Assembly: GCF_022836875.1 (NCBI RefSeq)
Contig: NZ_CP090376.1
Span: forward strand, 2,728,001 to 2,792,000
DNA from: Flavobacterium enshiense
GTDB lineage: Bacteria; Bacteroidota; Bacteroidia; Flavobacteriales; Flavobacteriaceae
Length of the DNA stretch: 64,000 nucleotides
Direction of reading: 5' to 3'
In this document: piece after piece, positions 1-64,000 of the stretch
Numbering within the stretch: the stretch's first letter is position 1
How the letters are laid out: each line of letters begins with the position of its first letter
Position numbers and translations under genes: made by a program
The notes under the pieces: model-generated
What the model was told of the DNA's origin: nothing
Seen by the model: only the letters and a program-made list of their open reading frames with translations
Databases searched by the model: none

Positions 1-415
1 TAATAAACGTTTGCAATTTATCAATAGCTTTATCAGTATCTACCTGATCTAACGAATAAACCGGAGACAACATTGAATACGATTTAGCTGATAAAAAATA
101 AGCTTCCTCTCTGTGTGTACTTTTAGGGTATGTTGCAGCGAATGATTCAAACTGATAACCAGCCAAATAATACTGTTCTGTTTTATAATACGATTGTGCA
201 AACATGTAAAACAATTTTTCAGCCTGAGGCTTACCTCGGTTAGGACCTGCTATCTGCTCGAATAAACGGATGGCTTTTTCATATTTCCCTTTTTCGTATT
301 TCTGGGTTGCTATTTCATATTTATAAGCCAAATCCTCTGATTTTAAAGCTTTTTGATAAGGACTGCAAGAAACAAACAATACTGAAAAAAGTAAAAAATA
401 TAAAAATTTGTTCAT
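1..415 (-). CDS. bamD: Outer membrane protein assembly factor BamD (partial, N-terminal part)
   Basis: The start codon is at 415 and the gene runs off the left edge, leaving about 138 residues. The protein begins with a lipoprotein signal ending in LFVSC (lipidated Cys17), followed by TPR-like helical repeats (for example KAIRLFEQIAG and LFYMFAQSYYKTEQYYLAG). BamD is an inner-leaflet lipoprotein of the outer membrane that works with BamA in inserting beta-barrel proteins. The family match is from remembered sequence character and the Cys-plus-TPR layout; the C-terminal half is not visible. Confidence 0.85.
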   Translation of the reverse strand, partial: MNKFLYFLLFSVLFVSCSPYQKALKSEDLAYKYEIATQKYEKGKYEKAIRLFEQIAGPNRGKPQAEKLFYMFAQSYYKTEQYYLAGYQFESFAATYPKSTHREEAYFLSAKSYSMLSPVYSLDQVDTDKAIDKLQTFI

Positions 416-531
416 GTTTTTATTTTCGTTATTATGCCTCTACCCTCAATTTTCATTGATTTAAAAGCAACTGCAAAGTTAATTATTAATTATTGATAAC
501 AAAATCTTTTTTTTTTACGCTTAAAAAAACG

Positions 532-582
532 AAAGATGCCGGTTTAAAGGCATCTTTAGGCAAACGCTTTTTCAAAGCGTTT
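532..582 (-). terminator. Double hairpin terminator downstream of ferritin
   Basis: Two perfect stems lie between ferritin and bamD: AAACGCTTT/AAAGCGTTT (562-582) and AAAGATGCC/GGCATCTTT (532-557). On the minus strand the second stem is followed by a T-rich run, fitting a rho-independent terminator for the ferritin gene. Confidence 0.7.
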
Positions 583-593
583 TATTATACTTA

Positions 594-1100
594 TTAAGCT
601 CCGTTTCCGTTACCGCTAAAACTTTTCATATCATTATCAAACAGATACAAACCACCCTTATCATCACCAATCAGGTTTATTTTATCCAAAATCGTTCGAG
701 CCGTTGCTTCTTCTTCTATTTGTTCTGAAACATACCATTGTAAGAAATTATGCGTTGCATAATCGCGCTCTTCCAACGAAACATGTACTAATTCGTTAAT
801 GCTCGTTGAAACCATAACCTCATGCTCATACAATTGTGTAAACAGTGCTTTAAATGATGAACAATCTAACACCGGATGTAGTACCGCCGGGATTTCCGCT
901 TCTCCACCACGCTGATTGGCATACTTCACCAATTTAAGCATGTGCATACGCTCTTCATCTGACTGTTTGTACATAAATGCAGAAATACCTTCAAAGCCCT
1001 GAACTTCAGCCCAAGACGCCATTGCCAAATAAATTTGTGAAGAATCTGCCTCTACCTTAATCTGTTTATTAATCGCCTCCTGAATAGTTTTAGATAACAT
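594..1100 (-). CDS. ftnA: Ferritin (non-haem, FtnA type)
   Basis: The 168-residue protein has the normal ferritin length. The ferroxidase ligands are all in register with FtnA: Glu17, Glu50, His53, Glu94, Gln127 and Glu130, with Tyr24 also present. It should form the 24-subunit cytoplasmic iron-storage shell that oxidises Fe(II). The C-terminal tail (GNGNGA) is unusually small and Gly-rich. It is a stand-alone gene followed by a double-hairpin terminator at 532-582. Confidence 0.93.
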   Translation of the reverse strand: MLSKTIQEAINKQIKVEADSSQIYLAMASWAEVQGFEGISAFMYKQSDEERMHMLKLVKYANQRGGEAEIPAVLHPVLDCSSFKALFTQLYEHEVMVSTSINELVHVSLEERDYATHNFLQWYVSEQIEEEATARTILDKINLIGDDKGGLYLFDNDMKSFSGNGNGA

Positions 1101-1123
1101 AGCTGTACGGTTTTAATGTTTTG

Positions 1124-2005
1124 CTAATTTACAATTTTCTTTACAAAAGCATCAAGTCGATTTGCTAAATCTTCGTTAACGTTCACCAACGGTAAACGCA
1201 ATGTGTTCTCCGACAAGCCTAACGATTTGAAAATTTCTTTTATCCCTCCAGGATTTCCCTGTTCAAAAATCATATCAATACTGTCAGCCAATAAATAATG
1301 CAATTTATAAGCTTCGTCTACTTTTCTCTGTAATCCCAAACGAACCATCTCTGAGAATTCTTTCGGAAAACCTTCTCCGATAACCGAGATAACACCTGCC
1401 CCACCGGCCAAAACCATAGGAAGTGTAATCATGTCGTCTCCAGAAATCACAAGGAAATCCTTAGGTTTATCCTGAATTAGTTTCATCGCCTGAACAATAT
1501 CTCCCGCCGCTTCTTTAATCCCGATAACATTTTTAAAATCATTCGCCAGACGCATTACCGTTGAAGGCAACATATTACTCGCAGTTCTTCCAGGCACATT
1601 ATACAAAATTACAGGCAGCGGAGAAGCTTCTGCAACCATCTTGAAATGCTGATAAATCCCTTCCTGGGTAGGCTTATTATAATATGGAGAAACTGAAAGT
1701 AAAGCCGAAAAACCTGAAAAATCTCTAGTCTTTAACTCCTCAACCACTTTCGCTGTATTATTTCCTCCAACACCTAAAACCAACGGCAATCTTCCGTTGT
1801 TAGCCTCTTTAATGGTACTGATAACCAATTCTTTTTCTTCAGAACTAAGGGTTGCTGATTCGGCAGTGGTTCCCAGAACAACCAAATATTCCACACCTCC
1901 GTCAATAACATAATTTACGATTCTTTTAAGCGCTTCTACGTCAACAGAAAAATCCTTTTTAAATGGGGTTACCAAAGCAACACCCGTTCCCATAAATGAT
2001 TGCAT
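1124..2005 (-). CDS. dapA: 4-hydroxy-tetrahydrodipicolinate synthase
   Basis: The 293-residue protein condenses pyruvate with aspartate semialdehyde at the start of the diaminopimelate/lysine pathway. Visible motifs are the GTT loop (residues 45-47), the YNVPGRT segment with Tyr135 and Arg140, and the Schiff-base lysine in IGIKEAAGD (Lys164). Its length is normal for the DHDPS family. It lies 2 bp downstream of the DUF6913-like gene on the same strand, so the two are probably co-transcribed. Confidence 0.96.
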
Positions 2006-2007
2006 TT

Positions 2008-2526
2008 TTATACTTTGTTTAAAATTTTTAAATATTTGAATAACTCGGAAACAAATTCCTGATGTTTTTCCGCCTCGGTTCCTATCATAAAACTGTTCAG
2101 TCGTTTATCTATTGTGGAAAATCCAACCTTAAACCCCGCTTTTGACTGTAACGTAACCAATTTAAGTATCGGTTTTTCGACATCATAATAGCTGATCAGC
2201 ATATCAACCGGTTTCTGAATAAAATCAGATACTTCTTTTTTTTGAAATTCCCCTTTAAATGAAACATTTCTTCTGGAGAAAAAAGGATTTTCAAAAGTTT
2301 CCTTTTTTTTAACCTGATCCTTATATATCAAAACATCAATCGCGTTCCGAGGAATACCTCCGGCAACGAGTCCCTCAATCAGTTCACTTTCTTTTGTAAA
2401 ATAACTCTCGTCAATAAGTAATCCGACAGTCTGTATTTTTTCCTGAATAACATCCGGCTTATAATTTAACAAGGATTTTTTAATCAAATTTTTAATCACA
2501 AAATCCTTCATAAATCTTAAAAACAT
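2008..2526 (-). CDS. DUF6913-like conserved Bacteroidota protein
   Basis: The product is a 172-residue cytoplasmic protein with no signal or membrane segment. It begins MFLRFMKDF (Met6 is an alternative start) and has a Rossmann-like pattern of alternating strands and helices ([25 protein letters not shown]). Similar proteins sit next to dapA in flavobacteria; I recall the family as DUF6913 but cannot verify this here. The function is unknown. Confidence 0.6.
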
Positions 2527-2574
2527 AGTAATTTTACTTAAAATACGTATTAAACTAACTAAGACACATTACGG

Positions 2575-3357
2575 ATGGTAAAGTTAAGAAAGTATTACCG
2601 TTTTAGCACATTATTTATTACAGCTTTTTCGGTTTTTTTGTTGATTTCCTGTGGTGGAAACAAATACTATAATTCCAAAATTGAAGGAAAACAAATTGCC
2701 ATTACCGAGCAGACCGGCGAAGTAGCAGCGATTGACAATTTTATAAAACCCTACCGCGAACATATCGACAAGGAACTTGACAGTGTTTTGGCGTATGCCC
2801 CGGAAACGTTAGACAAAAGCAAAGGAGAATGGCAAACGACCATCGGAAATCTGATGGCAGACATGACTGTTGAAATGGTAAATCCCATTTTTGAATCCCG
2901 TGAAAATAAAAACATCGATATCTGTCTTTTGAACCATGGCGGTATCCGTGCCGTTTTACCAAAAGGAGATGTAACAATCCGAACTGCTTATGAAATAATG
3001 CCTTTTGATAACAGCGTAGTGATTGTTGAACTCAAAGGAACCGAAATCCGCGAAATGGCCAACTATATCTTGAAAGAGAAAAAACCACATCCTCTTAATG
3101 GATTGAAAATTGTTGCAGATAAAAACTCCATGACAGTTAAATCTTTGACTGTAAACGAAAAGCCTCTTGAAGATTCTAAAACATATTATGTGGTTACATC
3201 TGATTATTTGTCAAGCGGCGGAGACAACATGAATTTCTTTAAGAAATCGGAGAAATCACATGATATGAACTACAAACTAAGGCATTTGATGATCGATTAC
3301 TTCAAAAAAGTAGATACAATCCCAGTAATTACCTCAAAAAGAATTATCCAGGAATAA
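2575..3357 (+). CDS. 5'-nucleotidase C-terminal domain lipoprotein
   Basis: The product is 260 residues. It has a lipoprotein signal (LLISCGGN, Cys26) followed by a 5_nucleotid_C domain, recognised by NHGGIRAVLPKG, the NGLKIVADK segment and VTSDYLSSGGDNM near the end. This domain binds the nucleoside of the substrate in UshA-type enzymes. The metallophosphatase half is encoded separately by the next gene, 11 bp downstream, so the pair appears to be a split 5'-nucleotidase acting outside the inner membrane. Divergent from the dapA operon. Confidence 0.88.
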   Translation: MVKLRKYYRFSTLFITAFSVFLLISCGGNKYYNSKIEGKQIAITEQTGEVAAIDNFIKPYREHIDKELDSVLAYAPETLDKSKGEWQTTIGNLMADMTVEMVNPIFESRENKNIDICLLNHGGIRAVLPKGDVTIRTAYEIMPFDNSVVIVELKGTEIREMANYILKEKKPHPLNGLKIVADKNSMTVKSLTVNEKPLEDSKTYYVVTSDYLSSGGDNMNFFKKSEKSHDMNYKLRHLMIDYFKKVDTIPVITSKRIIQE

Positions 3358-3368
3358 AAAATTGTACG

Positions 3369-4301
3369 ATGAAAAGAAGAGCTTTTTTAAAAAATACCGT
3401 AGCAAGTTCAGCACTGTTAACCTTGGGAGGATTATCATTGAGCAGTTTCGATACCCCGGATTTGATATCGGTTAAAACCAAAAAACTGACCATACTTCAC
3501 ACCAATGATGTTCACAGCCACATCGACCCTTTTCCCGTCACTGATCCAAAAAATCCAAATCTGGGAGGCGTGGCAAGAAGAGCTGCGATCATAGAAAAAA
3601 TACGAAAAGAAGAAGAAAATGTACTTCTGCTTGACGCAGGTGATATTTTTCAGGGAACCCCTTATTTCAATTACTATGGTGGCGAGTTGGAATTCAGATT
3701 AATGAGTATGCTTCAATATGATGTCGCCACTATGGGCAACCACGATTTCGATAATGGTTTAGATGGTTTTTACGCTCAACTGCCTCATGCAAAATTTGAC
3801 TTTGTTTCTGCCAATTATGATTTTAAAAACACCATTCTGAACGGTCTTGTAAAACCATATAAAATCCTGCATAAAGACGGAATCAAGATTGGCATTTTCG
3901 GACTAGGGATTGAATTACAGGGATTGGTGAATAAACAACTTTACAAAGAAACTATTTATAACAACCCAGTAGAAATCGCCCAAGATATGACGCGCATCCT
4001 GAAACAGGAAAACAACTGTGACCTGATTATCTGCTTATCACACTTAGGTTATAAGTATCCCAATAATCCCGAAAAAGTCTGTGATGTAACTGTTGCGCAA
4101 AAAACAAAAGATATCGACTTAATCATCGGCGGTCATACTCATACTTTTCTTGACAAACCGGTGATTGAAAAAAACATTGAAGGAAAAGAAGTTCTGATCA
4201 ATCAGGTAGGCTGTTACGGACTTAATTTAGGAAGGATTGATTTTTATTTCGACAAAAAGAACAAAGCAACATCAAATTCCGGCAGAAGCATTATAGTTTA
4301 G
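3369..4301 (+). CDS. 5'-nucleotidase metallophosphatase domain protein
   Basis: The product is 310 residues and starts with a twin-Lys/Arg leader (MKRRAFLKNT) resembling a Tat signal. The calcineurin-like metallophosphatase motifs are complete: LHTNDVHSH, GDIFQGTP, GNHDFDNG, SHLGY and GGHTHTF, which supply the two-metal site. Together with the preceding C-terminal-domain lipoprotein it should hydrolyse nucleotides outside the inner membrane. Its 3' end overlaps the convergent YhhN-like gene by 30 bp. Confidence 0.9.
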   Translation: MKRRAFLKNTVASSALLTLGGLSLSSFDTPDLISVKTKKLTILHTNDVHSHIDPFPVTDPKNPNLGGVARRAAIIEKIRKEEENVLLLDAGDIFQGTPYFNYYGGELEFRLMSMLQYDVATMGNHDFDNGLDGFYAQLPHAKFDFVSANYDFKNTILNGLVKPYKILHKDGIKIGIFGLGIELQGLVNKQLYKETIYNNPVEIAQDMTRILKQENNCDLIICLSHLGYKYPNNPEKVCDVTVAQKTKDIDLIIGGHTHTFLDKPVIEKNIEGKEVLINQVGCYGLNLGRIDFYFDKKNKATSNSGRSIIV

Positions 4302-4970
4302 TTGTTTCTTAGGACTTTTCATCATCAGCACGCTACGATAAAAAATATACTGCGAAACAGAGAAAGCAGCAATTATCATAGGTCTGAAAATCGGAATTGA
4401 AACATAATAAAAATCAACCGCCACTAAAAACTGCATAAAAGTCGCAATGATAACACTTATCAGGATATATGTATTCACTCTGTCGGTGTAGATAAAATAG
4501 TTAGCCATAACCAAACCACCTATCGCTATTACCAGCGCTCCGTTAATTATAAAGAAGATGTATGCCTGACCTAAACTATCACTTATAAGTTCAAGAACGG
4601 TTATCGACAACATCAAAAAAGGCAATGTTCCAATTATAAATGGTGTCGATGATGGAAACCTGAATTTTTTTATCAGCAAAAGAAATACAAAGAACCTGCT
4701 TAAAAAAGTATTGAAAGCCCCCACAACAAACATTGTTTTACCAGCATTTATAAAACAAATATTTGCAAGCCAAATAAAGAAAAGGGATAATACGAAATAA
4801 CGATTTATTTTAGTTTCGGTTCTAATATACATCAAAACCAATATAGGCATCAGCAATGGTTTAAAAACATATAACAAAGGAGAATACTTGAAATATTCAG
4901 CATAAACCAAAATTAAGCTTATAACCATATAAGCTAGCGCTAGTCCTTTTGTTAATTTATCTTTTTCCAT
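4272..4970 (-). CDS. YhhN-like (lysoplasmalogenase family) membrane protein
   Basis: The 232-residue integral membrane protein has about eight hydrophobic helices. It is the third member of a tandem set (5698-6414, 5004-5717, 4272-4970) with the same layout: an N-terminal LLMPILVLMYIRTE-type segment after two helices, then regularly spaced transmembrane segments. The YhhN/TMEM86 family includes lysoplasmalogenases; whether these Bacteroidota copies have that activity is inference. Convergent overlap of 30 bp with the nucleotidase gene. Confidence 0.65.
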   Translation of the reverse strand: MEKDKLTKGLALAYMVISLILVYAEYFKYSPLLYVFKPLLMPILVLMYIRTETKINRYFVLSLFFIWLANICFINAGKTMFVVGAFNTFLSRFFVFLLLIKKFRFPSSTPFIIGTLPFLMLSITVLELISDSLGQAYIFFIINGALVIAIGGLVMANYFIYTDRVNTYILISVIIATFMQFLVAVDFYYVSIPIFRPMIIAAFSVSQYIFYRSVLMMKSPKKQLNYNASAGI

Positions 4971-5003
4971 TTAGAAATCCATTCCTATTCTATTGCTTAG
5001 TTT

Positions 5004-5697
5004 CTAAATATAGCTATTATTACGATTTCTTTGTCTGCTTTTTTTCATCAGATAGTACTTGGTTAAATAATAATATGACAAAACCTGAGCTAAGTTATTC
5101 ACATACTCCAAAATCTCTATTTCAAAATAATCTTTTTTAAGAACGTAAAAAACATCAGAAATTATAAATGACAAACTCGCCAACAACATAAAGGTCGTAT
5201 ATCGTGACGGAAGCATAATATAGTTCCATGATGAAATAAAACCAATTAACACCAAAACAACTCCATAAATCACTAGTAACCAAACATATTCCATTCTGGA
5301 AGCCATCACAATATCCATTAAGCTAACCTGTAAAAAAACAAGCAAAAAAATACAAATCAGCAAAACAAGCAGGTGGGTCCTATTGACAAAATGATATCGT
5401 ATCCTTATAAAATCATCAAAAATTCCTTTGAAATAAATAAGATACCCCAAAAGAAAGAGCGATATAATTAACGGAAAAAAATTATGAGGATCAATAAGCG
5501 TAATCATATCACAAGCGAAAAACAAACTGACAATAGCCATGTAAACCCAATTCACTATCATCTTTTTTTCCTGCAAATAATAAAACACAATGGCCGGTAC
5601 AATAACAGGTTTTGAAATCAGCATCAACTCTGTATTATTAAGAATTACTGATAACATAAAAACGGCGCAAGCAATAAAATACAAAAGTAAAGCTGGC

Positions 5698-5717
<20 letters not shown>
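5004..5717 (-). CDS. YhhN-like membrane protein, second tandem copy
   Basis: The product is 237 residues with about eight predicted transmembrane helices. It shares with its neighbours the order of a KPxIxPAIxFYYLQE motif near residue 40 followed by FACDMITLID. Its start overlaps the 3' end of the upstream copy (5698-6414) by 20 bp, indicating translational coupling and tandem duplication. Diverged strongly from the other copies, so the duplication is old. Enzymatic role is unproven. Confidence 0.65.
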
Positions 5718-8428
<2,711 letters not shown>

Positions 8429-8488
8429 TTAGTTTTATGCAACTAATTTAAACCAATTTTTCGAATATCCTTTTTTAAAAGAGTAAAA

Positions 8489-8962
8489 CTATTGCTCTAA
8501 AATGCCGTTCATCTGTTCAAACAATTCCCCTTGTGTAAAAATAGCTCCCTGCTGAATCAAATTGAAGATTTCCATGTTACGATCATCTGCAAAAACTTTT
8601 TGACCACGCTGAATTTCAACATTATCTGTAAACAAATTATCGCTCAACCATTGCAAACCCTCTTTTTTAAGCAGATCCACTTCCGGTATCAGGGAACGAA
8701 TAATAATCGTCATCATATGAATCTCCGTACAGTGGAAAAGGAAAATATAATTTTTAGAATAATGCTCCAGATACTTCGCATTACCCAAAACCCCTTCCCA
8801 AATCAAATCAGAGAAAACATCAATTTCCTGTTCAGCCACTTCCGGTGTTTTATTCTTGATGGTATCCCATTCACTTTTGTCAATAGACTGTGAGGCCAGA
8901 AAGTTAATAAATTCCGGATGCAGTTCTTCCAGTTGTTCCTTTGTAAGACGTGTATATTTCAT
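8489..8962 (-). CDS. DUF6495-like conserved Bacteroidota protein
   Basis: The 157-residue acidic cytoplasmic protein starts MKYTRLTKEQLEELHPEF, which I recognise as the N-terminus of a conserved Bacteroidetes family (recalled as DUF6495). It has no signal peptide or membrane helix. The function is unknown. It lies between ligA and rplI, separated from rplI by a terminator. Confidence 0.7.
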   Translation of the reverse strand: MKYTRLTKEQLEELHPEFINFLASQSIDKSEWDTIKNKTPEVAEQEIDVFSDLIWEGVLGNAKYLEHYSKNYIFLFHCTEIHMMTIIIRSLIPEVDLLKKEGLQWLSDNLFTDNVEIQRGQKVFADDRNMEIFNLIQQGAIFTQGELFEQMNGILEQ

Positions 8963-9014
8963 TTTGAATCCGAAGTGTTTGAATCGGGAAATCTAAAGTT
9001 ATAAATTTATAAAA

Positions 9015-9040
9015 AAAGTCCCGATTTACATCGGGACTTT
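9015..9040 (-). terminator. Rho-independent terminator of the rpsF-rpsR-rplI operon
   Basis: A perfect stem AAAGTCCCGAT/ATCGGGACTTT with a four-base loop and A/T runs on both sides lies 21 bp after the rplI stop. It can work in both directions. Confidence 0.85.
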
Positions 9041-9060
9041 TCTATTTATCTTTTCAAAAA

Positions 9061-9504
9061 TTAAGCTTGTTCAGCGATAATTTCGTAAGCTAATTCAACT
9101 ATTACATCACGGTGTAAACGAACTGAAGCAGTGTATTTACCAGTACGTTTAACGATACCTGAAGTGATGAATTTTTTGTCGATAGATTGACCGTTTTTCT
9201 CTAAAATTTGAGCGATGTCAGCATTAGTAACTGATCCGAATAATTTCTCACCACCAGCTTTAGCAATAATTTTGATATCTAAAGCTTTTAAAGCCTCACC
9301 GATAGCTTTTGCATCAGCAACAATTTTAGCCTCTTTGTGTGCTTTTTGTTTTAGGTTTTCAGCCAAAACTTTTTTAGCAGAAGGCGTAGCTAAAATAGCA
9401 AAACCTTGAGGGATTAAGAAGTTACGACCGTAACCTGGTTTTACAGATACTACATCATCTTTAAATCCTAAATTCTGAACGTCTTGTTTTAAAATAAGTT
9501 CCAT
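9061..9504 (-). CDS. rplI: 50S ribosomal protein L9
   Basis: The 147-residue protein starts MELILKQDVQNLGFKDDVV and contains the L9 signature GYGRNFLIPQGFA, then a long linking helix and a C-terminal domain. It binds 23S rRNA near the base of the L1 stalk. It is the last gene of the rpsF-rpsR-rplI operon, followed by a strong terminator. Confidence 0.98.
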   Translation of the reverse strand: MELILKQDVQNLGFKDDVVSVKPGYGRNFLIPQGFAILATPSAKKVLAENLKQKAHKEAKIVADAKAIGEALKALDIKIIAKAGGEKLFGSVTNADIAQILEKNGQSIDKKFITSGIVKRTGKYTASVRLHRDVIVELAYEIIAEQA

Positions 9505-9570
9505 GTTGTTGTCCTTATATTTTAGAAGTTAGGTTCCATTTGATCGGAAACCAACAACTGTAATTTTTAA

Positions 9571-9867
9571 TTATTTTAATAAATCGGCCACGTATGGCAT
9601 TAAAGCTAAGTGACGAGCTCTCTTAACAGCTACAGACACTTTTCTTTGGTATTTTAATGAAGTTCCTGTTAAACGACGAGGAAGAATTTTCCCTTGCTCG
9701 TTAACGAATTTCAATAAGAAATCTGCATCTTTATAATCGATATATTTGATTCCAGATTTTTTGAAACGACAATACTTTTTAGTTTTGTTAGTTTCTATAT
9801 TTAAAGGCGTTAGATATCTGATATCTCCGTCTTTTTTTCCTGAAGCGGATTGTTGTAAAGTTGCCAT
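9571..9867 (-). CDS. rpsR: 30S ribosomal protein S18
   Basis: The 98-residue protein has the S18 core: [37 protein letters not shown] and [10 protein letters not shown]. The N-terminal extension is typical of Bacteroidota. It binds as a heterodimer with S6 on the 30S platform, matching its position 5 bp after rpsF. Confidence 0.98.
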
Positions 9868-9872
9868 AATAA

Positions 9873-10214
9873 TTATGCTTTAGCTGCTTTTAATTTTGCT
9901 CTTCTTCTTTCTGCCCAAGCTACCGCGTGTTTGTCTAAACTTACAGTTAAGAAACGCATAACTCTTTCGTCACGTCTGAATTCAGTTTCCAAAGCGATTA
10001 AAATCTCTCCAGATACTTTGAATTCGAACAAATGGTAAAAACCACTTTTCTTGTGTTGGATTTCGTAAGCCATTTTCTTTAAGCCCCAATCCTCTTTTGA
10101 TACCATCTCTGCTCCTTTAGAAGTAAGAAAATCTTCAAACTTGCTAACTGTTTCCTTTACCTGTTGTTCAGATAAAACGGGATTCAAGATGAAAACAGTT
10201 TCATAATGATTCAT
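9873..10214 (-). CDS. rpsF: 30S ribosomal protein S6
   Basis: The 113-residue protein starts [19 protein letters not shown], the classical S6 N-terminus, and keeps the [12 protein letters not shown] segment used in S18 binding. First gene of the S6-S18-L9 operon. Confidence 0.98.
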
Positions 10215-10386
10215 AGTAAAAATATTTATTTGTTATAAAATTGGGTGCAAAAATAGCGATTTATATTTAACCCGCAATACCATTTTAGGTATTTTAGACG
10301 AAATGCAACTTTTTCACATATTTCCTTTGGATATTGAAACAATTTAATTATTTTTATTTCGATAATAATTCTTAACCACTAAGCTT

Positions 10387-11085
10387 ATGAAAATAAATTG
10401 TATAGTAGTTGATGATAGTAGCATCCAAAGATTGACAATTACCAAACTGGTAAACGACAACCCAAATCTGGAGCTTGTAGGCGAATTTTCTAATGCTGTG
10501 GAAGCCAAAAACTGTATCACAAACAAGAATGTGGATTTGGTTTTTTTAGACATCGAAATGCCTGTCATAAATGGTTTTGACCTACTGGACGGTTTAAAAG
10601 CAAAACCACAGGTAATTTTCATTACCTCCAAGGCCGAGTATGCGGTAAAAGCATTTGATTATGCCGCGACGGATTACCTTCACAAACCAATTACACGAGA
10701 ACGCTTTGCCCAGGCAGTAAAAAAAGCCATTAGCATGATCTCGTTAAGTAAAGAAAACGGCGGTGAAGAAGAAAGCCCACACATCTTTATCAAGAGCAAC
10801 CTGAAAAAACTGAAAATTTACATTTCACGAATCAAATGGATAGAAGCTTACGGCGATTACGTTAAAGTAATTACCGAAGAAGACAACCACCTGGTTCTAT
10901 CAACCATGAAAGCCTTTGAAAACGAATTACCCAAAGAAAAATTTATCCGTGTTCACAAATCCTTTATTGTAAACATTGATAAAATTGAAAAATTCAACAG
11001 CAAATTTGCAGAAATCGGCACGAATAAAATTCCGTTGAGCCGTAACAAAAAAGAAGACCTGGTAAAAGCTATTGAAAACGGTTAA
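10387..11085 (+). CDS. LytTR-family response regulator
   Basis: The 232-residue protein has an N-terminal receiver domain (acidic pair Asp9-Asp10, phospho-acceptor Asp55 in FLDIEMP, conserved Lys in YLHKPIT) and a C-terminal LytTR DNA-binding domain (about residues 130-230, with the WIEAYGDYVKV and FIRVHKSFIVN motifs). It should activate or repress promoters carrying direct repeats when phosphorylated. No sensor kinase lies next to it, so its partner is encoded elsewhere. It converges on priA with a 4-bp overlap. Confidence 0.9.
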   Translation: MKINCIVVDDSSIQRLTITKLVNDNPNLELVGEFSNAVEAKNCITNKNVDLVFLDIEMPVINGFDLLDGLKAKPQVIFITSKAEYAVKAFDYAATDYLHKPITRERFAQAVKKAISMISLSKENGGEEESPHIFIKSNLKKLKIYISRIKWIEAYGDYVKVITEEDNHLVLSTMKAFENELPKEKFIRVHKSFIVNIDKIEKFNSKFAEIGTNKIPLSRNKKEDLVKAIENG

Positions 11086-13532
11086 TAATTATCGACGTTA
11101 ATTGTAACTTTTATAGCTCGATATTGAACAATTGCCTCAAAACTATTCAGCACGCGCTGGATAGTTTTTTTTGTTTGCCCCAAATGGTTCTGATTCGGAA
11201 TCTTAATCAGGATTGTACGGATATATTCGTTTCGGATCCGACTTATAGCTGGTTCTTCCGGCCCCAAAACAGGAATTTGAAGCTGCTGCACCAAAACGTT
11301 ATACAACCACAACGAACCTTCTTTCAGCTTATCAAAATCCCGATGCTTTAATGTTAGTTTTACCAAACGGTAATACGGTGGATATTTAAAATTATGACGC
11401 TCATACACCAGCTCATTATACATACCATTGTAATCGTTGTGCGTTACCTGCTGAATGATATTGTGGTACGGATTATAGGTCTGAATCATCACTTTTCCGG
11501 ATTTCTCACTCCTTCCCGCTCGTCCCGACACCTGCATCATCATCTGATAGGCACGCTCGTGTGAACGGAAATCCGGCTGGTTCAGCATATTATCGGCATT
11601 CATCACACCTACCAACGTTACATTATCGAAATGCAATCCTTTGGCCAGCATTTGTGTCCCCACCAAAACATCTATTTCCTGATTCTTAAACGAATCAATA
11701 ATTTTCTCGTATCCGAATTTGCCTCTTGTGGTATCCTGATCCATTCTTCCGATAGTTTTTTCCGGAAACAGTGTTTTCAACTCGATTTCAATCTGCTCCG
11801 TACCAAAACCTTTCGTAGACAAATCCACCGACTGACAAGCATGACAATGTGTTGGATTTGCAATCGAATGGCCGCAGTAATGACAACGCAATTGGTTTTT
11901 GAATTTGTAATACGTCAGACTCACATCGCAGCTGGGACATTGCGGAACGTGTCCGCACGTCATACATTCCACGAAAGGGGAATAACCGCGACGATTCTGA
12001 AACAGGATCACCTGTTCGCCTTTAGACAAAGATTCCGTCATCGCTTCCAGCAAATCATCGCTGAAATGCCCGTTCATTTTCTTCCGTTTATACTTGTCTT
12101 TTAAATCAACCAGATAGATTTGAGGCAGGACAACATTCCCAAAGCGTTCAAAAAGTTCTACCAATCCGTATTTTTTTGCCTTTACATTGTGATAGGTTTC
12201 CAGACTCGGCGTCGCAGAACCCAGCAATACTTTGGCTTTGTGCTGTGATGCGAGAACGATAGCCGCATCACGGGCATGATAGCGTGGCGCAGGATCGAAT
12301 TGTTTGAAAGTCTGTTCGTGTTCTTCGTCTATGACAATCAGTCCCAAATTGGAGAATGGCAAAAACAACGCTGAACGCGCCCCGATGACAATCTTAGCTT
12401 TTTCAGAATTTTGAAGCACCTGATTCCACACCTCTATCCTTTCGTTATTGGAATATTTTGAATGAAAAACAGCCACCTGATTTCCAAAATAAGCCGTTAG
12501 CCTTGTTACCAGCTGTGTGGTTAATGCTATTTCAGGAAGCAAATACAAAACCTGCTTCCCTTGACTTATAATTTCTTCAATTAATTTGATGTAAATTTCG
12601 GTTTTACCCGAAGCTGTCACGCCATGCAATAAGGTAACCGCATGCTGTTCGAAACATTCTTTTATTTCATCAAAGGCTTTTTGCTGCGAAAGACTCAACT
12701 GAAAACCGGACTCTTCTTCTTTTTCAAACGAAACCCGGTCTTCGGCTATATAATATTCTTCGAAAATACCCTTATCCACCAATGATTTTACTACTGCCGA
12801 AGTACTCCCTGAAATTTCCAGCAACTGCTTCGCCGAAACCGGTTTTCTCTCTTTCGCCTGCAACTGAAAATAATGCATTACCAGTTCGCGCTGCTTTTGG
12901 GCGCGGGATAGGATTTCCATTAGTTCCGATAATTGTTCCTGCTGTAAAAATTCTTCCTGTAAACGAATGTAACGCGTTAGTTTGGGCTTGTACTTCTCAG
13001 CAACTTCGTCCTGGAGCACCAATACGTTTTTTGCCAGCATCGTATTTAAAACAGGGAACACGTTTTTCTTCCCGAGAATAGAGACGATGTCTTCTACTTT
13101 TAAAGCCGATTGCTGTTGCAGGGCCTGATAGATGAGATACTCACTGTCCGAAAGTTTCTTATCGTCAATCTCCGCTTCTTTTTTTGCGGAAATGATGGTT
13201 TCACTTTCCAAAAGAAATCCGGACGGCAGGGCACTTTTAAATACTTCACCTATTGAGCACATATAATAGTTTGCAATCCACTGCCAATGCTCGATTTGAT
13301 GTTCGTTGACAACCGGAGTTTCGTCTAATATCTGATGGATTTCCTTTGCCTGATAAAGTGTTGGTGCATTCTGATGTAAATCGATAACCAAAGCCGTGTA
13401 GATTTTACTTTTACCGAATGGTACTGCCACACGCATACCCTTTTTTATGTAGTGGTACTCGGCTTCCGAAACCAGATAGGTAAAGGTCTTGGGCAAGGCT
13501 AACGGCAAAACGACTTCGACAAAATGCGGCAT
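11082..13532 (-). CDS. priA: Primosomal replication protein N' (PriA helicase)
   Basis: The 816-residue protein is full length. It shows the N-terminal 3'-DNA-binding domain (VEVVLPLALPKTFTYLV), Walker A GVTASGKTE, DEEH box (LIVIDEEHEQTF), the eight-Cys zinc-binding insert (CMTCGHVPQCPSCDVSL, CHYCGHSI, CHACQS) and helicase motifs V-VI (GTQMLAKGLHF, QVSGRAGR). It restarts stalled replication forks by loading the primosome. Confidence 0.97.
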   Translation of the reverse strand: MPHFVEVVLPLALPKTFTYLVSEAEYHYIKKGMRVAVPFGKSKIYTALVIDLHQNAPTLYQAKEIHQILDETPVVNEHQIEHWQWIANYYMCSIGEVFKSALPSGFLLESETIISAKKEAEIDDKKLSDSEYLIYQALQQQSALKVEDIVSILGKKNVFPVLNTMLAKNVLVLQDEVAEKYKPKLTRYIRLQEEFLQQEQLSELMEILSRAQKQRELVMHYFQLQAKERKPVSAKQLLEISGSTSAVVKSLVDKGIFEEYYIAEDRVSFEKEEESGFQLSLSQQKAFDEIKECFEQHAVTLLHGVTASGKTEIYIKLIEEIISQGKQVLYLLPEIALTTQLVTRLTAYFGNQVAVFHSKYSNNERIEVWNQVLQNSEKAKIVIGARSALFLPFSNLGLIVIDEEHEQTFKQFDPAPRYHARDAAIVLASQHKAKVLLGSATPSLETYHNVKAKKYGLVELFERFGNVVLPQIYLVDLKDKYKRKKMNGHFSDDLLEAMTESLSKGEQVILFQNRRGYSPFVECMTCGHVPQCPSCDVSLTYYKFKNQLRCHYCGHSIANPTHCHACQSVDLSTKGFGTEQIEIELKTLFPEKTIGRMDQDTTRGKFGYEKIIDSFKNQEIDVLVGTQMLAKGLHFDNVTLVGVMNADNMLNQPDFRSHERAYQMMMQVSGRAGRSEKSGKVMIQTYNPYHNIIQQVTHNDYNGMYNELVYERHNFKYPPYYRLVKLTLKHRDFDKLKEGSLWLYNVLVQQLQIPVLGPEEPAISRIRNEYIRTILIKIPNQNHLGQTKKTIQRVLNSFEAIVQYRAIKVTINVDNY

Positions 13533-13560
13533 AGATTTCTTTTGAGTTACAAATATAAGA

Positions 13561-13595
13561 CGAATTACGAATTACGAATTACGAATTAGGAATTA
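13561..13595. repeat. 7-bp tandem repeat (ATTACGA)n
   Basis: Three exact ATTACGA units and one ATTAGGA variant follow the priA start region, with further decay downstream. Slippage-type repeat with no clear function. Confidence 0.85.
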
Positions 13596-13725
13596 TGGAT
13601 TAAGGATTATTAAATGCGTGAAAATCTGTGTTGTTTGCATCTGTGATATCTGTGTTTCGGTTTTGACTTTAAGGCATGAAAAGGATTTATTCCCGAACGC
13701 TCCAAAAGGTTTTAAAGTTTATCTC

Positions 13726-13842
13726 TTAGCCCTGTCCCGATGGTTATCGGGAGGAGTGGCATCCTTTTTATCGGGGCATTTCGAGAGCCTCCATGACCCG
13801 ATAAAAAGATAGAGCGTCCCGAAAGCTTTCTGGAAGCAGGAT
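13726..13842. repeat. Flavobacterial interspersed intergenic repeat
   Basis: The block contains the phrase TTAGCCCTG, GGCATCCTTTTTATCGGG, and CCCGATAAAAAGATAGAGCG. It forms an internal hairpin CCCGAT/ATCGGG (13736-13751) and a larger stem between 13763-13775 and 13797-13810. I recognise the wording as a sequence that recurs in intergenic positions in many Flavobacterium genomes; that recollection needs a search. Its role, whether mobile or RNA, is not known to me. Confidence 0.6.
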
Positions 13843-13907
13843 CATAGAAACCAATGAAGCCCAGACCAATCGCTCCAAAAACAAAAAAAAAGAGGTGTTC
13901 TAAAAAA

Positions 13908-13985
13908 CTGTCATTCCGACGACAGGAGGAATCTCATAATGTTAAAAACATTGATTTTAAGATTCCTCCTGCGTCGGAATGACAG
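13908..13985. repeat. 26-bp inverted repeat (hairpin)
   Basis: CTGTCATTCCGAC plus GAGGAATCT on the left is mirrored at 13960-13985 with one indel and a 25-base loop. Such CATTCCGAC...GGAGGAATC palindromes are dispersed, REP-like elements in Bacteroidota and other phyla. Confidence 0.8.
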
Positions 13986-14058
13986 ATAAGGCATTTTCTT
14001 TCAGACAGCATACGCTTTCTTTCAGGCAGTCTGCTTTGATTTATAGTTTAGAAAAGGA

Positions 14059-14628
14059 TTATTTGCCTAGCATCTTTTCTTTAAGATTTTTATCGGCCGG
14101 TTTTCCTGACAACCAGATTCCGAATAACGCTTTTTTGAAATCAGCACCATCGATAACCCCTTTTTCTTTTCCGTTTTTGGAAACTACTACGCCTTTTCCG
14201 GGTACGTTCACAATATCAAACACGTCTCCTTTTTTAATTTCATCTTTAAAGCAAGCTTTAAACTGGGCGATTTTAGCTTTTATAGGTGCTGTATTTTTAT
14301 TGGTTGAATTTTCAAATCCTTCGTTTACGGCATCGATCATTTTTTCGCTGGTGATCATTCCGGAAATGATGGTCAGTTTTATTGCTCCCGCATCTGCACT
14401 ATTGATGATTTCAGCAGCATTATTACTCTTTTTGGGAAGATACAAAGCACCCACATATAAGTCAATCCACATTTTTTCACGGATTCCGGCTCCATTGAGC
14501 ACTAAGTTTTGTCCTTCGAGCGTTACCTTTTGCGCTACTTTAACTCCGCCCACTTCTGTTGTCTGGGCTTTTGCCGAAAATAAACCAACTACGGTTACCA
14601 ATAATAAGGTTAAGAATTGTTTTTTCAT
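14059..14628 (-). CDS. Chalcone-isomerase-like secreted protein
   Basis: The 189-residue protein has a cleavable signal peptide (MKKQFLTLLLVTVVGLFSAKAQ). The mature part matches the bacterial chalcone isomerase-like family: GVKVAQKVTLEGQNLVLNGAG, WIDLYVGALYLP, and a C-terminal FKKALFGIWLSGKPADKNLKEKMLGK. The bacterial family is non-catalytic or of unknown reaction and periplasmic. It overlaps the YihY-type gene by 4 bp, so the two are co-translated. Confidence 0.82.
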   Translation of the reverse strand: MKKQFLTLLLVTVVGLFSAKAQTTEVGGVKVAQKVTLEGQNLVLNGAGIREKMWIDLYVGALYLPKKSNNAAEIINSADAGAIKLTIISGMITSEKMIDAVNEGFENSTNKNTAPIKAKIAQFKACFKDEIKKGDVFDIVNVPGKGVVVSKNGKEKGVIDGADFKKALFGIWLSGKPADKNLKEKMLGK

Positions 14629-15578
14629 AATGGCTGTTTTTTGTTTTTGTTTCCGTTAAATATAGTATTTTTTCTTTTATGATTATTGATTATTGCGTTC
14701 AATTCGAACCCCAACAATAAAATCATACAGTTAATCCATATATAAAACATTAAAACAAGAAGCGTACCAATTGACCCGTACAATTCGTTGTAGCTGGCAA
14801 ACCGCACTACATAAATTCCAAAAACATAAGAAGTCACGATAACCAAAACGGTTGTTAACATCGCTCCGGCATTAAAAAAAGGAATCTGTTTCGTTTCCCT
14901 GGTTCCATATTTGAACAAAACGGAACTTCCAACAAAAAGCATTGTCAAAAGGAAAGCGTTTCGCGCCCATTGGACCAGTAAAGCATCATCCAACTGGAAC
15001 CTGTTTGAAAATTTCTGAATAAAAACTTCGGAAACTACTATGGAAGATATAGTTATAATCAGCAGGAAAGTAAAAATCAGCGACAAACCAATAGCAACGG
15101 CGTACTGACGGAAATAACCTCTTTTTATCTCAATATGATAAGAAGACTGAAATCCGCCCAAAACAGCATTTAATCCGTTGGACATCAAGAATATTGCTGT
15201 AAGGATACCAAAAGAAAGTAAGCTCTTATAGGAGTTATTCATAATATCCTTAAGAATTGCTTCTATAGCTTCATAGGTGTTTGGCGGCACACTGTCGGCA
15301 ACGAATTGCAGAAAGTCTTCCTGAAAACCTTCCAATGGGATATACGGAATCAGGTTCAGAATAAACAGTGCAAACGGAAAAAGTGCCATGAAAAAGCTAA
15401 AAGCAATGGCAGCAGCACGGTAGGAAAAAGCACCTTGAGCAATTCCGATTCCGTACAATTCCAATATTTCATAGAGGGACGTACCTTCCAAACCCGGAAC
15501 AGTCACTTTCTTGCAAAAAGCCATGAGCTTATTGAGCACCGGAATTTTCTCGATATATTCTTCTATTTCTTTGGACAT
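14625..15578 (-). CDS. YihY/UPF0761 family inner membrane protein
   Basis: The 317-residue protein has six transmembrane helices after an amphipathic N-terminus and the family motif RAAAIAFSFFMALFPF near residue 60. YihY (BrkB) proteins are not ribonuclease BN despite older labels; the function is unclear. It is upstream of and coupled to the chalcone-isomerase-like gene. Confidence 0.88.
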   Translation of the reverse strand: MSKEIEEYIEKIPVLNKLMAFCKKVTVPGLEGTSLYEILELYGIGIAQGAFSYRAAAIAFSFFMALFPFALFILNLIPYIPLEGFQEDFLQFVADSVPPNTYEAIEAILKDIMNNSYKSLLSFGILTAIFLMSNGLNAVLGGFQSSYHIEIKRGYFRQYAVAIGLSLIFTFLLIITISSIVVSEVFIQKFSNRFQLDDALLVQWARNAFLLTMLFVGSSVLFKYGTRETKQIPFFNAGAMLTTVLVIVTSYVFGIYVVRFASYNELYGSIGTLLVLMFYIWINCMILLLGFELNAIINNHKRKNTIFNGNKNKKQPL

Positions 15579-15640
15579 TTTTTAGTTAAGGGTTAGTAAT
15601 TAGTTGTTAGTGATTTTACATCTATTTGACATAATTTTTT

Positions 15641-15728
15641 ACACGGCTTTACATGGACTATGTATGGCTTAAGTACGGCTTAAGTACGGCTTAAGTATGG
15701 CTTATATACGGCTTAAGTGTGGCTATGG
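15641..15728. repeat. 11-bp tandem repeat TAYGGCTTAAG
   Basis: About six consecutive units of TA(C/T)GGCTTAAG, with variants TATGGCTTATA and TGTGGCTATGG at the end, lie directly downstream of nadC. The unit contains CTTAAG. No gene or promoter is seen in it. Confidence 0.9.
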
Positions 15729-15737
15729 TTTTATACA

Positions 15738-16595
15738 CTATAGAGCTTTCAAACTTAAATCTAAATTATAAATCGAATGGGTTAGTGCTCCGGATGAAAC
15801 AAAATCCACTCCACATTCTGCAAATTCCCGTACCGTAGTTTCATCTATTCCTCCGGAAGATTCTGTTAAACATTTATCTCCAATCATTTCCACCGCTTTT
15901 CGGGTAGTTTCAAAATCGAAATTATCCAACAAAATTCGGTAAACACCTTCGCTTTGAAGAATTTCTGCCACTTCGTCAAGATTACGGGCTTCCACGATAA
16001 TTTTTAAATCGAGGTTCTGTTCTTTAAGATAAGCGTTCGTTTTCTCAATGGCTTTGGTGATTCCGCCTGCAAAATCAATATGATTATCCTTTAACATGAT
16101 CATATCATATAGAGCAAAACGATGGTTTTCACCCCCGGCAATTTTAACCGCCCATTTTTCGATGGCACGAATTCCCGGTGTAGTTTTTCGGGTATCCAGA
16201 ATTTTGGTTTTAGTTCCTTCCAATAAACCAACAAACACTTTGGTTTTAGTGGCAATCGCACTCATCCGCTGCATAGCATTCAGAACCAAACGTTCCGCTT
16301 TAAGAATTGATTGCGAACTTCCTGAAACATGGAACACGACATCACCATATTTCACATGGGCACCATCGTTAATGAATACTTCTACTTCAAGATTCGGGTC
16401 GACATGCTGAAACACCATTTTGGCAAATTCAACGCCTGCAATTACACCCTCGTCTTTTACCAAAAGTTTCGCTTTTCCTGTAGCCAAAGCCGGAATACAG
16501 GCCAAAGAACTGTGATCGCCATCTCCTACATCTTCCCTGATGGCATTTGTTATTATTATTTCGAGTTCTTTTTGAAACTGAGCTTCTGAAATCAT
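15738..16595 (-). CDS. nadC: Nicotinate-nucleotide pyrophosphorylase (carboxylating)
   Basis: The 285-residue quinolinate phosphoribosyltransferase makes nicotinate mononucleotide from quinolinate and PRPP in NAD synthesis. Motifs: EDVGDGDHSS, DTRKTTPGIR, KDNHID, and the C-terminal LTESSGGIDETT and VDFVSSGALTHS. Length is standard. It is divergent from the recombinase gene at 16762. Confidence 0.96.
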   Translation of the reverse strand: MISEAQFQKELEIIITNAIREDVGDGDHSSLACIPALATGKAKLLVKDEGVIAGVEFAKMVFQHVDPNLEVEVFINDGAHVKYGDVVFHVSGSSQSILKAERLVLNAMQRMSAIATKTKVFVGLLEGTKTKILDTRKTTPGIRAIEKWAVKIAGGENHRFALYDMIMLKDNHIDFAGGITKAIEKTNAYLKEQNLDLKIIVEARNLDEVAEILQSEGVYRILLDNFDFETTRKAVEMIGDKCLTESSGGIDETTVREFAECGVDFVSSGALTHSIYNLDLSLKAL

Positions 16596-16734
16596 AATCG
16601 TGCTATTTAACTGCTAATGTAAAACATATTTTTAATCTCACAGCAATATTTTCGTCAAGTTTTTCAGCATTTGTCAGCCATTTTTTCAACATAAAACAAA
16701 TTTATAAAAAGTCAGATTTTAATTACTCTTTTAT

Positions 16735-16742
16735 TATATTTG
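16735..16742 (+). promoter_or_regulatory. Predicted -7 element of the cassette recombinase gene
   Basis: TATATTTG fits the Bacteroidota -7 consensus TAnnTTTG and ends 19 bp before the recombinase ATG. No convincing -33 TTG is at the standard spacing. Confidence 0.5.
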
Positions 16743-16761
16743 TTACTTAACTATACGCCTT

Positions 16762-17832
16762 ATGAACGATTTTACGCCTTTTACTTTTTCTGCTGAAGAA
16801 TATAACGGTAAGCAGGTTATCTTCATCCGATTTGAATATACTGAAGCCCTTAAGAACCAGATAAAAAAACTCAAAGGGGCGCAATGGAATTCTGCATTTC
16901 ATGCGTGGTATGTTCCTGATACTGCTGAATACAGAACACTTTTTAATCTGCCGGAGGTGTATACCGTTGGAAAACGCGTACTGTCGAAAATTTCAAATGG
17001 TAATCGTGATGAAATAGATCGTTTGATACACCAACTTAAACTTAAAGGCTACAGCCCGAATACTATTCGATCCTATGTGAACGAGTTTGCGCAATACCTT
17101 TATTTTTTAAAAGATTATCCGGCCCGGGAATGCGGCGAGAAAGAAGTTCGCAGCTATCTTATTTATTGCATTGATGATCTCCGATTAACAGAAAACACGC
17201 TGCACAGCAGAATCAACGCAGTAAAATTCTACTATGAAAAAGTTCTGTTTCAGGAGAAGATTTTCCTGGAGATTCCGCGACCAAAAAAACAAAGCAAACT
17301 GCCTAAAGCACTCAACATGCATGAAGTGCGCAAAATTCTTGATGCCACAGAAAATTTAAAACACAATACCATGCTCAAGCTCTGTTATGGCATGGGATTG
17401 CGACTGAGCGAAATAATCAACTTAAAAATAGCGAACATAGACAGTAAAAACATGCGGGTGCATATAGAACGGGGCAAAGGAAAAAAGGATCGTTTTGTAA
17501 ATTTGCCCGATAGCGTACTCGAGCAGCTTCGCTCCTACTATATTGAATACAAACCAAAAGTTTATTTATTTGAAGGACAATATGGCGGCCAATACAGTTC
17601 CCGTGCTGTGCAGGAAGTTTTTAAGAAATCGTTGAAGAAAGCCAACATCTGCAAAAAAGTGGGCATTCACAGCTTACGCCACAGTTTTGCCACGCATTTA
17701 CTGGAAAACGGGACAGACATTCGATTTATACAAGAACTACTGGGTCACAATGACATTAAGACCACTTTTGTTTACACCCATGTTTCCGATAAAACTATCA
17801 GAAAAATCATTAGTCCACTTGACAACTTATAA
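16762..17832 (+). CDS. Integron-integrase-like tyrosine recombinase
   Basis: The product is 356 residues. Residues 1-65 form an extra N-terminal domain (VIFIRFEY, GAQWNSAFHAWYVPD). Residues 80-165 are the SAM-like core-binding domain and 180-356 the catalytic domain. Catalytic residues are Arg214 (GLRLSE), Lys241 (GKGKKDR), His303 and Arg306 (HSLRHSFATHLL), His329 (LGHND) and Tyr338 (VYTHVS). The C-terminus SPLDNL resembles that of IntI1 (SPLDAL), but the roughly 20-35 residue IntI-specific insertion between the Lys motif and the HxxR box is absent. It is read towards the cassettes, not away from them as in class 1 integrons. It is inferred to recombine the attC-like sites downstream; it could also be an unrelated XerC/D-type enzyme that happens to be adjacent, but the adjacent attI-like core argues against this. 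Confidence 0.85.
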   Translation: MNDFTPFTFSAEEYNGKQVIFIRFEYTEALKNQIKKLKGAQWNSAFHAWYVPDTAEYRTLFNLPEVYTVGKRVLSKISNGNRDEIDRLIHQLKLKGYSPNTIRSYVNEFAQYLYFLKDYPARECGEKEVRSYLIYCIDDLRLTENTLHSRINAVKFYYEKVLFQEKIFLEIPRPKKQSKLPKALNMHEVRKILDATENLKHNTMLKLCYGMGLRLSEIINLKIANIDSKNMRVHIERGKGKKDRFVNLPDSVLEQLRSYYIEYKPKVYLFEGQYGGQYSSRAVQEVFKKSLKKANICKKVGIHSLRHSFATHLLENGTDIRFIQELLGHNDIKTTFVYTHVSDKTIRKIISPLDNL

Positions 17833-17848
17833 TTATTTTCTATATTTG
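17819..17848 (+). promoter_or_regulatory. Pc-like promoter at the recombinase 3' end
   Basis: TTG (17819-17821), 19 bases, then TATATTTG (17841-17848) is an exact match to the Bacteroidota TTG-N19-TAnnTTTG promoter. It overlaps the recombinase stop codon and points into the first cassette, the position expected of an integron cassette promoter. Confidence 0.65.
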
Positions 17849-17957
17849 AAAACGATCAGTTTGCAAAAAATATATTTTGAATATATTCACAAAAACGAAA
17901 TGCATTTTTTACAATATATTTTCGCAACATCCTGATTTTAAACGAATTTATAAACAA

Positions 17958-17999
17958 ATGTATTTAGGCTGGGACTGCGTATATACATGAGTTAGGCGC
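17958..17999 (+). other. attI-like insertion site
   Basis: The core GTTAGGC (17991-17997) matches GTTRRRY and is the boundary of the first cassette, whose end carries the complement GCCTAAC at 18428. Upstream there is a second TTAGGC (17964) and an ATGTAT/ATACAT inverted pair (17958-17963, 17983-17988). It lies 158 bp after the recombinase and has no attC-like hairpin, as expected of attI. Confidence 0.65.
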
Positions 18000-18025
18000 A
18001 ACTTGACTAAACGAAACTCAAAAAC

Positions 18026-18433
18026 ATGATGACCAATACTTTACGAGTAGATAAAATTGAATTATTTGATCCACTAGAAGGAAAAATAACTTTTACAACA
18101 CAAAACGGAAAGCAAATTGAAGCCTTTTTTTGGGGAGAAAAATTTGAAGAACAAAAAGATTACTTAGTTGAATTTACTTCACTTGATTATCCATTAGATT
18201 GGAATGTAATTTTTTCTGAAAACAAAGAGAAAATAAAAAGTCTAATATTGGAAAAAGGACTTTGTTCCTATTTGGCTTACGGTCAAATAGTTTCTATAAA
18301 TCCAACTGTGGTCGATTTTGGCGACATTATAATGGAAATACATTTACCAACAAATGACGAAAAAGTTATTGGAGAATATATTTATTGGAGGATAGATAGA
18401 CTTGATATATTAGAAACAAAAAGCAGCGCCTAA
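18026..18433 (+). CDS. Cassette 1: unknown cytoplasmic protein
   Basis: The 135-residue acidic protein has no signal or membrane helix and I do not recognise it. It starts MMTNTLRVDKIELFDP (either Met possible). Its stop codon TAA is part of the following attC-like site (TAAC). As the attI-proximal cassette it should be the most recently acquired and best expressed from the Pc-like promoter. Cassette ends are GTTAGGCGC and GCGCCTAAC. Confidence 0.7.
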   Translation: MMTNTLRVDKIELFDPLEGKITFTTQNGKQIEAFFWGEKFEEQKDYLVEFTSLDYPLDWNVIFSENKEKIKSLILEKGLCSYLAYGQIVSINPTVVDFGDIIMEIHLPTNDEKVIGEYIYWRIDRLDILETKSSA

Positions 18434-18590
18434 CAGCGGTTTTGTGCAAGCGGGGTTTTGGGTGTTTATTGGTAATGGTCAGTGTTTGCACTTCTCTCTT
18501 ATTTTTCAACTTTTTTCTTTCAGACTTTTCGGTATATTTGTAAACATCAGTAATAAAAATCCCCGCCTGACACAAAGCCGGCGGGACGTT
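18432..18590 (+). repeat. attC-like site 1 (long type, 159 bp)
   Basis: Arms TTTTGTGCAAGCGGGG and CCCCGCCTGACACAAAGCC pair. The preceding GCCTAAC fits RYYYAAC. A TATATTTG -7 element lies at 18533-18540 facing the next cassette. Confidence 0.85.
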
Positions 18591-18637
18591 GTGTGTAATG
18601 CTGGCTCAACGATGTGAAATCGATACTTAATTAACAA

Positions 18638-19060
18638 ATGATAAAATCTCAACTTATACTTGATATACTTGATTTAATACTTGACGGGTTAGAAAACGAA
18701 AAAAACTTGCGTTGTCAAATTCCATTTCTAAAAGAAGGGAATCAAGAACATACAGGAGTTGGAGTTTTCATCAATTTTGAAGCAGAACCAAATATTACAA
18801 ATCACAAAATATCAACAGCAAATTGTTTGACTAAAGATGTTGATGGGAATCCAATTGAAAGGATTGATGGTTTAGAATTAATAAACGAATCACTAAATAT
18901 TTTAGCAGATGTTTCTATTCATTTGTCAAATGGAATTATTGATTGTGTGGAAATTTGGAATAAAAATGGAGAAAACTATCCAAAAGAAGAACCAAAACAA
19001 TACCAACTAATTCAAAAATGGATTGATCTAGAAAAACAAAAAACAATAGTTAGAAATTAA
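18638..19060 (+). CDS. Cassette 2: unknown cytoplasmic protein
   Basis: The 140-residue acidic soluble protein was not recognised. It is mixed alpha/beta by eye, with a C-terminal helix rich in Lys and Gln (YQLIQKWIDLEKQK), and in size and charge resembles immunity-type proteins, which is only an impression. Cassette ends GTTGTGTGTAATGC and GCACTACACACAAC are complementary at 13 of 14 positions. Confidence 0.7.
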   Translation: MIKSQLILDILDLILDGLENEKNLRCQIPFLKEGNQEHTGVGVFINFEAEPNITNHKISTANCLTKDVDGNPIERIDGLELINESLNILADVSIHLSNGIIDCVEIWNKNGENYPKEEPKQYQLIQKWIDLEKQKTIVRN

Positions 19061-19074
19061 AAAGCACTACACAC

Positions 19075-19201
19075 AACAGCGGTTTCGAGCAAGTGGGGCT
19101 TTAAGGCAAAATTTAATGTTGGTTTTGTATTTGTAAACTTAATCTTAAATTGTTAGTTTTGGGAAAACAATCCCCCACCTGCGCGAAGCCGGCGGGACGT
19201 T
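19075..19201 (+). repeat. attC-like site 2 (short B type, 127 bp)
   Basis: Ends AACAGCGGTTTCGAGC and GCGCGAAGCCGGCGGGACGTT; the three-base CGA/TCG pair in the arm is compensatory. The interior is the B-type variant with TGTATTTG rather than TATATTTG. Confidence 0.85.
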
Positions 19202-19231
19202 ATAAGCCATTTTAAAAAAACGAAACCTCTA

Positions 19232-19720
19232 ATGATGAAAACACTAAATATTTTAGCTCTAACAATACTAATAGTAAGTTGCTCTAAATTACCTGAAAAT
19301 TCAATGATTACTGCAAAATACATTGTTTTTAATCATGACATTAGTTCTAAAACAATTGGAAATTTTGACAATGTAAAAGAGTTAACAAACAGTGATGAAA
19401 TTACTCATCCATTCGTTGTAGATAAGAAATTTCATGATTTAGAATATGCTTTCATATTAAACTCAAATGGAACACTTGACAAGATAACCGAATATAAATA
19501 CGGACAAAATGAGCTTTATCAAAAATACCAAATTGAGTTAGACACAATTGATAGAGAAAACATTGGTGTGGGATTTATGATCAAACTAGATGAAAAACTA
19601 AATCAAATCATAGATTGTCAAGACACTCTAAAAATTTTAGATGTTTACCCAGAAGAAAAGTTAATCCGTGTTGACAAACCAGAAAATAAAGGAAGAGTTG
19701 TGTTCTATCAGTATAAATAA
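19232..19720 (+). CDS. Cassette 3: lipoprotein of unknown function
   Basis: The 162-residue protein has a lipoprotein signal with LIVSC (Cys17). The mature domain was not recognised; it is a small mixed fold ending VVFYQYK. Cassette ends are GTTATAAGCC and GGCTTATAAC. Expected on the periplasmic side of a membrane. Confidence 0.7.
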   Translation: MMKTLNILALTILIVSCSKLPENSMITAKYIVFNHDISSKTIGNFDNVKELTNSDEITHPFVVDKKFHDLEYAFILNSNGTLDKITEYKYGQNELYQKYQIELDTIDRENIGVGFMIKLDEKLNQIIDCQDTLKILDVYPEEKLIRVDKPENKGRVVFYQYK

Positions 19721-19734
19721 TAAAAACGGCTTAT

Positions 19735-19891
19735 AACAGCGGTTTTGTGCAAGCGGGGTTTTGGTGTGTAATGGAACGATCTGGAACCAAAAGTCTTTGC
19801 TTCTTTTCAACTTTTTTCTTTCTAACTTTTCGGTATATTTGTAAACGTCAGTAACAAAAATCCCCGCCTGACACAAAGCCGGCGGGACGTT
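19735..19891 (+). repeat. attC-like site 3 (long type, 157 bp)
   Basis: Arms GTG/CAC pair (TTTTGTGCAAGCGGGG against CCCCGCCTGACACAAAG). The interior has TCGGTATATTTGTAAAC. Confidence 0.85.
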
Positions 19892-19914
19892 AACGGCAAG
19901 CTGAAAAAAACGAT

Positions 19915-20421
19915 ATGGAAAGAAACGCAATCATTTTGATAATCCTTTTTTTTACGAAAATAAGTTTTGCACAAAATTTGGATTTTGATGAAATAAAATT
20001 CAAAGGTTTGAGTTTATATTCTTCAAAAAATCAAATAATCGAACAGCTTGGAAACCCCAAAAAGGAATACATTTCTAATTATGAATGCGGTGATTTTTCT
20101 AGTGAAGAACAAGGTGCAACATATTATAGTTTAGATTACGGAAGTGTAAAATTTACTGGAAATCAAAATGAAAAGTATGTTATAGATAAAGTTGATTTTG
20201 AAAATGACAAATCTTTAATTCTACATTACCAAAAACACAAATTAACTTGTGAAACAACATTGAATGAATTAGTAGAAATATTTGGTAAACAAATTATTGA
20301 ACTTATAGGAAGCGAATCAAACGGTGCGTTTATTATTCAACATTCTGAATATGATAATGGAATAAGATTTGAAATAAAAAATGGAAAACTAATAACATTT
20401 GAATATTGGTCACCTTGCTAA
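19915..20421 (+). CDS. Cassette 4: secreted protein, paralogue of cassette 22
   Basis: The 168-residue protein has a cleavable signal peptide (cleavage near SFAQ). It is highly similar along its whole length to the product of 56035-56541, sharing YSSKNQIIE, YECGDFS, EEQG, YYSLDYGS, IIQH, EYDNGIR and the C-terminus EYWSPC. Both genes sit in cassettes with identical ends (GTTAACGGCAAGCTG and CAGCCAGCCGTTAAC). The function is unknown. The similarity means the same cassette family entered or was copied twice. Confidence 0.78.
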   Translation: MERNAIILIILFFTKISFAQNLDFDEIKFKGLSLYSSKNQIIEQLGNPKKEYISNYECGDFSSEEQGATYYSLDYGSVKFTGNQNEKYVIDKVDFENDKSLILHYQKHKLTCETTLNELVEIFGKQIIELIGSESNGAFIIQHSEYDNGIRFEIKNGKLITFEYWSPC

Positions 20422-20434
20422 ACAGCCAGCCGTT

Positions 20435-20555
20435 AACAGCGGTTTTAAGCAATGGCGGGGCTTGGGATTTTTTGGAATGTTTTGTGAAATTTTTCGGTAT
20501 ATTTGTGAAGTTCCGTGAGTGGAAAACCGCCACTGCATAAAGCCGGCGGGACGTT
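20435..20555 (+). repeat. attC-like site 4 (shortest, 121 bp)
   Basis: Same outer ends with a shortened interior (TTTCGGTATATTTGTGAAG). Arms AAGCAATGGCGG and CCGCCACTGCATAAAG pair with one mismatch. Confidence 0.82.
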
Positions 20556-20583
20556 ATGCGACATCGCAAAAAACTAAACCTTC

Positions 20584-21036
20584 ATGATGAATAAATTTAC
20601 TTTATCTTATATCCTTTTGGTAAATGCGGCCATAATTGCTCTTGCAATTGCAGATATGATTTCGGGAAATATTTTTCTTAAATATATTTTTTTTATTATT
20701 AATTCTATTGTTTCAATTTATTGTGTTTTTCACATTACCAAAAAATATGCATACCATTATTTGTGCGCTACAAATCTCATTCAAGCTTTCTCATTAATGC
20801 TATTTGGTTTTAGCTTCAAATTTCTATTAGGCCCTGATTTATCATTTTTTCTATACAGTGAAGGAGATTTAAAATCTACGCTGAGTTTCAAAATTTTCAA
20901 TGTTTTTTTAATCTGTTCAAAAGGTTCTGAGATTAATGATTGGGTAATTGGGATTAATTTTATCCATCTTTTTGTTTTTTTCCATCTATTTTCCCTAATT
21001 TCTAAATCTAAAACGAAAATAAGCAACGTCGCATAA
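20584..21036 (+). CDS. Cassette 5: four-helix membrane protein
   Basis: The 150-residue hydrophobic protein has about four transmembrane segments (LLVNAAIIALAIADMIS near the start, IFFIINSIVSIYCVFH, a third around 65-80 and a C-terminal one around 120-140). It was not recognised. A second ATG follows the first directly. The stop TAA is supplied by the attC-like site. Cassette ends are GTTATGCGAC and GTCGCATAAC. Confidence 0.68.
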   Translation: MMNKFTLSYILLVNAAIIALAIADMISGNIFLKYIFFIINSIVSIYCVFHITKKYAYHYLCATNLIQAFSLMLFGFSFKFLLGPDLSFFLYSEGDLKSTLSFKIFNVFLICSKGSEINDWVIGINFIHLFVFFHLFSLISKSKTKISNVA

Positions 21037-21161
21037 CAGCAGTTTGCAGCAAGTGGGGCTTTAGGGCTAAATTTATTGTTGGTTTTGTGTTTGTAAACTT
21101 AATCTTAAATTGATACTTTTGGGAAAACAATCCCCCACCTGCAGCAAGCTGGCGGGACGTT
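21035..21161 (+). repeat. attC-like site 5 (short B type, 127 bp)
   Basis: Begins AACAGCAGTTTGCAGC and ends CTGCAGCAAGCTGGCGGGACGTT split over the arm; near-identical to site 13. The interior has GTTGGTTTTGTGTTTG. Confidence 0.85.
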
Positions 21162-21221
21162 ATGTGCAAGCGGCCAACTTTGCGTGAAAATTGCAGTCAA
21201 ATATTTAAACTTGAAAACGTT

Positions 21222-21554
21222 ATGAGCAAAAAATATTATAGAGATAAATTATCTTTCAAAGAAACAGTTTCAAGAAAAAAATGGACAATTTTTGTTTTCG
21301 CTATTGCATTTACAATCTCTATAATTTTTTATTTAGTGAATTATTACAGTGATAATTACTTAATAAAATACATATCGGAAAATCTTTGGCTTCAAACTAT
21401 TTTTATGTTTTTAACAGTAGCTGGTTTGATTAGTATTTTCTACCCTTTCTCAATTAGAAAAGAACTTAATGAAAAGGATATTATCTACAATTATGAAGAA
21501 AAAAATAGAATAGAAAAACAAACTGAGGAAAACAGAAAAAAAGCAACTTTTTAA
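21222..21554 (+). CDS. Cassette 6: two-helix membrane protein
   Basis: The 110-residue protein starts at MSKKYYRDKLSF and has two hydrophobic helices (FVFAIAFTISIIFYLV, and FMFLTVAGLISIFYPF), then a charged Glu/Lys-rich tail. An in-frame ATG at 21162 lies in the cassette core (GTTATG) and would add 20 residues; the internal start gives a more usual membrane protein N-terminus. It was not recognised. Ends are GTTATGTGC and GCACATAAC. Confidence 0.6.
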   Translation: MSKKYYRDKLSFKETVSRKKWTIFVFAIAFTISIIFYLVNYYSDNYLIKYISENLWLQTIFMFLTVAGLISIFYPFSIRKELNEKDIIYNYEEKNRIEKQTEENRKKATF

Positions 21555-21569
21555 TTAAAGCCAGCACAT

Positions 21570-21725
21570 AACAGCGGTTTTAAGAAATGGCGGTTTTAGG
21601 GATTTATCGGTAATGGTCAGTGAATATTTTCTTCTCCGAAGTGAGGCTTTTTCTTTCAATCTTTTCGGTATATTTGTAAACATCAGTAATAAAAATCCGC
21701 CACTTCTTAAAGCCGGCGGGACGTT
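21570..21725 (+). repeat. attC-like site 6 (long type, 156 bp)
   Basis: Arms AAG/CTT pair: TTTTAAGAAATGGCGG against CCGCCACTTCTTAAAGCC. TATATTTG is in the interior. Confidence 0.85.
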
Positions 21726-21757
21726 ATGCGACAGCTTAAAAAAAATTAGAGCAAACA

Positions 21758-22030
21758 ATGAGCGAAGACAATTTATATCTACTTTTTTGCTACCTGATTT
21801 TTGGGCTGACACTTAGTATATTAGCAGTAAGAAGTAAAAACCGACTAAAAACTGTAATTATAAATTTAATAATTGCAGGACTTTATAGTGGACTATTCTT
21901 TTACAACTTGAAATTTAACAGTTCAGGCGGTTCGGGACTTGTTTGGCTTGTATATCTAATGTTCGCAATTGGACTACATTGGATAATTAATTTGATTGGA
22001 ATTATATTGACTTTTACGAACAGACAATGA
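21758..22030 (+). CDS. Cassette 7, gene a: small membrane protein
   Basis: The 90-residue protein has three hydrophobic helices and was not recognised. Its stop overlaps the start of the next gene (ATGA), so the cassette carries a translationally coupled pair. This is the only two-gene cassette seen. Confidence 0.65.
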   Translation: MSEDNLYLLFCYLIFGLTLSILAVRSKNRLKTVIINLIIAGLYSGLFFYNLKFNSSGGSGLVWLVYLMFAIGLHWIINLIGIILTFTNRQ

Positions 22031-22596
22031 GAATTTATCTGACAGACCAGAAAAACAAGTTCAAGCAACACCTTGAGTTCTTAAAGACCAAAAAAGTGAT
22101 GGTCTATAACAAAGCTCGATTAAAAGAAAAAACTACGACCGTAAGTATTAAAACGACAAAAAAATTTGACGAACTAGATCTTAATTTCCTTTTCGATTAT
22201 CAAATCTTTCCTGACAACATTATGACCTTTAAAACCCAATGGACTGATGAGAAAAGGAAAATGGAAATAAACGACACAATTGCGCAACAAGTTTACATTC
22301 CACCAATAAAGTCATTTTCGCAAAAAATAATTTTTGGAGTAAGAATAAATGAAATAATTGATCAAATCAATAAAAAAGGATTTAGTTACGAGACACTTGA
22401 AGGACACGTTGAAAAAGGAGTTTCAACTTTTACAATTGAGCAACTTAACGACAAGTTAATTTTTAAAATTAAAACTTACTCGACACCAGGAAACATTTTG
22501 ACTAAATTAGTTGGACCATTTTTTTCAGTTCCTTATCAAATTTTCTGCACCAAAACTGCTTTGAAGCACGTAAAACAACAATTAGAAAATCAATAA
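22027..22596 (+). CDS. Cassette 7, gene b: DUF1990-like protein
   Basis: The 189-residue soluble protein has a C-terminal half (FSYETLEGHVEKGVSTFTIE, then KIKTYSTPGNILTKLVGPF) that resembles the DUF1990 pattern GHPExGEExF followed by AFSRPAxxxxRLxGP. The match is by eye and moderate. It overlaps gene a by 4 bp. Cassette ends are GTTATGCGAC at the start and GTCACATAAC at the end, with one mismatch. Confidence 0.6.
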   Translation: MRIYLTDQKNKFKQHLEFLKTKKVMVYNKARLKEKTTTVSIKTTKKFDELDLNFLFDYQIFPDNIMTFKTQWTDEKRKMEINDTIAQQVYIPPIKSFSQKIIFGVRINEIIDQINKKGFSYETLEGHVEKGVSTFTIEQLNDKLIFKIKTYSTPGNILTKLVGPFFSVPYQIFCTKTALKHVKQQLENQ

Positions 22597-22627
22597 AATT
22601 AAATGTAAAAAAGGAAAGCCGTCACAT

Positions 22628-22783
22628 AACAGCGGTTTTGTGCAAGTGGGGTTTTGGTGTATAATGGGACGATCTGACATCAAAAGTCTTTACTTCACTT
22701 CAAGTTTTTTCTTTCAATCTTTTCGGTATATTTGTAAACGTCAGTGACAAAAATCCCCACCTCCACAAAGCCGGAGGGACGTT
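22628..22783 (+). repeat. attC-like site 7 (long type, 156 bp)
   Basis: Arms GTGCAAGTGGGG and CCCCACCTCCACAAAGCC pair. The right end is GGAGGGACGTT instead of GGCGGGACGTT. Confidence 0.83.
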
Positions 22784-22808
22784 GTGCGTCATTGTAAAAA
22801 ACTGCAAG

Positions 22809-23336
22809 ATGAAAACACCATTTAATTTAGATAAAGGAATACACTTTGAAGATTCTGGGAACACTTTATTATGGTTTGAAGATTTTGAAACACTTCGCAA
22901 AATTGATAATCCTGAAATATGTAGAAATGGATACATCTTAAAGTGGCGAAATAAATTATGTTTAGGCGGACAAAGACTTAATGTGTCTGTAATTAGAAAT
23001 GATTACAATAACTACAATAACAAACTCGAATCAGTAGAATTTGAAGAACAAAACGGTGAGCCTTGGAAAACGTATGAAAAATATTCGGAGCTCATGAAAA
23101 CATATTTTGGAAATCCAAACGAATGGAAAGATGATGGATATGGAAGACCAACGGAGTTATGGAATATTAATGATTTACAAATAATTATTGGAGTTGGAGA
23201 AAGGTTTACAGAATTTGAAATTTTCAGTATTCGAAAAGGAAAGCGATTTTGGAAACTTAATCATGAGAAACAACGAACGCACAACAGCGGTTTTATGAAA
23301 TGGCTAAGGTCATTGTTTATCGGTAATGGTCAGTGA
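22809..23336 (+). CDS. Cassette 8: unknown soluble protein running into the site
   Basis: The product is about 175 residues from ATG 22809 (MKTPFNLDKG); earlier in-frame codons are in the cassette core and lack an ATG. It is acidic, soluble and not recognised (LGGQRLNVSVIRNDYNNY). The reading frame continues 54 bp into attC-like site 8, so the last 17 or so residues are encoded by the repeat; that arm is atypical (TGGCTAAGG). The stop may once have been upstream. Cassette ends are GTTGTGCGT and ACGCACAAC. Confidence 0.65.
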   Translation: MKTPFNLDKGIHFEDSGNTLLWFEDFETLRKIDNPEICRNGYILKWRNKLCLGGQRLNVSVIRNDYNNYNNKLESVEFEEQNGEPWKTYEKYSELMKTYFGNPNEWKDDGYGRPTELWNINDLQIIIGVGERFTEFEIFSIRKGKRFWKLNHEKQRTHNSGFMKWLRSLFIGNGQ

Positions 23337-23441
23337 ATATTTTTCTTTCTCCGAAAGAGGCTTTTTTCTTTCAGTCTTTTAGGTATATTTGTAAACATCA
23401 GTAATAAAAAATCCGCCACTTCATAAAGCCGGCGGGACGTT
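23283..23441 (+). repeat. attC-like site 8 (long type, degenerate left arm, 159 bp)
   Basis: The left arm TTTTATGAAATGGCTAAGG departs from the usual GGCGG; the right arm CCGCCACTTCATAAAGCC is normal. The interior has TTAGGTATATTTG. Confidence 0.8.
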
Positions 23442-23474
23442 AGCTGCTAGTTTACTCGACGAAATGGAATCGAA

Positions 23475-23999
23475 ATGAAATTTGAAATTAAATTCAACGA
23501 AGAAATTTATACAAAACAATTACAACTACTTTATGACATAGCATATAGTAACGAAATTACTTATTATAAAAAGTCAAATTATATTGGATTCGCTTTACTT
23601 TTTGTTAGCTTAATTTTACTTTACAATAAACCAAATTTCTTTGCATTTGCATTATTATGTTTTGCCTTTGGAAATCTTATTCCATACTATGTCAAATTTT
23701 TCAAGCGAAAATCTCTTTTAAAAAGACTCAATAAAGAAAAACAAGAAACAATAAATCTTTACAATAAAAATCCAATTTCTACTTGGGAATTTTTTGATAA
23801 TTCATTTAAATATTCAGATTTCCAAGGCGATTTTAATTTGGAGTGGAAAGATTTTGCGGCATATAAAATTATTGATGAAACAATATTTTTATTCACAAAA
23901 ACAGACAAACCATTTATCTTCGGGAAAATAGAAATTGGTAAGGAAAACTATGAGAAAATTATAGAACTTGTAGAGAGTAAAATCAAAACCAGCAGCTAA
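23475..23999 (+). CDS. Cassette 9: YcxB-like membrane protein
   Basis: The 174-residue protein has two hydrophobic helices (about residues 36-72) between a short N-terminal segment and a C-terminal domain reading WEFFDNSFKYSDFQGDFNLEW, FAAYKIIDETIFLF, which is the layout of YcxB-like proteins. The function is unknown. The stop TAA is supplied by the attC-like site. Cassette ends are GTTAGCTGCT and AGCAGCTAAC. Confidence 0.65.
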   Translation: MKFEIKFNEEIYTKQLQLLYDIAYSNEITYYKKSNYIGFALLFVSLILLYNKPNFFAFALLCFAFGNLIPYYVKFFKRKSLLKRLNKEKQETINLYNKNPISTWEFFDNSFKYSDFQGDFNLEWKDFAAYKIIDETIFLFTKTDKPFIFGKIEIGKENYEKIIELVESKIKTSS

Positions 24000-24156
24000 C
24001 AGCGGTTTTGTGCAAGCGGGGTTTTGGGGATTTATCGGTAATGGTAAGTGTTTGCATTTTCTTCTTCATTTTGAAGCTTTTTCTTTCATACTTTTCGGTA
24101 TATTTGTAAGCGTCAGTAATAAAAATCCCCGCCTGACACAAAGCCGGCGGGACGTT
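23998..24156 (+). repeat. attC-like site 9 (long type, 159 bp)
   Basis: Arms GTG/CAC pair as in site 1. The interior has TTCGGTATATTTGTAAGCG. Confidence 0.85.
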
Positions 24157-24197
24157 AGCAGCTATATCAAAAAAACTAAACGCAAAAACCAAATTCA

Positions 24198-24794
24198 GTG
24201 AAAAGATATTTTTTACTCATATTTTTAATAATGATTAATACATCTGGATTTACTCAAAATCTTGTTGAAAAAAATTATATCGTATTAATTTTCGATGTCA
24301 AACAAAATGATAATTTACATCCAGGAAGATTCTCATATTGGATTGCTGAATCAGATAAACTAAATGATAAGTTCGAATTTGATTTCTCACCTCTATTTCT
24401 AAATCTATTCTATACAAGCAATGCTTACGATGATTGTTGTATGGGAAAAGCTTCTAATTTCTATACATTTACAACTGAATCCAAATTTGAATTCACAAAA
24501 GAATTTGAAAATAAACAAAAGATATTTCGAGAGTTTTTAAAAAGCAACGCAAAAAAAATTCAAACCATCAAAAAGAAATGGGAAAATGGTCGCAATGAAA
24601 CAGTAACAATATCTGCAATACCTATTAAAACTAAAATATGTAATTGCAAAATACTTGATAAAAAGAAAAACTACTATAATTTTGAATCAGTATCGTTACC
24701 AATCTCAGATTTTGAACTCAATAATGAATTTTGGAAATCGAAAAATGCAAGTTATATCATAAACGATTACTCAAAATTTGAGTCAGAATATTAA
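24198..24794 (+). CDS. Cassette 10: secreted protein of unknown function
   Basis: The 198-residue protein begins at a GTG and has a clear signal peptide (YFLLIFLIMINTSGFTQ). The mature region contains YDDCCMGKAS and a Lys-rich segment; it was not recognised. No ATG gives a complete signal peptide, which supports the GTG. Cassette ends are GTTAGCAGCT and AGCTGCTAAC. The site after it is cut by the insertion of the integrative element. Confidence 0.65.
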   Translation: MKRYFLLIFLIMINTSGFTQNLVEKNYIVLIFDVKQNDNLHPGRFSYWIAESDKLNDKFEFDFSPLFLNLFYTSNAYDDCCMGKASNFYTFTTESKFEFTKEFENKQKIFREFLKSNAKKIQTIKKKWENGRNETVTISAIPIKTKICNCKILDKKKNYYNFESVSLPISDFELNNEFWKSKNASYIINDYSKFESEY

Positions 24795-24812
24795 AATAAG
24801 ATACAGCTGCTA

Positions 24813-24836
24813 ACAGCGGTTTAGTGTCAATGCGCC
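24813..24836 (+). repeat. attC-like site 10, truncated by element insertion
   Basis: AACAGCGGTTTAGTGTCAATG matches the left arm of a site (as in GTG types), but the rest of the site is missing and unrelated sequence follows. Confidence 0.7.
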
Positions 24837-24883
24837 TGTAACCACCTTATTTTACTACTATTCTTACCTTTTTAATCTTCATT

Positions 24884-24905
24884 AGTACAACATAGGTACA
24901 ACAAA
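24884..24905. repeat. Left copy of element-end repeat
   Basis: GTACAACATAGGTACAACAAA-type sequence, containing GTACAAC twice, matches 47429-47452 with one indel. It is a candidate integrase binding site or attachment repeat. Confidence 0.5.
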
Positions 24906-25397
24906 TCAGAATACTTTTAAATCCCTGTAAAGCCCCACTCTATTGAGCTGTGCTTGCCGGTTTAGTTCTTGGAACTCTGCCAACCTACCGCAGTAGTACT
25001 GTTGTACTGCTTTTGCATACCCATTAATCAAAAGCAAATCATTTAAACATTCCCCTCCTGGAAGAATTACATAACCTAATTGCCTATTCCAATAGTCATA
25101 ATAGTTATCCTGTTCAGTAATAATCGTTACAGCCGTTTTAGGCGGTGCAACCGACAAAACGAAGTGTAAGGATTGCAAACCTAATTGAAGTAAATAATGA
25201 GCCGGCAAATGGCTTTTCTCTTCGTCCTCAATCATCTTGCGGTTTAACTTCACTTCCGGTGCATCTAAACCATATAATCGGATTTCTTTTCTCTTTTGGG
25301 TGAATTGATTGCAAATGATGATGCTGTCTCCGTCAAGGACTTCGTCAATTTGCCAGTGGGTTTCCACTGTGTACGGTGCTTTTGCGCTGTATTGCAT
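24906..25397 (-). CDS. Thermonuclease (staphylococcal nuclease-like)
   Basis: The product is about 163 residues from ATG 25397 (MQYSAKAPYTVETHW); an upstream ATG at 25430 adds 11. SNase-fold motifs are VLDGDSIIICN, KEIRLYGLDAPEV and a C-terminal NRVGLYRDL, though the usual second catalytic Arg region is modified. No signal peptide, so it may act in the cell. It sits at the left end of the element, divergent from the next gene. Confidence 0.75.
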   Translation of the reverse strand: MQYSAKAPYTVETHWQIDEVLDGDSIIICNQFTQKRKEIRLYGLDAPEVKLNRKMIEDEEKSHLPAHYLLQLGLQSLHFVLSVAPPKTAVTIITEQDNYYDYWNRQLGYVILPGGECLNDLLLINGYAKAVQQYYCGRLAEFQELNRQAQLNRVGLYRDLKVF

Positions 25398-25494
25398 TGA
25401 TTTACAGTTATTTAAGTATTGACATTTCAAAGATAATAATTGAACTTTGACTTATCAGTTTAATCTTATTAATAACAATTTAAATCTAAAGAAA

Positions 25495-26298
25495 ATGGCT
25501 AGACAGAAAGGCGTTTTAAAGTATGTGGGAACTCTAGGAGATGTTCGTCACTTCAAAATTAAAGGACAAGAAGGCTACTTTGCCGGAATGGTTGGCGGTC
25601 CTTCAGGGGAGCAAGTTTTAACTGCTCCAGAGTTTGAAAGAACTCGTGAGAACATGAACGAATTTGGCGCTTGCGCCAAAGCAGGGAAATCGGTTCGAAC
25701 CGGACTTTCTCAATTAATGAAGCAAATGTCCGACACTCAGGTCGCAGGACGTTTGACCGCTATCATGAAAAAAATCAATTTGGAAGACCAAACCGAAGCC
25801 AGAGGGTACCGAAAAATTGAAATCAGTTCTCAGAGAAATTACCTCATCGGGTTTGAGTTTGACAAAAACACTTCCTTGAATGGTATTTTCAATGCTCCAT
25901 TCACAGTAACACATGACGCGGGAAGAGATTCAGCGGATTTTGTAATCCCAGCTTTTAATCCTGCTAACCTGGTGAATGCTCCTGCTGGTTCTACTCATTT
26001 CCGCTTAATCAACACAATTTCTGTTGTGAGTGACTTTGAGTACAATGCAACTACTAACAGTTACGAGCCGATGGATGCGCCACTGAATGAAGTGAGCGAT
26101 GTACAGTTCAGCGGATTCTTGGACTTGTATGCAGCTGCTCCGGCTACAACGGTTACTGCTGCCCTACCTGCCGGAACGGTTCCGACTGCCAACGTAACGG
26201 TTTTACAGTGTATCGGAATTGAGTTCTACCAACAAGTAGGACCAAATTTCTACTTGTTTGCTACCGGCAACTGTTTGAAAGTACAGGATGCTTTCTAA
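25495..26298 (+). CDS. Conserved Bacteroidota mobile-element protein, MARQKG family
   Basis: The 267-residue protein starts at MARQKGVLKYVGTLGDV, preferred over an upstream in-frame codon because related proteins start this way. It has the family pattern: FERTRENMNEFG, AGKSVRTGL, RLTAIMKKI, RGYRKIE, LIGFEFDKN, then a beta-rich C-terminal domain with THFRLINTISVV. I recall such proteins, often in tandem, in Bacteroidota genomes but not their function; a structural (capsid or surface) role is conceivable. Followed by a clear terminator at 26313. Confidence 0.6.
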   Translation: MARQKGVLKYVGTLGDVRHFKIKGQEGYFAGMVGGPSGEQVLTAPEFERTRENMNEFGACAKAGKSVRTGLSQLMKQMSDTQVAGRLTAIMKKINLEDQTEARGYRKIEISSQRNYLIGFEFDKNTSLNGIFNAPFTVTHDAGRDSADFVIPAFNPANLVNAPAGSTHFRLINTISVVSDFEYNATTNSYEPMDAPLNEVSDVQFSGFLDLYAAAPATTVTAALPAGTVPTANVTVLQCIGIEFYQQVGPNFYLFATGNCLKVQDAF

Positions 26299-26312
26299 AA
26301 AAGGTTAAGACA

Positions 26313-26341
26313 AATCCCTCGGCTAGTCTGAGGGATTTTTT
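26313..26341 (+). terminator. Terminator after the MARQKG-family gene
   Basis: AATCCCTC/GAGGGATT stem with nine-base loop, followed by TTTTTTG. Confidence 0.85.
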
Positions 26342-26369
26342 GTTTCACACCTAATCTTTCAATTTTGCG

Positions 26370-26633
26370 ATGGAAAATGTAAATAACCTCACAGTACTTT
26401 TTGGAACACTTATCAGCTTACTGCTTTCGGTTGTGGCATACTTTATTAAGCAACTACACACCGATTTCAAAAGAATGGAGAAAGATTTGGTCGAAGTCAA
26501 AACAATGGCTTTAATCATCAAATCGGAGTTTAAAAGCGGAAACGATTTACTCAACCAAAAAGTAGAATACCTAGAAAAAAGAGTACAAACAATAGAACTA
26601 TCACTTTTAAAAAGTCAAGATCATGAAAAATAG
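26370..26633 (+). CDS. Small membrane-anchored coiled-coil protein
   Basis: The 87-residue protein has one N-terminal transmembrane helix (LFGTLISLLLSVVAYFI) and then a heptad-patterned coiled coil (KRMEKDLVEVKTM to VEYLEKRVQTIELSLL). It overlaps the next gene by 11 bp. No family assigned; similar small proteins accompany phage-derived modules. Confidence 0.6.
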   Translation: MENVNNLTVLFGTLISLLLSVVAYFIKQLHTDFKRMEKDLVEVKTMALIIKSEFKSGNDLLNQKVEYLEKRVQTIELSLLKSQDHEK

Positions 26634-26877
26634 AAAAATGAATGTTGTGGAAAGAGTTCAGGCACCAACTCCAAAATGGTTCAAAGTATTACGCACTATC
26701 GGGCTTGCTTTGGCAACTGTTGGCGGGAGTATCATTGCTGCACCAATAGCTTTGCCAGCCGGACTGGTCACGGCTGCCGGATATTTGGTTTTGGGTGGCG
26801 GTATAATTTCCGCAGTTTCCCAAACTGCTGTAAAATCTGAAGAAGAACAGAAAACAGAACCGGAAAAAGTAATCTAA
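26623..26877 (+). CDS. Small Gly/Ala-rich membrane protein
   Basis: The 84-residue protein has one or two hydrophobic Gly/Ala-rich helices (LALATVGGSIIAAPIAL, LVTAAGYLVLGGGIISAV) and a charged C-terminus. It is coupled to the previous gene and followed by a terminator. A holin-like role is possible but unsupported. Confidence 0.55.
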   Translation: MKNRKMNVVERVQAPTPKWFKVLRTIGLALATVGGSIIAAPIALPAGLVTAAGYLVLGGGIISAVSQTAVKSEEEQKTEPEKVI

Positions 26878-26898
26878 CCGGTATCAATCAAAAATGAA

Positions 26899-26927
26899 GA
26901 GCTCCGAAATTCGGGGCTTTTTTCGTT
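26899..26927 (+). terminator. Terminator after the small membrane protein pair
   Basis: AGCTCCGA/TCGGGGCT stem (one G-U pair) followed by TTTTTTCG. Confidence 0.8.
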
Positions 26928-27028
26928 TCTATGGGCAAATGCTTTGCCTTTCACCGTTTTATTTAATTGGTGCGTTTATATTGCTGTTATGCGTTGGTTT
27001 ACTCTGAATAGAAGCGCAAGCAAATGAA

Positions 27029-27451
27029 TTATCCTTTGTAATAGCGATATAAAATCGTTTTTCGTAAATCATTTATGAGATTTATGTTTTCTTGGAATTG
27101 CTTTTCTTTCTGTTCCAAGAGTTTGAGTGCCTGCATGTTTTTTTGGTGCTGCTCGTGGTCCTGGATTAATCGGGTGACTTTTGGGAAAAACTCTTTTTTG
27201 AAATCGTACAGATTTACAAAGGGAATGACTGAACCGCGAAGGTACATATGCCAAAATTTTGACTTCCATAAGCTGAACGCAATCCAGAAGACCGTTTCGC
27301 AATCCTCTTCGTTTGAGAAGATAATTACGAAGCTGTTTGTAAATGGTGCTTTCTGTGGCTTTCCGCTGTTCATCCCTTTGTTTAGGATGAATACGTGTGG
27401 TTTGGCGTAAATAGTGCCGTTTCTGTGGGTTTTAACAATGTAGTTTGTCAT
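27029..27451 (-). CDS. DUF6943-like conserved protein
   Basis: The 140-residue soluble protein starts MTNYIVKTHRNGTIYAKPHVFIL and contains GMNSGKPQKAPFTNSFVI and FWIAFSLWKSKFWHMYLRGSVIPF, with a coiled C-terminal helix. This is a recurring protein of Bacteroidota mobile elements that I recall as DUF6943, not verified. It reads away from the structured region next to it. Confidence 0.62.
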   Translation of the reverse strand: MTNYIVKTHRNGTIYAKPHVFILNKGMNSGKPQKAPFTNSFVIIFSNEEDCETVFWIAFSLWKSKFWHMYLRGSVIPFVNLYDFKKEFFPKVTRLIQDHEQHQKNMQALKLLEQKEKQFQENINLINDLRKTILYRYYKG

Positions 27452-27499
27452 GGCTCCGGATGTTTGGGTTATGCTCGGACCTTGCCTCGCACAACAATT

Positions 27500-28690
27500 A
27501 CTTCAAAAGAAAAAAGAGAAAAAAAGAAAGCCATCCCGCCAAGTGGAGGGTTTCAGAAAAGCAAGTTTTTCGGATAAAATACTACCCGATAGGGTGGAGA
27601 TTTTATCCGAAACCCGTAGGGCTTGAACTTGCTTTTCTGAAAACCGGAACTAAACTTTGCCTTCTTTTTTTTTCTTTTTTGTTTTGATATCCGAATTGTT
27701 TCAACTGAAAAACTATCAGGTGTTTTTACTACTAATCAAAGGCGTGTATCAATGTGGCAGGGGTCTTGAAAGGGTATCGAATTTTGGGGCAGGTTGAAAT
27801 ACCAAAAAGGAAACAAATACAAATGCTTTCAACCTGAACCGAAATTTGATACTCTTTCTTAGGGTTTGATTTTTGGGGATGCCTACGGCTACTTATGAAA
27901 AGGAAATTACAAGAGGTGTTCTGAAAACGCAAGGCATCTCCAAAAAACAACTATAAACCATTCATAGTGCGGTGGCAGTAGCGGAAGCATGGGTATTGTT
28001 TCCTTATTTGTAAACGAAAGGTCTTCTGATTGGTTTTATGCCGGCTTGATGCCTTTACAAGTGAATAGTGAAATGTGAGAAATAAATAAGAGGTCCTAGT
28101 TATGGAATGGTAAGGCATTGAGCTGGCGTGAAACCAATTACGGCAATGCTACTGACAAATAAGGAAACAATACTTATGCGGGGTGCTTTTGGTTTTGTGG
28201 GTGCTGCTTACTGGAGTTGAAAGTCGCAGGCTCAGTTTACTGTGGATAGTGTTATGAAAAATGGACAGCACTTACAAAGCCAAAACTATTACTACCGCTT
28301 TAAACACAAAGAAGCTAAAAACAGGAAACGGAAACTTCTTCTGAAATGAATTTTGCCTAAAAATTCCTTCTGAAAAACGACGCTTGTTAAAGGCGGTGGT
28401 GAAGGGCGGTATTTTTGGTAGCCGGGTGATGCGATGGAAGCTACCAAACATGTTGCCCTGGAGCCACCGACAATCGTGTGAGGTGGACGGTCGAGATTTT
28501 TAAGGAAGAAGGTGTTATGTGCAGGGGGTTACAATTGTTGTTCCCGGCTGGCTTTGTGAAGTTTGGGATGAGTATGCCTTTTGATTTCTCTTTATCTTTT
28601 ACCATAACAAACACAAAACCAACATACCCCATTACCCAAGCACCCGAATTGCACAAAACTACCGGTAACAGCAGTTGTTTTTATTTACAA
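27500..28690 (+). ncRNA. Candidate large structured non-coding RNA
   Basis: The roughly 1.2-kb region has no convincing gene, yet contains at least eight long helices in series and nested: 27551-27567/27626-27642 (17 bp perfect) enclosing 27570-27580/27600-27610; 27771-27799/27828-27856; 27870-27884/27932-27946; 27987-28011/28155-28179 enclosing 28029-28055/28112-28138; 28187-28206/28265-28284; 28404-28422/28440-28458; 28531-28547/28662-28678. In the 27-bp helix all five non-Watson-Crick positions are G-U on the + strand, and in the 20-bp helix all three are. That polarity favours a folded + strand RNA over DNA palindromes. Ends and promoter are not defined. An origin of transfer or decayed element is the main alternative. 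Confidence 0.6.
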
Positions 28691-28692
28691 TG

Positions 28693-29034
28693 CTACTTTT
28701 TCTGTTTGCTTAAAGAAATAAATCTTGGACTGTTCCTGATGTATTCCATTGCTTCAGCCTCTATTTCATCCATTGTTTTTATCCGTTTGGAAAATACCCA
28801 ATCATCGATTTCCGATTTCTTGAAACATACCTTTCTACCGTTCTTGTAATGTGGTATTCCGTTTGAAGATGTTAGTTTATAAATAGCCGACGACGAACTT
28901 TTTAAATATGCCGTAACTTCTTTTAAATCCATTAATTCATTTACTGGTAGTCTTTGCTCTGGAATTTTGATTCTTTCAATCGCTCTTTCAATTCTGTCGA
29001 GTCTTTCTAAAATAAGTTCAAAAGGATTTTCCAT
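28693..29034 (-). CDS. Helix-turn-helix (excisionase-like) DNA-binding protein
   Basis: The 113-residue protein has an N-terminal coiled segment (ELILERLDRIERAIERI) and a MerR/excisionase-type winged helix: LMDLKEVTAYLKSSSSAIYKL, then IPHYKNGRKVCFKKSEIDDWV. This is the common HTH_17 form in Bacteroidota integrative elements, usually a regulator or directionality factor. It lies at the 3' end of the defence operon. Confidence 0.8.
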   Translation of the reverse strand: MENPFELILERLDRIERAIERIKIPEQRLPVNELMDLKEVTAYLKSSSSAIYKLTSSNGIPHYKNGRKVCFKKSEIDDWVFSKRIKTMDEIEAEAMEYIRNSPRFISLSKQKK

Positions 29035-29147
29035 TTTTTACCTAAAATTAGCGAAATGAAGCAAACAAAGAACCGGCTTTAGGAATACTTGGACTAAAGA
29101 CGGTTTTTGTGCAGCTGAATGAGATAATTTTAAGAATACCAAGAGGC

Positions 29148-32100
29148 TTATTCTTTCACTTTCTCTAAATTAATGGAAAACCTTTTAGCAATTATTGAAG
29201 ATATTCTGATTAGTTCTTCAGAATTGTCTTCAGTATTTATTCTAAAAACATAATCCCTGATTAGCTCCTTAAAGCCTTTATCAAATTTTATTTTTTTCTC
29301 ATTATCTAGGGTAAATAATTTTTCTATAAATATTAATTTATCAATGTTAGACGGTTCTTGCAAAGCTTCTTGAATATAAAGAGTGAATATATCTTTTTCC
29401 TTATTAATCAATTCAATTAAGAACTGCTTATTAATAAATTCGTTATTTAATTCAAAAAAACTTCCCTCTAAATTTTCCTTTTCATCAACAATTAATTTAG
29501 TTATCCTTTTACAAAAATTATCATAATGAGTAGCTTCCAGTAGCTTAATAATTTTAGACCAGTTTTCTATTTGCCAATCTTTAAGGCTATGCATTGGGCT
29601 GTTTTTAAAAAAAGAACCACAAACGAATCCATATAAGGCATCGTTTAATTTATCCAAGAAAAACTGATTGTTATACTCTTTTACTTTTAGTAAAATATCA
29701 AATAAATAATCATTTACAGATAACGATTCTTTTAAAACTTCAACATCGAGTTTTTTTAATTCACTTTCGATTTTTCGAAGTATTCTATCTGACTTATTCG
29801 AAGTTATAATTTTATAAATCACATAATCATTTGAACTCAAATTTAAATCCTCAATCATTAAAACATCATCCTCTAATTTAGAATACTCAAAGAATTTTGT
29901 AATGAGATTAGAAATATTAAACCCTTTTTTTTCAATATCCTGAACTCTTATTAAAACATTAAAAGGATTCTCAATATTGAACGCATCACCATCATCATTT
30001 GAAACCATCAAGTCTATTATATCACAACACAGAATGTTGTTAGCATCAGAACTTAATTCCCATACGATTTTCAATAAATTATTTTTCTTCAAAATTTCAT
30101 AAGAACGCTTTGCATTTTCTCCATCAGAATTTTTCCAATAATCATGAATATTATTAATCATATTATTTGCCTGATAATTTTCTTGGGAAATTTCATCAGT
30201 CAAATGGATAACTTTCTCTTTAAAATATACAGCACATAAAGTGGCTATAATACTAATATCTTTTTCATTTTCAGGCAATGTAGAACAACAGACAGAATAA
30301 AATTGAGGCAATTTTAAGAATTCTGAAAAATCATGGTTTTTGTAATTATAAAAGATGTTTTCAAATAATTCAATTGATTGAAAATTAAAAACATTTCCAC
30401 TTTGATTGCCATAATTCCAAGAAAAATGATTTTTCAAGTTTAATAATATTGGATCAAGATTTAAAGACTCATGTTGAATATAATTGTTTATCAGAGAGTA
30501 TACATTATGAGGAATACTGTGTCCTGGATTTATCTGATTTGCAGTTTCAGCAATATTTTGTTGAGAGGGAAGCAAAAAGTTTGAAATATTTGAAAAATCA
30601 CTATACTCACTTAAATCTCTCCAATTTTCAAATTTTATATTTAATACTTTAACTTTAAAGTTTATTAGTGTAGTCTGAGAAATGTGGTTTAATGTCTCGA
30701 TAAAAAATTTATTTCTCTGGTCATTTAAGGTCTCTGAAGCTTCATTTTTATTTTCCTGATATTCATAAACGCTAATAAAAAAAGACCAAACATGTTCAAT
30801 ACTAACATCTTTAGAGAACTTTTTAAATAAATCAGAAGTACTTTTGATATCTTGTACAAAATTCTTATTGAATAGATAATTATGTTCTTTTTCCTTACTC
30901 AAATATTGGCATAAAGAAGGAATAAAATTATTATTAATATTCACATCATAATTTTCAAAACATTTATTGATTGGTGTACAATACCTTAAATAATCTCGTA
31001 ATTTATCGGTGTTTGTAATTTTATTTTTAAAAATAGACCAAAATACTGTATTGAAATTTGAAATCAAATCCTTTAATAATTCCGGGTTATTATTATTCAA
31101 AGCCTCCAGAATTTTTGGAGTTAATAATATTTGTGAACCTTGTTCTTTACTAACACCATAAATTATAGCAGCAAGCTCTAGAATTGTATTTTCATCAATT
31201 AGGTTTACTTCTTCATTTGAAATTTTTGACCTATCAATTAAATAACTAGCTATTTCATCGTTGGAATTACCTTGTAAGTATCTCTTGTAAACATAAAACG
31301 CAATACTTTTAGTAGAAATTTGTTCTGAAATATGATTTCTTAGAAAACCTACCTGATTTATGTATGTTTTTATCTCTCGTGGTTTGGGATTATCTAAAAT
31401 ATCTTTTCTTGTTTTCTCAATTACCTCAATGACAACATCTTTATCGGTTTTATTCCACTCCGAAAAGCTTTTGTCAACCATCTTCTGTATAAAATCTAAC
31501 CAATTTGAAATGATTGGTTTGGGGACATCAATCCTAACTTGAAAACTTTTGTCAAAAAATGAGCTGGAAAACTTATTATCAATACTTCTCGAACCATCTT
31601 GATTTTCAGTATAATTTTCCCAAATTTTCTTTAAACTCTGTTCATCATAAGGTATTATTGTGAAGACATTTTTAAAAGTATCGTAATCCTTTGAAGCTGG
31701 GTTTTTATGTTGAATAAAAGTTTGCAATGTTGACCAAATTCTTAGGGAAACATCTGCATCAACCCTGTCAAGATTATCTAAAACAATAACTATTTTTCTC
31801 TTTTTTTGAGCATTATATATCTCCAAAATTTCTTTAAAATATTTTTCAAATTCAATTGAACTTCTTTCATCATCCCCAACAACATCTTCGGTAATTGTCT
31901 CCTTAGAATTATTTTGCAAAAAAGCCCAATTATTTAAATCCTTTAGCTTTGATTTATCTTTTCTTAACAGATTATAATTATATAACAGCACGGCAAAAGG
32001 AGAAAGTGAAAAAATAATACCTACTAGTAGAGCACTGTTTACAGAACCACCTAATTTTAAAGTAACATTATCATAACTAACCGCAGAAAGTAAAGCTACA

Positions 32101-32552
32101 CCAATTGTAAAAAAGAACATTGCAACAGTCAACAACAAACCTAACTTTGTAGTGCTTCTTGTTATATCAGTGGTTTTTACTCTTTTTTCTCTCGATATAA
32201 TTTTTCTCTTTTCCTCAAGTTCTTTTATTATATCTTCATCATTCCCATTTTCTTTAAAAGAGTTTATCAGACTTTCTAAAAATATCCTTCTTAAAGGGTC
32301 ACCTTCGTGAGCCCAGGCATCAAAATAAAAAAAACAAAAATTATCCTTATTCTGTTTATCATTTTTGAGAAGGTTTATAATTGTTGACTTACCTGAACCC
32401 CAAGGACCTGATAAGCCAATAGTTATCCCCTCATCCTCATTTTTGATTAAATTCAATAACGAGCACTTAATATTTTCATGAGTTTGCTCTTCATAAAAAT
32501 CTGTAACTTCTACCTCTTCTCTTAGAATTTTGTAATTGTAATTTGTGCTCAT
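29148..32552 (-). CDS. KAP family P-loop NTPase, membrane-associated
   Basis: The product is 1134 residues. Walker A is GPWGSGKSTIINLL (about residue 50), with two transmembrane helices inserted after it (about 128-150 and 172-195, LGLLLTVAMFFFTIGVALL and ALLVGIIFSLSPFAVLLY) and Walker B KIVIVLDNLDRVD (about 258). This is the KAP NTPase layout; such proteins have been linked to phage exclusion. The long C-terminal helical region is not recognised. It is the last gene of the restriction/defence operon, 51 bp after the kinase-like gene. Confidence 0.85.
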   Translation of the reverse strand: MSTNYNYKILREEVEVTDFYEEQTHENIKCSLLNLIKNEDEGITIGLSGPWGSGKSTIINLLKNDKQNKDNFCFFYFDAWAHEGDPLRRIFLESLINSFKENGNDEDIIKELEEKRKIISREKRVKTTDITRSTTKLGLLLTVAMFFFTIGVALLSAVSYDNVTLKLGGSVNSALLVGIIFSLSPFAVLLYNYNLLRKDKSKLKDLNNWAFLQNNSKETITEDVVGDDERSSIEFEKYFKEILEIYNAQKKRKIVIVLDNLDRVDADVSLRIWSTLQTFIQHKNPASKDYDTFKNVFTIIPYDEQSLKKIWENYTENQDGSRSIDNKFSSSFFDKSFQVRIDVPKPIISNWLDFIQKMVDKSFSEWNKTDKDVVIEVIEKTRKDILDNPKPREIKTYINQVGFLRNHISEQISTKSIAFYVYKRYLQGNSNDEIASYLIDRSKISNEEVNLIDENTILELAAIIYGVSKEQGSQILLTPKILEALNNNNPELLKDLISNFNTVFWSIFKNKITNTDKLRDYLRYCTPINKCFENYDVNINNNFIPSLCQYLSKEKEHNYLFNKNFVQDIKSTSDLFKKFSKDVSIEHVWSFFISVYEYQENKNEASETLNDQRNKFFIETLNHISQTTLINFKVKVLNIKFENWRDLSEYSDFSNISNFLLPSQQNIAETANQINPGHSIPHNVYSLINNYIQHESLNLDPILLNLKNHFSWNYGNQSGNVFNFQSIELFENIFYNYKNHDFSEFLKLPQFYSVCCSTLPENEKDISIIATLCAVYFKEKVIHLTDEISQENYQANNMINNIHDYWKNSDGENAKRSYEILKKNNLLKIVWELSSDANNILCCDIIDLMVSNDDGDAFNIENPFNVLIRVQDIEKKGFNISNLITKFFEYSKLEDDVLMIEDLNLSSNDYVIYKIITSNKSDRILRKIESELKKLDVEVLKESLSVNDYLFDILLKVKEYNNQFFLDKLNDALYGFVCGSFFKNSPMHSLKDWQIENWSKIIKLLEATHYDNFCKRITKLIVDEKENLEGSFFELNNEFINKQFLIELINKEKDIFTLYIQEALQEPSNIDKLIFIEKLFTLDNEKKIKFDKGFKELIRDYVFRINTEDNSEELIRISSIIAKRFSINLEKVKE

Positions 32553-32603
32553 TTACTGTATTATTAATTAACTCATTATATCATCAAAAACTCTAATAAA
32601 TTT

Positions 32604-34478
32604 TCACAATCCTAAATTATGAGTTATTTTTTTACTTAACATTAGTGCAGAATGATAAGCATATAATTGATTCATATCCTTATATTGAATTTGTCTAAAT
32701 GTCATAATAAATAATGATATAAAATATTCAATAGACTCATTTGGATTTATAAAATCAGAGCTTGAACAGTATCTAATATTTGTAATAATCCCCAATATCT
32801 CTTGCAGCTTTTCTCTATTATTTGAGAAATTATAACTTTGTTGAAAAGTACTATCATTTAATAGTTCTTCTTCAATCTGTAATAATTCATCCAAAGGAAT
32901 ATATCTGGGTATGTGTTTAAACTTGACAGAGCATTCTAGAGAAGTAAAATCAACTAAAGAATGTCCGTAATCTGTGTAACCAAAATCTATTAAATAAATA
33001 TTTTTTTCATTGTCAATGAAAAAATTCTCTGTGTGTAAATCACCATGACATACTTTCTCATTACAGCTTAATTTATAAGACCATATTTTATTAAAATTCT
33101 GACATAATTCATTACCAAAGACTTCTTCATTATTAATATTTAATATTTCTGAAATCTTGGCAAATATTTTTTCTTCATCTATATAATTTTCATATAATTC
33201 TTTTACTGTTTTATGAATTTTATTTTCATACTCCGATTTCCAATGATAAAATATCCCCAATGAAAATAAATCATTAATAATATCCTTTTTATTTAAAATT
33301 AAACCATCACAATTATCATTCATAATTTCACTAAAAGGATAAGAATTTGATCCTTTTTCTGATATGGCAAAATTGTAAAGAATACCTTCGTGAGTTAATG
33401 TTTCTGAATAAGAAGCATTATATTCTGAAAAACCTTTAAAACCGTTTATGTATTTATGAAAATTTTGAATTTCATTTTTTAATTTCTCACCCTCATTTAA
33501 CCCAAACTTAATTATGTATTTTTTTTCACTTTCAAAAGTGTTAGATTTTTTAGGTCTAATCTCCAGAACTTTTGCTCCACTGAATCCCCCTGATAAAAGC
33601 CTATAAAAAATCAAAGGTGTTTTAAAAGATTCACATAATTTTTTAATTATTTTTTCCTCTTCAAAATTTATTTTAGTATTTGAAATGAAGGTACTTAAAG
33701 TTGTTTCTATTTCATTTATAAAATGTCTTCGAACATTCGTTTTTTCAATTTTAAAAATATCTCCTTTTTCAAAAATCAAAGAATAACTCTCAAAGGTCTC
33801 GAAAACATCAGGGCTTATAATATCAGAAATTTTTGATTTTAATTTAATTAAATTACTTTCATCATTCATTTTAGACATTAAAAGAAAAATACAAATATAA
33901 TTTTTACCTTCATCTGGGGTTCTTTTATGAAACTCATCTATTAATAAAAAATTAGAAGTCCCAAATTCTTTTTCTACCTTCTTCTTTAGAGGATTGTAGA
34001 AATAATTTTCTTCATATAAAAAAACCAACTCGTATTCACCTGAAGGATCATTTTCTAATCTTATTAAAAAATATCCTTTATATGTTTCAAAATAATCCCT
34101 AAGTACTGTAACTACTTTTTTAAGCAAGCCATTATAAGTAATTATTACTGAATCAATTTGTTTTTTTTCAGCAATAACTTCTTCAGAAACAAGTTTTTTT
34201 TCATTTTCAGAGTCAACTAAACTAAAATCTATTTTTACAATATCCGTAGTGATATTATTATCAAAACATATTTGCAAAAAAACATTAACGAATTCGGTAT
34301 AATTAGTCCTTTGATCATTTGGAATTTGCTTTAATTTAAACTCTATTTCTTGAATTTGAGAATAATTTATCACACCTTTTTCAGTGGCTTTTTCTAGCAT
34401 AGTATAAAACAACTGTACTTCTTCACTCCTACTCATCACCATAGATGTTTTTCCTTGTTTCAAAAGCTTTTCTACCAC
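32604..34478 (-). CDS. Aminoglycoside-phosphotransferase-like kinase with N-terminal extension
   Basis: The product is 624 residues. The C-terminal half is a kinase-fold phosphotransferase: GGFSGAKVLEI (nucleotide loop), YIIKFG (Lys), catalytic loop CHGDLHTENFF, and metal-binding LIDFGYTDYGHSLVDF. Residues 1-270 are not recognised. Its start overlaps the ATPase gene by 50 bp, showing tight coupling. By context it is a defence component that may phosphorylate a protein or small molecule. An ordinary antibiotic resistance enzyme is unlikely given the size and context. Confidence 0.75.
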   Translation of the reverse strand: MVEKLLKQGKTSMVMSRSEEVQLFYTMLEKATEKGVINYSQIQEIEFKLKQIPNDQRTNYTEFVNVFLQICFDNNITTDIVKIDFSLVDSENEKKLVSEEVIAEKKQIDSVIITYNGLLKKVVTVLRDYFETYKGYFLIRLENDPSGEYELVFLYEENYFYNPLKKKVEKEFGTSNFLLIDEFHKRTPDEGKNYICIFLLMSKMNDESNLIKLKSKISDIISPDVFETFESYSLIFEKGDIFKIEKTNVRRHFINEIETTLSTFISNTKINFEEEKIIKKLCESFKTPLIFYRLLSGGFSGAKVLEIRPKKSNTFESEKKYIIKFGLNEGEKLKNEIQNFHKYINGFKGFSEYNASYSETLTHEGILYNFAISEKGSNSYPFSEIMNDNCDGLILNKKDIINDLFSLGIFYHWKSEYENKIHKTVKELYENYIDEEKIFAKISEILNINNEEVFGNELCQNFNKIWSYKLSCNEKVCHGDLHTENFFIDNEKNIYLIDFGYTDYGHSLVDFTSLECSVKFKHIPRYIPLDELLQIEEELLNDSTFQQSYNFSNNREKLQEILGIITNIRYCSSSDFINPNESIEYFISLFIMTFRQIQYKDMNQLYAYHSALMLSKKITHNLGL

Positions 34479-36312
34479 CTTCTAAAATGGTAATAATTTC
34501 ATTTTTAACCTCATTTATTGAACCATCAATTAAACGATTTGACTTCTTATTCTCATAATTTAAAAATAAATTATATTCTGAATCTGAAAGAACCGGTATG
34601 TTTGGATTATGTGTTATGAATATAAGTTGTCTTTCATTTTTTTGCGATTTAATAATTTCATGAATTTTTGAACTAATATATTTATTATCCAAATTATCTT
34701 CCGGTTGATCAATTATTAGTGGATTATTTGAAACTGCAAAAATTATTGGTAAAACAGTTGTACACCTTTGCCCCATAGAAAGCTCATCAGAATTCCTATA
34801 ATTATCCATAATCATTACATCTCCTTCAATTCTTAGCTTGAAATCCGGTAAATCTTCACAATAAATGCTTTCAATTTGATAAATATATTCAGAGTCAAAA
34901 AGAGAATCTATTATAGCCATAGAACGCATTTCATCAATACCACTTATTTGTTTTAATGTATTAAAATCCTTTTCTTGAACAACCTTTGCGAATTGATCTG
35001 GTTTAAATGTTTCTATAATTTTTGAAACTAACTCATTATATCTTAACCCTGATCCTTTGAGAGCTTCTTTAAGTTTGTCTTCAAATTCATTTACAATCCC
35101 AGAAAACTTCAATGTTATTTTAACATCACCTTGAAGAATATTATTAATATCTTTAATAGCTGAAAGTCTTAGAGAATATATCTTATTTTTAAGATTATCT
35201 AGATTTTCTATTAACTGTTTTCTTTCTTTTATTAATCTACCTTTTTTTAGTTGTATATCAACAACATCTTTCAATAATAATTCTTTTTCTTTTTTCCTAG
35301 TTGTTAGAATATTTAGTCTATTAAAATAATCCCTATTTGTTTCAAATTTTTGCTTAAGTTTAATGAAGTCAGCTTGTTGTCCTTCATGAATTAACGATAC
35401 ATCTCTATATTTTTCAATTAATGTAGATTTATTAGCATTGATTATTTTAATTACCTCATTAAGTTTTTCCTCTATTTTAGCATTATTTTTTTTTGTAAAA
35501 TCAATTACTTCATTAATAAAACCTTTGTTAAGAAATTCTTCATTGTCAGATATTGAATTTTTATAACTTTCTATTAAATCATTTTCTGTTAAGCTTAATC
35601 TATTTTCTAAATCATGATATAATGCGAGTGTCTTTTGGAAAAATCTTTTTTCATCTGTTCTCTTTTTCTCATTTAAATCAGCATTTTCGAATTCTTTTAT
35701 CTCTTTATGATTAATATCTATTGGCTCATTTTTTCTAAAGTCTTCAATCTCATCTTCAATATTTTCGTACTGAAGAATTGAACTATTTAATTGTTTAATT
35801 TGATTGTTTTTAGTTTTAATATCCTGCGCATTTTCATCTAAATCAATTTGAGAGGATCGAATTTGTTTTTTTAAATCTTTTATTTCTAAATTAATTTTTT
35901 TATCAATCAGCTCTAATCTCTGAATTGGGGTCCTCCCAATTTTCTCAATCATATTTGTTTCATAAAAATCACACTCTATTTCATTGATAATTCTACCTAG
36001 TGATACAAATTCAGAATTAGGATACTTAAATGGTTGCGGCTCTTCATTAAACGTTTTAACGATTCTATACATCGAACCATCAGCTGCTTCGATTTCAACA
36101 TTAATTTCACCATTACTTAAATTACTTTTAAGTATATCGTTTGTTTCACCTCTCTGTGAATCAACATTCAAAGCCGATTTTAAAAAAAATAAAAGAGTAG
36201 ATTTACCTGTTCCTCTACCTCCCATAATACAATTCATCCTTTCATCAAATTTGATAATCATATCCTCAAAAAAGGGTGAATTTTTTATTTCTAATGATTT
36301 AATTTTTTTCAT
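34429..36312 (-). CDS. SMC/ABC-type ATPase, TrlF-like
   Basis: The product is 627 residues. Walker A GGRGTGKSTLLF is near residue 32; the middle (130-400) is a long coiled coil; the C-terminal half has the ABC signature LSMGQR, Walker B LIIDQPEDNLDN, and the switch ITHNPNIPV. The end ILEGGRKAFETRKNIYG resembles the C-terminus of TrlF-type defence ATPases, but no PHP nuclease domain is present here. It starts 10 bp after the methyltransferase stop and overlaps the kinase gene. Confidence 0.8.
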   Translation of the reverse strand: MKKIKSLEIKNSPFFEDMIIKFDERMNCIMGGRGTGKSTLLFFLKSALNVDSQRGETNDILKSNLSNGEINVEIEAADGSMYRIVKTFNEEPQPFKYPNSEFVSLGRIINEIECDFYETNMIEKIGRTPIQRLELIDKKINLEIKDLKKQIRSSQIDLDENAQDIKTKNNQIKQLNSSILQYENIEDEIEDFRKNEPIDINHKEIKEFENADLNEKKRTDEKRFFQKTLALYHDLENRLSLTENDLIESYKNSISDNEEFLNKGFINEVIDFTKKNNAKIEEKLNEVIKIINANKSTLIEKYRDVSLIHEGQQADFIKLKQKFETNRDYFNRLNILTTRKKEKELLLKDVVDIQLKKGRLIKERKQLIENLDNLKNKIYSLRLSAIKDINNILQGDVKITLKFSGIVNEFEDKLKEALKGSGLRYNELVSKIIETFKPDQFAKVVQEKDFNTLKQISGIDEMRSMAIIDSLFDSEYIYQIESIYCEDLPDFKLRIEGDVMIMDNYRNSDELSMGQRCTTVLPIIFAVSNNPLIIDQPEDNLDNKYISSKIHEIIKSQKNERQLIFITHNPNIPVLSDSEYNLFLNYENKKSNRLIDGSINEVKNEIITILEGGRKAFETRKNIYGDE

Positions 36313-36321
36313 ATCTTCAAT

Positions 36322-38262
36322 TTAAAACGCATTAAATTTATCTCCCAAATAATGTTTCAGGTTGTATTTTTTGGTGGTGTCCAAGGCTCTTTCTAGGCAA
36401 ATGAATTTCTTGTCTGTGTTGGTTTTAAAATACTCTACGGTATCTAAATCAATACTTACATCTAAACAGATTAGCGTTTCCTTTTCTTCATCCATAACCA
36501 AGACGATTTCGTTCTTTTTGAACTGCGGCTGCGCTTCGGTTTTGTAATTTAGAGAGAAGTTATTTTTTAACAGAATTTCGGTTAATAGTTCTTCTTTGTT
36601 GAAGGCATTTACTAACTGGCTTTCTTTTTCTGTAATGTATTTTTTTAAAGCGTCCAAATTCTCTGCATCAGATAACTCCGGGCTTGGTGCAAACTCAACT
36701 CTTGGGAAGTTTGATTTTTGTAATTTGAATACTTTGAAGCCTAATCCTTTAAGAGCCTGTTTTTTTTCTTCAGCTTTTTTATCCTCAGAAAATAAATCGG
36801 GCTTTTCTTCAGCTTTTACTTTAATTATTTTCTCAACAATTCGTTTATTACGTTCGATTGTAATGTCACTAATCTTTTTATATCCTTCTTTATAAGCTTC
36901 ACTCTTTTCATCTGTTTTCTCAGGGACTTGAACTAAAATGTATTTACGACTCCCTCCATCTTTCTCATTAAGAGAATGCACTGCATGTCCTGTTGAACCT
37001 GAACCACCGAAAAAGTCCAAAATGATATCATCATCCTTATCGCAAGAAATCGAAATTATCCTCTCCAATAATTGGACAGGTTTGGGAAAATCAAATATTT
37101 TTTTTCCATCGAACAAACTTCTTAAATCTCGTGCTGCCTTTTTATTTCCATCTAAATCATCCCATAATGGAGAGGGTCTTTTTGTTCTGCCTTCTAAATA
37201 GTACTTAACATAAGGCCACCATATTTCTGAATCTTCTTTTTTTGTTTTTTTCCAAAGAATAAAACCTTCATCAACCAATCTGTTATATGTGTTCTCTTCA
37301 AATCTCCATCGACTTTCATATCCTCCGGGACCAATTGGAAACAATTCTTCACCATCAGGGTTTAAAATAGCATAATACATGTTAGGTCTATCCTCTCTCT
37401 TGTCATTACTTCCTGTTTTACGCATTTGATCATAAGCATATTTTCCTTTTTCATCTTCATTTTCAAACCTTTTCAAATCATGCTCAGTCAAAGGCAGACC
37501 ATTTAGGGCTCTATCTGTGTTTTTAGAATATACAAGAAGGTAATCAAAAGAACTACCTAAACCATCGCTATCTTGACCTGTTGTTTGTCCTGTGGTTCTT
37601 ACAATACAGCCAATAAAATTTTCCTCATTAAAAACTTCATCACATAATTTTCTCAAATGATGAACCTCGTTATCATCAATTGAAATAAATATAATCCCAT
37701 CATCACTTAGCAATTGTCTAGCAACCAATAAACGTGAATACATCATATTCAACCAATTGGAATGGTAGCGCCCATCTGTTTCTGAATTGGTATCAATAAC
37801 AATCCCATTTTCTACATATTCTGCTTCTTCCCAATAGGCTTTTTTATCTTGGGTAAAATTATCATTGTACACAAAATCATTACCTGTATTGTATGGTGGG
37901 TCTATGTAAATGCACTTGATTTTTTCACGATAACTACCACTTAACAGTTTTAATACTTCAAGATTCTCGCCTTCGATAATCAGGTTTTCACTTGTTTCCG
38001 GATTTACACTTCTTGCCTCATCAAAAATCAAAGTTGCATTACTTGGTGTAAAAGCCTTACGTTTTTCAAAGCTTTTGCCAAACCAACGGAATTCGTAACG
38101 CTCGGTTTCGTTAACACTATCAGGATTAACTGCTTTTTTTACTTCGTCGATATTTAAACTTCCTTCACTTGTAAACCAATCCGGAAACATTTGCTTTAAG
38201 TTTTGCAAACGCTCGTTGTTCCAATCGTTACTTAATGGCATATAATCGTTAATGGTTTCCAT
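36322..38262 (-). CDS. mod: Type III DNA methyltransferase (Mod subunit)
   Basis: The 646-residue adenine methyltransferase is of the beta class: catalytic DPPYNTG (about residue 120) comes before the SAM-binding FFGGSGSTGHAV (about 410). A target-recognition region lies between, with a C-terminal domain typical of Mod. It shares one base with the upstream dinD stop (38262). With Res it forms a type III restriction-modification complex that protects host DNA by modifying one strand. Confidence 0.93.
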   Translation of the reverse strand: METINDYMPLSNDWNNERLQNLKQMFPDWFTSEGSLNIDEVKKAVNPDSVNETERYEFRWFGKSFEKRKAFTPSNATLIFDEARSVNPETSENLIIEGENLEVLKLLSGSYREKIKCIYIDPPYNTGNDFVYNDNFTQDKKAYWEEAEYVENGIVIDTNSETDGRYHSNWLNMMYSRLLVARQLLSDDGIIFISIDDNEVHHLRKLCDEVFNEENFIGCIVRTTGQTTGQDSDGLGSSFDYLLVYSKNTDRALNGLPLTEHDLKRFENEDEKGKYAYDQMRKTGSNDKREDRPNMYYAILNPDGEELFPIGPGGYESRWRFEENTYNRLVDEGFILWKKTKKEDSEIWWPYVKYYLEGRTKRPSPLWDDLDGNKKAARDLRSLFDGKKIFDFPKPVQLLERIISISCDKDDDIILDFFGGSGSTGHAVHSLNEKDGGSRKYILVQVPEKTDEKSEAYKEGYKKISDITIERNKRIVEKIIKVKAEEKPDLFSEDKKAEEKKQALKGLGFKVFKLQKSNFPRVEFAPSPELSDAENLDALKKYITEKESQLVNAFNKEELLTEILLKNNFSLNYKTEAQPQFKKNEIVLVMDEEKETLICLDVSIDLDTVEYFKTNTDKKFICLERALDTTKKYNLKHYLGDKFNAF

Positions 38263-39101
38263 TATTTTTTTCTCTTTTTAGAATCTTTCAATATCTTTTT
38301 ATCGTCGCTATCCAACTTTCGCTGTACTTTCTTAACATCTTCAGCAGGCGGTAAATTCTCAGGTATAATCCCTCTTTGTGTTAGCATGTTTCTAACCGCT
38401 GTATTATTAGCAATGTGTTCGCTTTCAATTTTACTTTGCCCTTTTAAATCTTTGCTCTGTACATTAAGCCCTGTCATTTCAGCAGCTAAGTCTTTGGCTT
38501 TAATGCTAATAGTTGGTAGAAAATCGGCAACGGGTCTGTTGTCTGGCATACCCATTTTCTTTTTTAATTGAACTGTTGTTAATCTAAACAATGCTTGGTC
38601 TCCTTTTGAGCGAATAATTCCAAAACCAATATTATCTACACCACGTTCATATAATATTCCAGAAAGTTGTTTTTCGGTTTGCGAAAGTTTTTCTCTTGCC
38701 TTTACTCTTTCGGATTCTAATAATCTTTGTTCTATAACTTCCGCTCGGCGAGTTTGCACAGCAAAATAATTCTGAGCAAAAGCAATTTCTTCTTTACGAC
38801 TATCTCCATTTTGTGCAATTAGATAACAGGCGTAACGAGTTAAAGCAATATCATCTATAATATGTTGCGCCCCTTTACCTGCTTCTATCACCTTCTTGAT
38901 GTCAGGAAAGTGATTATTCGCATCTTCCCCTGCATTACTACATGCATCTTTAGCTTTCCTGATTACTTTCTCGAAATTTTCCCATTTACTATATCCCAGT
39001 AATTTTTGAATTTCTCTAGCACTCCAACATTCAACTCCTTCCAATTCTGATGCTACCGCCTCAAATTGTTGAAACAACTGTAAAATTTCTTCCTTTTTCA
39101 T
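38262..39101 (-). CDS. dinD: DNA-damage-inducible protein D homologue
   Basis: The 279-residue protein matches DinD: BRO-N-like N-terminus (EGVECWSAREIQKLLGYSKWENF), then DIALTRYACYLIAQNGD and the FGIIRSKGDQALF segment. E. coli DinD modulates RecA filaments. Here it sits between res and mod and touches the mod start, so it is expressed with the type III system. A role in limiting or sensing damage from restriction is inference. Confidence 0.85.
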   Translation of the reverse strand: MKKEEILQLFQQFEAVASELEGVECWSAREIQKLLGYSKWENFEKVIRKAKDACSNAGEDANNHFPDIKKVIEAGKGAQHIIDDIALTRYACYLIAQNGDSRKEEIAFAQNYFAVQTRRAEVIEQRLLESERVKAREKLSQTEKQLSGILYERGVDNIGFGIIRSKGDQALFRLTTVQLKKKMGMPDNRPVADFLPTISIKAKDLAAEMTGLNVQSKDLKGQSKIESEHIANNTAVRNMLTQRGIIPENLPPAEDVKKVQRKLDSDDKKILKDSKKRKK

Positions 39102-39144
39102 ACTAAAAATGCCTTATAAATATTCTACTCAATTCTTTATTTTC

Positions 39145-39172
39145 TTAATTCCATCGGATTCGATGGAATTAA
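39145..39172. repeat. Perfect palindrome between res and dinD
   Basis: TTAATTCCATCG/CGATGGAATTAA with a four-base loop. On the + strand a T-run follows, although the genes here are on the minus strand, so it may be an operator or terminate an antisense transcript. Confidence 0.6.
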
Positions 39173-39286
39173 AGATTTTTTATTATTCTGAACCATTTTC
39201 CTGATGTCGGGAATATGGTTTTATATCTCATTAAAAAAATGCTTGTTGTATCACCTTCCTGCTATCAGGAAACTGATACGGTTTTG

Positions 39287-41986
39287 TTACGTTGCACTTA
39301 CGGCTTGATTTGCTTGTGTTTTAAAATAACTGTATTCTTTTACCGGTGCTTTGTATTTTACTTCTAATCCTAACTTTTCGAAGTGCTTCATAGCACAACG
39401 TATTTTATATATTTCGCTTTCTGTTAATGCTTTTTTATCATTAATATCATTAGTCCCTTTTGTTTCGATTACAAAATAGAACTCATTTTCATCTCCTGTT
39501 TTTAAGCTTTTGCGTTTCATAACCAACCCAAAATCAGGCTCGTAGTTTCCGATTGGCGTTTTAATTTTATACCAACTTGGTAATTTGAGAAAACAAACTA
39601 CTTCGGCATCTCTGTCCGCATCTAATGAAAAATCCCGTTCCACATCACTATCCACCAACATTTTATCAAAAACGCCCTTGTGAGGTGTTTCCACATAGCC
39701 TTTATTGGAAATGTTCTTCACAAAATCACTGAAATCAAAAGGGTAACTTTCACCAGTTATTTGATAATCCAAGCCACGAATCATTTCATCTAATTCCACA
39801 TCCCGAATAATAACCGATGCTTCATGAATGAATCGAGGTGGGTTTTTTACCATTTGATTCAAATTCGTCATACGGCTAATAATCTTAAACAAAGTATTGT
39901 AACTCACTCCTGTATTTTCGCTTAATTCTTCAATTAAATCTAAAGGGGTGAACGTTGTTTTCTGTACGATATTCTCTGAACCCTGAAATGTATCGTCTTT
40001 ACCTTCTTCGGTTATTGCATTGATTAAAAAGCTTGAAGCTTCAATAACAAAATCAGGAATCGTAATTTTATTGATTCTCTCGACTGATTCACTTACCAAA
40101 TTATCTTCGTTAAAAGACATGGTATATTCTGTTTTTCTAGCCAATGCTGTCCAGTACTTTCTAAAAGCTTTGTCAATTTCACTCGAAGGGTTTCGCTTGA
40201 AGGTTACTTCATCTACCGGAACTCCTTTGTGTGTATGTGTCATTCCTGCCCCAGCATTTGACGTACCATAAATGGATTTGATTTCTTCCTGATATTGTGT
40301 TACGAAAGTTTCGTAGGTTTCATTAGGAATTACGGTCAGTTGATTAATGCGTTCGTTTTCGTCTACATCTGCTGCATCGTACACCCTTTGTCCGTCCTGA
40401 TTTACACAAATACGCAAACCACGCCCAATTTCCTGGCGTTTTTTTATTTCGGAATAAGTCGAGTTTAATGTAGCGATGTTGAATACATTGGGATTATCCC
40501 AACCCACACCCAAAGCGGAGTGCGAGAAAACAAATTGTACCGGGTTGGATAAGGTTAAGAGTTCTTCTTTTCCCTTTAATATCAAATCGTAAATTTTGCT
40601 TTGTTCTTTTACACCGCCTTCGTTGTCGGCATATTCCCCGCTTGCCTTTTGAGCAAAGTAATACCCTTGCACTGCTTGAATTTCTTCATCAGTAGGAATC
40701 CTTCCACCGTGATATTCCGGAAATATAGCTTTGTATTTCTGAACAAACAAATTCTTAATTACCGGTGTTTCACCCACATAATTAGCTACTCTGTCAATGA
40801 AAATCAATGACAAGCATTTTATATTTTTCTCAACCAATTTTTGAGATTTGGCAAAATGCCTATGGATTAACCACTCTATTTGCAATGCCCAAATGTTTTC
40901 TAAACTACCTGATATTTGCTTTTCAAGTATTTCAGTTCCATTGGAAAATGTTACTGTCCACTTTCCTGTTTTAAGGCTTTTATTTATTCGTGAAATCTTA
41001 TATTTCAGATAACTTGGATTGTTTGTTTTATCTCCCAAATTATCTCCCTCTTTCAACCAAGCTGTATTTTTTAAATCAATCTTACTATTTGTATTATTGA
41101 AATGCCAAGCTTTAAGTTTAATCTTTGGATCTCCTTTACCGGTTTGAATTTCTGATAATTCAATCTTTAGCGTTGCTTCGTCGTTTTTCTCCGTTACCGT
41201 TAGTACTTCAATTTTTTTAACCAATCCTTCTTTGTAACTGTCGTAAGGGGTTAGCCTGTAAACCAGATTTTTGACAACTTTATGGGTTGCCGAATAACGA
41301 AGTTTGAATAACGGATTTAGTTTGGCAATTTGTTTTATCGAGTTATCAGTATCCATACCTTCCTGTGGCTCATCCATGAAAATAATTGGATTCGTTTTTC
41401 CAATTGCATCAATAAACGGAATATTATTAAACAGGTCTTCACGCTGCGCCTGATTAAGAATCTTGTCTTCTGAATTGAATGAAGCCAATGTCATAATCAT
41501 TACCTGCGGATGTTGGTCTTCGATAAACTGTGTTACTTTTTGAAGTTTCTTACTGTCGTATTCGAAAGCATTAGGTTTAAAACCGTATATATCTTCAAGC
41601 TGTTTGTCAAATGATTTGAATGTTCCGATAATATTTTGCCGAATGGCTACCGATGGTACGAGAATTATAAATTTTGTAAACCCGTAGTGTTTAAAAAGTT
41701 CATAGATGGTTTTAATGTATACAAGAGTCTTTCCTGTTCCTGTTTCCATCTCTACACAAATATCATTTTCTTCTGAAAGCTTTGCCACTTCTTCAGTAAT
41801 ACCATTTTCAAATAAAACACTTTGAAAGTTGCTTTTAACTTCTTCCAAAGTCAAACGTGTTCTATTAGAACGAATCCCTTCAAAACAAGCATTATCAAAA
41901 GTATTTCTTTCTGTTCCCTCAAAAACTTTTACAATGGTCTGTATGGCTGTTTCCTGATATTTTAGGCTCTCAAGTTTAAAATTCAT
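39287..41986 (-). CDS. res: Type III restriction enzyme (Res subunit)
   Basis: The product is 899 residues. Superfamily 2 helicase motifs: Q-like start, Walker A METGTGKTLVYIKT, DExx box IIFMDEPQEGMD, SATHKV, and motif VI RQEIGRGLRICVN. The C-terminus has a PD-(D/E)xK nuclease (YEPDFGLVM, then FYFVIETKGTND). It translocates or slides from unmodified sites and cuts DNA with Mod. First gene of the minus-strand operon res-dinD-mod-ATPase-kinase-KAP. Confidence 0.93.
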   Translation of the reverse strand: MNFKLESLKYQETAIQTIVKVFEGTERNTFDNACFEGIRSNRTRLTLEEVKSNFQSVLFENGITEEVAKLSEENDICVEMETGTGKTLVYIKTIYELFKHYGFTKFIILVPSVAIRQNIIGTFKSFDKQLEDIYGFKPNAFEYDSKKLQKVTQFIEDQHPQVMIMTLASFNSEDKILNQAQREDLFNNIPFIDAIGKTNPIIFMDEPQEGMDTDNSIKQIAKLNPLFKLRYSATHKVVKNLVYRLTPYDSYKEGLVKKIEVLTVTEKNDEATLKIELSEIQTGKGDPKIKLKAWHFNNTNSKIDLKNTAWLKEGDNLGDKTNNPSYLKYKISRINKSLKTGKWTVTFSNGTEILEKQISGSLENIWALQIEWLIHRHFAKSQKLVEKNIKCLSLIFIDRVANYVGETPVIKNLFVQKYKAIFPEYHGGRIPTDEEIQAVQGYYFAQKASGEYADNEGGVKEQSKIYDLILKGKEELLTLSNPVQFVFSHSALGVGWDNPNVFNIATLNSTYSEIKKRQEIGRGLRICVNQDGQRVYDAADVDENERINQLTVIPNETYETFVTQYQEEIKSIYGTSNAGAGMTHTHKGVPVDEVTFKRNPSSEIDKAFRKYWTALARKTEYTMSFNEDNLVSESVERINKITIPDFVIEASSFLINAITEEGKDDTFQGSENIVQKTTFTPLDLIEELSENTGVSYNTLFKIISRMTNLNQMVKNPPRFIHEASVIIRDVELDEMIRGLDYQITGESYPFDFSDFVKNISNKGYVETPHKGVFDKMLVDSDVERDFSLDADRDAEVVCFLKLPSWYKIKTPIGNYEPDFGLVMKRKSLKTGDENEFYFVIETKGTNDINDKKALTESEIYKIRCAMKHFEKLGLEVKYKAPVKEYSYFKTQANQAVSAT

Positions 41987-42407
41987 CTTTAATTTTTGGA
42001 GGATTATTTATAGTGTTAATCGAACTTTCCTTCTACTAATTACTTTTTGAGTAATTATTTACAATAATACAAAAAAGCAATCGAAAGTAAAATGAGGAAA
42101 ACCGTAAAGTGTTTAGTTGTTATCAACAAAATGAAGTATTTAAGGGAAATTAAAACAGGGTAAGCAGGGTAAGCAATTTTCATAGGAAACATAATGAAAT
42201 ATTTTTAGCGTATCAAAAACGGATTTAATCGCTAAAAACAATGCAAACCGGAACAAGTAGTGTTCTGATTTGCATTGCAATAGTCTTATATTACCTGATT
42301 TTTAATTTTGAAAAAAAACGAAAAAAGTTTCAACGTTTTTTGCCTACCCTCCTTACCCTATGAAATGAGTGTAAAATGAAGTATTTAAAAGCTGCTTTTT
42401 TGAAGAG
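41987..42407. other. Gene-free interval with iteron-like and hairpin repeats
   Basis: No gene is seen between res and the primase gene. GGGTAAGCAGGGTAAGCAA (about 42160-42178) is mirrored by TTGCCTACCCTCCTTACCC (about 42340-42358). AAAATGAAGTATTTAA occurs twice in direct orientation (42128 and 42373). A hairpin lies between (42239-42276, GCAAACCGGAACA/TGTTCTGATTTGC). The arrangement next to a primase-helicase could be a replication origin of the excised element, or a transcription terminator region. Confidence 0.5.
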
Positions 42408-44504
42408 TTATTCCTCTGCTATTTCTTTGTTTCGGATGTCCACTTCTTCGTATGAATTTTCGATTAATGCATAGACAAATATCCCGTTCTTTTTTAGTCG
42501 TAGGAAATTGTGCTTTTTTAATGCTTTACCCAATTTGTTTATTGTTCCGTCATTGATATTCAGCTTTGCCCTATCAGCCAGTTTTGCAGCGATTTGGGAA
42601 GCGTTTAAATAATTGTTAGCGACTTCTTTTTCGCAAGGCACGAACCACGTTAACAGTAATTCTTCTTCTGGACTTCGGAGTTGGTATTGTTCGTTATTGG
42701 CTGTAATGGATTTGATTTCTTCCTGATCGAACCAAAAGCGGAATCCTTCTTTGAACAATTTCAAAGCCTGTGCATAGACCAGATTAATATCTACTTCGTG
42801 TTGGTATTGGATATTTTCCACTTCAAAACAAAGGAAACGCCTGCTACCTGTACTATCGTTCAGAAACTGAGCGGTGTTCACACTTCCTGCGAACGATGCT
42901 CTTCTTGGCATGGTTTCATTGTTGTGACCATAGGCTCTTCTCATTCGGATTTGGGTTTTTGTTATGATTTCTTTTAGGCTTCCGATTTCGGAACGGTTTA
43001 AGTTTTCCAATTCGTCCAAATTGATTAACATGCATTCTGAAAGTTGTACCAAAGTATCTTTATTGTTCGGGTTTATGGTTCCGGAAAACAAATGCTCTTT
43101 TAACGGTTTTGGAATTAGTTTTTCAACCCAAGTTGTTTTTCCAAGTCCTTGCTTTCCACTGAAGACAATTACCGTGTGATTGATTACTTTTTCATCCAAT
43201 ACACAACCTACCATTGCCACCAACCATTTTTTAAAGCATTGCTGCCATAGTTCCTGTTTTGTTGTACTTATCGTATCGGCTAATTGGGTGATATAGTCTT
43301 CTTTTTCATCGTATTCGGGTAAATTGTTGAAGTAATCCTCGAAGGGATTGTACAATGGGCAAAAATCAGAATACAATAGATTTCGTAACGAAGATAGGTT
43401 CGTTTTGATTCTCCCTTTTAAACATTCGCGAAGCATTGAATTTTCTATAAAATCGTTCATAACATTCCACTTCTTTTTACCAAAATATTGGAACTCTAAC
43501 TTGCCGGAAACAATGTTGTGCCGGAAGACGTATTTACAGGATAAAAAGGTTTCTAGTTTGTCGATTTGGGTTGGTCGTGGTTTGTCTTCATCATCGTCTT
43601 CAGTTGTGTCTGTTATTGAAAAGTTATCCTTTTTCTTTTCTTTCTTAATTGATTCCAATTTTTCGCTTTTACCAAATTCATGCAGATTTCCGTAAGCACT
43701 GTTTACGGTTTGGGCTACTTCTTTTTCGTCGTAACCAAAATCGTTTTGAATGTAATTTAGAGCCAGTTCCAACGGCACTGCTTTTCGGTTTAGGTTGCAT
43801 GCAAGTTGGTGTACGAATACGTTTCGGCTACCATTCACGAATTGCACTTTTTTTTCAGTGAATTTTACGCAGTGATTGTAGACAGCTTCATAGTTACTCA
43901 CAGTCGTCGTTTCGGTTTCCTGTTGAGATGCTTCGACAAGTTCAGCATGATAGGGTTGTTCATCAGTACTTTTGAATATAGTCGCTTCAGGATTATGATA
44001 CAAATTCTCGTCATAAGAATAGAAACATAATCGGGTGATATCCTTTCCGGATTTGTCTATTTCTAAACCTAACAGGTTTTCATAATGAGCCTGAACCAAC
44101 AAAAAGGTTTCTTTGTGATTGGCTTTTTCGTTGTCGGTTTTGACTAAGATTTTCAGTCCGTTTCCGGAAGGACTGATAAAACTCGCCAAAGTATATTCGC
44201 TTTGGTTGGCAGTATGTTTTGCTTTGCTTAATGCTTCCGAAGTCAACTTGTCAATATCAAGAATGATTACATTGGAGTATTCCTTTAGGAATTCCATTTT
44301 TCTACCGCCTTCAAATTTGCCGGAAGGCGTGAAAGCCGGAAGGGACTTCTTGGCTTTCTCATAGGCTTCCATTTTGTTTTCGGTAAGCGATTTTCTTAGG
44401 TACACGATGCCAGGTTTGTACTTTCCGGTTTTGATTTCCTGAAGGATGTCGTGAATGGTTTTGTGTTCCACTACCTCGTTGAAGTTTTTGAATATAGTTA
44501 TCAT
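42408..44504 (-). CDS. VapE/VirE-type primase-helicase with BT4734-like N-terminus
   Basis: The product is 698 residues. The N-terminal part (EFLKEYSNVIILDIDKL, FISPSGNGLKILVK) is a BT4734-like primase-type fold. The C-terminal half is a VapE family NTPase with Walker A GKQGLGKTTWVEKL, Walker B MLINLDELENL and SVNTAQFLNDSTGSRRFLCF. Such proteins replicate phage satellites and integrative elements. It overlaps the small Cys-rich ORF by an ATGA junction. Confidence 0.88.
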   Translation of the reverse strand: MITIFKNFNEVVEHKTIHDILQEIKTGKYKPGIVYLRKSLTENKMEAYEKAKKSLPAFTPSGKFEGGRKMEFLKEYSNVIILDIDKLTSEALSKAKHTANQSEYTLASFISPSGNGLKILVKTDNEKANHKETFLLVQAHYENLLGLEIDKSGKDITRLCFYSYDENLYHNPEATIFKSTDEQPYHAELVEASQQETETTTVSNYEAVYNHCVKFTEKKVQFVNGSRNVFVHQLACNLNRKAVPLELALNYIQNDFGYDEKEVAQTVNSAYGNLHEFGKSEKLESIKKEKKKDNFSITDTTEDDDEDKPRPTQIDKLETFLSCKYVFRHNIVSGKLEFQYFGKKKWNVMNDFIENSMLRECLKGRIKTNLSSLRNLLYSDFCPLYNPFEDYFNNLPEYDEKEDYITQLADTISTTKQELWQQCFKKWLVAMVGCVLDEKVINHTVIVFSGKQGLGKTTWVEKLIPKPLKEHLFSGTINPNNKDTLVQLSECMLINLDELENLNRSEIGSLKEIITKTQIRMRRAYGHNNETMPRRASFAGSVNTAQFLNDSTGSRRFLCFEVENIQYQHEVDINLVYAQALKLFKEGFRFWFDQEEIKSITANNEQYQLRSPEEELLLTWFVPCEKEVANNYLNASQIAAKLADRAKLNINDGTINKLGKALKKHNFLRLKKNGIFVYALIENSYEEVDIRNKEIAEE

Positions 44505-44578
44505 GGTTTTGCATTAGAGTTTATGATTTCCTTTGGTTTACAGTCACAGCTTTCACAGGTTCCGTTACATTGCTTCAT
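44501..44578 (-). CDS. Cys-rich 25-residue micro-ORF
   Basis: The ORF reads MKQCNGTCESCDCKP and ten further residues, with cysteines at 4, 8, 11 and 13. It starts 4 bp after the helix-turn-helix gene and its TGA overlaps the ATG of the primase gene (ATGA), a coupling arrangement. The Cys spacing could bind a metal. Conservation is untested, so it may be only a coupling leader. Confidence 0.45.
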   Translation of the reverse strand: MKQCNGTCESCDCKPKEIINSNAKP

Positions 44579-44582
44579 ACTG

Positions 44583-44861
44583 CTACTTTTTAAAAGCTTT
44601 GTTGTAGTGCTCGACCATTAACTTCTCTACGTCGGATAGTTTGTAGTAGATTTTGTTTCCGACTTGACTGAACGAAATACGTCCTTCGTCTCTCCAGGTT
44701 TGTGCGGTACGTTTGGAAATTTTAAGCAATAAAAGAAACTCCTGATTGTCCAGGAAAGTTTCTTTCTTTGGGTCTGCCTTGGTGTTGATTTGGTGCGAAA
44801 TAGCATCTAAACGTGCTAGGATTTCGTTGTACTGGTCTTTTGTTAAGATAATTGCATCCAT
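44583..44861 (-). CDS. Helix-turn-helix (HTH_17) DNA-binding protein
   Basis: The 92-residue protein starts at MDAIILTKDQYNEI (an upstream ATG at 44891 is less likely). It has FLDNQEFLLLLKISKRTAQTW, GRISFSQVGNKIYYKLSDVEKL, the Bacteroidota element-type excisionase/regulator fold. Directly upstream of the micro-ORF and primase, so it likely belongs to the replication operon. Confidence 0.82.
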   Translation of the reverse strand: MDAIILTKDQYNEILARLDAISHQINTKADPKKETFLDNQEFLLLLKISKRTAQTWRDEGRISFSQVGNKIYYKLSDVEKLMVEHYNKAFKK

Positions 44862-44950
44862 TTCTTTAATTTTTAAAAGTTTATGGTGCAAATGTGTGAA
44901 GTAGCAAAAAGTCCTAAAGTCCCAAAATAGTCCCGCGGGACTATTTTGTT

Positions 44951-45850
44951 TTACAGGATTTTGTCGATGTCTATTCGTTTGTGGGGTTTGGGGCGTTTGT
45001 CCGTTCTTGACGGCTTGAGTATGGTTTCAACGGTTTGGGGACTAATTTCGTTTCCTTCTTTGTCTACGAAGGAATTAACTATCATATTAGCAATGTCACA
45101 ACTATTACCTTCCAGAAAAGATTTACCCTCTACAAATAATTCTCGATTGAGTTGATAAAATACATCAACCAACTGATTCACGTTTCCGTTGAATTGAAGT
45201 TTTGCATTGGTATTTTTAGTTTCGTTGTTTTCCGATTGTTCTTTCTCGAAATCGGCTTTCATTTTTCTTACGGTATGCAGTTTCTCAATGAGTTGACAAC
45301 ATTGTTCGTCGAATGGTTGCAGTTTTTTGTTGATTGAAATGATGTCGGCTTGCTTGTAGTCGAAGACTTCTTCCGTTATGAAAAGTATCTTATCATTGAA
45401 CTTCTCCATCTTTTCAACCCGTTCTTTTACTTCAAAAAAGGAAAAATGACGGTCCTCAGAATCGGCATTTATTAAGCGTTTTGGCGTATTCGATTTAGTT
45501 TCGTTTACGCTCGTAGATTGCAGCTCTTTACGCCTAAATTCAATTTGATTTAATAGTTTATGATAACGACATAGACTTTTCTTTCCGCTGAATTGATCTT
45601 CGTTGTTTGAAATCAGTTCTTCAAAGTGATTCAGCCAAAGCGTAGGTTCTTTGACCAAATTGGTTTGATAGCTGATAAAAGCCGGGTAATCGGTGTGCGG
45701 AAGCTCAAATATTTTCCGCATTAAAGTATCGCAATAGTTCTGTAAAGTATTGTTTTGGTCAAGAATGATATCAAAATTTGAAGCAATGGTTATTGTGGAA
45801 GTTTCCGAAATCATTTCTGAAAAGGAAGCGGTTTGATAGCTGTGTTCCAT
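44951..45850 (-). CDS. RteC-like mobile-element regulator
   Basis: The product is 299 residues. The mostly helical protein ends with LQFNGNVNQLVDVFYQL, DIANMIVNSF and KPHKRIDIDKIL, which resembles the C-terminus of RteC from Bacteroides conjugative transposons, where it activates excision. The match is by pattern and moderate. It is located between the integrase and the replication genes, a common place for such regulators. Confidence 0.6.
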   Translation of the reverse strand: MEHSYQTASFSEMISETSTITIASNFDIILDQNNTLQNYCDTLMRKIFELPHTDYPAFISYQTNLVKEPTLWLNHFEELISNNEDQFSGKKSLCRYHKLLNQIEFRRKELQSTSVNETKSNTPKRLINADSEDRHFSFFEVKERVEKMEKFNDKILFITEEVFDYKQADIISINKKLQPFDEQCCQLIEKLHTVRKMKADFEKEQSENNETKNTNAKLQFNGNVNQLVDVFYQLNRELFVEGKSFLEGNSCDIANMIVNSFVDKEGNEISPQTVETILKPSRTDKRPKPHKRIDIDKIL

Positions 45851-45986
45851 AGAATTTTGATGTTCCTGTTATTTGTTGTTTGTGGCTTGTACTTTTAACT
45901 CGTCTTGCAAGTAGCTTTCTACTAAATTTCGCTTTTGTCTTTCAGAGCTTAACTTGTAAGTTATCAGCGAAAATAAAAATTAAAAA

Positions 45987-46007
45987 AAATCCTTCTGCGA
46001 AGGATTT
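45987..46007 (-). terminator. Terminator of the element integrase gene
   Basis: AAATCCTT/AAGGATTT stem with a short loop is followed on the minus strand by a T-run, about 100 bp after the integrase stop. Confidence 0.8.
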
Positions 46008-46108
46008 CATAATGTTTTACTAATTTTTCAGTAAGATTTTAACTACTTAAAAAATACTTTGCAATTAACGTGCCATTAGGATTTTTAGTATCACAACTTT
46101 TTAAGATT

Positions 46109-47326
46109 TTAGTAGATAAATTCATCAACCGCTTTATCTAATTCTTCGCTGATGATTTTGGCGTATATCTGAGTCGTGCTGATATCCTGATGATCCATAA
46201 GTTTAGAAACGTGTTCGATACGCATTCCGTTGTTTAACGCATTGGTCGCAAAAGTGTGGCGGCTTAAATGGAATGTCAACGCAAAAGGCAATTCCATTTT
46301 CTTGCCGATGCGGTTTAGTTGAAAATTACAGGCTTTATTTGCTTTCTCAATGAGTTCGTGACGATACTCTTCATTTTTGGAGTATAAGACTTCGTTCTTG
46401 GGTATTGGGAAAATGAAATCATTAGGCTGTGCGTTTTCCTTTTTGTATTTCTGAATGATATCCAGTGCTACCTTACCGATTTTGAATTGGTGTACCCTAT
46501 CGGTTTTGCGAATGAGTTTTTTAATACGGCTTTCTTCTTCGTTGAAATGATGCCATTGCAGTTCGACCACATCGCCAAAACGCAAACCACCGGCATAAAT
46601 GGAAAACAGAAACATATCTTTTGCTAGTTCAGCAGCAGATTCTTTTTTTACTTCTGAATTGATTAGTTTTTCGATTTGGTCTTTCTTTAAAAACATTCGC
46701 TTGGCGGTGTCTTTTTTCAATGTCAATTTACTAAACGGATACATGTATTCCGGAATCAAATCTTCTTTAATAGCTTCCTTAAACATAATTGCCAAAATCA
46801 TTACAGAATAACGTTGTGTGGTTTGTCCGTTTTTCAACGTATTACTCATGTAACCGATGTAATTTAAAAGCAAGGAAACAGTGATATCATCGAAAAAGAC
46901 ATCCTTACTTCCTACCCATTTTTCAAACTTCTCCAGGTAGACTAAATAGTTTCGATAAGTTCCCACCGACACATTACCTCTGATTTTCTCACAATGCTTG
47001 TAGGCATACTCAAAGAAGTTAGGCACTTCTTTTCCCTTAATGGCTTCTTTGAGCTTCTTGCTTGAAACGGTTTTAACTTTACGTTCCATATCGGCTACCT
47101 GTGCTTCAGCATCGGCTATCTTTTGTGTAAGGTTAGCGTTCATCCTTGCGCTGTGAGAATGATTCTTTTTTACACGCTGCTTTACTTCATCCCACTCACT
47201 CTCTTTCAACTTCACTCCAGTAGTGATAAATTTCGCTTTTCTGTCTTTTATAAGTCGGATGTACAAAGGACTGTGACCGGATTGGTCTTTCTGATTGGTG
47301 CGTAATACTAATTTGATGGATGCCAT
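46109..47326 (-). CDS. int: Tyrosine integrase of the integrative element
   Basis: The product is 405 residues from MASIKLVLRTNQK; an upstream in-frame ATG (47374) adds 16 residues that lack the family start. It has an arm-binding N-terminal domain (ITTGVKLKESEWDEV), SAM-like core-binding domain (YAYKHCEKI to LLNYIGYM), and catalytic residues Arg in GGLRFGDVVEL, HLSRHTFATNAL, DHQDIST and Tyr in TQIYAKI. It is the standard Bacteroidota element integrase and lies at the element end facing inwards. It is not related in detail to the cassette recombinase at 16762. Confidence 0.92.
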   Translation of the reverse strand: MASIKLVLRTNQKDQSGHSPLYIRLIKDRKAKFITTGVKLKESEWDEVKQRVKKNHSHSARMNANLTQKIADAEAQVADMERKVKTVSSKKLKEAIKGKEVPNFFEYAYKHCEKIRGNVSVGTYRNYLVYLEKFEKWVGSKDVFFDDITVSLLLNYIGYMSNTLKNGQTTQRYSVMILAIMFKEAIKEDLIPEYMYPFSKLTLKKDTAKRMFLKKDQIEKLINSEVKKESAAELAKDMFLFSIYAGGLRFGDVVELQWHHFNEEESRIKKLIRKTDRVHQFKIGKVALDIIQKYKKENAQPNDFIFPIPKNEVLYSKNEEYRHELIEKANKACNFQLNRIGKKMELPFALTFHLSRHTFATNALNNGMRIEHVSKLMDHQDISTTQIYAKIISEELDKAVDEFIY

Positions 47327-47563
47327 AAAATACAAAAAATTAAAATGTTGTACTATATTTGTAAAGGGATGCAAACGAGTGAAAGTATTGTAAATACTGA
47401 CTATTCAAACGGGTGCAACGTGATACTAAGGTACAACATTAGGTACAACAAAACAAGTATTTTGATGCTTTTTGTTGCACTACTTTGTTCTTTCGTTTTT
47501 TACAAAGTCAATAAACACGGTACTTTTAGTGCATTTTGGAACTTGCGGTTTAAAAGTAGAGAT
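47327..47563. other. Right end region of the element
   Basis: There is no gene. GTACTATATTTG near 47350 and GGTACAACATTAGGTACAACA at 47430-47450 are GTACAAC-type repeats; the latter matches the left-end copy at 24884-24905. GCGGTTTA at 47545 matches 24817. The array resumes at 47564. Confidence 0.55.
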
Positions 47564-47721
47564 AACAGCGGTTTTGTGAAATGGCGGGGCTTGGTGATTT
47601 TTTGGAATGGTTTGGTGATTTTATTTCTTCTTTTCATTCAGCTTTTTACTTTCAGACTTTTCGGTATATTTGTAAACATCAGTAATAAAATTCCGCCACT
47701 TCACAAAGCCGGCGGGACGTT
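47564..47721 (+). repeat. attC-like site 11 (long type, 158 bp)
   Basis: First complete site after the element. Arms GTG/CAC pair (TTTTGTGAAATGGCGG against CCGCCACTTCACAAAGCC). The cassette it once closed is missing; the flank is GAGATAAC. Confidence 0.85.
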
Positions 47722-47741
47722 GTGTGCAATAAGTAGAAAAC

Positions 47742-48491
47742 ATGAAGGTAAAAATTACGATAGAAGGATTCGATGATATTGAAAATGAAAATATTTCAAA
47801 TATTAATACGTTACACAATAAAACTATTGAGCAAATCAATCACACCACTCTAAAATTTTTCCGTCTATTCTCTGGTTTAGAAACTGATGAAGTTTCAAAA
47901 AAGAATCTCTATTTAAGAGGTTATATTACGGCTATTACAAATAATTTTTTGATTTGTAAAAAGCTATTTATTGGAGGATGGCATTTCCAACTTCAAATTA
48001 TATTAAGAACTCAATTCGAGCAAATCACTAATCTCTTAGTGATGACATTTGATGATGAATTTTTTGAATATTTTACAACTAATAAAGGAAATGATCAATT
48101 TCTTCCCTTTACACCAAAGCAAACACATTTAAATAAAGCAATAAAGCGCATAAAAATTAAAAACCCAGAGCATGGAAAGGTCTTTGAGCAATACATAAAA
48201 GAGATGCAAACTGCTTACGAGGAATTTTCCGCTTCAGTTCACGGAAATTTTCTTCAGACAATGTTATTATCAACTCATCATGATGAAAAAGAAAATATAA
48301 ATTTCTCGATTGGAGGATCAAAACAAGCCTACCCAAGAACAGAAAATTATATACGCGGTGTACTTAATTTTTCACAACTAATGCTATCAGCAATTGAGAG
48401 AAAATTGTTAGACGATGGATTATTAAATTTCGATAACTTGGGAATCGAAATTGACATAGATTCAAGAATAATGTATTTAGATAATATCTAA
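47742..48491 (+). CDS. Cassette 12: DUF5677-like helical protein
   Basis: The 249-residue soluble protein is largely helical: YITAITNNFLICKKLF, LQIILRTQFEQITNLLVM, FSASVHGNFLQTMLL. The pattern of a hydrophobic helix followed by an R-x-x-x-E motif resembles DUF5677 proteins, as does cassette 27. Assignment is tentative. Cassette ends are GTTGTGTGCA and TGCACACAAC. Confidence 0.62.
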   Translation: MKVKITIEGFDDIENENISNINTLHNKTIEQINHTTLKFFRLFSGLETDEVSKKNLYLRGYITAITNNFLICKKLFIGGWHFQLQIILRTQFEQITNLLVMTFDDEFFEYFTTNKGNDQFLPFTPKQTHLNKAIKRIKIKNPEHGKVFEQYIKEMQTAYEEFSASVHGNFLQTMLLSTHHDEKENINFSIGGSKQAYPRTENYIRGVLNFSQLMLSAIERKLLDDGLLNFDNLGIEIDIDSRIMYLDNI

Positions 48492-48504
48492 TCTTACTGC
48501 ACAC

Positions 48505-48662
48505 AACAGCGGTTTTCTGCAATGGCGGGTTTAGGGATTTATTTGGGATGGTTAGTGTTTGTATTTCTTCTTTAAAATGAAGTTTTTTCTTTACTACTTT
48601 TCGGTATATTTGTGAACGTCAGTAATAAAAAACCGCCACTGACAGAAAGCCGGCGGGACGTT
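48505..48662 (+). repeat. attC-like site 12 (long type, 158 bp)
   Basis: Arms CTG/CAG pair: TTTTCTGCAATGGCGG against CCGCCACTGACAGAAAGCC. TATATTTG is in the interior. Confidence 0.85.
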
Positions 48663-48681
48663 AGCTGTAACTTTACCAAAA

Positions 48682-49323
48682 ATGACCGTAAAAACATCAA
48701 TATCCACAATTTTATTAATCTTATTTGCTTCCTGCAATGAGAAAGCAAATGAAAACTTGTTGATAGAGAAAAATGAAAATCCAATTATTTCAAAACTGGA
48801 TAAACGGTATTCTATTGTCGGAGATTTTAATGGTGATAAAATTGAAGATACAATTTTTGAATCATATCAAAATAGCGAAACAAAAAAGGAGATTAATAAA
48901 ATACATGACAGTTTAGATTGGGATAAAGATTTAGAATTAACAGTAAAAAACAAACCAATTTCAATTTTATATTCAAGTGATAAGTTAATTGATACGTTAA
49001 TTGCTTCACAACATTACCAACAGAAAGGAGTTTATCTGTTTTCAAATTTAGGAGACATAAATGAAGATGGAAAAGATGAATTTGGTTACGCCATCGATTG
49101 GGCAGATTTTTCAAGTCTAAATACTTATCGTATAATGACATTGGATAAAAATAAGTTCGTTCAAATTTTCAATTTCCCTATACATGAAACCATGAGTATA
49201 ATACCTGAAAATCAATTCGATTCTAAAAATTTAATTTTAAAAGTCTCTAAAAAAACAATCAAATATAAGTATGCTGATATGGAAGATGGGGATATAAAAG
49301 AAGCGGAACATACATTTAAATAA
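48682..49323 (+). CDS. Cassette 13: lipoprotein with FG-GAP-like calcium loops
   Basis: The 213-residue protein has a lipoprotein signal (LILFASC, Cys18). Two loops, VGDFNGDKIEDT and LGDINEDGKDEFGY, have the D-x-N/D-x-D-G-x-x-D/E pattern of FG-GAP/VCBS calcium-binding repeats. It should lie on the periplasmic side of a membrane; function unknown. Cassette ends are GTTAGCTGTA and TACAGCTAAC. Confidence 0.7.
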   Translation: MTVKTSISTILLILFASCNEKANENLLIEKNENPIISKLDKRYSIVGDFNGDKIEDTIFESYQNSETKKEINKIHDSLDWDKDLELTVKNKPISILYSSDKLIDTLIASQHYQQKGVYLFSNLGDINEDGKDEFGYAIDWADFSSLNTYRIMTLDKNKFVQIFNFPIHETMSIIPENQFDSKNLILKVSKKTIKYKYADMEDGDIKEAEHTFK

Positions 49324-49337
49324 CAAAAGCTACAGCT

Positions 49338-49464
49338 AACAGCAGTTTGCAGCAAGTGGGGCTTTAGGGCTAAATTTAATGTTGGCTTTGTGTTTGTAAA
49401 CTTAATCTTAAATTGATACTTTTGGGAAAACAATCCCCCACCTGCAGCAAGCTGGCGGGACGTT
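49338..49464 (+). repeat. attC-like site 13 (short B type, 127 bp)
   Basis: Nearly identical to site 5 (AACAGCAGTTTGCAGC and CTGCAGCAAGCTGGCGG), though 28 kb away. Confidence 0.85.
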
Positions 49465-49499
49465 AGCAGCCATTCTGACCGAACGAAAACATCACCTAA

Positions 49500-50009
49500 A
49501 TGAAACAGAAAACTGTCGAATTAAAAAAAACAAAGGAAATACTAATTTTCAATATTCCTTTTTTTGTGGGTCTAGTCTTAAATGTTCTTGTAGTTCTGAT
49601 GTTTTCCAAAACTGTAATTAGGTTACAGGATATTTTTTTATTATACATAACTACTGGAATAGTTTTGTATTTCATTTTTGACAAATTTGTCAAAATAAAA
49701 CTAAGCAAATTTCTTAGACTAGCATATACAACAGTTTCTTTTGGAAGTTTATTGACATGTATATTATTGACCATCAACTTATATATTTATCCTACAAAGG
49801 ATTTTGAAATTCTAAAAACTCCAATTTTAAAAAAAGGCTTTACAACTAAAGGAAATAATCCAAAAGCAGATATTGAAGTGGATGGCATTATAAAAGGTGT
49901 TATATTTCAAAATATTGATAATATTAATGACTATTCAGCTATTGAGTTAAAAGTTCGTAAAGGAAGATTGGGCTGGAAAATCATTGAAAAAACTACACTA
50001 ATCAAGTAA
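49500..50009 (+). CDS. Cassette 14: membrane protein with periplasmic tail
   Basis: The 169-residue protein has three transmembrane helices (about 16-36, 42-60 and 76-98) and a C-terminal soluble domain of about 65 residues (EVDGIIKGVIFQNIDNINDY). It was not recognised. Cassette ends are GTTAGCAGCC and GGCTGCTAAC. Confidence 0.68.
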   Translation: MKQKTVELKKTKEILIFNIPFFVGLVLNVLVVLMFSKTVIRLQDIFLLYITTGIVLYFIFDKFVKIKLSKFLRLAYTTVSFGSLLTCILLTINLYIYPTKDFEILKTPILKKGFTTKGNNPKADIEVDGIIKGVIFQNIDNINDYSAIELKVRKGRLGWKIIEKTTLIK

Positions 50010-50020
50010 GAACGGCTGCT

Positions 50021-50178
50021 AACAGCGGTTTTAAGAAATGGCGGGTTTGGGGATTTATCGGTAATGGCCAGTGTTTGCACTTCTCTCCTATTTTTCAGCT
50101 TTTTTCTTTCAAACTTTTAGGTATATTTGTAAACATCAGTAACAAAAATCCGCCACTTCTTAAAGCCGGCGGGACGTT
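50021..50178 (+). repeat. attC-like site 14 (long type, 158 bp)
   Basis: Arms AAG/CTT pair as in site 6. TATATTTG is in the interior. Confidence 0.85.
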
Positions 50179-50201
50179 AGCAGTAACCATAAAAAAACTG
50201 T

Positions 50202-50762
50202 ATGAAAAGAGCAATATCGAAGTTTATTTTCTTAACTATTTCTATAATTTTTCTCTCATGTCAGTCAAAAATTGAGAAAAATGAACCATCATCTAAAATA
50301 ACTTTTTTCGAAGAGAATAGCTTAGGTGATTTCAATTCAGATTTAAAATTAATATTAAATGCAAGATTTAATGAATGTGGCGAATGGGGCGGCCATGAGG
50401 AAGAAATGGTAATTTATGCCGAGCCTGAAAAAGGATTCTTCCTCAACTATAAAAAATTTAAAGTTAACTGTGAATCAATCAACGATACCAACATAGACCC
50501 ATCCCAAAATCTGGAATTATCAAAAACTATTAAATTAAACAACAATAACAAAAAATCCATTACTGATTACTTAGAAAGAATACTCAAATCAAAAATTGAA
50601 GAAAATTTCCTAGGTCATGCCGGTAACACATTTTCAGCTATAAAGTCGGATTCAACATTGTTTATTCGTGTTTACGATAAGAAAAAAGCAAATATCCAAA
50701 GCTACAACCAGCTACAAAGAGAATTAGGCTTCTCTCCTACTGAAATAAAGGAAAAAGAATAA
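50202..50762 (+). CDS. Cassette 15: lipoprotein of unknown function
   Basis: The 186-residue protein has a lipoprotein signal (IIFLSCQSK, Cys20). The mature domain has LILNARFNECGEWGGHEEEM and was not recognised. Cassette ends are GTTAGCAGTA and TACTGCTAAC, the same core used by cassettes 17, 19 and 27. Confidence 0.68.
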   Translation: MKRAISKFIFLTISIIFLSCQSKIEKNEPSSKITFFEENSLGDFNSDLKLILNARFNECGEWGGHEEEMVIYAEPEKGFFLNYKKFKVNCESINDTNIDPSQNLELSKTIKLNNNNKKSITDYLERILKSKIEENFLGHAGNTFSAIKSDSTLFIRVYDKKKANIQSYNQLQRELGFSPTEIKEKE

Positions 50763-50778
50763 AAAAATGGCTACTGCT

Positions 50779-50904
50779 AACAGCGGTTTTAAGAAATTGG
50801 GGTTTGAGTGTTTAATGGAATGGTCTTTTTGTATATTTGACTTCAGTCCTAATGGAATGGTTTGGGAACAAAAATCCCCAACTTCTTAAAGCCGGCGGGA
50901 CGTT
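50779..50904 (+). repeat. attC-like site 15 (short C type, 126 bp)
   Basis: Arms AAG/CTT: TTTTAAGAAATTGGGG against CCCCAACTTCTTAAAGCC. The interior carries TTTTTGTATATTTGACTTC. Confidence 0.85.
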
Positions 50905-50941
50905 AACTGCCATTTAAACACAACTTTTCGAGTAAACAGAA

Positions 50942-51466
50942 ATGATAATAAAAGGAGAAATAATAAACCAAACTTATTCTGGAACCTATGAGGAAAGAAT
51001 TTACGACAATCAAAGTGCTTGGAATTCTCAAAATTGGACAACAATAAAATTCACAAATGATGATTATTACGAATGGTGTGGAATATTTCGTGGCTTTCCA
51101 AAAGAAGTCCAAATTTCAGAAAAGCTTAATATCATTTTAGTTTTGACTTCTGATTATTTATATCAACTAAAAATTGAAAACGGTGATCTTTTGGAAATAG
51201 AAGAACATCCAGCATATAATATTATGACAGTTGCACCGAGTGGAGAATTCATATTAGGTTACTATTATTATATCGCCAAAATAGAGAAGACAATCAAAGA
51301 AAAAACAAAACTTGAAAGTCCAATCGAAATGGATATGATTAAATTTAAAAATTGGAACGGTAATAAACTCAATTTTACATGTGATGAATTCACGAATTGG
51401 AGTAGACATTTAGAAATGGAACTTGATTGCGAAAATTGGAAAATAACTTTAATAAACGGCAGTTAA
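50942..51466 (+). CDS. Cassette 16: unknown soluble protein
   Basis: The 174-residue beta-rich protein (TYSGTYEERIYDNQSAW, EWCGIFRGFPKEVQIS, SGEFILGYYYYIAKIE) has no signal and was not recognised. Its TAA stop is supplied by the attC-like site. Cassette ends are GTTAACTGCC and GGCAGTTAAC. Confidence 0.68.
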   Translation: MIIKGEIINQTYSGTYEERIYDNQSAWNSQNWTTIKFTNDDYYEWCGIFRGFPKEVQISEKLNIILVLTSDYLYQLKIENGDLLEIEEHPAYNIMTVAPSGEFILGYYYYIAKIEKTIKEKTKLESPIEMDMIKFKNWNGNKLNFTCDEFTNWSRHLEMELDCENWKITLINGS

Positions 51467-51621
51467 CAGCGGTTTTATGAAATGGCGGTTTCAGTGGTTA
51501 TCGGTAATGGTCAGTGTTTGCATTTCTTTCTCCGAAAGAAGCTTTTTTCTTTCAGTCTTTTCGGTATATTTGTAAACATCAGTAATAAAAATCCGCCACT
51601 TCATAAAGCCGGCGGGACGTT
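51465..51621 (+). repeat. attC-like site 16 (long type, 157 bp)
   Basis: Arms ATG/CAT pair: TTTTATGAAATGGCGG against CCGCCACTTCATAAAGCC. TATATTTG is in the interior. Confidence 0.85.
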
Positions 51622-51691
51622 AGCAGTAAGCTTAAAAAACGAAAACTAGAACAGCAATAAATTAAAAACAATTATTTTCTATCAAAAAAAT

Positions 51692-52258
51692 ATGAAACCA
51701 AAAATTATTTGCTTAATCGGATTGTTCTTTTTTGTTGTGAGTTATATTATGTTTTCTCAAGGTTCAAAATTATCTTATTTTCAAAAGCCTATAGATTTTG
51801 CACATTGGTTCAACTTAATTGGTGCAGTTTTACTCATTTCATTTAACAAAGTATTTCCAAAAAACAATCTTAATACAGTAGCTTCTTTTTTGACAATTTT
51901 AGGTGCTATTGCCCACATAGGTCTTTGTACTATTGACTTTATAATGTGGAGTTTTGGGAATGATGATATCGCTAAAGCGCAATTAAGTGAACATATAAGT
52001 AATACTCCATCTATTTTGTTTCCGTTTATTATTATTGGGCCATCATTTCTCTTTATAGGATTAGCAGTACACGCATCAAATTTTATCAAAACCAATCCAA
52101 TAAGCTCATTAATGGTTATCATTGGAGCTCCAGCAGTAGGCTATTCGTTTTTCATATTGAAAAATGGAATGTGTATGGCACTAAGCTGTTTAGTTTTTGC
52201 TCTGGGATTGGTCCTACTTCTTTATAGAGTGGAAAAGCAGAAAATATTAACTGAATAA
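51692..52258 (+). CDS. Cassette 17: polytopic membrane protein
   Basis: The 188-residue protein has about six hydrophobic helices (LIGLFFFVVSYIMFSQG at the start; FIIIGPSFLFIGLAVH in the middle). The start lies 70 bp after the site, longer than most cassettes. It was not recognised. Ends are GTTAGCAGTAAGC and GCCTACTGCTAAC. Confidence 0.68.
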   Translation: MKPKIICLIGLFFFVVSYIMFSQGSKLSYFQKPIDFAHWFNLIGAVLLISFNKVFPKNNLNTVASFLTILGAIAHIGLCTIDFIMWSFGNDDIAKAQLSEHISNTPSILFPFIIIGPSFLFIGLAVHASNFIKTNPISSLMVIIGAPAVGYSFFILKNGMCMALSCLVFALGLVLLLYRVEKQKILTE

Positions 52259-52270
52259 AAGCCTACTGCT

Positions 52271-52425
52271 AACAGCGGTTTTATGCTATGGCGGGGCTTG
52301 GGATTTTTTGGATTGGTCAGTGATTGCATTTCTTCTTTAAAAAGAAGTTTTTTCTTTCCACTTTCGGTATATTTGTAAACATCAGTAATAAAAAATCCGC
52401 CACAGCATAAAGCCGGCGGGACGTT
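52271..52425 (+). repeat. attC-like site 17 (long type, 155 bp)
   Basis: Arms ATGC/GCAT: TTTTATGCTATGGCGG against CCGCCACAGCATAAAGCC, showing pairing extended by one further covarying base. TATATTTG is in the interior. Confidence 0.85.
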
Positions 52426-52483
52426 AACGGCAATTTTGTGCCAAAAAAACGCAAAAACACCATAATAAGATAAACAATTATTT

Positions 52484-53053
52484 ATGCTAATTTATATACT
52501 AGTTTTTCTTTTCTTTTTTGTCATATGCAGTGGCTTAACCTTTATTTCATATTGGATCCCGAAAAAACTGGGATTAAGAAAAGCGGGAATTATTTTATCT
52601 TCTATTGTTGGTTTATTTTTTATTCTCTTTGCTGTTTCAGATATTTTTGCAGATGAATTATTTTCGAAAAACAATGCGAGAAAATTATTATCCGAACAAG
52701 AAATTTCACTCAAAGAAGATTTTGAAATTTTAGAGAATGAATCAATGTCAGGAATTGGAGATTATTATCACACTTTCACTTTGAAAATTTCTAACTCAGA
52801 TAAAAATCGTATGATTTCAGAAATAAAGAAAACCACAAATTTTACAACTTTTACATCTAATGCAATAATAACCGACATTACCAAATCAACCGATTATTAC
52901 GAAGGTGAAAAAGTTACTCAAAATTATGAAACGGAAAATGAATTTATAAAAGAATTATTTGAACCTCAAGGCGAAAACTACGCTCCTATTTGGAGGAAAA
53001 TTAGGATAAACAAAAAAGAAAACATTTTGATTTTTGAAGACATCGATGAATAA
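52484..53053 (+). CDS. Cassette 18: membrane-anchored protein
   Basis: The 189-residue protein has two N-terminal transmembrane helices (LVFLFFFVICSGLTFISYW, then AGIILSSIVGLFFILFAV) and a soluble C-terminal domain of about 130 residues (YYHTFTLKISNSDKNRMI). It was not recognised. Ends are GTTAACGGCA and TGCCGTTAAC. Confidence 0.68.
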   Translation: MLIYILVFLFFFVICSGLTFISYWIPKKLGLRKAGIILSSIVGLFFILFAVSDIFADELFSKNNARKLLSEQEISLKEDFEILENESMSGIGDYYHTFTLKISNSDKNRMISEIKKTTNFTTFTSNAIITDITKSTDYYEGEKVTQNYETENEFIKELFEPQGENYAPIWRKIRINKKENILIFEDIDE

Positions 53054-53064
53054 AAACTGCCGTT

Positions 53065-53190
53065 AACAGCGGTTTTAAGAAATTGGGGTTTGGGTGTTTA
53101 TTGGAACGGTCTTTTTGTATATTTGGCTTCAGTCCTTATGGAATGGTTCGGGAATAAAAATCCCCAACTTCTTAAAGCCGGCGGGACGTT
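53065..53190 (+). repeat. attC-like site 18 (short C type, 126 bp)
   Basis: Arms AAG/CTT; the interior carries TATATTTGGCTTCAG. Confidence 0.85.
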
Positions 53191-53209
53191 AGCAGTAATT
53201 TAACCAAAC

Positions 53210-53842
53210 ATGAGAAAGAGCATTTTGCTATTAATTACATTATTAATTCTGTTTGCCTTTAAATCCAAACAGGAAAGTGATCTGAAATTTGTTCATATAA
53301 AAGGGACTGCAATTAATCTCTACACAAAAAAACCATTAAAAAAAAATGAGATTATATTTGACGATGAAAAAATCAACCCAGCTAGCTATAAAAAAGTTAA
53401 AACCAACTCTAAAGGTGAATTCATAATTGATGATGCGATCGACAAAAATAAATTAGAGTTTTGGTTGAGTTCTGGTGAATTCGCTCAAATAAACTTTATC
53501 AATCCAAAAATTGTTCCCGGCAAATGGCGAGATACAATCAATTTGGACACAGTCTATTTTGTACCTTATTTCAATGAGTTAAAACAAGAATTTTATAATC
53601 TCCCTAAAAGTCGAAAAGAAAAACCTAATCAGAATTGCTATACACTTAAAGAAATTGATTCTATTTTCTCAAAATATGAAGGATTATATAATTTGAAAGT
53701 AAACTCAATTGATACAATTGATCTAGAAATGTTGCGGATTGGCTATTATTATAAAAAAAGTTTATTTCATAAAAAGGAAAGCAGAAGGGGAACAATTGTT
53801 TCAAGTTATAAAACTTTGACGTTAATAAGAGATTTAAAATAA
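53210..53842 (+). CDS. Cassette 19: exported protein with carboxypeptidase-regulatory-like domain
   Basis: The 210-residue protein has an N-terminal signal or anchor (ILLLITLLILFAF). Residues about 28-110 read as a CarboxypepD_reg-like beta sandwich (VHIKGTAINLYTKKPLKKNEI, KTNSKGEFIIDDAI). The C-terminal part is not recognised. Assignment is by pattern. Ends are GTTAGCAGTA and TACTGCTAAC. Confidence 0.6.
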   Translation: MRKSILLLITLLILFAFKSKQESDLKFVHIKGTAINLYTKKPLKKNEIIFDDEKINPASYKKVKTNSKGEFIIDDAIDKNKLEFWLSSGEFAQINFINPKIVPGKWRDTINLDTVYFVPYFNELKQEFYNLPKSRKEKPNQNCYTLKEIDSIFSKYEGLYNLKVNSIDTIDLEMLRIGYYYKKSLFHKKESRRGTIVSSYKTLTLIRDLK

Positions 53843-53851
53843 ACTACTGCT

Positions 53852-53978
53852 AACAGCGGTTTTGAGCAAGTGGGGCTTTAGGGAAAAATTTAAAGTTGGT
53901 TTTGTATTTGTAAACTAAATCTTTAATTTATACTTTTGGGAGAACAATCCCCCACCTTCTCAAAGCCGGCGGGACGTT
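53852..53978 (+). repeat. attC-like site 19 (short B type, 127 bp)
   Basis: Arms GAG/CTC: TTTTGAGCAAGTGGGG against CCCCACCTTCTCAAAGCC. Confidence 0.85.
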
Positions 53979-54001
53979 AGCGGCAATCCAAGACAAACAA
54001 A

Positions 54002-54874
54002 ATGTTATATAAATATAGAGGAAATTCAGAATATACAGATAAAATTTTCACAGATCAAAACGTGTGGTTATCTAATGCTAAAGGATTGAACGATCCTTTT
54101 GAATGTACTATTCAAGAAATAGCAAAAGAATATATTAATGAGCAGGTAAAAATCATGAAAGAAGCACATTTAATGGGCTTCGCTCATAGTGCTAGGTTAA
54201 AGCCAGATCCTACAACTAATGCTGTAGCAAGAAAGATAAGGAAAGCAAGTAGTTTGGATGAAAAACATAAAATTATGCAAGATGCATATTTAAAATATTC
54301 TGGGGTAAGGATAACAAATCCAATTGATACATTTAGAAATTTCGACAAACAAATTCAAAATGTCGGAATATTTAGCTTAACGGAAGATCCACTAAATGAA
54401 TTAATGTGGGCTCACTATGGTGAAAATTCATACGGTATTGCTATAGGCTTTTCAAAATCGGAGGGTACTATTTTAGATAATGAAGAAAAGTGTATAAAAG
54501 TTGAATATTCAGACGAATTACCAAAATTTGATTCGAATGGTTTTATATTAGAAACGTCATTATACCCAAATGGAACAAATAAACAACAAATTGCATTTCA
54601 CGATCCAACTTTTAGAAAAGCAATATCTACAAAATCTAAATCTTGGACTTACGAAAAAGAATGGAGATACATAGAGCCTAATCCGGGGACATATCCTTTG
54701 CCAAGTCAAATTACTGAAGTCATTTTTGGATTACGAGCACAAGAAGAAACGAAACAGAAATATTATTCATTAGTACAAAATCTGCCTAACGCAGAAGAAA
54801 TTAAGTTTTTTAAAGTTGAAAAAATAAAAAACTCTAATAAACTAGAATTAGTTGAAATTATGGACAGCCGCTAA
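54002..54874 (+). CDS. Cassette 20: DUF2971 protein
   Basis: The 290-residue protein matches DUF2971: LYKYRGNSEYTDKIFTDQNVW, LSNAKGLNDPFECTI, MWAHYGENSYGIAIGF and KSKSWTYEKEWRYIEP. These proteins are widespread in mobile and defence-linked loci and of unknown function. Its TAA stop is supplied by the attC-like site. Ends are GTTAGCGGC and GCCGCTAAC. Confidence 0.85.
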   Translation: MLYKYRGNSEYTDKIFTDQNVWLSNAKGLNDPFECTIQEIAKEYINEQVKIMKEAHLMGFAHSARLKPDPTTNAVARKIRKASSLDEKHKIMQDAYLKYSGVRITNPIDTFRNFDKQIQNVGIFSLTEDPLNELMWAHYGENSYGIAIGFSKSEGTILDNEEKCIKVEYSDELPKFDSNGFILETSLYPNGTNKQQIAFHDPTFRKAISTKSKSWTYEKEWRYIEPNPGTYPLPSQITEVIFGLRAQEETKQKYYSLVQNLPNAEEIKFFKVEKIKNSNKLELVEIMDSR

Positions 54875-54998
54875 CAGCGGTTTTAAGAAATTGAGGCTTC
54901 GGTGTTTAATGGGACGAGCTTTTTGTATATTTGGCTTCAGTCCTAATGGAATGGTTCGGGAATAAAAATTCCCAACTTCTTAAAGCCGGCGGAACGTT
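54873..54998 (+). repeat. attC-like site 20 (short C type, 126 bp)
   Basis: Arms AAG/CTT. The right end is GGCGGAACGTT, one base off the consensus. Confidence 0.83.
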
Positions 54999-55086
54999 GT
55001 GCACAATGCTAAGCCAAACTTGTAAACAAAATTCATTTAAAAAAGTAACCTTTTAAAAAAATAACCTCTAAAAAGAAAACACAAAT

Positions 55087-55875
55087 ATGAATTTCAACTT
55101 AAAAAAAATTAGTCTATTACTTATTTTTACTTCACTTTTTAGTTGTAATGATAATGATACAAACGAAACTTCAAAAACACAAGCTAGTTGTTTATCTACA
55201 AATTTACAAAATGGGGTCATCGCCTTTTATCCTTTCAGTAATGGTTCAATAAATGATTTTTCAGGAAACAATTATCATTTAACAAATACAACTACAGCCT
55301 CGTCTGGACCTGATAGAGCTGGAAACCTTAACTGTGCTTATAATTTTATTTCTGCGAATGGAGATTTTTTAAAATATACAAACCCAACTTTCCTAGATAA
55401 TTTTCAAAACTCCCCTTTTTCAATTTCATTATGGTATAAACCTACTGGGAATAATTGGAGTTTTGAAACTTTAATTGGTAGAACTTACACAACAAATTGT
55501 CCAAATTCAGCTTTTGGACAATGGTCTATTAATCTTCACGATTGTAGAAAAGCTGCTTTTGAAGCAAATCAAAATGTTATATGGGATGATTATTTCAACA
55601 GTAACGGTTGTGATGAAACCACTGCCGATTTATCAAATGTATGGCAACATATCGTTGTATCGTATGATGGTACTTCTAATGTTAAACTGTACAGAAACAA
55701 TGTTCTAACTACTCAAACATCTTCTACGAACAGTAATTGTTCCTCTTCAATTCTGGGAGATCTATTCTTAGGTAAAAACTATACAGGATTATTAGATGAT
55801 GTAATAATTTACAATCGTATTTTAACACAAACTGAAATGACTGAACTATATAATTTACAAGCTTGTTGCCAATAA
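55087..55875 (+). CDS. Cassette 21: LamG-domain lipoprotein
   Basis: The 262-residue protein has a lipoprotein signal (LFSCNDND, Cys20) and a LamG/concanavalin-like domain: NGVIAFYPFSNGSINDFSGN, ISLWYKPTGNNWSFETLIG, WQHIVVSYDGTSNVKLYRNN and GLLDDVIIYNRILTQTEM. It likely binds carbohydrate at the cell surface. The cassette has an 88-bp leader. Ends are GTTGTGCACA and TGTGCACAAC. Confidence 0.85.
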   Translation: MNFNLKKISLLLIFTSLFSCNDNDTNETSKTQASCLSTNLQNGVIAFYPFSNGSINDFSGNNYHLTNTTTASSGPDRAGNLNCAYNFISANGDFLKYTNPTFLDNFQNSPFSISLWYKPTGNNWSFETLIGRTYTTNCPNSAFGQWSINLHDCRKAAFEANQNVIWDDYFNSNGCDETTADLSNVWQHIVVSYDGTSNVKLYRNNVLTTQTSSTNSNCSSSILGDLFLGKNYTGLLDDVIIYNRILTQTEMTELYNLQACCQ

Positions 55876-55887
55876 AGCACTGTGCAC

Positions 55888-56011
55888 AACAGCGGTTTTG
55901 AGCAAGTGGGGTTTCGGTGTATAATGGGACGATCTTTTTGTATATTTGACTTTGTGACAAAACAAACTATAGGAACAAAAATCCCCACCAGCTCAAAGCC
56001 GGCGGGACGTT
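55888..56011 (+). repeat. attC-like site 21 (short C variant, 124 bp)
   Basis: Arms GAGC/GCTC: TTTTGAGCAAGTGGGG against CCCCACCAGCTCAAAGCC. The interior has TATATTTGACTTTGTG. Confidence 0.85.
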
Positions 56012-56034
56012 AACGGCAAGCTGGAAAAAACGAT

Positions 56035-56541
56035 ATGAAAAGAAACCAAATCTTTCTAATATTTCTCTTTTTGACGGAAATAAGTTTTGCGCAAAAATTA
56101 GATTTTGACAAAATAAAATTTAATGATTTGGGGTTCTATTCTTCTAAAAACCAAATAATAGAAAAACTTGGAATCCCAAAAAAAGAATACATTGTCAACT
56201 ATGAATGTGGTGATTTTTCTACTGAAGAACAAGGCGAAATATATTATAGTTTAGATTACGGAAGTATAAGGTTTACTGGTAATGAAAATGTAAAATATGT
56301 TATTGAAATAATAGATTTTAAAAATGACAAATCTTTAATTCTATATTATCAAAAACACAAACTAACTAGTGAAACAACATTAAATGAATTGCTAAACATA
56401 TTTGGTAAAGAGATTATTCAACAATTAGAAGACAAATCAAATGGTACATTTATTATTCAACATCCTGAATATGATAATGGGATAAGAATTGAAATAAAAA
56501 AAGGAAAGCTAATAAGATTGGAATATTGGTCTCCTTGCTAA
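56035..56541 (+). CDS. Cassette 22: secreted protein, paralogue of cassette 4
   Basis: The 168-residue protein has a signal peptide (ISFAQ) and clear similarity throughout to 19915-20421, including the C-terminus EYWSPC. The two cassettes share length, ends (GTTAACGGCAAGCTG) and even a GGAAAAAACGATATG leader, but their genes have diverged by many substitutions. The function is unknown. Confidence 0.78.
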   Translation: MKRNQIFLIFLFLTEISFAQKLDFDKIKFNDLGFYSSKNQIIEKLGIPKKEYIVNYECGDFSTEEQGEIYYSLDYGSIRFTGNENVKYVIEIIDFKNDKSLILYYQKHKLTSETTLNELLNIFGKEIIQQLEDKSNGTFIIQHPEYDNGIRIEIKKGKLIRLEYWSPC

Positions 56542-56554
56542 ACAGCCAGCCGTT

Positions 56555-56711
56555 AACAGCGGTTTTATGAAATGGCGGGGTTTGGTGATTTTTTGGAATG
56601 GCTTGGTGCTTTTATTTCTTCTTTTCATTCAGCCTTTTTCTTTCTAACTTTCGGTATATTTGTAAACATCAGTAATAAAATTCCGCCACTTCATAAAGCC
56701 GGCGGGACGTT
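56555..56711 (+). repeat. attC-like site 22 (long type, 157 bp)
   Basis: Arms ATG/CAT. Differs in type from the short site after the paralogous cassette 4. Confidence 0.85.
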
Positions 56712-56776
56712 AGCCGTCAGTTTGGCCAAACGAAATGAACACTAACCTCTTAAGTATTTTACTTTAGTAAAACTAT

Positions 56777-57052
56777 ATGAAAAACAACTTATTCAAAAAA
56801 ATATACTTGCTAGCATTCTTCGCTATTATTATTGGAACAATGATGAAAATTAGCAATATAAATGGTTCTCAAATTTTATTCATTATTGGCATCCTTTCCA
56901 CTTTGGGTTATATAATAATTGGAATATACGAAGTCAATGTATCGAAAAAGATAAATCAATCTGAAAAAATCATGTGGACAATTGGTTTTATAGTCATCCA
57001 CTATCTTGCTGGATTATTATATCTACTAGGTGGTAGAAAAAGAATCGCTTAA
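56777..57052 (+). CDS. Cassette 23: small membrane protein
   Basis: The 91-residue protein has three hydrophobic helices (LLAFFAIIIGTMMKI, LFIIGILSTLGYIIIGIY, TIGFIVIHYLAGLLYLLG). It was not recognised. Ends are GTTAGCCGT and ACGGCTAAC. Confidence 0.62.
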   Translation: MKNNLFKKIYLLAFFAIIIGTMMKISNINGSQILFIIGILSTLGYIIIGIYEVNVSKKINQSEKIMWTIGFIVIHYLAGLLYLLGGRKRIA

Positions 57053-57129
57053 ATTCGTTTAAAATGTTAATAAAAACTTATTCCAATAGTTTTTAAGAAT
57101 TATTGAGAAATAGAAAAAACCGAACGGCT

Positions 57130-57254
57130 AACAGCGGTTTTGTGAAATTGGGGTTTTAGGCAAAATTTAAAGGCAATTTTATATATTTGACTTCAATTCT
57201 AATGGAATGGTTTGGGAACAAAAATCCCCAACTCCACAAAGCCGGCGGGACGTT
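57130..57254 (+). repeat. attC-like site 23 (short C type, 125 bp)
   Basis: Arms GTG/CAC: TTTTGTGAAATTGGGG against CCCCAACTCCACAAAGCC. Confidence 0.85.
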
Positions 57255-57932
57255 ATGCACCACTTTAAAATAACATCAAATTTGACACGACTTCTATTCA
57301 TATTGACAATATTTCTTGTTATGACAGCTTGTTCTAATCGTTCAGACAACAAATCCGAAATAGACAACTCTGTAGATACAACAAAATCTTTCAAAGTTTA
57401 TAATTACTGGGTGAAACCAAAAAAATCATTTGACTTCAATTCATTAGGAAAGTCATCGGGCGACACTCTTCACTTGGTGACTTGTTCGGACTATGTTTAT
57501 TTCCCTTTTGGTAAGTTGACAGACAAATCTTCACTGACAACAAGCTTGCTTAAAGATTTTACAATTACAAATTTTCAACGAGACACTTTTACAAATACAA
57601 ACATAACTCCCCCATTTTTTCAATGGAGCGAATCATTGGACTTAAAACTTGCGAACAATAAACTCAATATATTTTTGGACAATGACCTCGAAGCATCGAT
57701 TCACGGATACATTCGAGGTGGACAAATAGTAGATAGCAAAGTAGTTTTTTCGGATAATATAAAAGTTGGAATGAGCGTGGAGGACTTTTACAAAACATTC
57801 TTTGACTACTTTCCGACAGAATTAAACAAGAAATATAACGTTGTGGAGTTTGAGTCGTGCGTGACAGATGTAACACACATCTACACATTTGAAAACGGGC
57901 AATTAAGTTCAGTAAAATTTGTTTCTCAATGA
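57255..57932 (+). CDS. Cassette 24: lipoprotein starting in the cassette core
   Basis: The product is 225 residues from an ATG in the cassette core (GTTATGCAC). It has a lipoprotein signal (FLVMTACSN, Cys26) and was not recognised otherwise; KVGMSVEDFYKTFFDYFP near the C-terminus resembles short repeats in exported proteins. An upstream TTG-type frame is only the attC-like site. Placing the start codon at the recombination point means the gene is intact whatever site precedes it. Ends are GTTATGCACC and GGTGCATAAC. Confidence 0.68.
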   Translation: MHHFKITSNLTRLLFILTIFLVMTACSNRSDNKSEIDNSVDTTKSFKVYNYWVKPKKSFDFNSLGKSSGDTLHLVTCSDYVYFPFGKLTDKSSLTTSLLKDFTITNFQRDTFTNTNITPPFFQWSESLDLKLANNKLNIFLDNDLEASIHGYIRGGQIVDSKVVFSDNIKVGMSVEDFYKTFFDYFPTELNKKYNVVEFESCVTDVTHIYTFENGQLSSVKFVSQ

Positions 57933-57953
57933 CAGACAGAAAAGCGGTGCATA

Positions 57954-58078
57954 ACAGCGGTTTTAAGAAATTGGGGTTTGAGTGTTTAATGGAACGATCT
58001 TTTTGTACATTTGACTTCAGTCCTAATGGAATGGTTTGGGAACAAAAATCCCCAACTTCTTAAAGCCGGCGGGACGTT
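57954..58078 (+). repeat. attC-like site 24 (short C type, 125 bp)
   Basis: Arms AAG/CTT. The interior has TGTACATTTGACTTC, a TAnnTTTG match (TACATTTG). Confidence 0.85.
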
Positions 58079-58101
58079 AGCTGCTATATTTTAAAAACTT
58101 C

Positions 58102-58953
58102 ATGGCAAAATTTCAACATAAAAATGACCATCATACAACTCCGAGATGTTATTTGAAAAACTTTTCAGATGATGGAAAATTTATATTTAGAAAGCTAAAA
58201 GAAAAAAATAAATTCGGAAAAGAAAATCTTGATTTACAAAAACCAATTTCTCTAAAAAGCGCTACTGTAAATGATAATTTTTATACAATAAAAAAAAGTA
58301 TTGAACCAATGATGGTTGAAACTATTTTTTATGATTTTGAAGTTGAAAATTATTACGATAATTTATATAAAAAATTAATCAGTAACGATTCAGAAATAAT
58401 AATCACTATGGAGGAAAGAACCCGTTTATTGATGTTTTTCCTTTCCTTACATTGTAGAACTCCAAAACAATTTGATATATTTTTCAAAAATATTCCAAAA
58501 GAACTCGCACACGAAATGGATATTATTAAAGAAGAATACAAAGCAGGACATATCGGAAAAACTTTACTTGAGTTTATAAAGAAACACGATTACAAAATAT
58601 TCAAGGTTGCGAAATTATCAGATAACTCAGAGTTTTTAACAAGTGATAATCCTTTCCTAATTGTCAATTCAGAAGGACATTTAAAAAATATGGAATTCAG
58701 GGAACAATTTAACGAACAAAACAAATTCATAATTCCAATAGATACCAAACATTGCCTCATAATGACTAATGCTACAGACAGAAATGGAATTTCAATTGAA
58801 GGCAAAGTCTTTTATAATAAAATTGAAAGAATGAGCGTTGATTGCAATTTTGCTCAGACCATTAATTTTCTAACTGTTGAAAATGCTGAAAAATTAATTT
58901 TTGGTTCGGAAAAATATATTAAGGCATTTTTTAGTTTTATAAAATTTGAGTAA
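58102..58953 (+). CDS. Cassette 25: DUF4238 protein
   Basis: The 283-residue protein matches DUF4238: NDHHTTPRCYLKNFSDDGKF, VNDNFYTIKKSIEPMMVETIF, FEVENYYDNLY and LTSDNPFLIVNSEGH. DUF4238 proteins are common in islands and of unknown function; a nuclease relationship has been suggested for HxxP-type starts but is not established here. Ends are GTTAGCTGCT and AGCAGCTAAC. Confidence 0.85.
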   Translation: MAKFQHKNDHHTTPRCYLKNFSDDGKFIFRKLKEKNKFGKENLDLQKPISLKSATVNDNFYTIKKSIEPMMVETIFYDFEVENYYDNLYKKLISNDSEIIITMEERTRLLMFFLSLHCRTPKQFDIFFKNIPKELAHEMDIIKEEYKAGHIGKTLLEFIKKHDYKIFKVAKLSDNSEFLTSDNPFLIVNSEGHLKNMEFREQFNEQNKFIIPIDTKHCLIMTNATDRNGISIEGKVFYNKIERMSVDCNFAQTINFLTVENAEKLIFGSEKYIKAFFSFIKFE

Positions 58954-58967
58954 TAAATACAGCAGCT

Positions 58968-59091
58968 AACAGCGGTTTTGAGCAAGTGGGGTTTTAGGGC
59001 AAAACTGAAACTCTTTTTTGTATATTTGGCTTAGTGATAAAACAAACTGAAGGAACAAAAGTCCCCACCTTCTCAAAGCCGGCGGGACGTT
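58968..59091 (+). repeat. attC-like site 25 (short C variant, 124 bp)
   Basis: Arms GAG/CTC. The interior has TATATTTGGCTTAGTG. Confidence 0.85.
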
Positions 59092-59127
59092 AGCAACAAT
59101 TTTGAAAAACTGCAATAGATATTCAGG

Positions 59128-60180
59128 ATGAACAAGAATTTAAAGAAACTCCATTTTATCTCAATAATATTCTTTATGACATTTCTAATTAGTTGCAATA
59201 GTCATGAAATTGATGGCAATAAAGTTTATTATGTATCTTGGAATGAAGGAACTGGAAAAAACAAAACCTTAATTCAAGGAGCAGATGCTGAAACTTTTAA
59301 AGAACTTGAACATTCAGATTATGCAATTGACAAAAACAATGTTTACTATGAAGCTGGAAAATTAAAAGACGCCAACCCTAAAACTTTTGTTTCTCTTTTA
59401 GATTATTATGGTAAAGACAATAGATTTGCTTATTATGGTGGTGCGAAAATTAATGGTGCTGAAAGTAAAACATTTGAAATAATAGACAAAGGACCATATT
59501 CTAAAGATAAGAAAGATTATTACTATGATACAATTGCTTTAAAAGTTTCAGATTTAAAAACATTCCAAATTTTAAATAAAGAATCTTCATTTGGAGATTG
59601 GGCAAAAGACAAGAATTTTTACTATTTATCTGGAAAAAAACATCCATTAGCTGATTACATGTCATTTGAGATAATAGGAAATGGATATGCTAAAGATAAA
59701 GTTAAAGTCTATTTTCAAGATAGTGTTGTAGTAAATGCCGACCCAAATACTTTCAAAACGATTGATTATGCGTACGGACAAGACAAAAAATATAGATTCG
59801 ATGGAAGCAAAAAATTAAACATTAAAGATCCAAATTCATTTGAACTTTTAAATTTTGGCTTCACAAAAGATAAGCTGCATGTATATAAAAATGACAGCGT
59901 TGTCAAAAATGCTGACCCAAAAACTTTTGAAATAATTGATTGGAAATGGGAAAAGGACAAATCAACTTGTTACTATCAAGGAAAACCAATGCCTAATGTT
60001 GATAGAAAAACATTCCAAACACTTCAAAACAATTACTCAAAAGACATCAATAATGTATACTACTACGAAAATGTTGTTCAAGGGGCTGATCCAAAAACAT
60101 TTAAAGTTGACGATTACACTTATATCGGTAAGGACAAATTTGGTTGTTATAACGCTGGGAAAAAGGTACCTTGCAATTAA
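59128..60180 (+). CDS. Cassette 26: DKNYY-repeat lipoprotein
   Basis: The 350-residue protein has a lipoprotein signal (FLISCNSHE, Cys23) and about ten repeats of roughly 30 residues of the DKNYY family: YAIDKNNVYYEAGKL, YSKDKKDYYYDTIAL, YAKDKVKVYFQDSVV, WEKDKSTCYYQGKPM, each followed by a (A/D)PKTF motif. DKNYY proteins are surface lipoproteins of unknown role. Ends are GTTAGCAACA and TGTTGCTAAC. Confidence 0.88.
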   Translation: MNKNLKKLHFISIIFFMTFLISCNSHEIDGNKVYYVSWNEGTGKNKTLIQGADAETFKELEHSDYAIDKNNVYYEAGKLKDANPKTFVSLLDYYGKDNRFAYYGGAKINGAESKTFEIIDKGPYSKDKKDYYYDTIALKVSDLKTFQILNKESSFGDWAKDKNFYYLSGKKHPLADYMSFEIIGNGYAKDKVKVYFQDSVVVNADPNTFKTIDYAYGQDKKYRFDGSKKLNIKDPNSFELLNFGFTKDKLHVYKNDSVVKNADPKTFEIIDWKWEKDKSTCYYQGKPMPNVDRKTFQTLQNNYSKDINNVYYYENVVQGADPKTFKVDDYTYIGKDKFGCYNAGKKVPCN

Positions 60181-60201
60181 TAATTCAAAAAAACTGTTGC
60201 T

Positions 60202-60326
60202 AACAGCGGTTTTGTGAAATTGGGGTTTTAGGTAAAATTTAAAGGTAATTTTATATATTTGACTTCAGTCCTAATGGAATGGTTTGGAAATAAAAATCCC
60301 CAACTCCACAAAGCCGGCGGGACGTT
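60202..60326 (+). repeat. attC-like site 26 (short C type, 125 bp)
   Basis: Arms GTG/CAC. The interior has TATATTTGACTTCAG. Confidence 0.85.
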
Positions 60327-60376
60327 AGCAGTAAGATTGCCCAAAGAGCGCGAAATTCAAAAACTTATTTTTTTCA

Positions 60377-61264
60377 ATGTCAAATAGTTTTCTATCATAC
60401 CAGCATGCTATTAATACAATCAACCTTTTATATAAAAAAAGTGGATTTGATTTTAATGAAAAAACTTTAGGAGAGAATATTTATAAAGAATTCAATATTG
60501 AAATCAAAAATTCAAAATACGCTTCTTTGTTTGCTTATGTGGACGAATATATTGTGCTTTTGAGAATAATTTCTCAATTTTATTTAATTGGTTCAAAAGA
60601 AAACAACAAACATTCTAGCACATATTACAAAATCACTATAAGACAAATTAAGCACTTATCATCTATTAGATTGTTGTGTAGCTATGGTTTAGATACAGAT
60701 GCAAGAACTATTTTACGACTACTCTACGAAACTTCCCTAGTATGGACACGTTGCAAACTTGATATAGATTTCTTAGAAGATTATAATAATAGTCTAGGAT
60801 TTAAAGAGTCTAATGAATTTTGGCATAAATATATTAAAAGTAGTAAAACAGAAAAATTCATAAAAGATGAAGTTTCTAAAAGAAAACTAACATGGTTAGG
60901 AGATTTAGATGATCAAATCTCACATATGAAAACAATTTTAAGCTCTACATCACATCCCAGTAATCTTGTAGATAATATAGATTTTGAAAACGATTTTAAT
61001 AGTGATTTTTTAGGTGTTGGAAAAGTATCAAAAAGTTCACATTTGACATTATCGTACGCAATCATGTGTACTGCAATGCCATTTAGTTTGTTACCAAATC
61101 CAGATGATAAATTTAAGATTTTGAAAAACTATGAGTTTAAATATTTACCTATAAATGATAAATTGAATTCATCTTTTGAATATTACATTGAATTAGAAAA
61201 AATGTTTCCCGTTTTATTCCTCATGCTAAGTAAATTTTCAAATGAATTAAATGAGAAAAAATAA
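60377..61264 (+). CDS. Cassette 27: DUF5677-like helical protein
   Basis: The 295-residue soluble helical protein contains IKHLSSIRLLCSYGLDTDARTILRLLYETSLVWTRCKLD (read in parts, residues about 95-135), the pattern seen in DUF5677-type proteins. The match is by eye. Cassette 12 may be a distant relative. Ends are GTTAGCAGTA and TACTGCTAAC. Confidence 0.62.
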   Translation: MSNSFLSYQHAINTINLLYKKSGFDFNEKTLGENIYKEFNIEIKNSKYASLFAYVDEYIVLLRIISQFYLIGSKENNKHSSTYYKITIRQIKHLSSIRLLCSYGLDTDARTILRLLYETSLVWTRCKLDIDFLEDYNNSLGFKESNEFWHKYIKSSKTEKFIKDEVSKRKLTWLGDLDDQISHMKTILSSTSHPSNLVDNIDFENDFNSDFLGVGKVSKSSHLTLSYAIMCTAMPFSLLPNPDDKFKILKNYEFKYLPINDKLNSSFEYYIELEKMFPVLFLMLSKFSNELNEKK

Positions 61265-61275
61265 ATCCTACTGCT

Positions 61276-61432
61276 AACAGCGGTTTTCTGCAATGGCGGG
61301 TTTAGGGATTTTTTGGGATGGTTAGTGATTGCATTTCTTCTTTAAAAGGAAGTTTTTTCTTTACTACTTTTCGGTATATTTGTAAACGTCAGTAATAAAA
61401 AACCGCCACTGACAGAAAGCCGGCGGGACGTT
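61276..61432 (+). repeat. attC-like site 27 (long type, 157 bp)
   Basis: Arms CTG/CAG; nearly identical to site 12. TATATTTG is in the interior. Confidence 0.85.
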
Positions 61433-61467
61433 ACCAGCAATGTTTCACCAAATGAACACATGAAAAT

Positions 61468-62388
61468 ATGCCAAATTTTTTATTGCTTTTAATAATTTTT
61501 TTTTCATTTTCAGTTAAAACTTATTCTCAAAATGAAAGAGATAAAGAAATTAAGGAAAAAATACTTCCGTTTTTAAATAGCGAAAGTTTTTACAATAAAA
61601 CTAAATATGACTTGGTAAAAAAAGACTTAAATGAGTTAGCCAAAAAATATGGATATGAAACCGATTTACAAACTCGGTTGTTAAATGCAAGTTTCCATCA
61701 CAAAGACACTTTGTATTTTAAAGCCCAATTATCAATCTTAGTTGAGAAATTTGGTTACGACATAAGATACACTTCAAACAAAGAGCTTTATTATTATGCC
61801 ATCACTGAAGGCAATATGTCATCATGGTTCAAAAAAATGTATATCAAAAATCATGGAATATGGTTAGAAAACAATTTTGAAAAACTAATTGATTTACATA
61901 AACTAAATCAATTACAGATTAAAGATCAAATCATAAACAAATTTGCTTCAAAAATTTATTTTTCGTCTTCGATGAGTAGCGAACAAAAGGAAATAATACA
62001 AAAGGAACTAAACAGTTTTAACCTCGAAAATATTTCTGAACTAAATTCAATAGCGCAAAAAATCGATTATTATCCAAATAGCAAACGATTTGCTGTAATT
62101 CAAAACGGATTTCAAAGCTTGTTAATTCACAACTTTCAACAGAAAATAACAATGGATAAAACATGGGAATATCTATTTCCGCTTATAAAGAAATCATATT
62201 TAAAATTTGATCTTGATAACACCATTTTTCAGAATTACGATTTTTACAGTTATTTAAATAATGGCTATCAAGAATTTAACTCTTATACCATTAAAGATAT
62301 TCCCATACAACTTCGAAAAAATGAAAATGAAATTCCATTAAAAAGCATCGAAACTTTCAACAAAATAAAAAAAGAATTCAACTGGTAA
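61468..62388 (+). CDS. Cassette 28: secreted helical protein
   Basis: The 306-residue protein has a signal peptide (FFSFSVKTYSQ) and a helical mature region (DLNELAKKYGYETDLQTRLL, KEIIQKELNSFNLENISEL). It was not recognised. Ends are GTTACCAGCA and GCAGGTAAC, a weaker match than in other cassettes. Confidence 0.66.
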   Translation: MPNFLLLLIIFFSFSVKTYSQNERDKEIKEKILPFLNSESFYNKTKYDLVKKDLNELAKKYGYETDLQTRLLNASFHHKDTLYFKAQLSILVEKFGYDIRYTSNKELYYYAITEGNMSSWFKKMYIKNHGIWLENNFEKLIDLHKLNQLQIKDQIINKFASKIYFSSSMSSEQKEIIQKELNSFNLENISELNSIAQKIDYYPNSKRFAVIQNGFQSLLIHNFQQKITMDKTWEYLFPLIKKSYLKFDLDNTIFQNYDFYSYLNNGYQEFNSYTIKDIPIQLRKNENEIPLKSIETFNKIKKEFNW

Positions 62389-62402
62389 TAAACACAGCAG
62401 GT

Positions 62403-62528
62403 AACAGCGGTTTTAAGAAATTAGGGTTTGGGTGTATAATGGAACGGTCTTTTTGTATATTTGGCTTTAGTCCTAATGGAATGGTTTGGGAACAAAAATC
62501 CCCAACTTCTTAAAGCCGGCGGGACGTT
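62403..62528 (+). repeat. attC-like site 28 (short C type, 126 bp)
   Basis: Arms AAG/CTT. The interior has TATATTTGGCTTTAG. Confidence 0.85.
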
Positions 62529-62560
62529 GTGCGAAAGTTAACAAAACTAACATAAATAAT

Positions 62561-63070
62561 TTGGATACAAATAAAAACTCCCTACGAGACTATATCAATA
62601 GAAATGTAAACATTCTTACTACAATAGGCATATTTAATGCACTAGCTATATATTCCTCATCGTTACCTATAAAAAATGAATTACCAAATATTTTGAGTCT
62701 ATTTTTTTTGCTATTATCATTTATAAGCTCTTTACCTACTTTATATGAAAAAAAACACAGACATACATTGATTACACACGCTTTTAGTATCATAATTCTT
62801 TCCTGTCAGTGTTTAATTATGATAATTGTTTCTGAAACATATTCTTGGGCGATGAAGAATATTATTACTCCTACTCTACTTTTATTATTTATGTCAATCT
62901 TAGGCACATATTCCTTTACTAGAATTTTAATTCATAAAGAATGGTTCAAAAACATGAATAATAACCATAAAATTTTATTTTCATTTTTTTATATTACATT
63001 AATGCTAATAGCCATTCTTTTCACTTTAAGCTTTGTTCTAAACCGACTTGGATGGGGGTTTAATAAATGA
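62561..63070 (+). CDS. Cassette 29: four-helix membrane protein
   Basis: The product is about 169 residues if translation starts at TTG 62561 (DTNKNSLRDYINRN follows); no ATG is suitable, and the longer frame would begin inside the attC-like site. It has four hydrophobic helices (ILTTIGIFNALAIYSSS, ILSLFFLLLSFISSL, AFSIIILSCQCLIMIIV and ITLMLIAILFTLSFVLN, with a fifth likely). It was not recognised. Ends are GTTGTGCGAA and TTCGCACAAC. Confidence 0.58.
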   Translation: MDTNKNSLRDYINRNVNILTTIGIFNALAIYSSSLPIKNELPNILSLFFLLLSFISSLPTLYEKKHRHTLITHAFSIIILSCQCLIMIIVSETYSWAMKNIITPTLLLLFMSILGTYSFTRILIHKEWFKNMNNNHKILFSFFYITLMLIAILFTLSFVLNRLGWGFNK

Positions 63071-63085
63071 TTAAAACCTTCGCAC

Positions 63086-63208
63086 AACAGCGGTTTGCAG
63101 CAAGTGGGGTTTTAGGGAAAAACCAAACATCTTTTGTATATTTGGCTTTAGTAATAAACAAACTAAAGGCACAAAAAATCCCCACCTGCAGCAAGCCGGC
63201 GGGACGTT
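63086..63208 (+). repeat. attC-like site 29 (short C variant, 123 bp)
   Basis: Arms GCAGC/GCAGC-type pairing: TTTGCAGCAAGTGGGG against CCCCACCTGCAGCAAGCC. The following core is GTTACCAGCC, the start of a cassette cut by the IS. Confidence 0.83.
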
Positions 63209-63276
63209 ACCAGCCATTTTAAAAAGTGCGTCGTCCTAAAATAGGTTGACTAAAAATTAAACACTTTTAGTATCCT

Positions 63277-63660
63277 ATGGAAACAACAAGAAAACAACCC
63301 TGCCGAAAAAATGAGTATCAGAAAATCAGTTTTGATCTCAAACTTTCCATCATTGACGAAATTAATAATGGACAAATCTCTGTAAACTATGCTGCCAAAA
63401 AGTATGGCATTTCTCGAAGTTCCATTGACTATTGGAGAAAGAAATTATCTAACTTTACATCCAAATCCAAAGCAATGAGCAAGAACGACGAGATTAAAAA
63501 ACTAAGAGAACGTATAGAAGAACTGGAATTTATTAAAGACTTCCAACAAGACATCATTGCTGATTTTGAAGTAACCACAGGACTGGATATCGCAAAAAAG
63601 TCGTTGCCCGAAACATTAGTAAAAGAGATAGAGAAAAAGAAAAGAAACCTTTTAAAGTAA
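63277..63660 (+). CDS. IS3-family transposase OrfA
   Basis: The 127-residue protein has an N-terminal helix-turn-helix (SFDLKLSIIDEINNGQISVN, YAAKKYGISRSSIDYWRKKL) and a leucine-zipper-type coiled coil (DEIKKLRERIEELEFIKDF). It binds the IS ends. A GAAAAAG slippery-type heptamer near its 3' end and the -1 position of orfB suggest programmed frameshifting to an OrfAB transposase. Confidence 0.88.
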   Translation: METTRKQPCRKNEYQKISFDLKLSIIDEINNGQISVNYAAKKYGISRSSIDYWRKKLSNFTSKSKAMSKNDEIKKLRERIEELEFIKDFQQDIIADFEVTTGLDIAKKSLPETLVKEIEKKKRNLLK

Positions 63661-64000
63661 AATGGCTTTATCAATGTTTCGGAATATCCAAACAAGCTTA
63701 TTATAAACGAATCAAAGCTGATAAACAGCGAGAAGAACAAGTTATTGTAATTAAAGAACTCATTGCGCCTATCAGGAAAAAACAAACCCGGTACGGTGGA
63801 AGAAAACTGTACCTGGACATTAAAGATGATTTGGAAAAGAGGGATATAAAAATGGGAAGAGATAACTTTTTTAGGTTCTTGAAAACACATCAGTTATTGG
63901 TTAAGAAAACTAAGCAATTCCATATCACAACCGATTCCAAACATTTTTTCTATAAATCGCCAAACCGAATTAAGAACATCACTCCTACTCACGCGGAACA
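63660..64000 (+). CDS. IS3-family transposase OrfB (partial)
   Basis: In the -1 frame relative to orfA the sequence reads KWLYQCFGISKQAYYKR, IRKKQTRYGGRKLYLDI, then NFFRFLKTHQLL and KTKQFHITTDSKHFFYK, the start of an IS150-type DDE transposase. The catalytic DDE residues are beyond the window edge. The exact start depends on frameshifting; an ORF-specific start codon is not obvious. Confidence 0.82.

What the first reader, a model, noticed from the sequence alone, without database searches (positions are those of the whole stretch)
16735..63208. Integron-like cassette platform in a flavobacterium, with a non-IntI recombinase
Seen: a tyrosine recombinase, a GTTAGGC core 158 bp downstream, and 28 + strand cassettes separated by 28 complete sites (plus one truncated) that share AACAGCGG and GGCGGGACGTT ends. 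Known: integrons consist of intI, attI, Pc and cassettes each ending in a foldable attC with RYYYAAC and GTTRRRY boxes. Inference: this is a functional counterpart of an integron in Bacteroidota, with its own site family and recombinase lineage. Canonical integrons are known mostly from Proteobacteria, so this would extend the concept.
Basis: partly seen in the sequence, partly recalled or inferred. Interest (0 to 1): 0.95.

Follow-up and report, generated by a model that had tools for sequence, protein, structure and literature searches.

The report
Integron-like gene cassette platform in flavobacteria
A flavobacterium carries a gene-collecting machine that works like an integron but has a different enzyme family, it recurs across the Bacteroidota, and gene units of the same type include the antibiotic-resistance gene tet(X).

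Summary
A tyrosine recombinase (16762-17832) is followed by an attI-like junction (GTT at 17991) and an array that runs past the window: 114 attC-like sites, all on the + strand, over 128 kb of one closed 3.25 Mb genome. A second array (42 sites with both ends) stands behind a remnant of the same recombinase. Each cassette's start (GTTRnnnGnnA) is complementary to its own end (mean 8.96 paired bases; permutation maximum 5.19), which makes sense only if cassettes pass through a circle. Site arms pair with each other better than with other loci's arms (70 of 70). Orthologous platforms align up to the GTT junction and hold other cassettes behind it. The recombinase lacks the IntI-specific insert; the same gene-attI-cassette layout recurs in Bacteroidota. 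tet(X2) is an exact 1,327 bp cassette of this type in six plasmids. My ten literature searches found no description of the platform; a 2026 Riemerella paper saw one attC-like hairpin and homology-independent integration without naming a recombinase. Recombination activity, the strand used and excised circles are not shown here.

The parts
16762..17832 (+). tyrosine recombinase, 356 aa: extra N-terminal domain (about 80 aa), SAM-like core-binding domain, catalytic domain; no IntI-specific insert
   Evidence: Pfam PF13495 and PF00589; below NCBI cut-offs of integron integrase (210.8 of 265 bits) and XerA (217.7 of 220); insert absent in alignment; R214, H303, R306 and Y338 invariant in the 22-row alignment (that these are the catalytic residues is recalled)
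17841..17848 (+). TATATTTG, candidate -7 box of a Pc-like promoter between recombinase and attI
   Evidence: a similar box follows the stop codon in many of 20 relatives (by eye, not counted); consensus TAnnTTTG is recalled, no call tested expression
17976..17993 (+). attI-like junction TGCGTATATACATGA|GTT
   Evidence: a junction of this form behind the recombinase in 17 of 20 fetched relatives (counted by eye; not in L055, L057, L062); flank alignments with relatives end 1 to 7 bases behind GTTA
17991..63208 (+). part of the cassette array inside the window (cassettes 1-28); continues beyond the window to 114 sites
18432..18590 (+). attC-like site 1
19075..19201 (+). attC-like site 2
19735..19891 (+). 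attC-like site 3
20435..20555 (+). attC-like site 4
21035..21161 (+). attC-like site 5
21570..21725 (+). attC-like site 6
22628..22783 (+). attC-like site 7
23283..23441 (+). attC-like site 8
23998..24156 (+). attC-like site 9
24154..24814 (+). cassette 10 up to its own end; its attC is split by the inserted element
   Evidence: start GTTAGCAGCT, end AGCTGCTAAC
24811..47574 (.). integrative element inserted in the attC of cassette 10, bounded by TAACAGCGGTTT
   Evidence: type III restriction, VapE-like, KAP NTPase and DNA methylase domains
46109..47374 (-). the element's own integrase (arm-binding, SAM-like and catalytic domains)
47564..47721 (+). attC-like site 10 (rest of the split site, left end supplied by the element)
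48505..48662 (+). attC-like site 11
49338..49464 (+). attC-like site 12
50021..50178 (+). attC-like site 13
50779..50904 (+). attC-like site 14
51465..51621 (+). attC-like site 15
52271..52425 (+). attC-like site 16
53065..53190 (+). attC-like site 17
53852..53978 (+). attC-like site 18
54873..54998 (+). attC-like site 19
55888..56011 (+). attC-like site 20
56555..56711 (+). attC-like site 21
57130..57254 (+). attC-like site 22
57953..58078 (+). attC-like site 23
58968..59091 (+). attC-like site 24
60202..60326 (+). attC-like site 25
61276..61432 (+). attC-like site 26
62403..62528 (+). attC-like site 27
63086..63208 (+). attC-like site 28

Best explanation
This is a cassette-capturing platform that works like an integron. 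The recombinase excises single-gene cassettes as circles and inserts them at an attI-like site 158 bp behind its own gene, with strand exchange at or next to GTT. Each cassette runs from GTT to its own hairpin site; its last bases (C, six variable bases, Y, AAC) and its first bases (GTTR, six variable bases, A) pair only in the circle, where they complete the outer (R) stem of the site: 10 bp, an invariant-looking A-C mismatch, 4 more bp. The site then has an unequal unpaired spacer, an inner (L) stem, a second stem and a loop. Because the R stem differs from cassette to cassette (60 distinct 10-mers in 114 cassettes) while its pairing is kept, the enzyme must read structure more than sequence, most likely a folded single strand, as IntI does. 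SHOWN by sequence: cassette units, own-end pairing, covariation of arms, breaks at GTT in natural comparisons, turnover of content at conserved platforms, one gene per cassette in one direction. INFERRED: that this recombinase does it, that a single folded strand is the substrate, which strand, and that promoters in front of attI and in the site loops drive the genes.
For: Own-end pairing: 94 of 114 cassettes pair over 9-10 contiguous first bases, mean 8.96; start against the end lying next to it in the array 4.33, i.e. chance; maximum of 10,000 permutations 5.19. Positions 1-10 and 12-15 pair, position 11 is A-C in 102 of 114, pairing is at chance from position 16. Array 2: 37 of 41 at 8 or more. 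In 11 loci of 11 other genomes 54 of 59 cassettes have at most 1 mismatch in 10. Circle form folds better than array form in 106 of 113. L arms: own pairing beats the mean of swapped pairings in 70 of 70 sites of 28 loci, up to four sites taken per locus; 7 of 17 consensus pairs change on both sides in some sequence. Breaks at GTT: flank alignments with F. enshiense (L100), G009 and G011 end at query base 295, 295 and 301, GTTA being 291-294 (G009's contig ends 16 bases on, so it adds little). Of 14 near-identical cassette pairs 9 share body and own attC, and in 8 of these likeness falls to 50-59% behind the next GTT. Turnover: 4 of 105 chained cassettes of relatives have a nucleotide match in this genome (a fifth, A1_096, lies outside the chains) although flank pieces are 73-89% identical. 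Linkage: a first cassette begins within 450 bp of the recombinase stop in 31 of 71 loci of Bacteroidota or of the relatives search (29 of 53 with 1 kb or more behind the gene), 2 of 36 others, 0 of 30 IntI loci (at most 1.5 kb held there, so a weak control), 25 of 2,780 shuffles. tet(X2): the same 1,327 bp unit in six plasmids, with breaks at GTT. Longest ORF on the + strand in 112 of 114 cassettes, filling 0.91 of the unit at the median.
Against: No reaction was seen: no circle, read or assay was available. In the genus the recombinase and model-found sites co-occur only loosely (22 of 27 against 13 of 22, p 0.12). Five of 14 near-identical cassette pairs do not share their whole attC, two of them (2/83 and 13/54) having the same body with quite different attCs, which simple cassette exchange at GTT does not explain. 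40 of 71 loci of the relatives' set gave no first cassette by the strict criterion (24 of 53 with 1 kb or more); some have cassettes that the criterion misses, but G022, with a recombinase 50% identical, shows no attI-like junction or cassettes behind the gene, though sites lie elsewhere in its genome. The recombinase lacks the domain that print calls necessary for integron-mediated recombination (passage). Only 12 of 114 sites have a TTG at the usual distance from the -7 box.
Confidence: 0.9

Rival explanations
1. The hairpins are ordinary repeats or terminators between genes of a gene-dense island; they have no recombination role and the nearby recombinase is a bystander.
For: Strong hairpins between same-strand genes; model-found sites exist in 13 of 22 same-genus genomes without a detected recombinase.
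Against: A terminator gives no reason why a cassette's start should pair with its own end hundreds of bases away and not with the end next to it; copies of cassettes begin and end at GTT. Terminator function itself was not tested.
Confidence: 0.03
2. The cassettes move by homologous recombination between near-identical sites, or with IS elements and integrative elements, and the recombinase acts only now and then or not at all today.
For: Two cassette pairs with one body and different attCs look like exchange inside the site; an IS with rve transposase sits in four cassettes and an integrative element in an attC.
Against: Homologous exchange between sites would not keep start-end pairing inside each unit over 60 distinct sequences, nor explain breaks at GTT behind attI, nor the exact tet(X2) unit in differing plasmid settings.
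Confidence: 0.06
3. It is a true integron whose IntI has simply lost its specific insert (a derived member of the IntI clade).
For: Holding IntI and the Bacteroidota recombinases together as one clade is not rejected (p-AU 0.45); the best solved relative by sequence is IntI4; an NCBI model and one plasmid record carry 'integron integrase' in the name of relatives; one cassette-bearing row from a Firmicutes-titled bin (L124) falls on the IntI side of the tree.
Confidence: 0.25
4. Xer/dif-type modules, like the pdif modules of Acinetobacter plasmids (recalled).
For: The recombinase belongs to the Xer-like simple recombinases.
Against: All sites of array 1 point the same way; the genome has two other Xer-like proteins (36% and 27% identical); sites are long hairpins with variable arms.
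Confidence: 0.03

Closest known systems
Sedentary chromosomal integrons (IntI, attI, attC, e.g. Vibrio superintegrons)
   Same: recombinase gene next to attI; long one-way array of single-ORF cassettes; hairpin sites with R stem completed in the circle, unpaired spacer, L stem; breaks at GTT; recombinase-less arrays
   Different: recombinase without the IntI insert and with an extra N-terminal domain; R stem of 10+4 bp with an A-C mismatch where IntI sites have a 7-base core (recalled); a promoter-like -7 box in nearly every site loop of this genome; own site family
attC-like 3' hairpin of aph(3')-IVb in Riemerella anatipestifer (PMC13148043, section 11 read)
   Same: flavobacterial gene unit with short 5' leader and about 140 bp hairpin, integrated without homology after natural transformation
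   Different: one gene; no recombinase, attI or array named in what I saw; mechanism said not to be fully elucidated
XerA / XerC / XerD simple tyrosine recombinases
   Same: close in fold and domain make-up
   Different: not the genome's two other Xer-like proteins; acts, by inference, on many variable hairpin sites
xerD-tet(X3)-res-ISVsa3 unit of Acinetobacter (PMC7494873, PMC9784759, passages)
   Same: its 'xerD' is a shortened relative of this recombinase (49% identical over residues 113-356), followed by an attI-like junction and a segment start identical to that of the tet(X2) cassette
   Different: recombinase and attC are incomplete there; one of these papers credits transfer to ISVsa3

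Membership tests
integron | IntI integrase with the IntI-specific additional domain | tested here: not met
   insert absent in the recombinase and in the 22 Bacteroidota relatives aligned, present in all 14 IntI rows shown; 210.8 bits against cut-off 265
integron | primary attachment site beside the recombinase gene at which cassettes join | tested here: met
   junction of one form in 17 of 20 relatives (by eye); flank alignments end 1-7 bases behind GTTA
integron | cassettes with a foldable attC whose R boxes are completed by the cassette's own start and end | tested here: met
integron | array of mostly single-gene cassettes in one orientation | tested here: met
   112 of 114 longest ORFs on the + strand, all 114 sites +
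integron | Pc promoter driving the cassettes | tested here: inconclusive
   TATATTTG between gene and attI; no expression data
integron | recombination of a folded single (bottom) strand of attC by the integrase | not testable with these tools
   only folding and covariation could be computed
integron | cassette content that changes by gain and loss | tested here: met
   4 of 105 relatives' chained cassettes shared at nucleotide level behind a conserved flank; whole-cassette copies at distant places in the array
Xer/dif chromosome dimer resolution | single conserved housekeeping recombinase pair acting on one dif site | tested here: not met
   found at E 1e-40 in 33 of 80 relatives; two other Xer-like proteins in the genome; well over 100 sites

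The most novel reading that the evidence does not exclude
A second integron superfamily: a recombinase lineage outside IntI, without the insert thought necessary for attC recombination, runs an attI-attC cassette system across the Bacteroidota, with its own hairpin code (10 bp, A-C mismatch, 4 bp) and in some lineages a promoter in each site; and it is the system that made tet(X), and perhaps other resistance genes of flavobacteria, mobile as a cassette before IS elements carried it to Acinetobacter and enterobacteria.
Probability: 0.6. Interest if true: 0.97.

Novelty: new variant of a known kind. Interest (0 to 1): 0.95.

Why it matters
At least one integron survey chose integrases by the IntI domain (PMC2426708, passage), and IntegronFinder 2.0 names a single complete integron in Bacteroidetes, that of Salinibacter ruber, beside those of Chlorobi and Ignavibacteriae (PMC9024848, passage), so a phylum-wide system of this size could well have gone unseen. 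It offers an independent test of what attC recombination needs (can an enzyme without the IntI insert do it?). It also gives a concrete, testable answer to a question that print calls poorly understood, the origin and transfer of tet(X) (PMC7494873, passages): as a gene cassette with exact ends. Cassette monitoring in flavobacteria could then show which genes are next to travel.

Tried and rejected
Rfam found nothing in the window at gathering scores. Presence/absence of recombinase against model-found sites in 49 same-genus genomes gave no significant link (22 of 27 against 13 of 22, p 0.12); the site model R1 leans to this species, and the whole-genome mode scored only 35 candidates a genome: it missed G035, whose cassettes a direct look found. 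A test could not decide whether this group and IntI form one clade. Promoter box in site loops: strong in this genome (113 of 114 sense, 0 of 114 antisense, shuffles 12%), but 61 of 112 sense and 5 of 112 antisense in other loci, absent in several species, so it is lineage-specific. Cassette functions: 24 Pfam and 11 PADLOC families reach E 1e-5 over 93 proteins picked from the 114 cassettes of array 1, all but one family in a single protein; no common function emerged, and a weak Pfam hit named after a neurotoxin domain (7.8e-6, one protein) was not followed and I give it no weight. Print: searches (listings: titles, counts, abstract starts) showed no description of the platform; preprints and most subscription journals are not in that library. 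Papers were seen as passages only, with one section of PMC13148043 in full.

The tet(X3) segment of Acinetobacter was checked as a whole cassette and is not one: its start GTTATGTGCC and its end differ at 3 of 10 pairs and its attC is cut short. The de novo cassette finder drops cassettes whose start or end does not fit GTTRN6A / CN6YAAC (for instance the first ones of G007 and G045, which have G where C is asked), so its counts are low. In one search chains of two or more were found on the recombinase's strand in 12 of 80 loci, on the other strand in 1 of 80, and in 1 of 240 shuffles; the chain of L109 lies 2.4 kb behind its recombinase and may be chance. Rows left out of the tree (short, long-fused or near-duplicate proteins) are named in its script: 93 of the 140 proteins went in. 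The 14 cassette pairs were my pick from the longer list (whole bodies, about 94% alike or more).

Full report
WHAT IS THERE. The window is bases 2,728,001-2,792,000 of a closed 3.25 Mb genome. The nearest named relative of the recombinase in the scan is that of Flavobacterium enshiense DK69, 93% identical, so this is probably a Flavobacterium. The array continues far past the window: 114 sites with both ends, all on the + strand, to about 2,874,181. A second array (42 sites with both ends, other strand) begins with an attI-like junction behind the last part of a recombinase gene (48 codons, 75% identical; DNA 83% identical over 284 bp including the junction; sites). Of 150 exact copies of GGCGGGACGTT in the genome 109 fall in array 1, 36 in the stretch read for array 2, two stand alone elsewhere and three were not located.

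CASSETTES ARE CIRCLE-DERIVED UNITS. Each unit starts GTTR...A and ends ...YAAC. Its first bases are the complement of its own last bases: mean 8.96 contiguous pairs over 114 units, 94 of 114 with 9 or 10, against 4.33 for the start that lies next to that end in the array and at most 5.19 in 10,000 permutations. Cassette 10 scored 4 there because an element had split its site; at its true end (24814) it pairs fully. Base by base, positions 1-9 pair in 103-114 of 114, position 10 in 83, position 11 is A-C in 102 of 114, positions 12-15 pair in 97-106, later ones at or below chance. The 10-mers are diverse: 60 distinct. Pairing that exists only when start meets end means that the circle is the form under selection.

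THE SITE FOLDS. Consensus folding of the 28 window sites gives 17 pairs, 7 with changes on both sides in some sequence. With the cassette's own start in place the site folds better than with its array neighbour in 106 of 113 cases (mean -24.6 against -20.0 kcal/mol, DNA parameters); in 30 sites drawn at random the bottom strand lies on average 4.6 standard deviations below shuffles (weakest 2.4). Over 70 sites from 28 loci, own left and right arms pair at -17.1 kcal/mol on average, swapped arms at -8.1, own better in 70 of 70.

BREAKS AT GTT. The flank, recombinase and attI of F. enshiense and G011 align to this genome and stop 1 and 7 bases behind GTTA; G009 does so too, but its contig ends 16 bases on. 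Flank pieces are 73-89% identical, yet behind the junction 4 of 105 chained cassettes of F. enshiense, G009, G011 and G038 match this genome's cassettes at nucleotide level and 8 of 105 at protein level; a fifth nucleotide match, 94.7% over a whole cassette, lies outside the chains. Inside the array I compared 14 near-identical cassette pairs: in 9 the body and the cassette's own attC are 96-100% identical, and in 8 of these likeness falls to 50-59% behind the next GTT, the ninth (4/35) running on because its neighbour (5/36) was copied along; in 3 the own attC is 78-90% alike, and in 2 it is quite different (58-62%).

PHYLUM-WIDE LAYOUT. With a criterion that uses no site sequence beyond GTTR/A and C/YAAC plus own-end pairing, chains of two or more cassettes lie on the recombinase's strand in 12 of 80 named loci (among them Winogradskyella, Seonamhaeicola, Algibacter, Zunongwangia, Rufibacter, Cyclobacterium), on the other strand in 1 of 80, and in 1 of 240 shuffles. 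A first cassette starts 23-320 bp behind the stop codon in 31 of 71 loci of Bacteroidota (one titled only 'bacterium') or of the relatives search (29 of 53 with at least 1 kb behind the gene), 2 of 36 others (both metagenome bins), 0 of 30 IntI loci (at most 1.5 kb held behind the gene), 25 of 2,780 shuffles. A Chryseobacterium plasmid (two chained cassettes) and a Pontibacter plasmid (one, with a mismatch) carry the layout too.

EXPRESSION. TATATTTG lies between gene and attI (17841-17848). In this genome 113 of 114 site loops carry TAnnTTTG in sense, none in antisense, mostly 45-70 bp before the next cassette. TAnnTTTG as the flavobacterial -7 box is recalled, and the upstream TTG is seldom at the right distance (12 of 114). 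If real, each site would bring a promoter for the next gene, unlike classical integrons. Elsewhere the box is in 61 of 112 sites.

LINK TO tet(X). Searching plasmids for the recombinase led to the 'XerD-like' ORF beside tet(X3) in Acinetobacter (49% identical over residues 113-356). It is followed by TATATTTG, an attI-like inverted repeat and GTTATGTGCC, the start of the tet(X3) segment; the attC behind tet(X3) is cut short and its end does not match the start (3 of 10 pairs differ). In Empedobacter falsenii, Bacteroides fragilis, Myroides odoratimimus, Empedobacter brevis, Sphingobacterium faecium and the Riemerella anatipestifer plasmid pRA0511, tet(X2) or tet(X) is a unit of exactly 1,327 bp whose start and end pair 10 of 10, A-C, 4 of 4 (one mismatch in B. 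fragilis), ended by a hairpin site (folded for two). Identity between plasmids stops 0-2 bp left of GTT, except that E. falsenii, E. brevis and Myroides share 33-112 bp; on the right it stops within 6-8 bp (AACGTT plus chance; 0 with B. fragilis, which reads GCCGTT). Six different sequences follow in seven plasmids; the seventh, R. anatipestifer of 2019, shares 3,826 bp with pRA0511 and lacks the cassette start, an IS lying upstream. The paper that proposes Flavobacteriaceae as source of tet(X) calls origin and transfer poorly understood, and neither 'cassette' nor 'recombinase' is found in its text (PMC7494873; passages).

PRIOR ART. PMC13148043 (2026; section 11 read) reports that aph(3')-IVb entered R. 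[quoted passage not shown] That is experimental motion of what looks like a cassette of this kind; the word recombinase does not occur in its text. Whether Riemerella encodes this recombinase, and whether that gene's ends pair as here, was not tested.

VERDICT. It works like an integron with high confidence; it is not a member of the integron family as defined by IntI, since that feature was tested and not met. I file it as a new variant of a known kind, with the possibility of a separate superfamily left open.

Noticed in passing
L203, L205, L207, L208, L209, L210 (named plasmids): tet(X2) is an exact 1,327 bp cassette of this type in six plasmids of five genera, each with its own following sequence; in Acinetobacter tet(X3) lies in first-cassette position behind a shortened recombinase of this family.
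   Followed up: yes
window 24811-47574: A 22.7 kb integrative element with type III restriction, DNA methylase, KAP NTPase and VapE-like genes and its own integrase sits inside the attC of cassette 10, with TAACAGCGGTTT at both ends: an element that uses an attC as its target.
   Followed up: partly
window 63227 on (cassette 29), and cassettes 75 and 109 of array 1 and 12 of array 2: An IS with HTH and rve transposase domains (IS3-type by recognition) is inserted exactly 21 bp behind the G of GTT in four different cassettes: site-directed insertion at cassette starts.
   Followed up: partly
genome about 2,196,000-2,232,000 (L018, L180, L181): Second array with an attI-like junction whose recombinase is reduced to its last 48 codons; it may be served in trans by the first recombinase.
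   Followed up: partly
array 1, cassettes 2/83 and 13/54: Same cassette body (99.6% and 96.8%) with quite different attCs (62%, 58%): a second exchange point at the left end of the site, or gene conversion.
   Followed up: no
site loops of array 1: TAnnTTTG in sense in 113 of 114 loops, never in antisense; absent from several other species' sites.
   Followed up: partly
L057 and L062, right behind the attI-like TATATACAAG: The first unit begins with ATG rather than GTT and is a short palindrome-rich stretch without a clear gene; L201 has a similar stretch that begins with GTT.
   Followed up: no
L020 5001-9655 (genome 1,804,376 on): GGCGGGACGTT-like words (one exact, ten with one mismatch) at multiples of 258 bp, a tandem repeat unlike the arrays.
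   Followed up: no
L124 and L131: First-cassette hits behind the recombinase in bins titled Firmicutes and Spirochaetota; misbinning or spread outside Bacteroidota.
   Followed up: no
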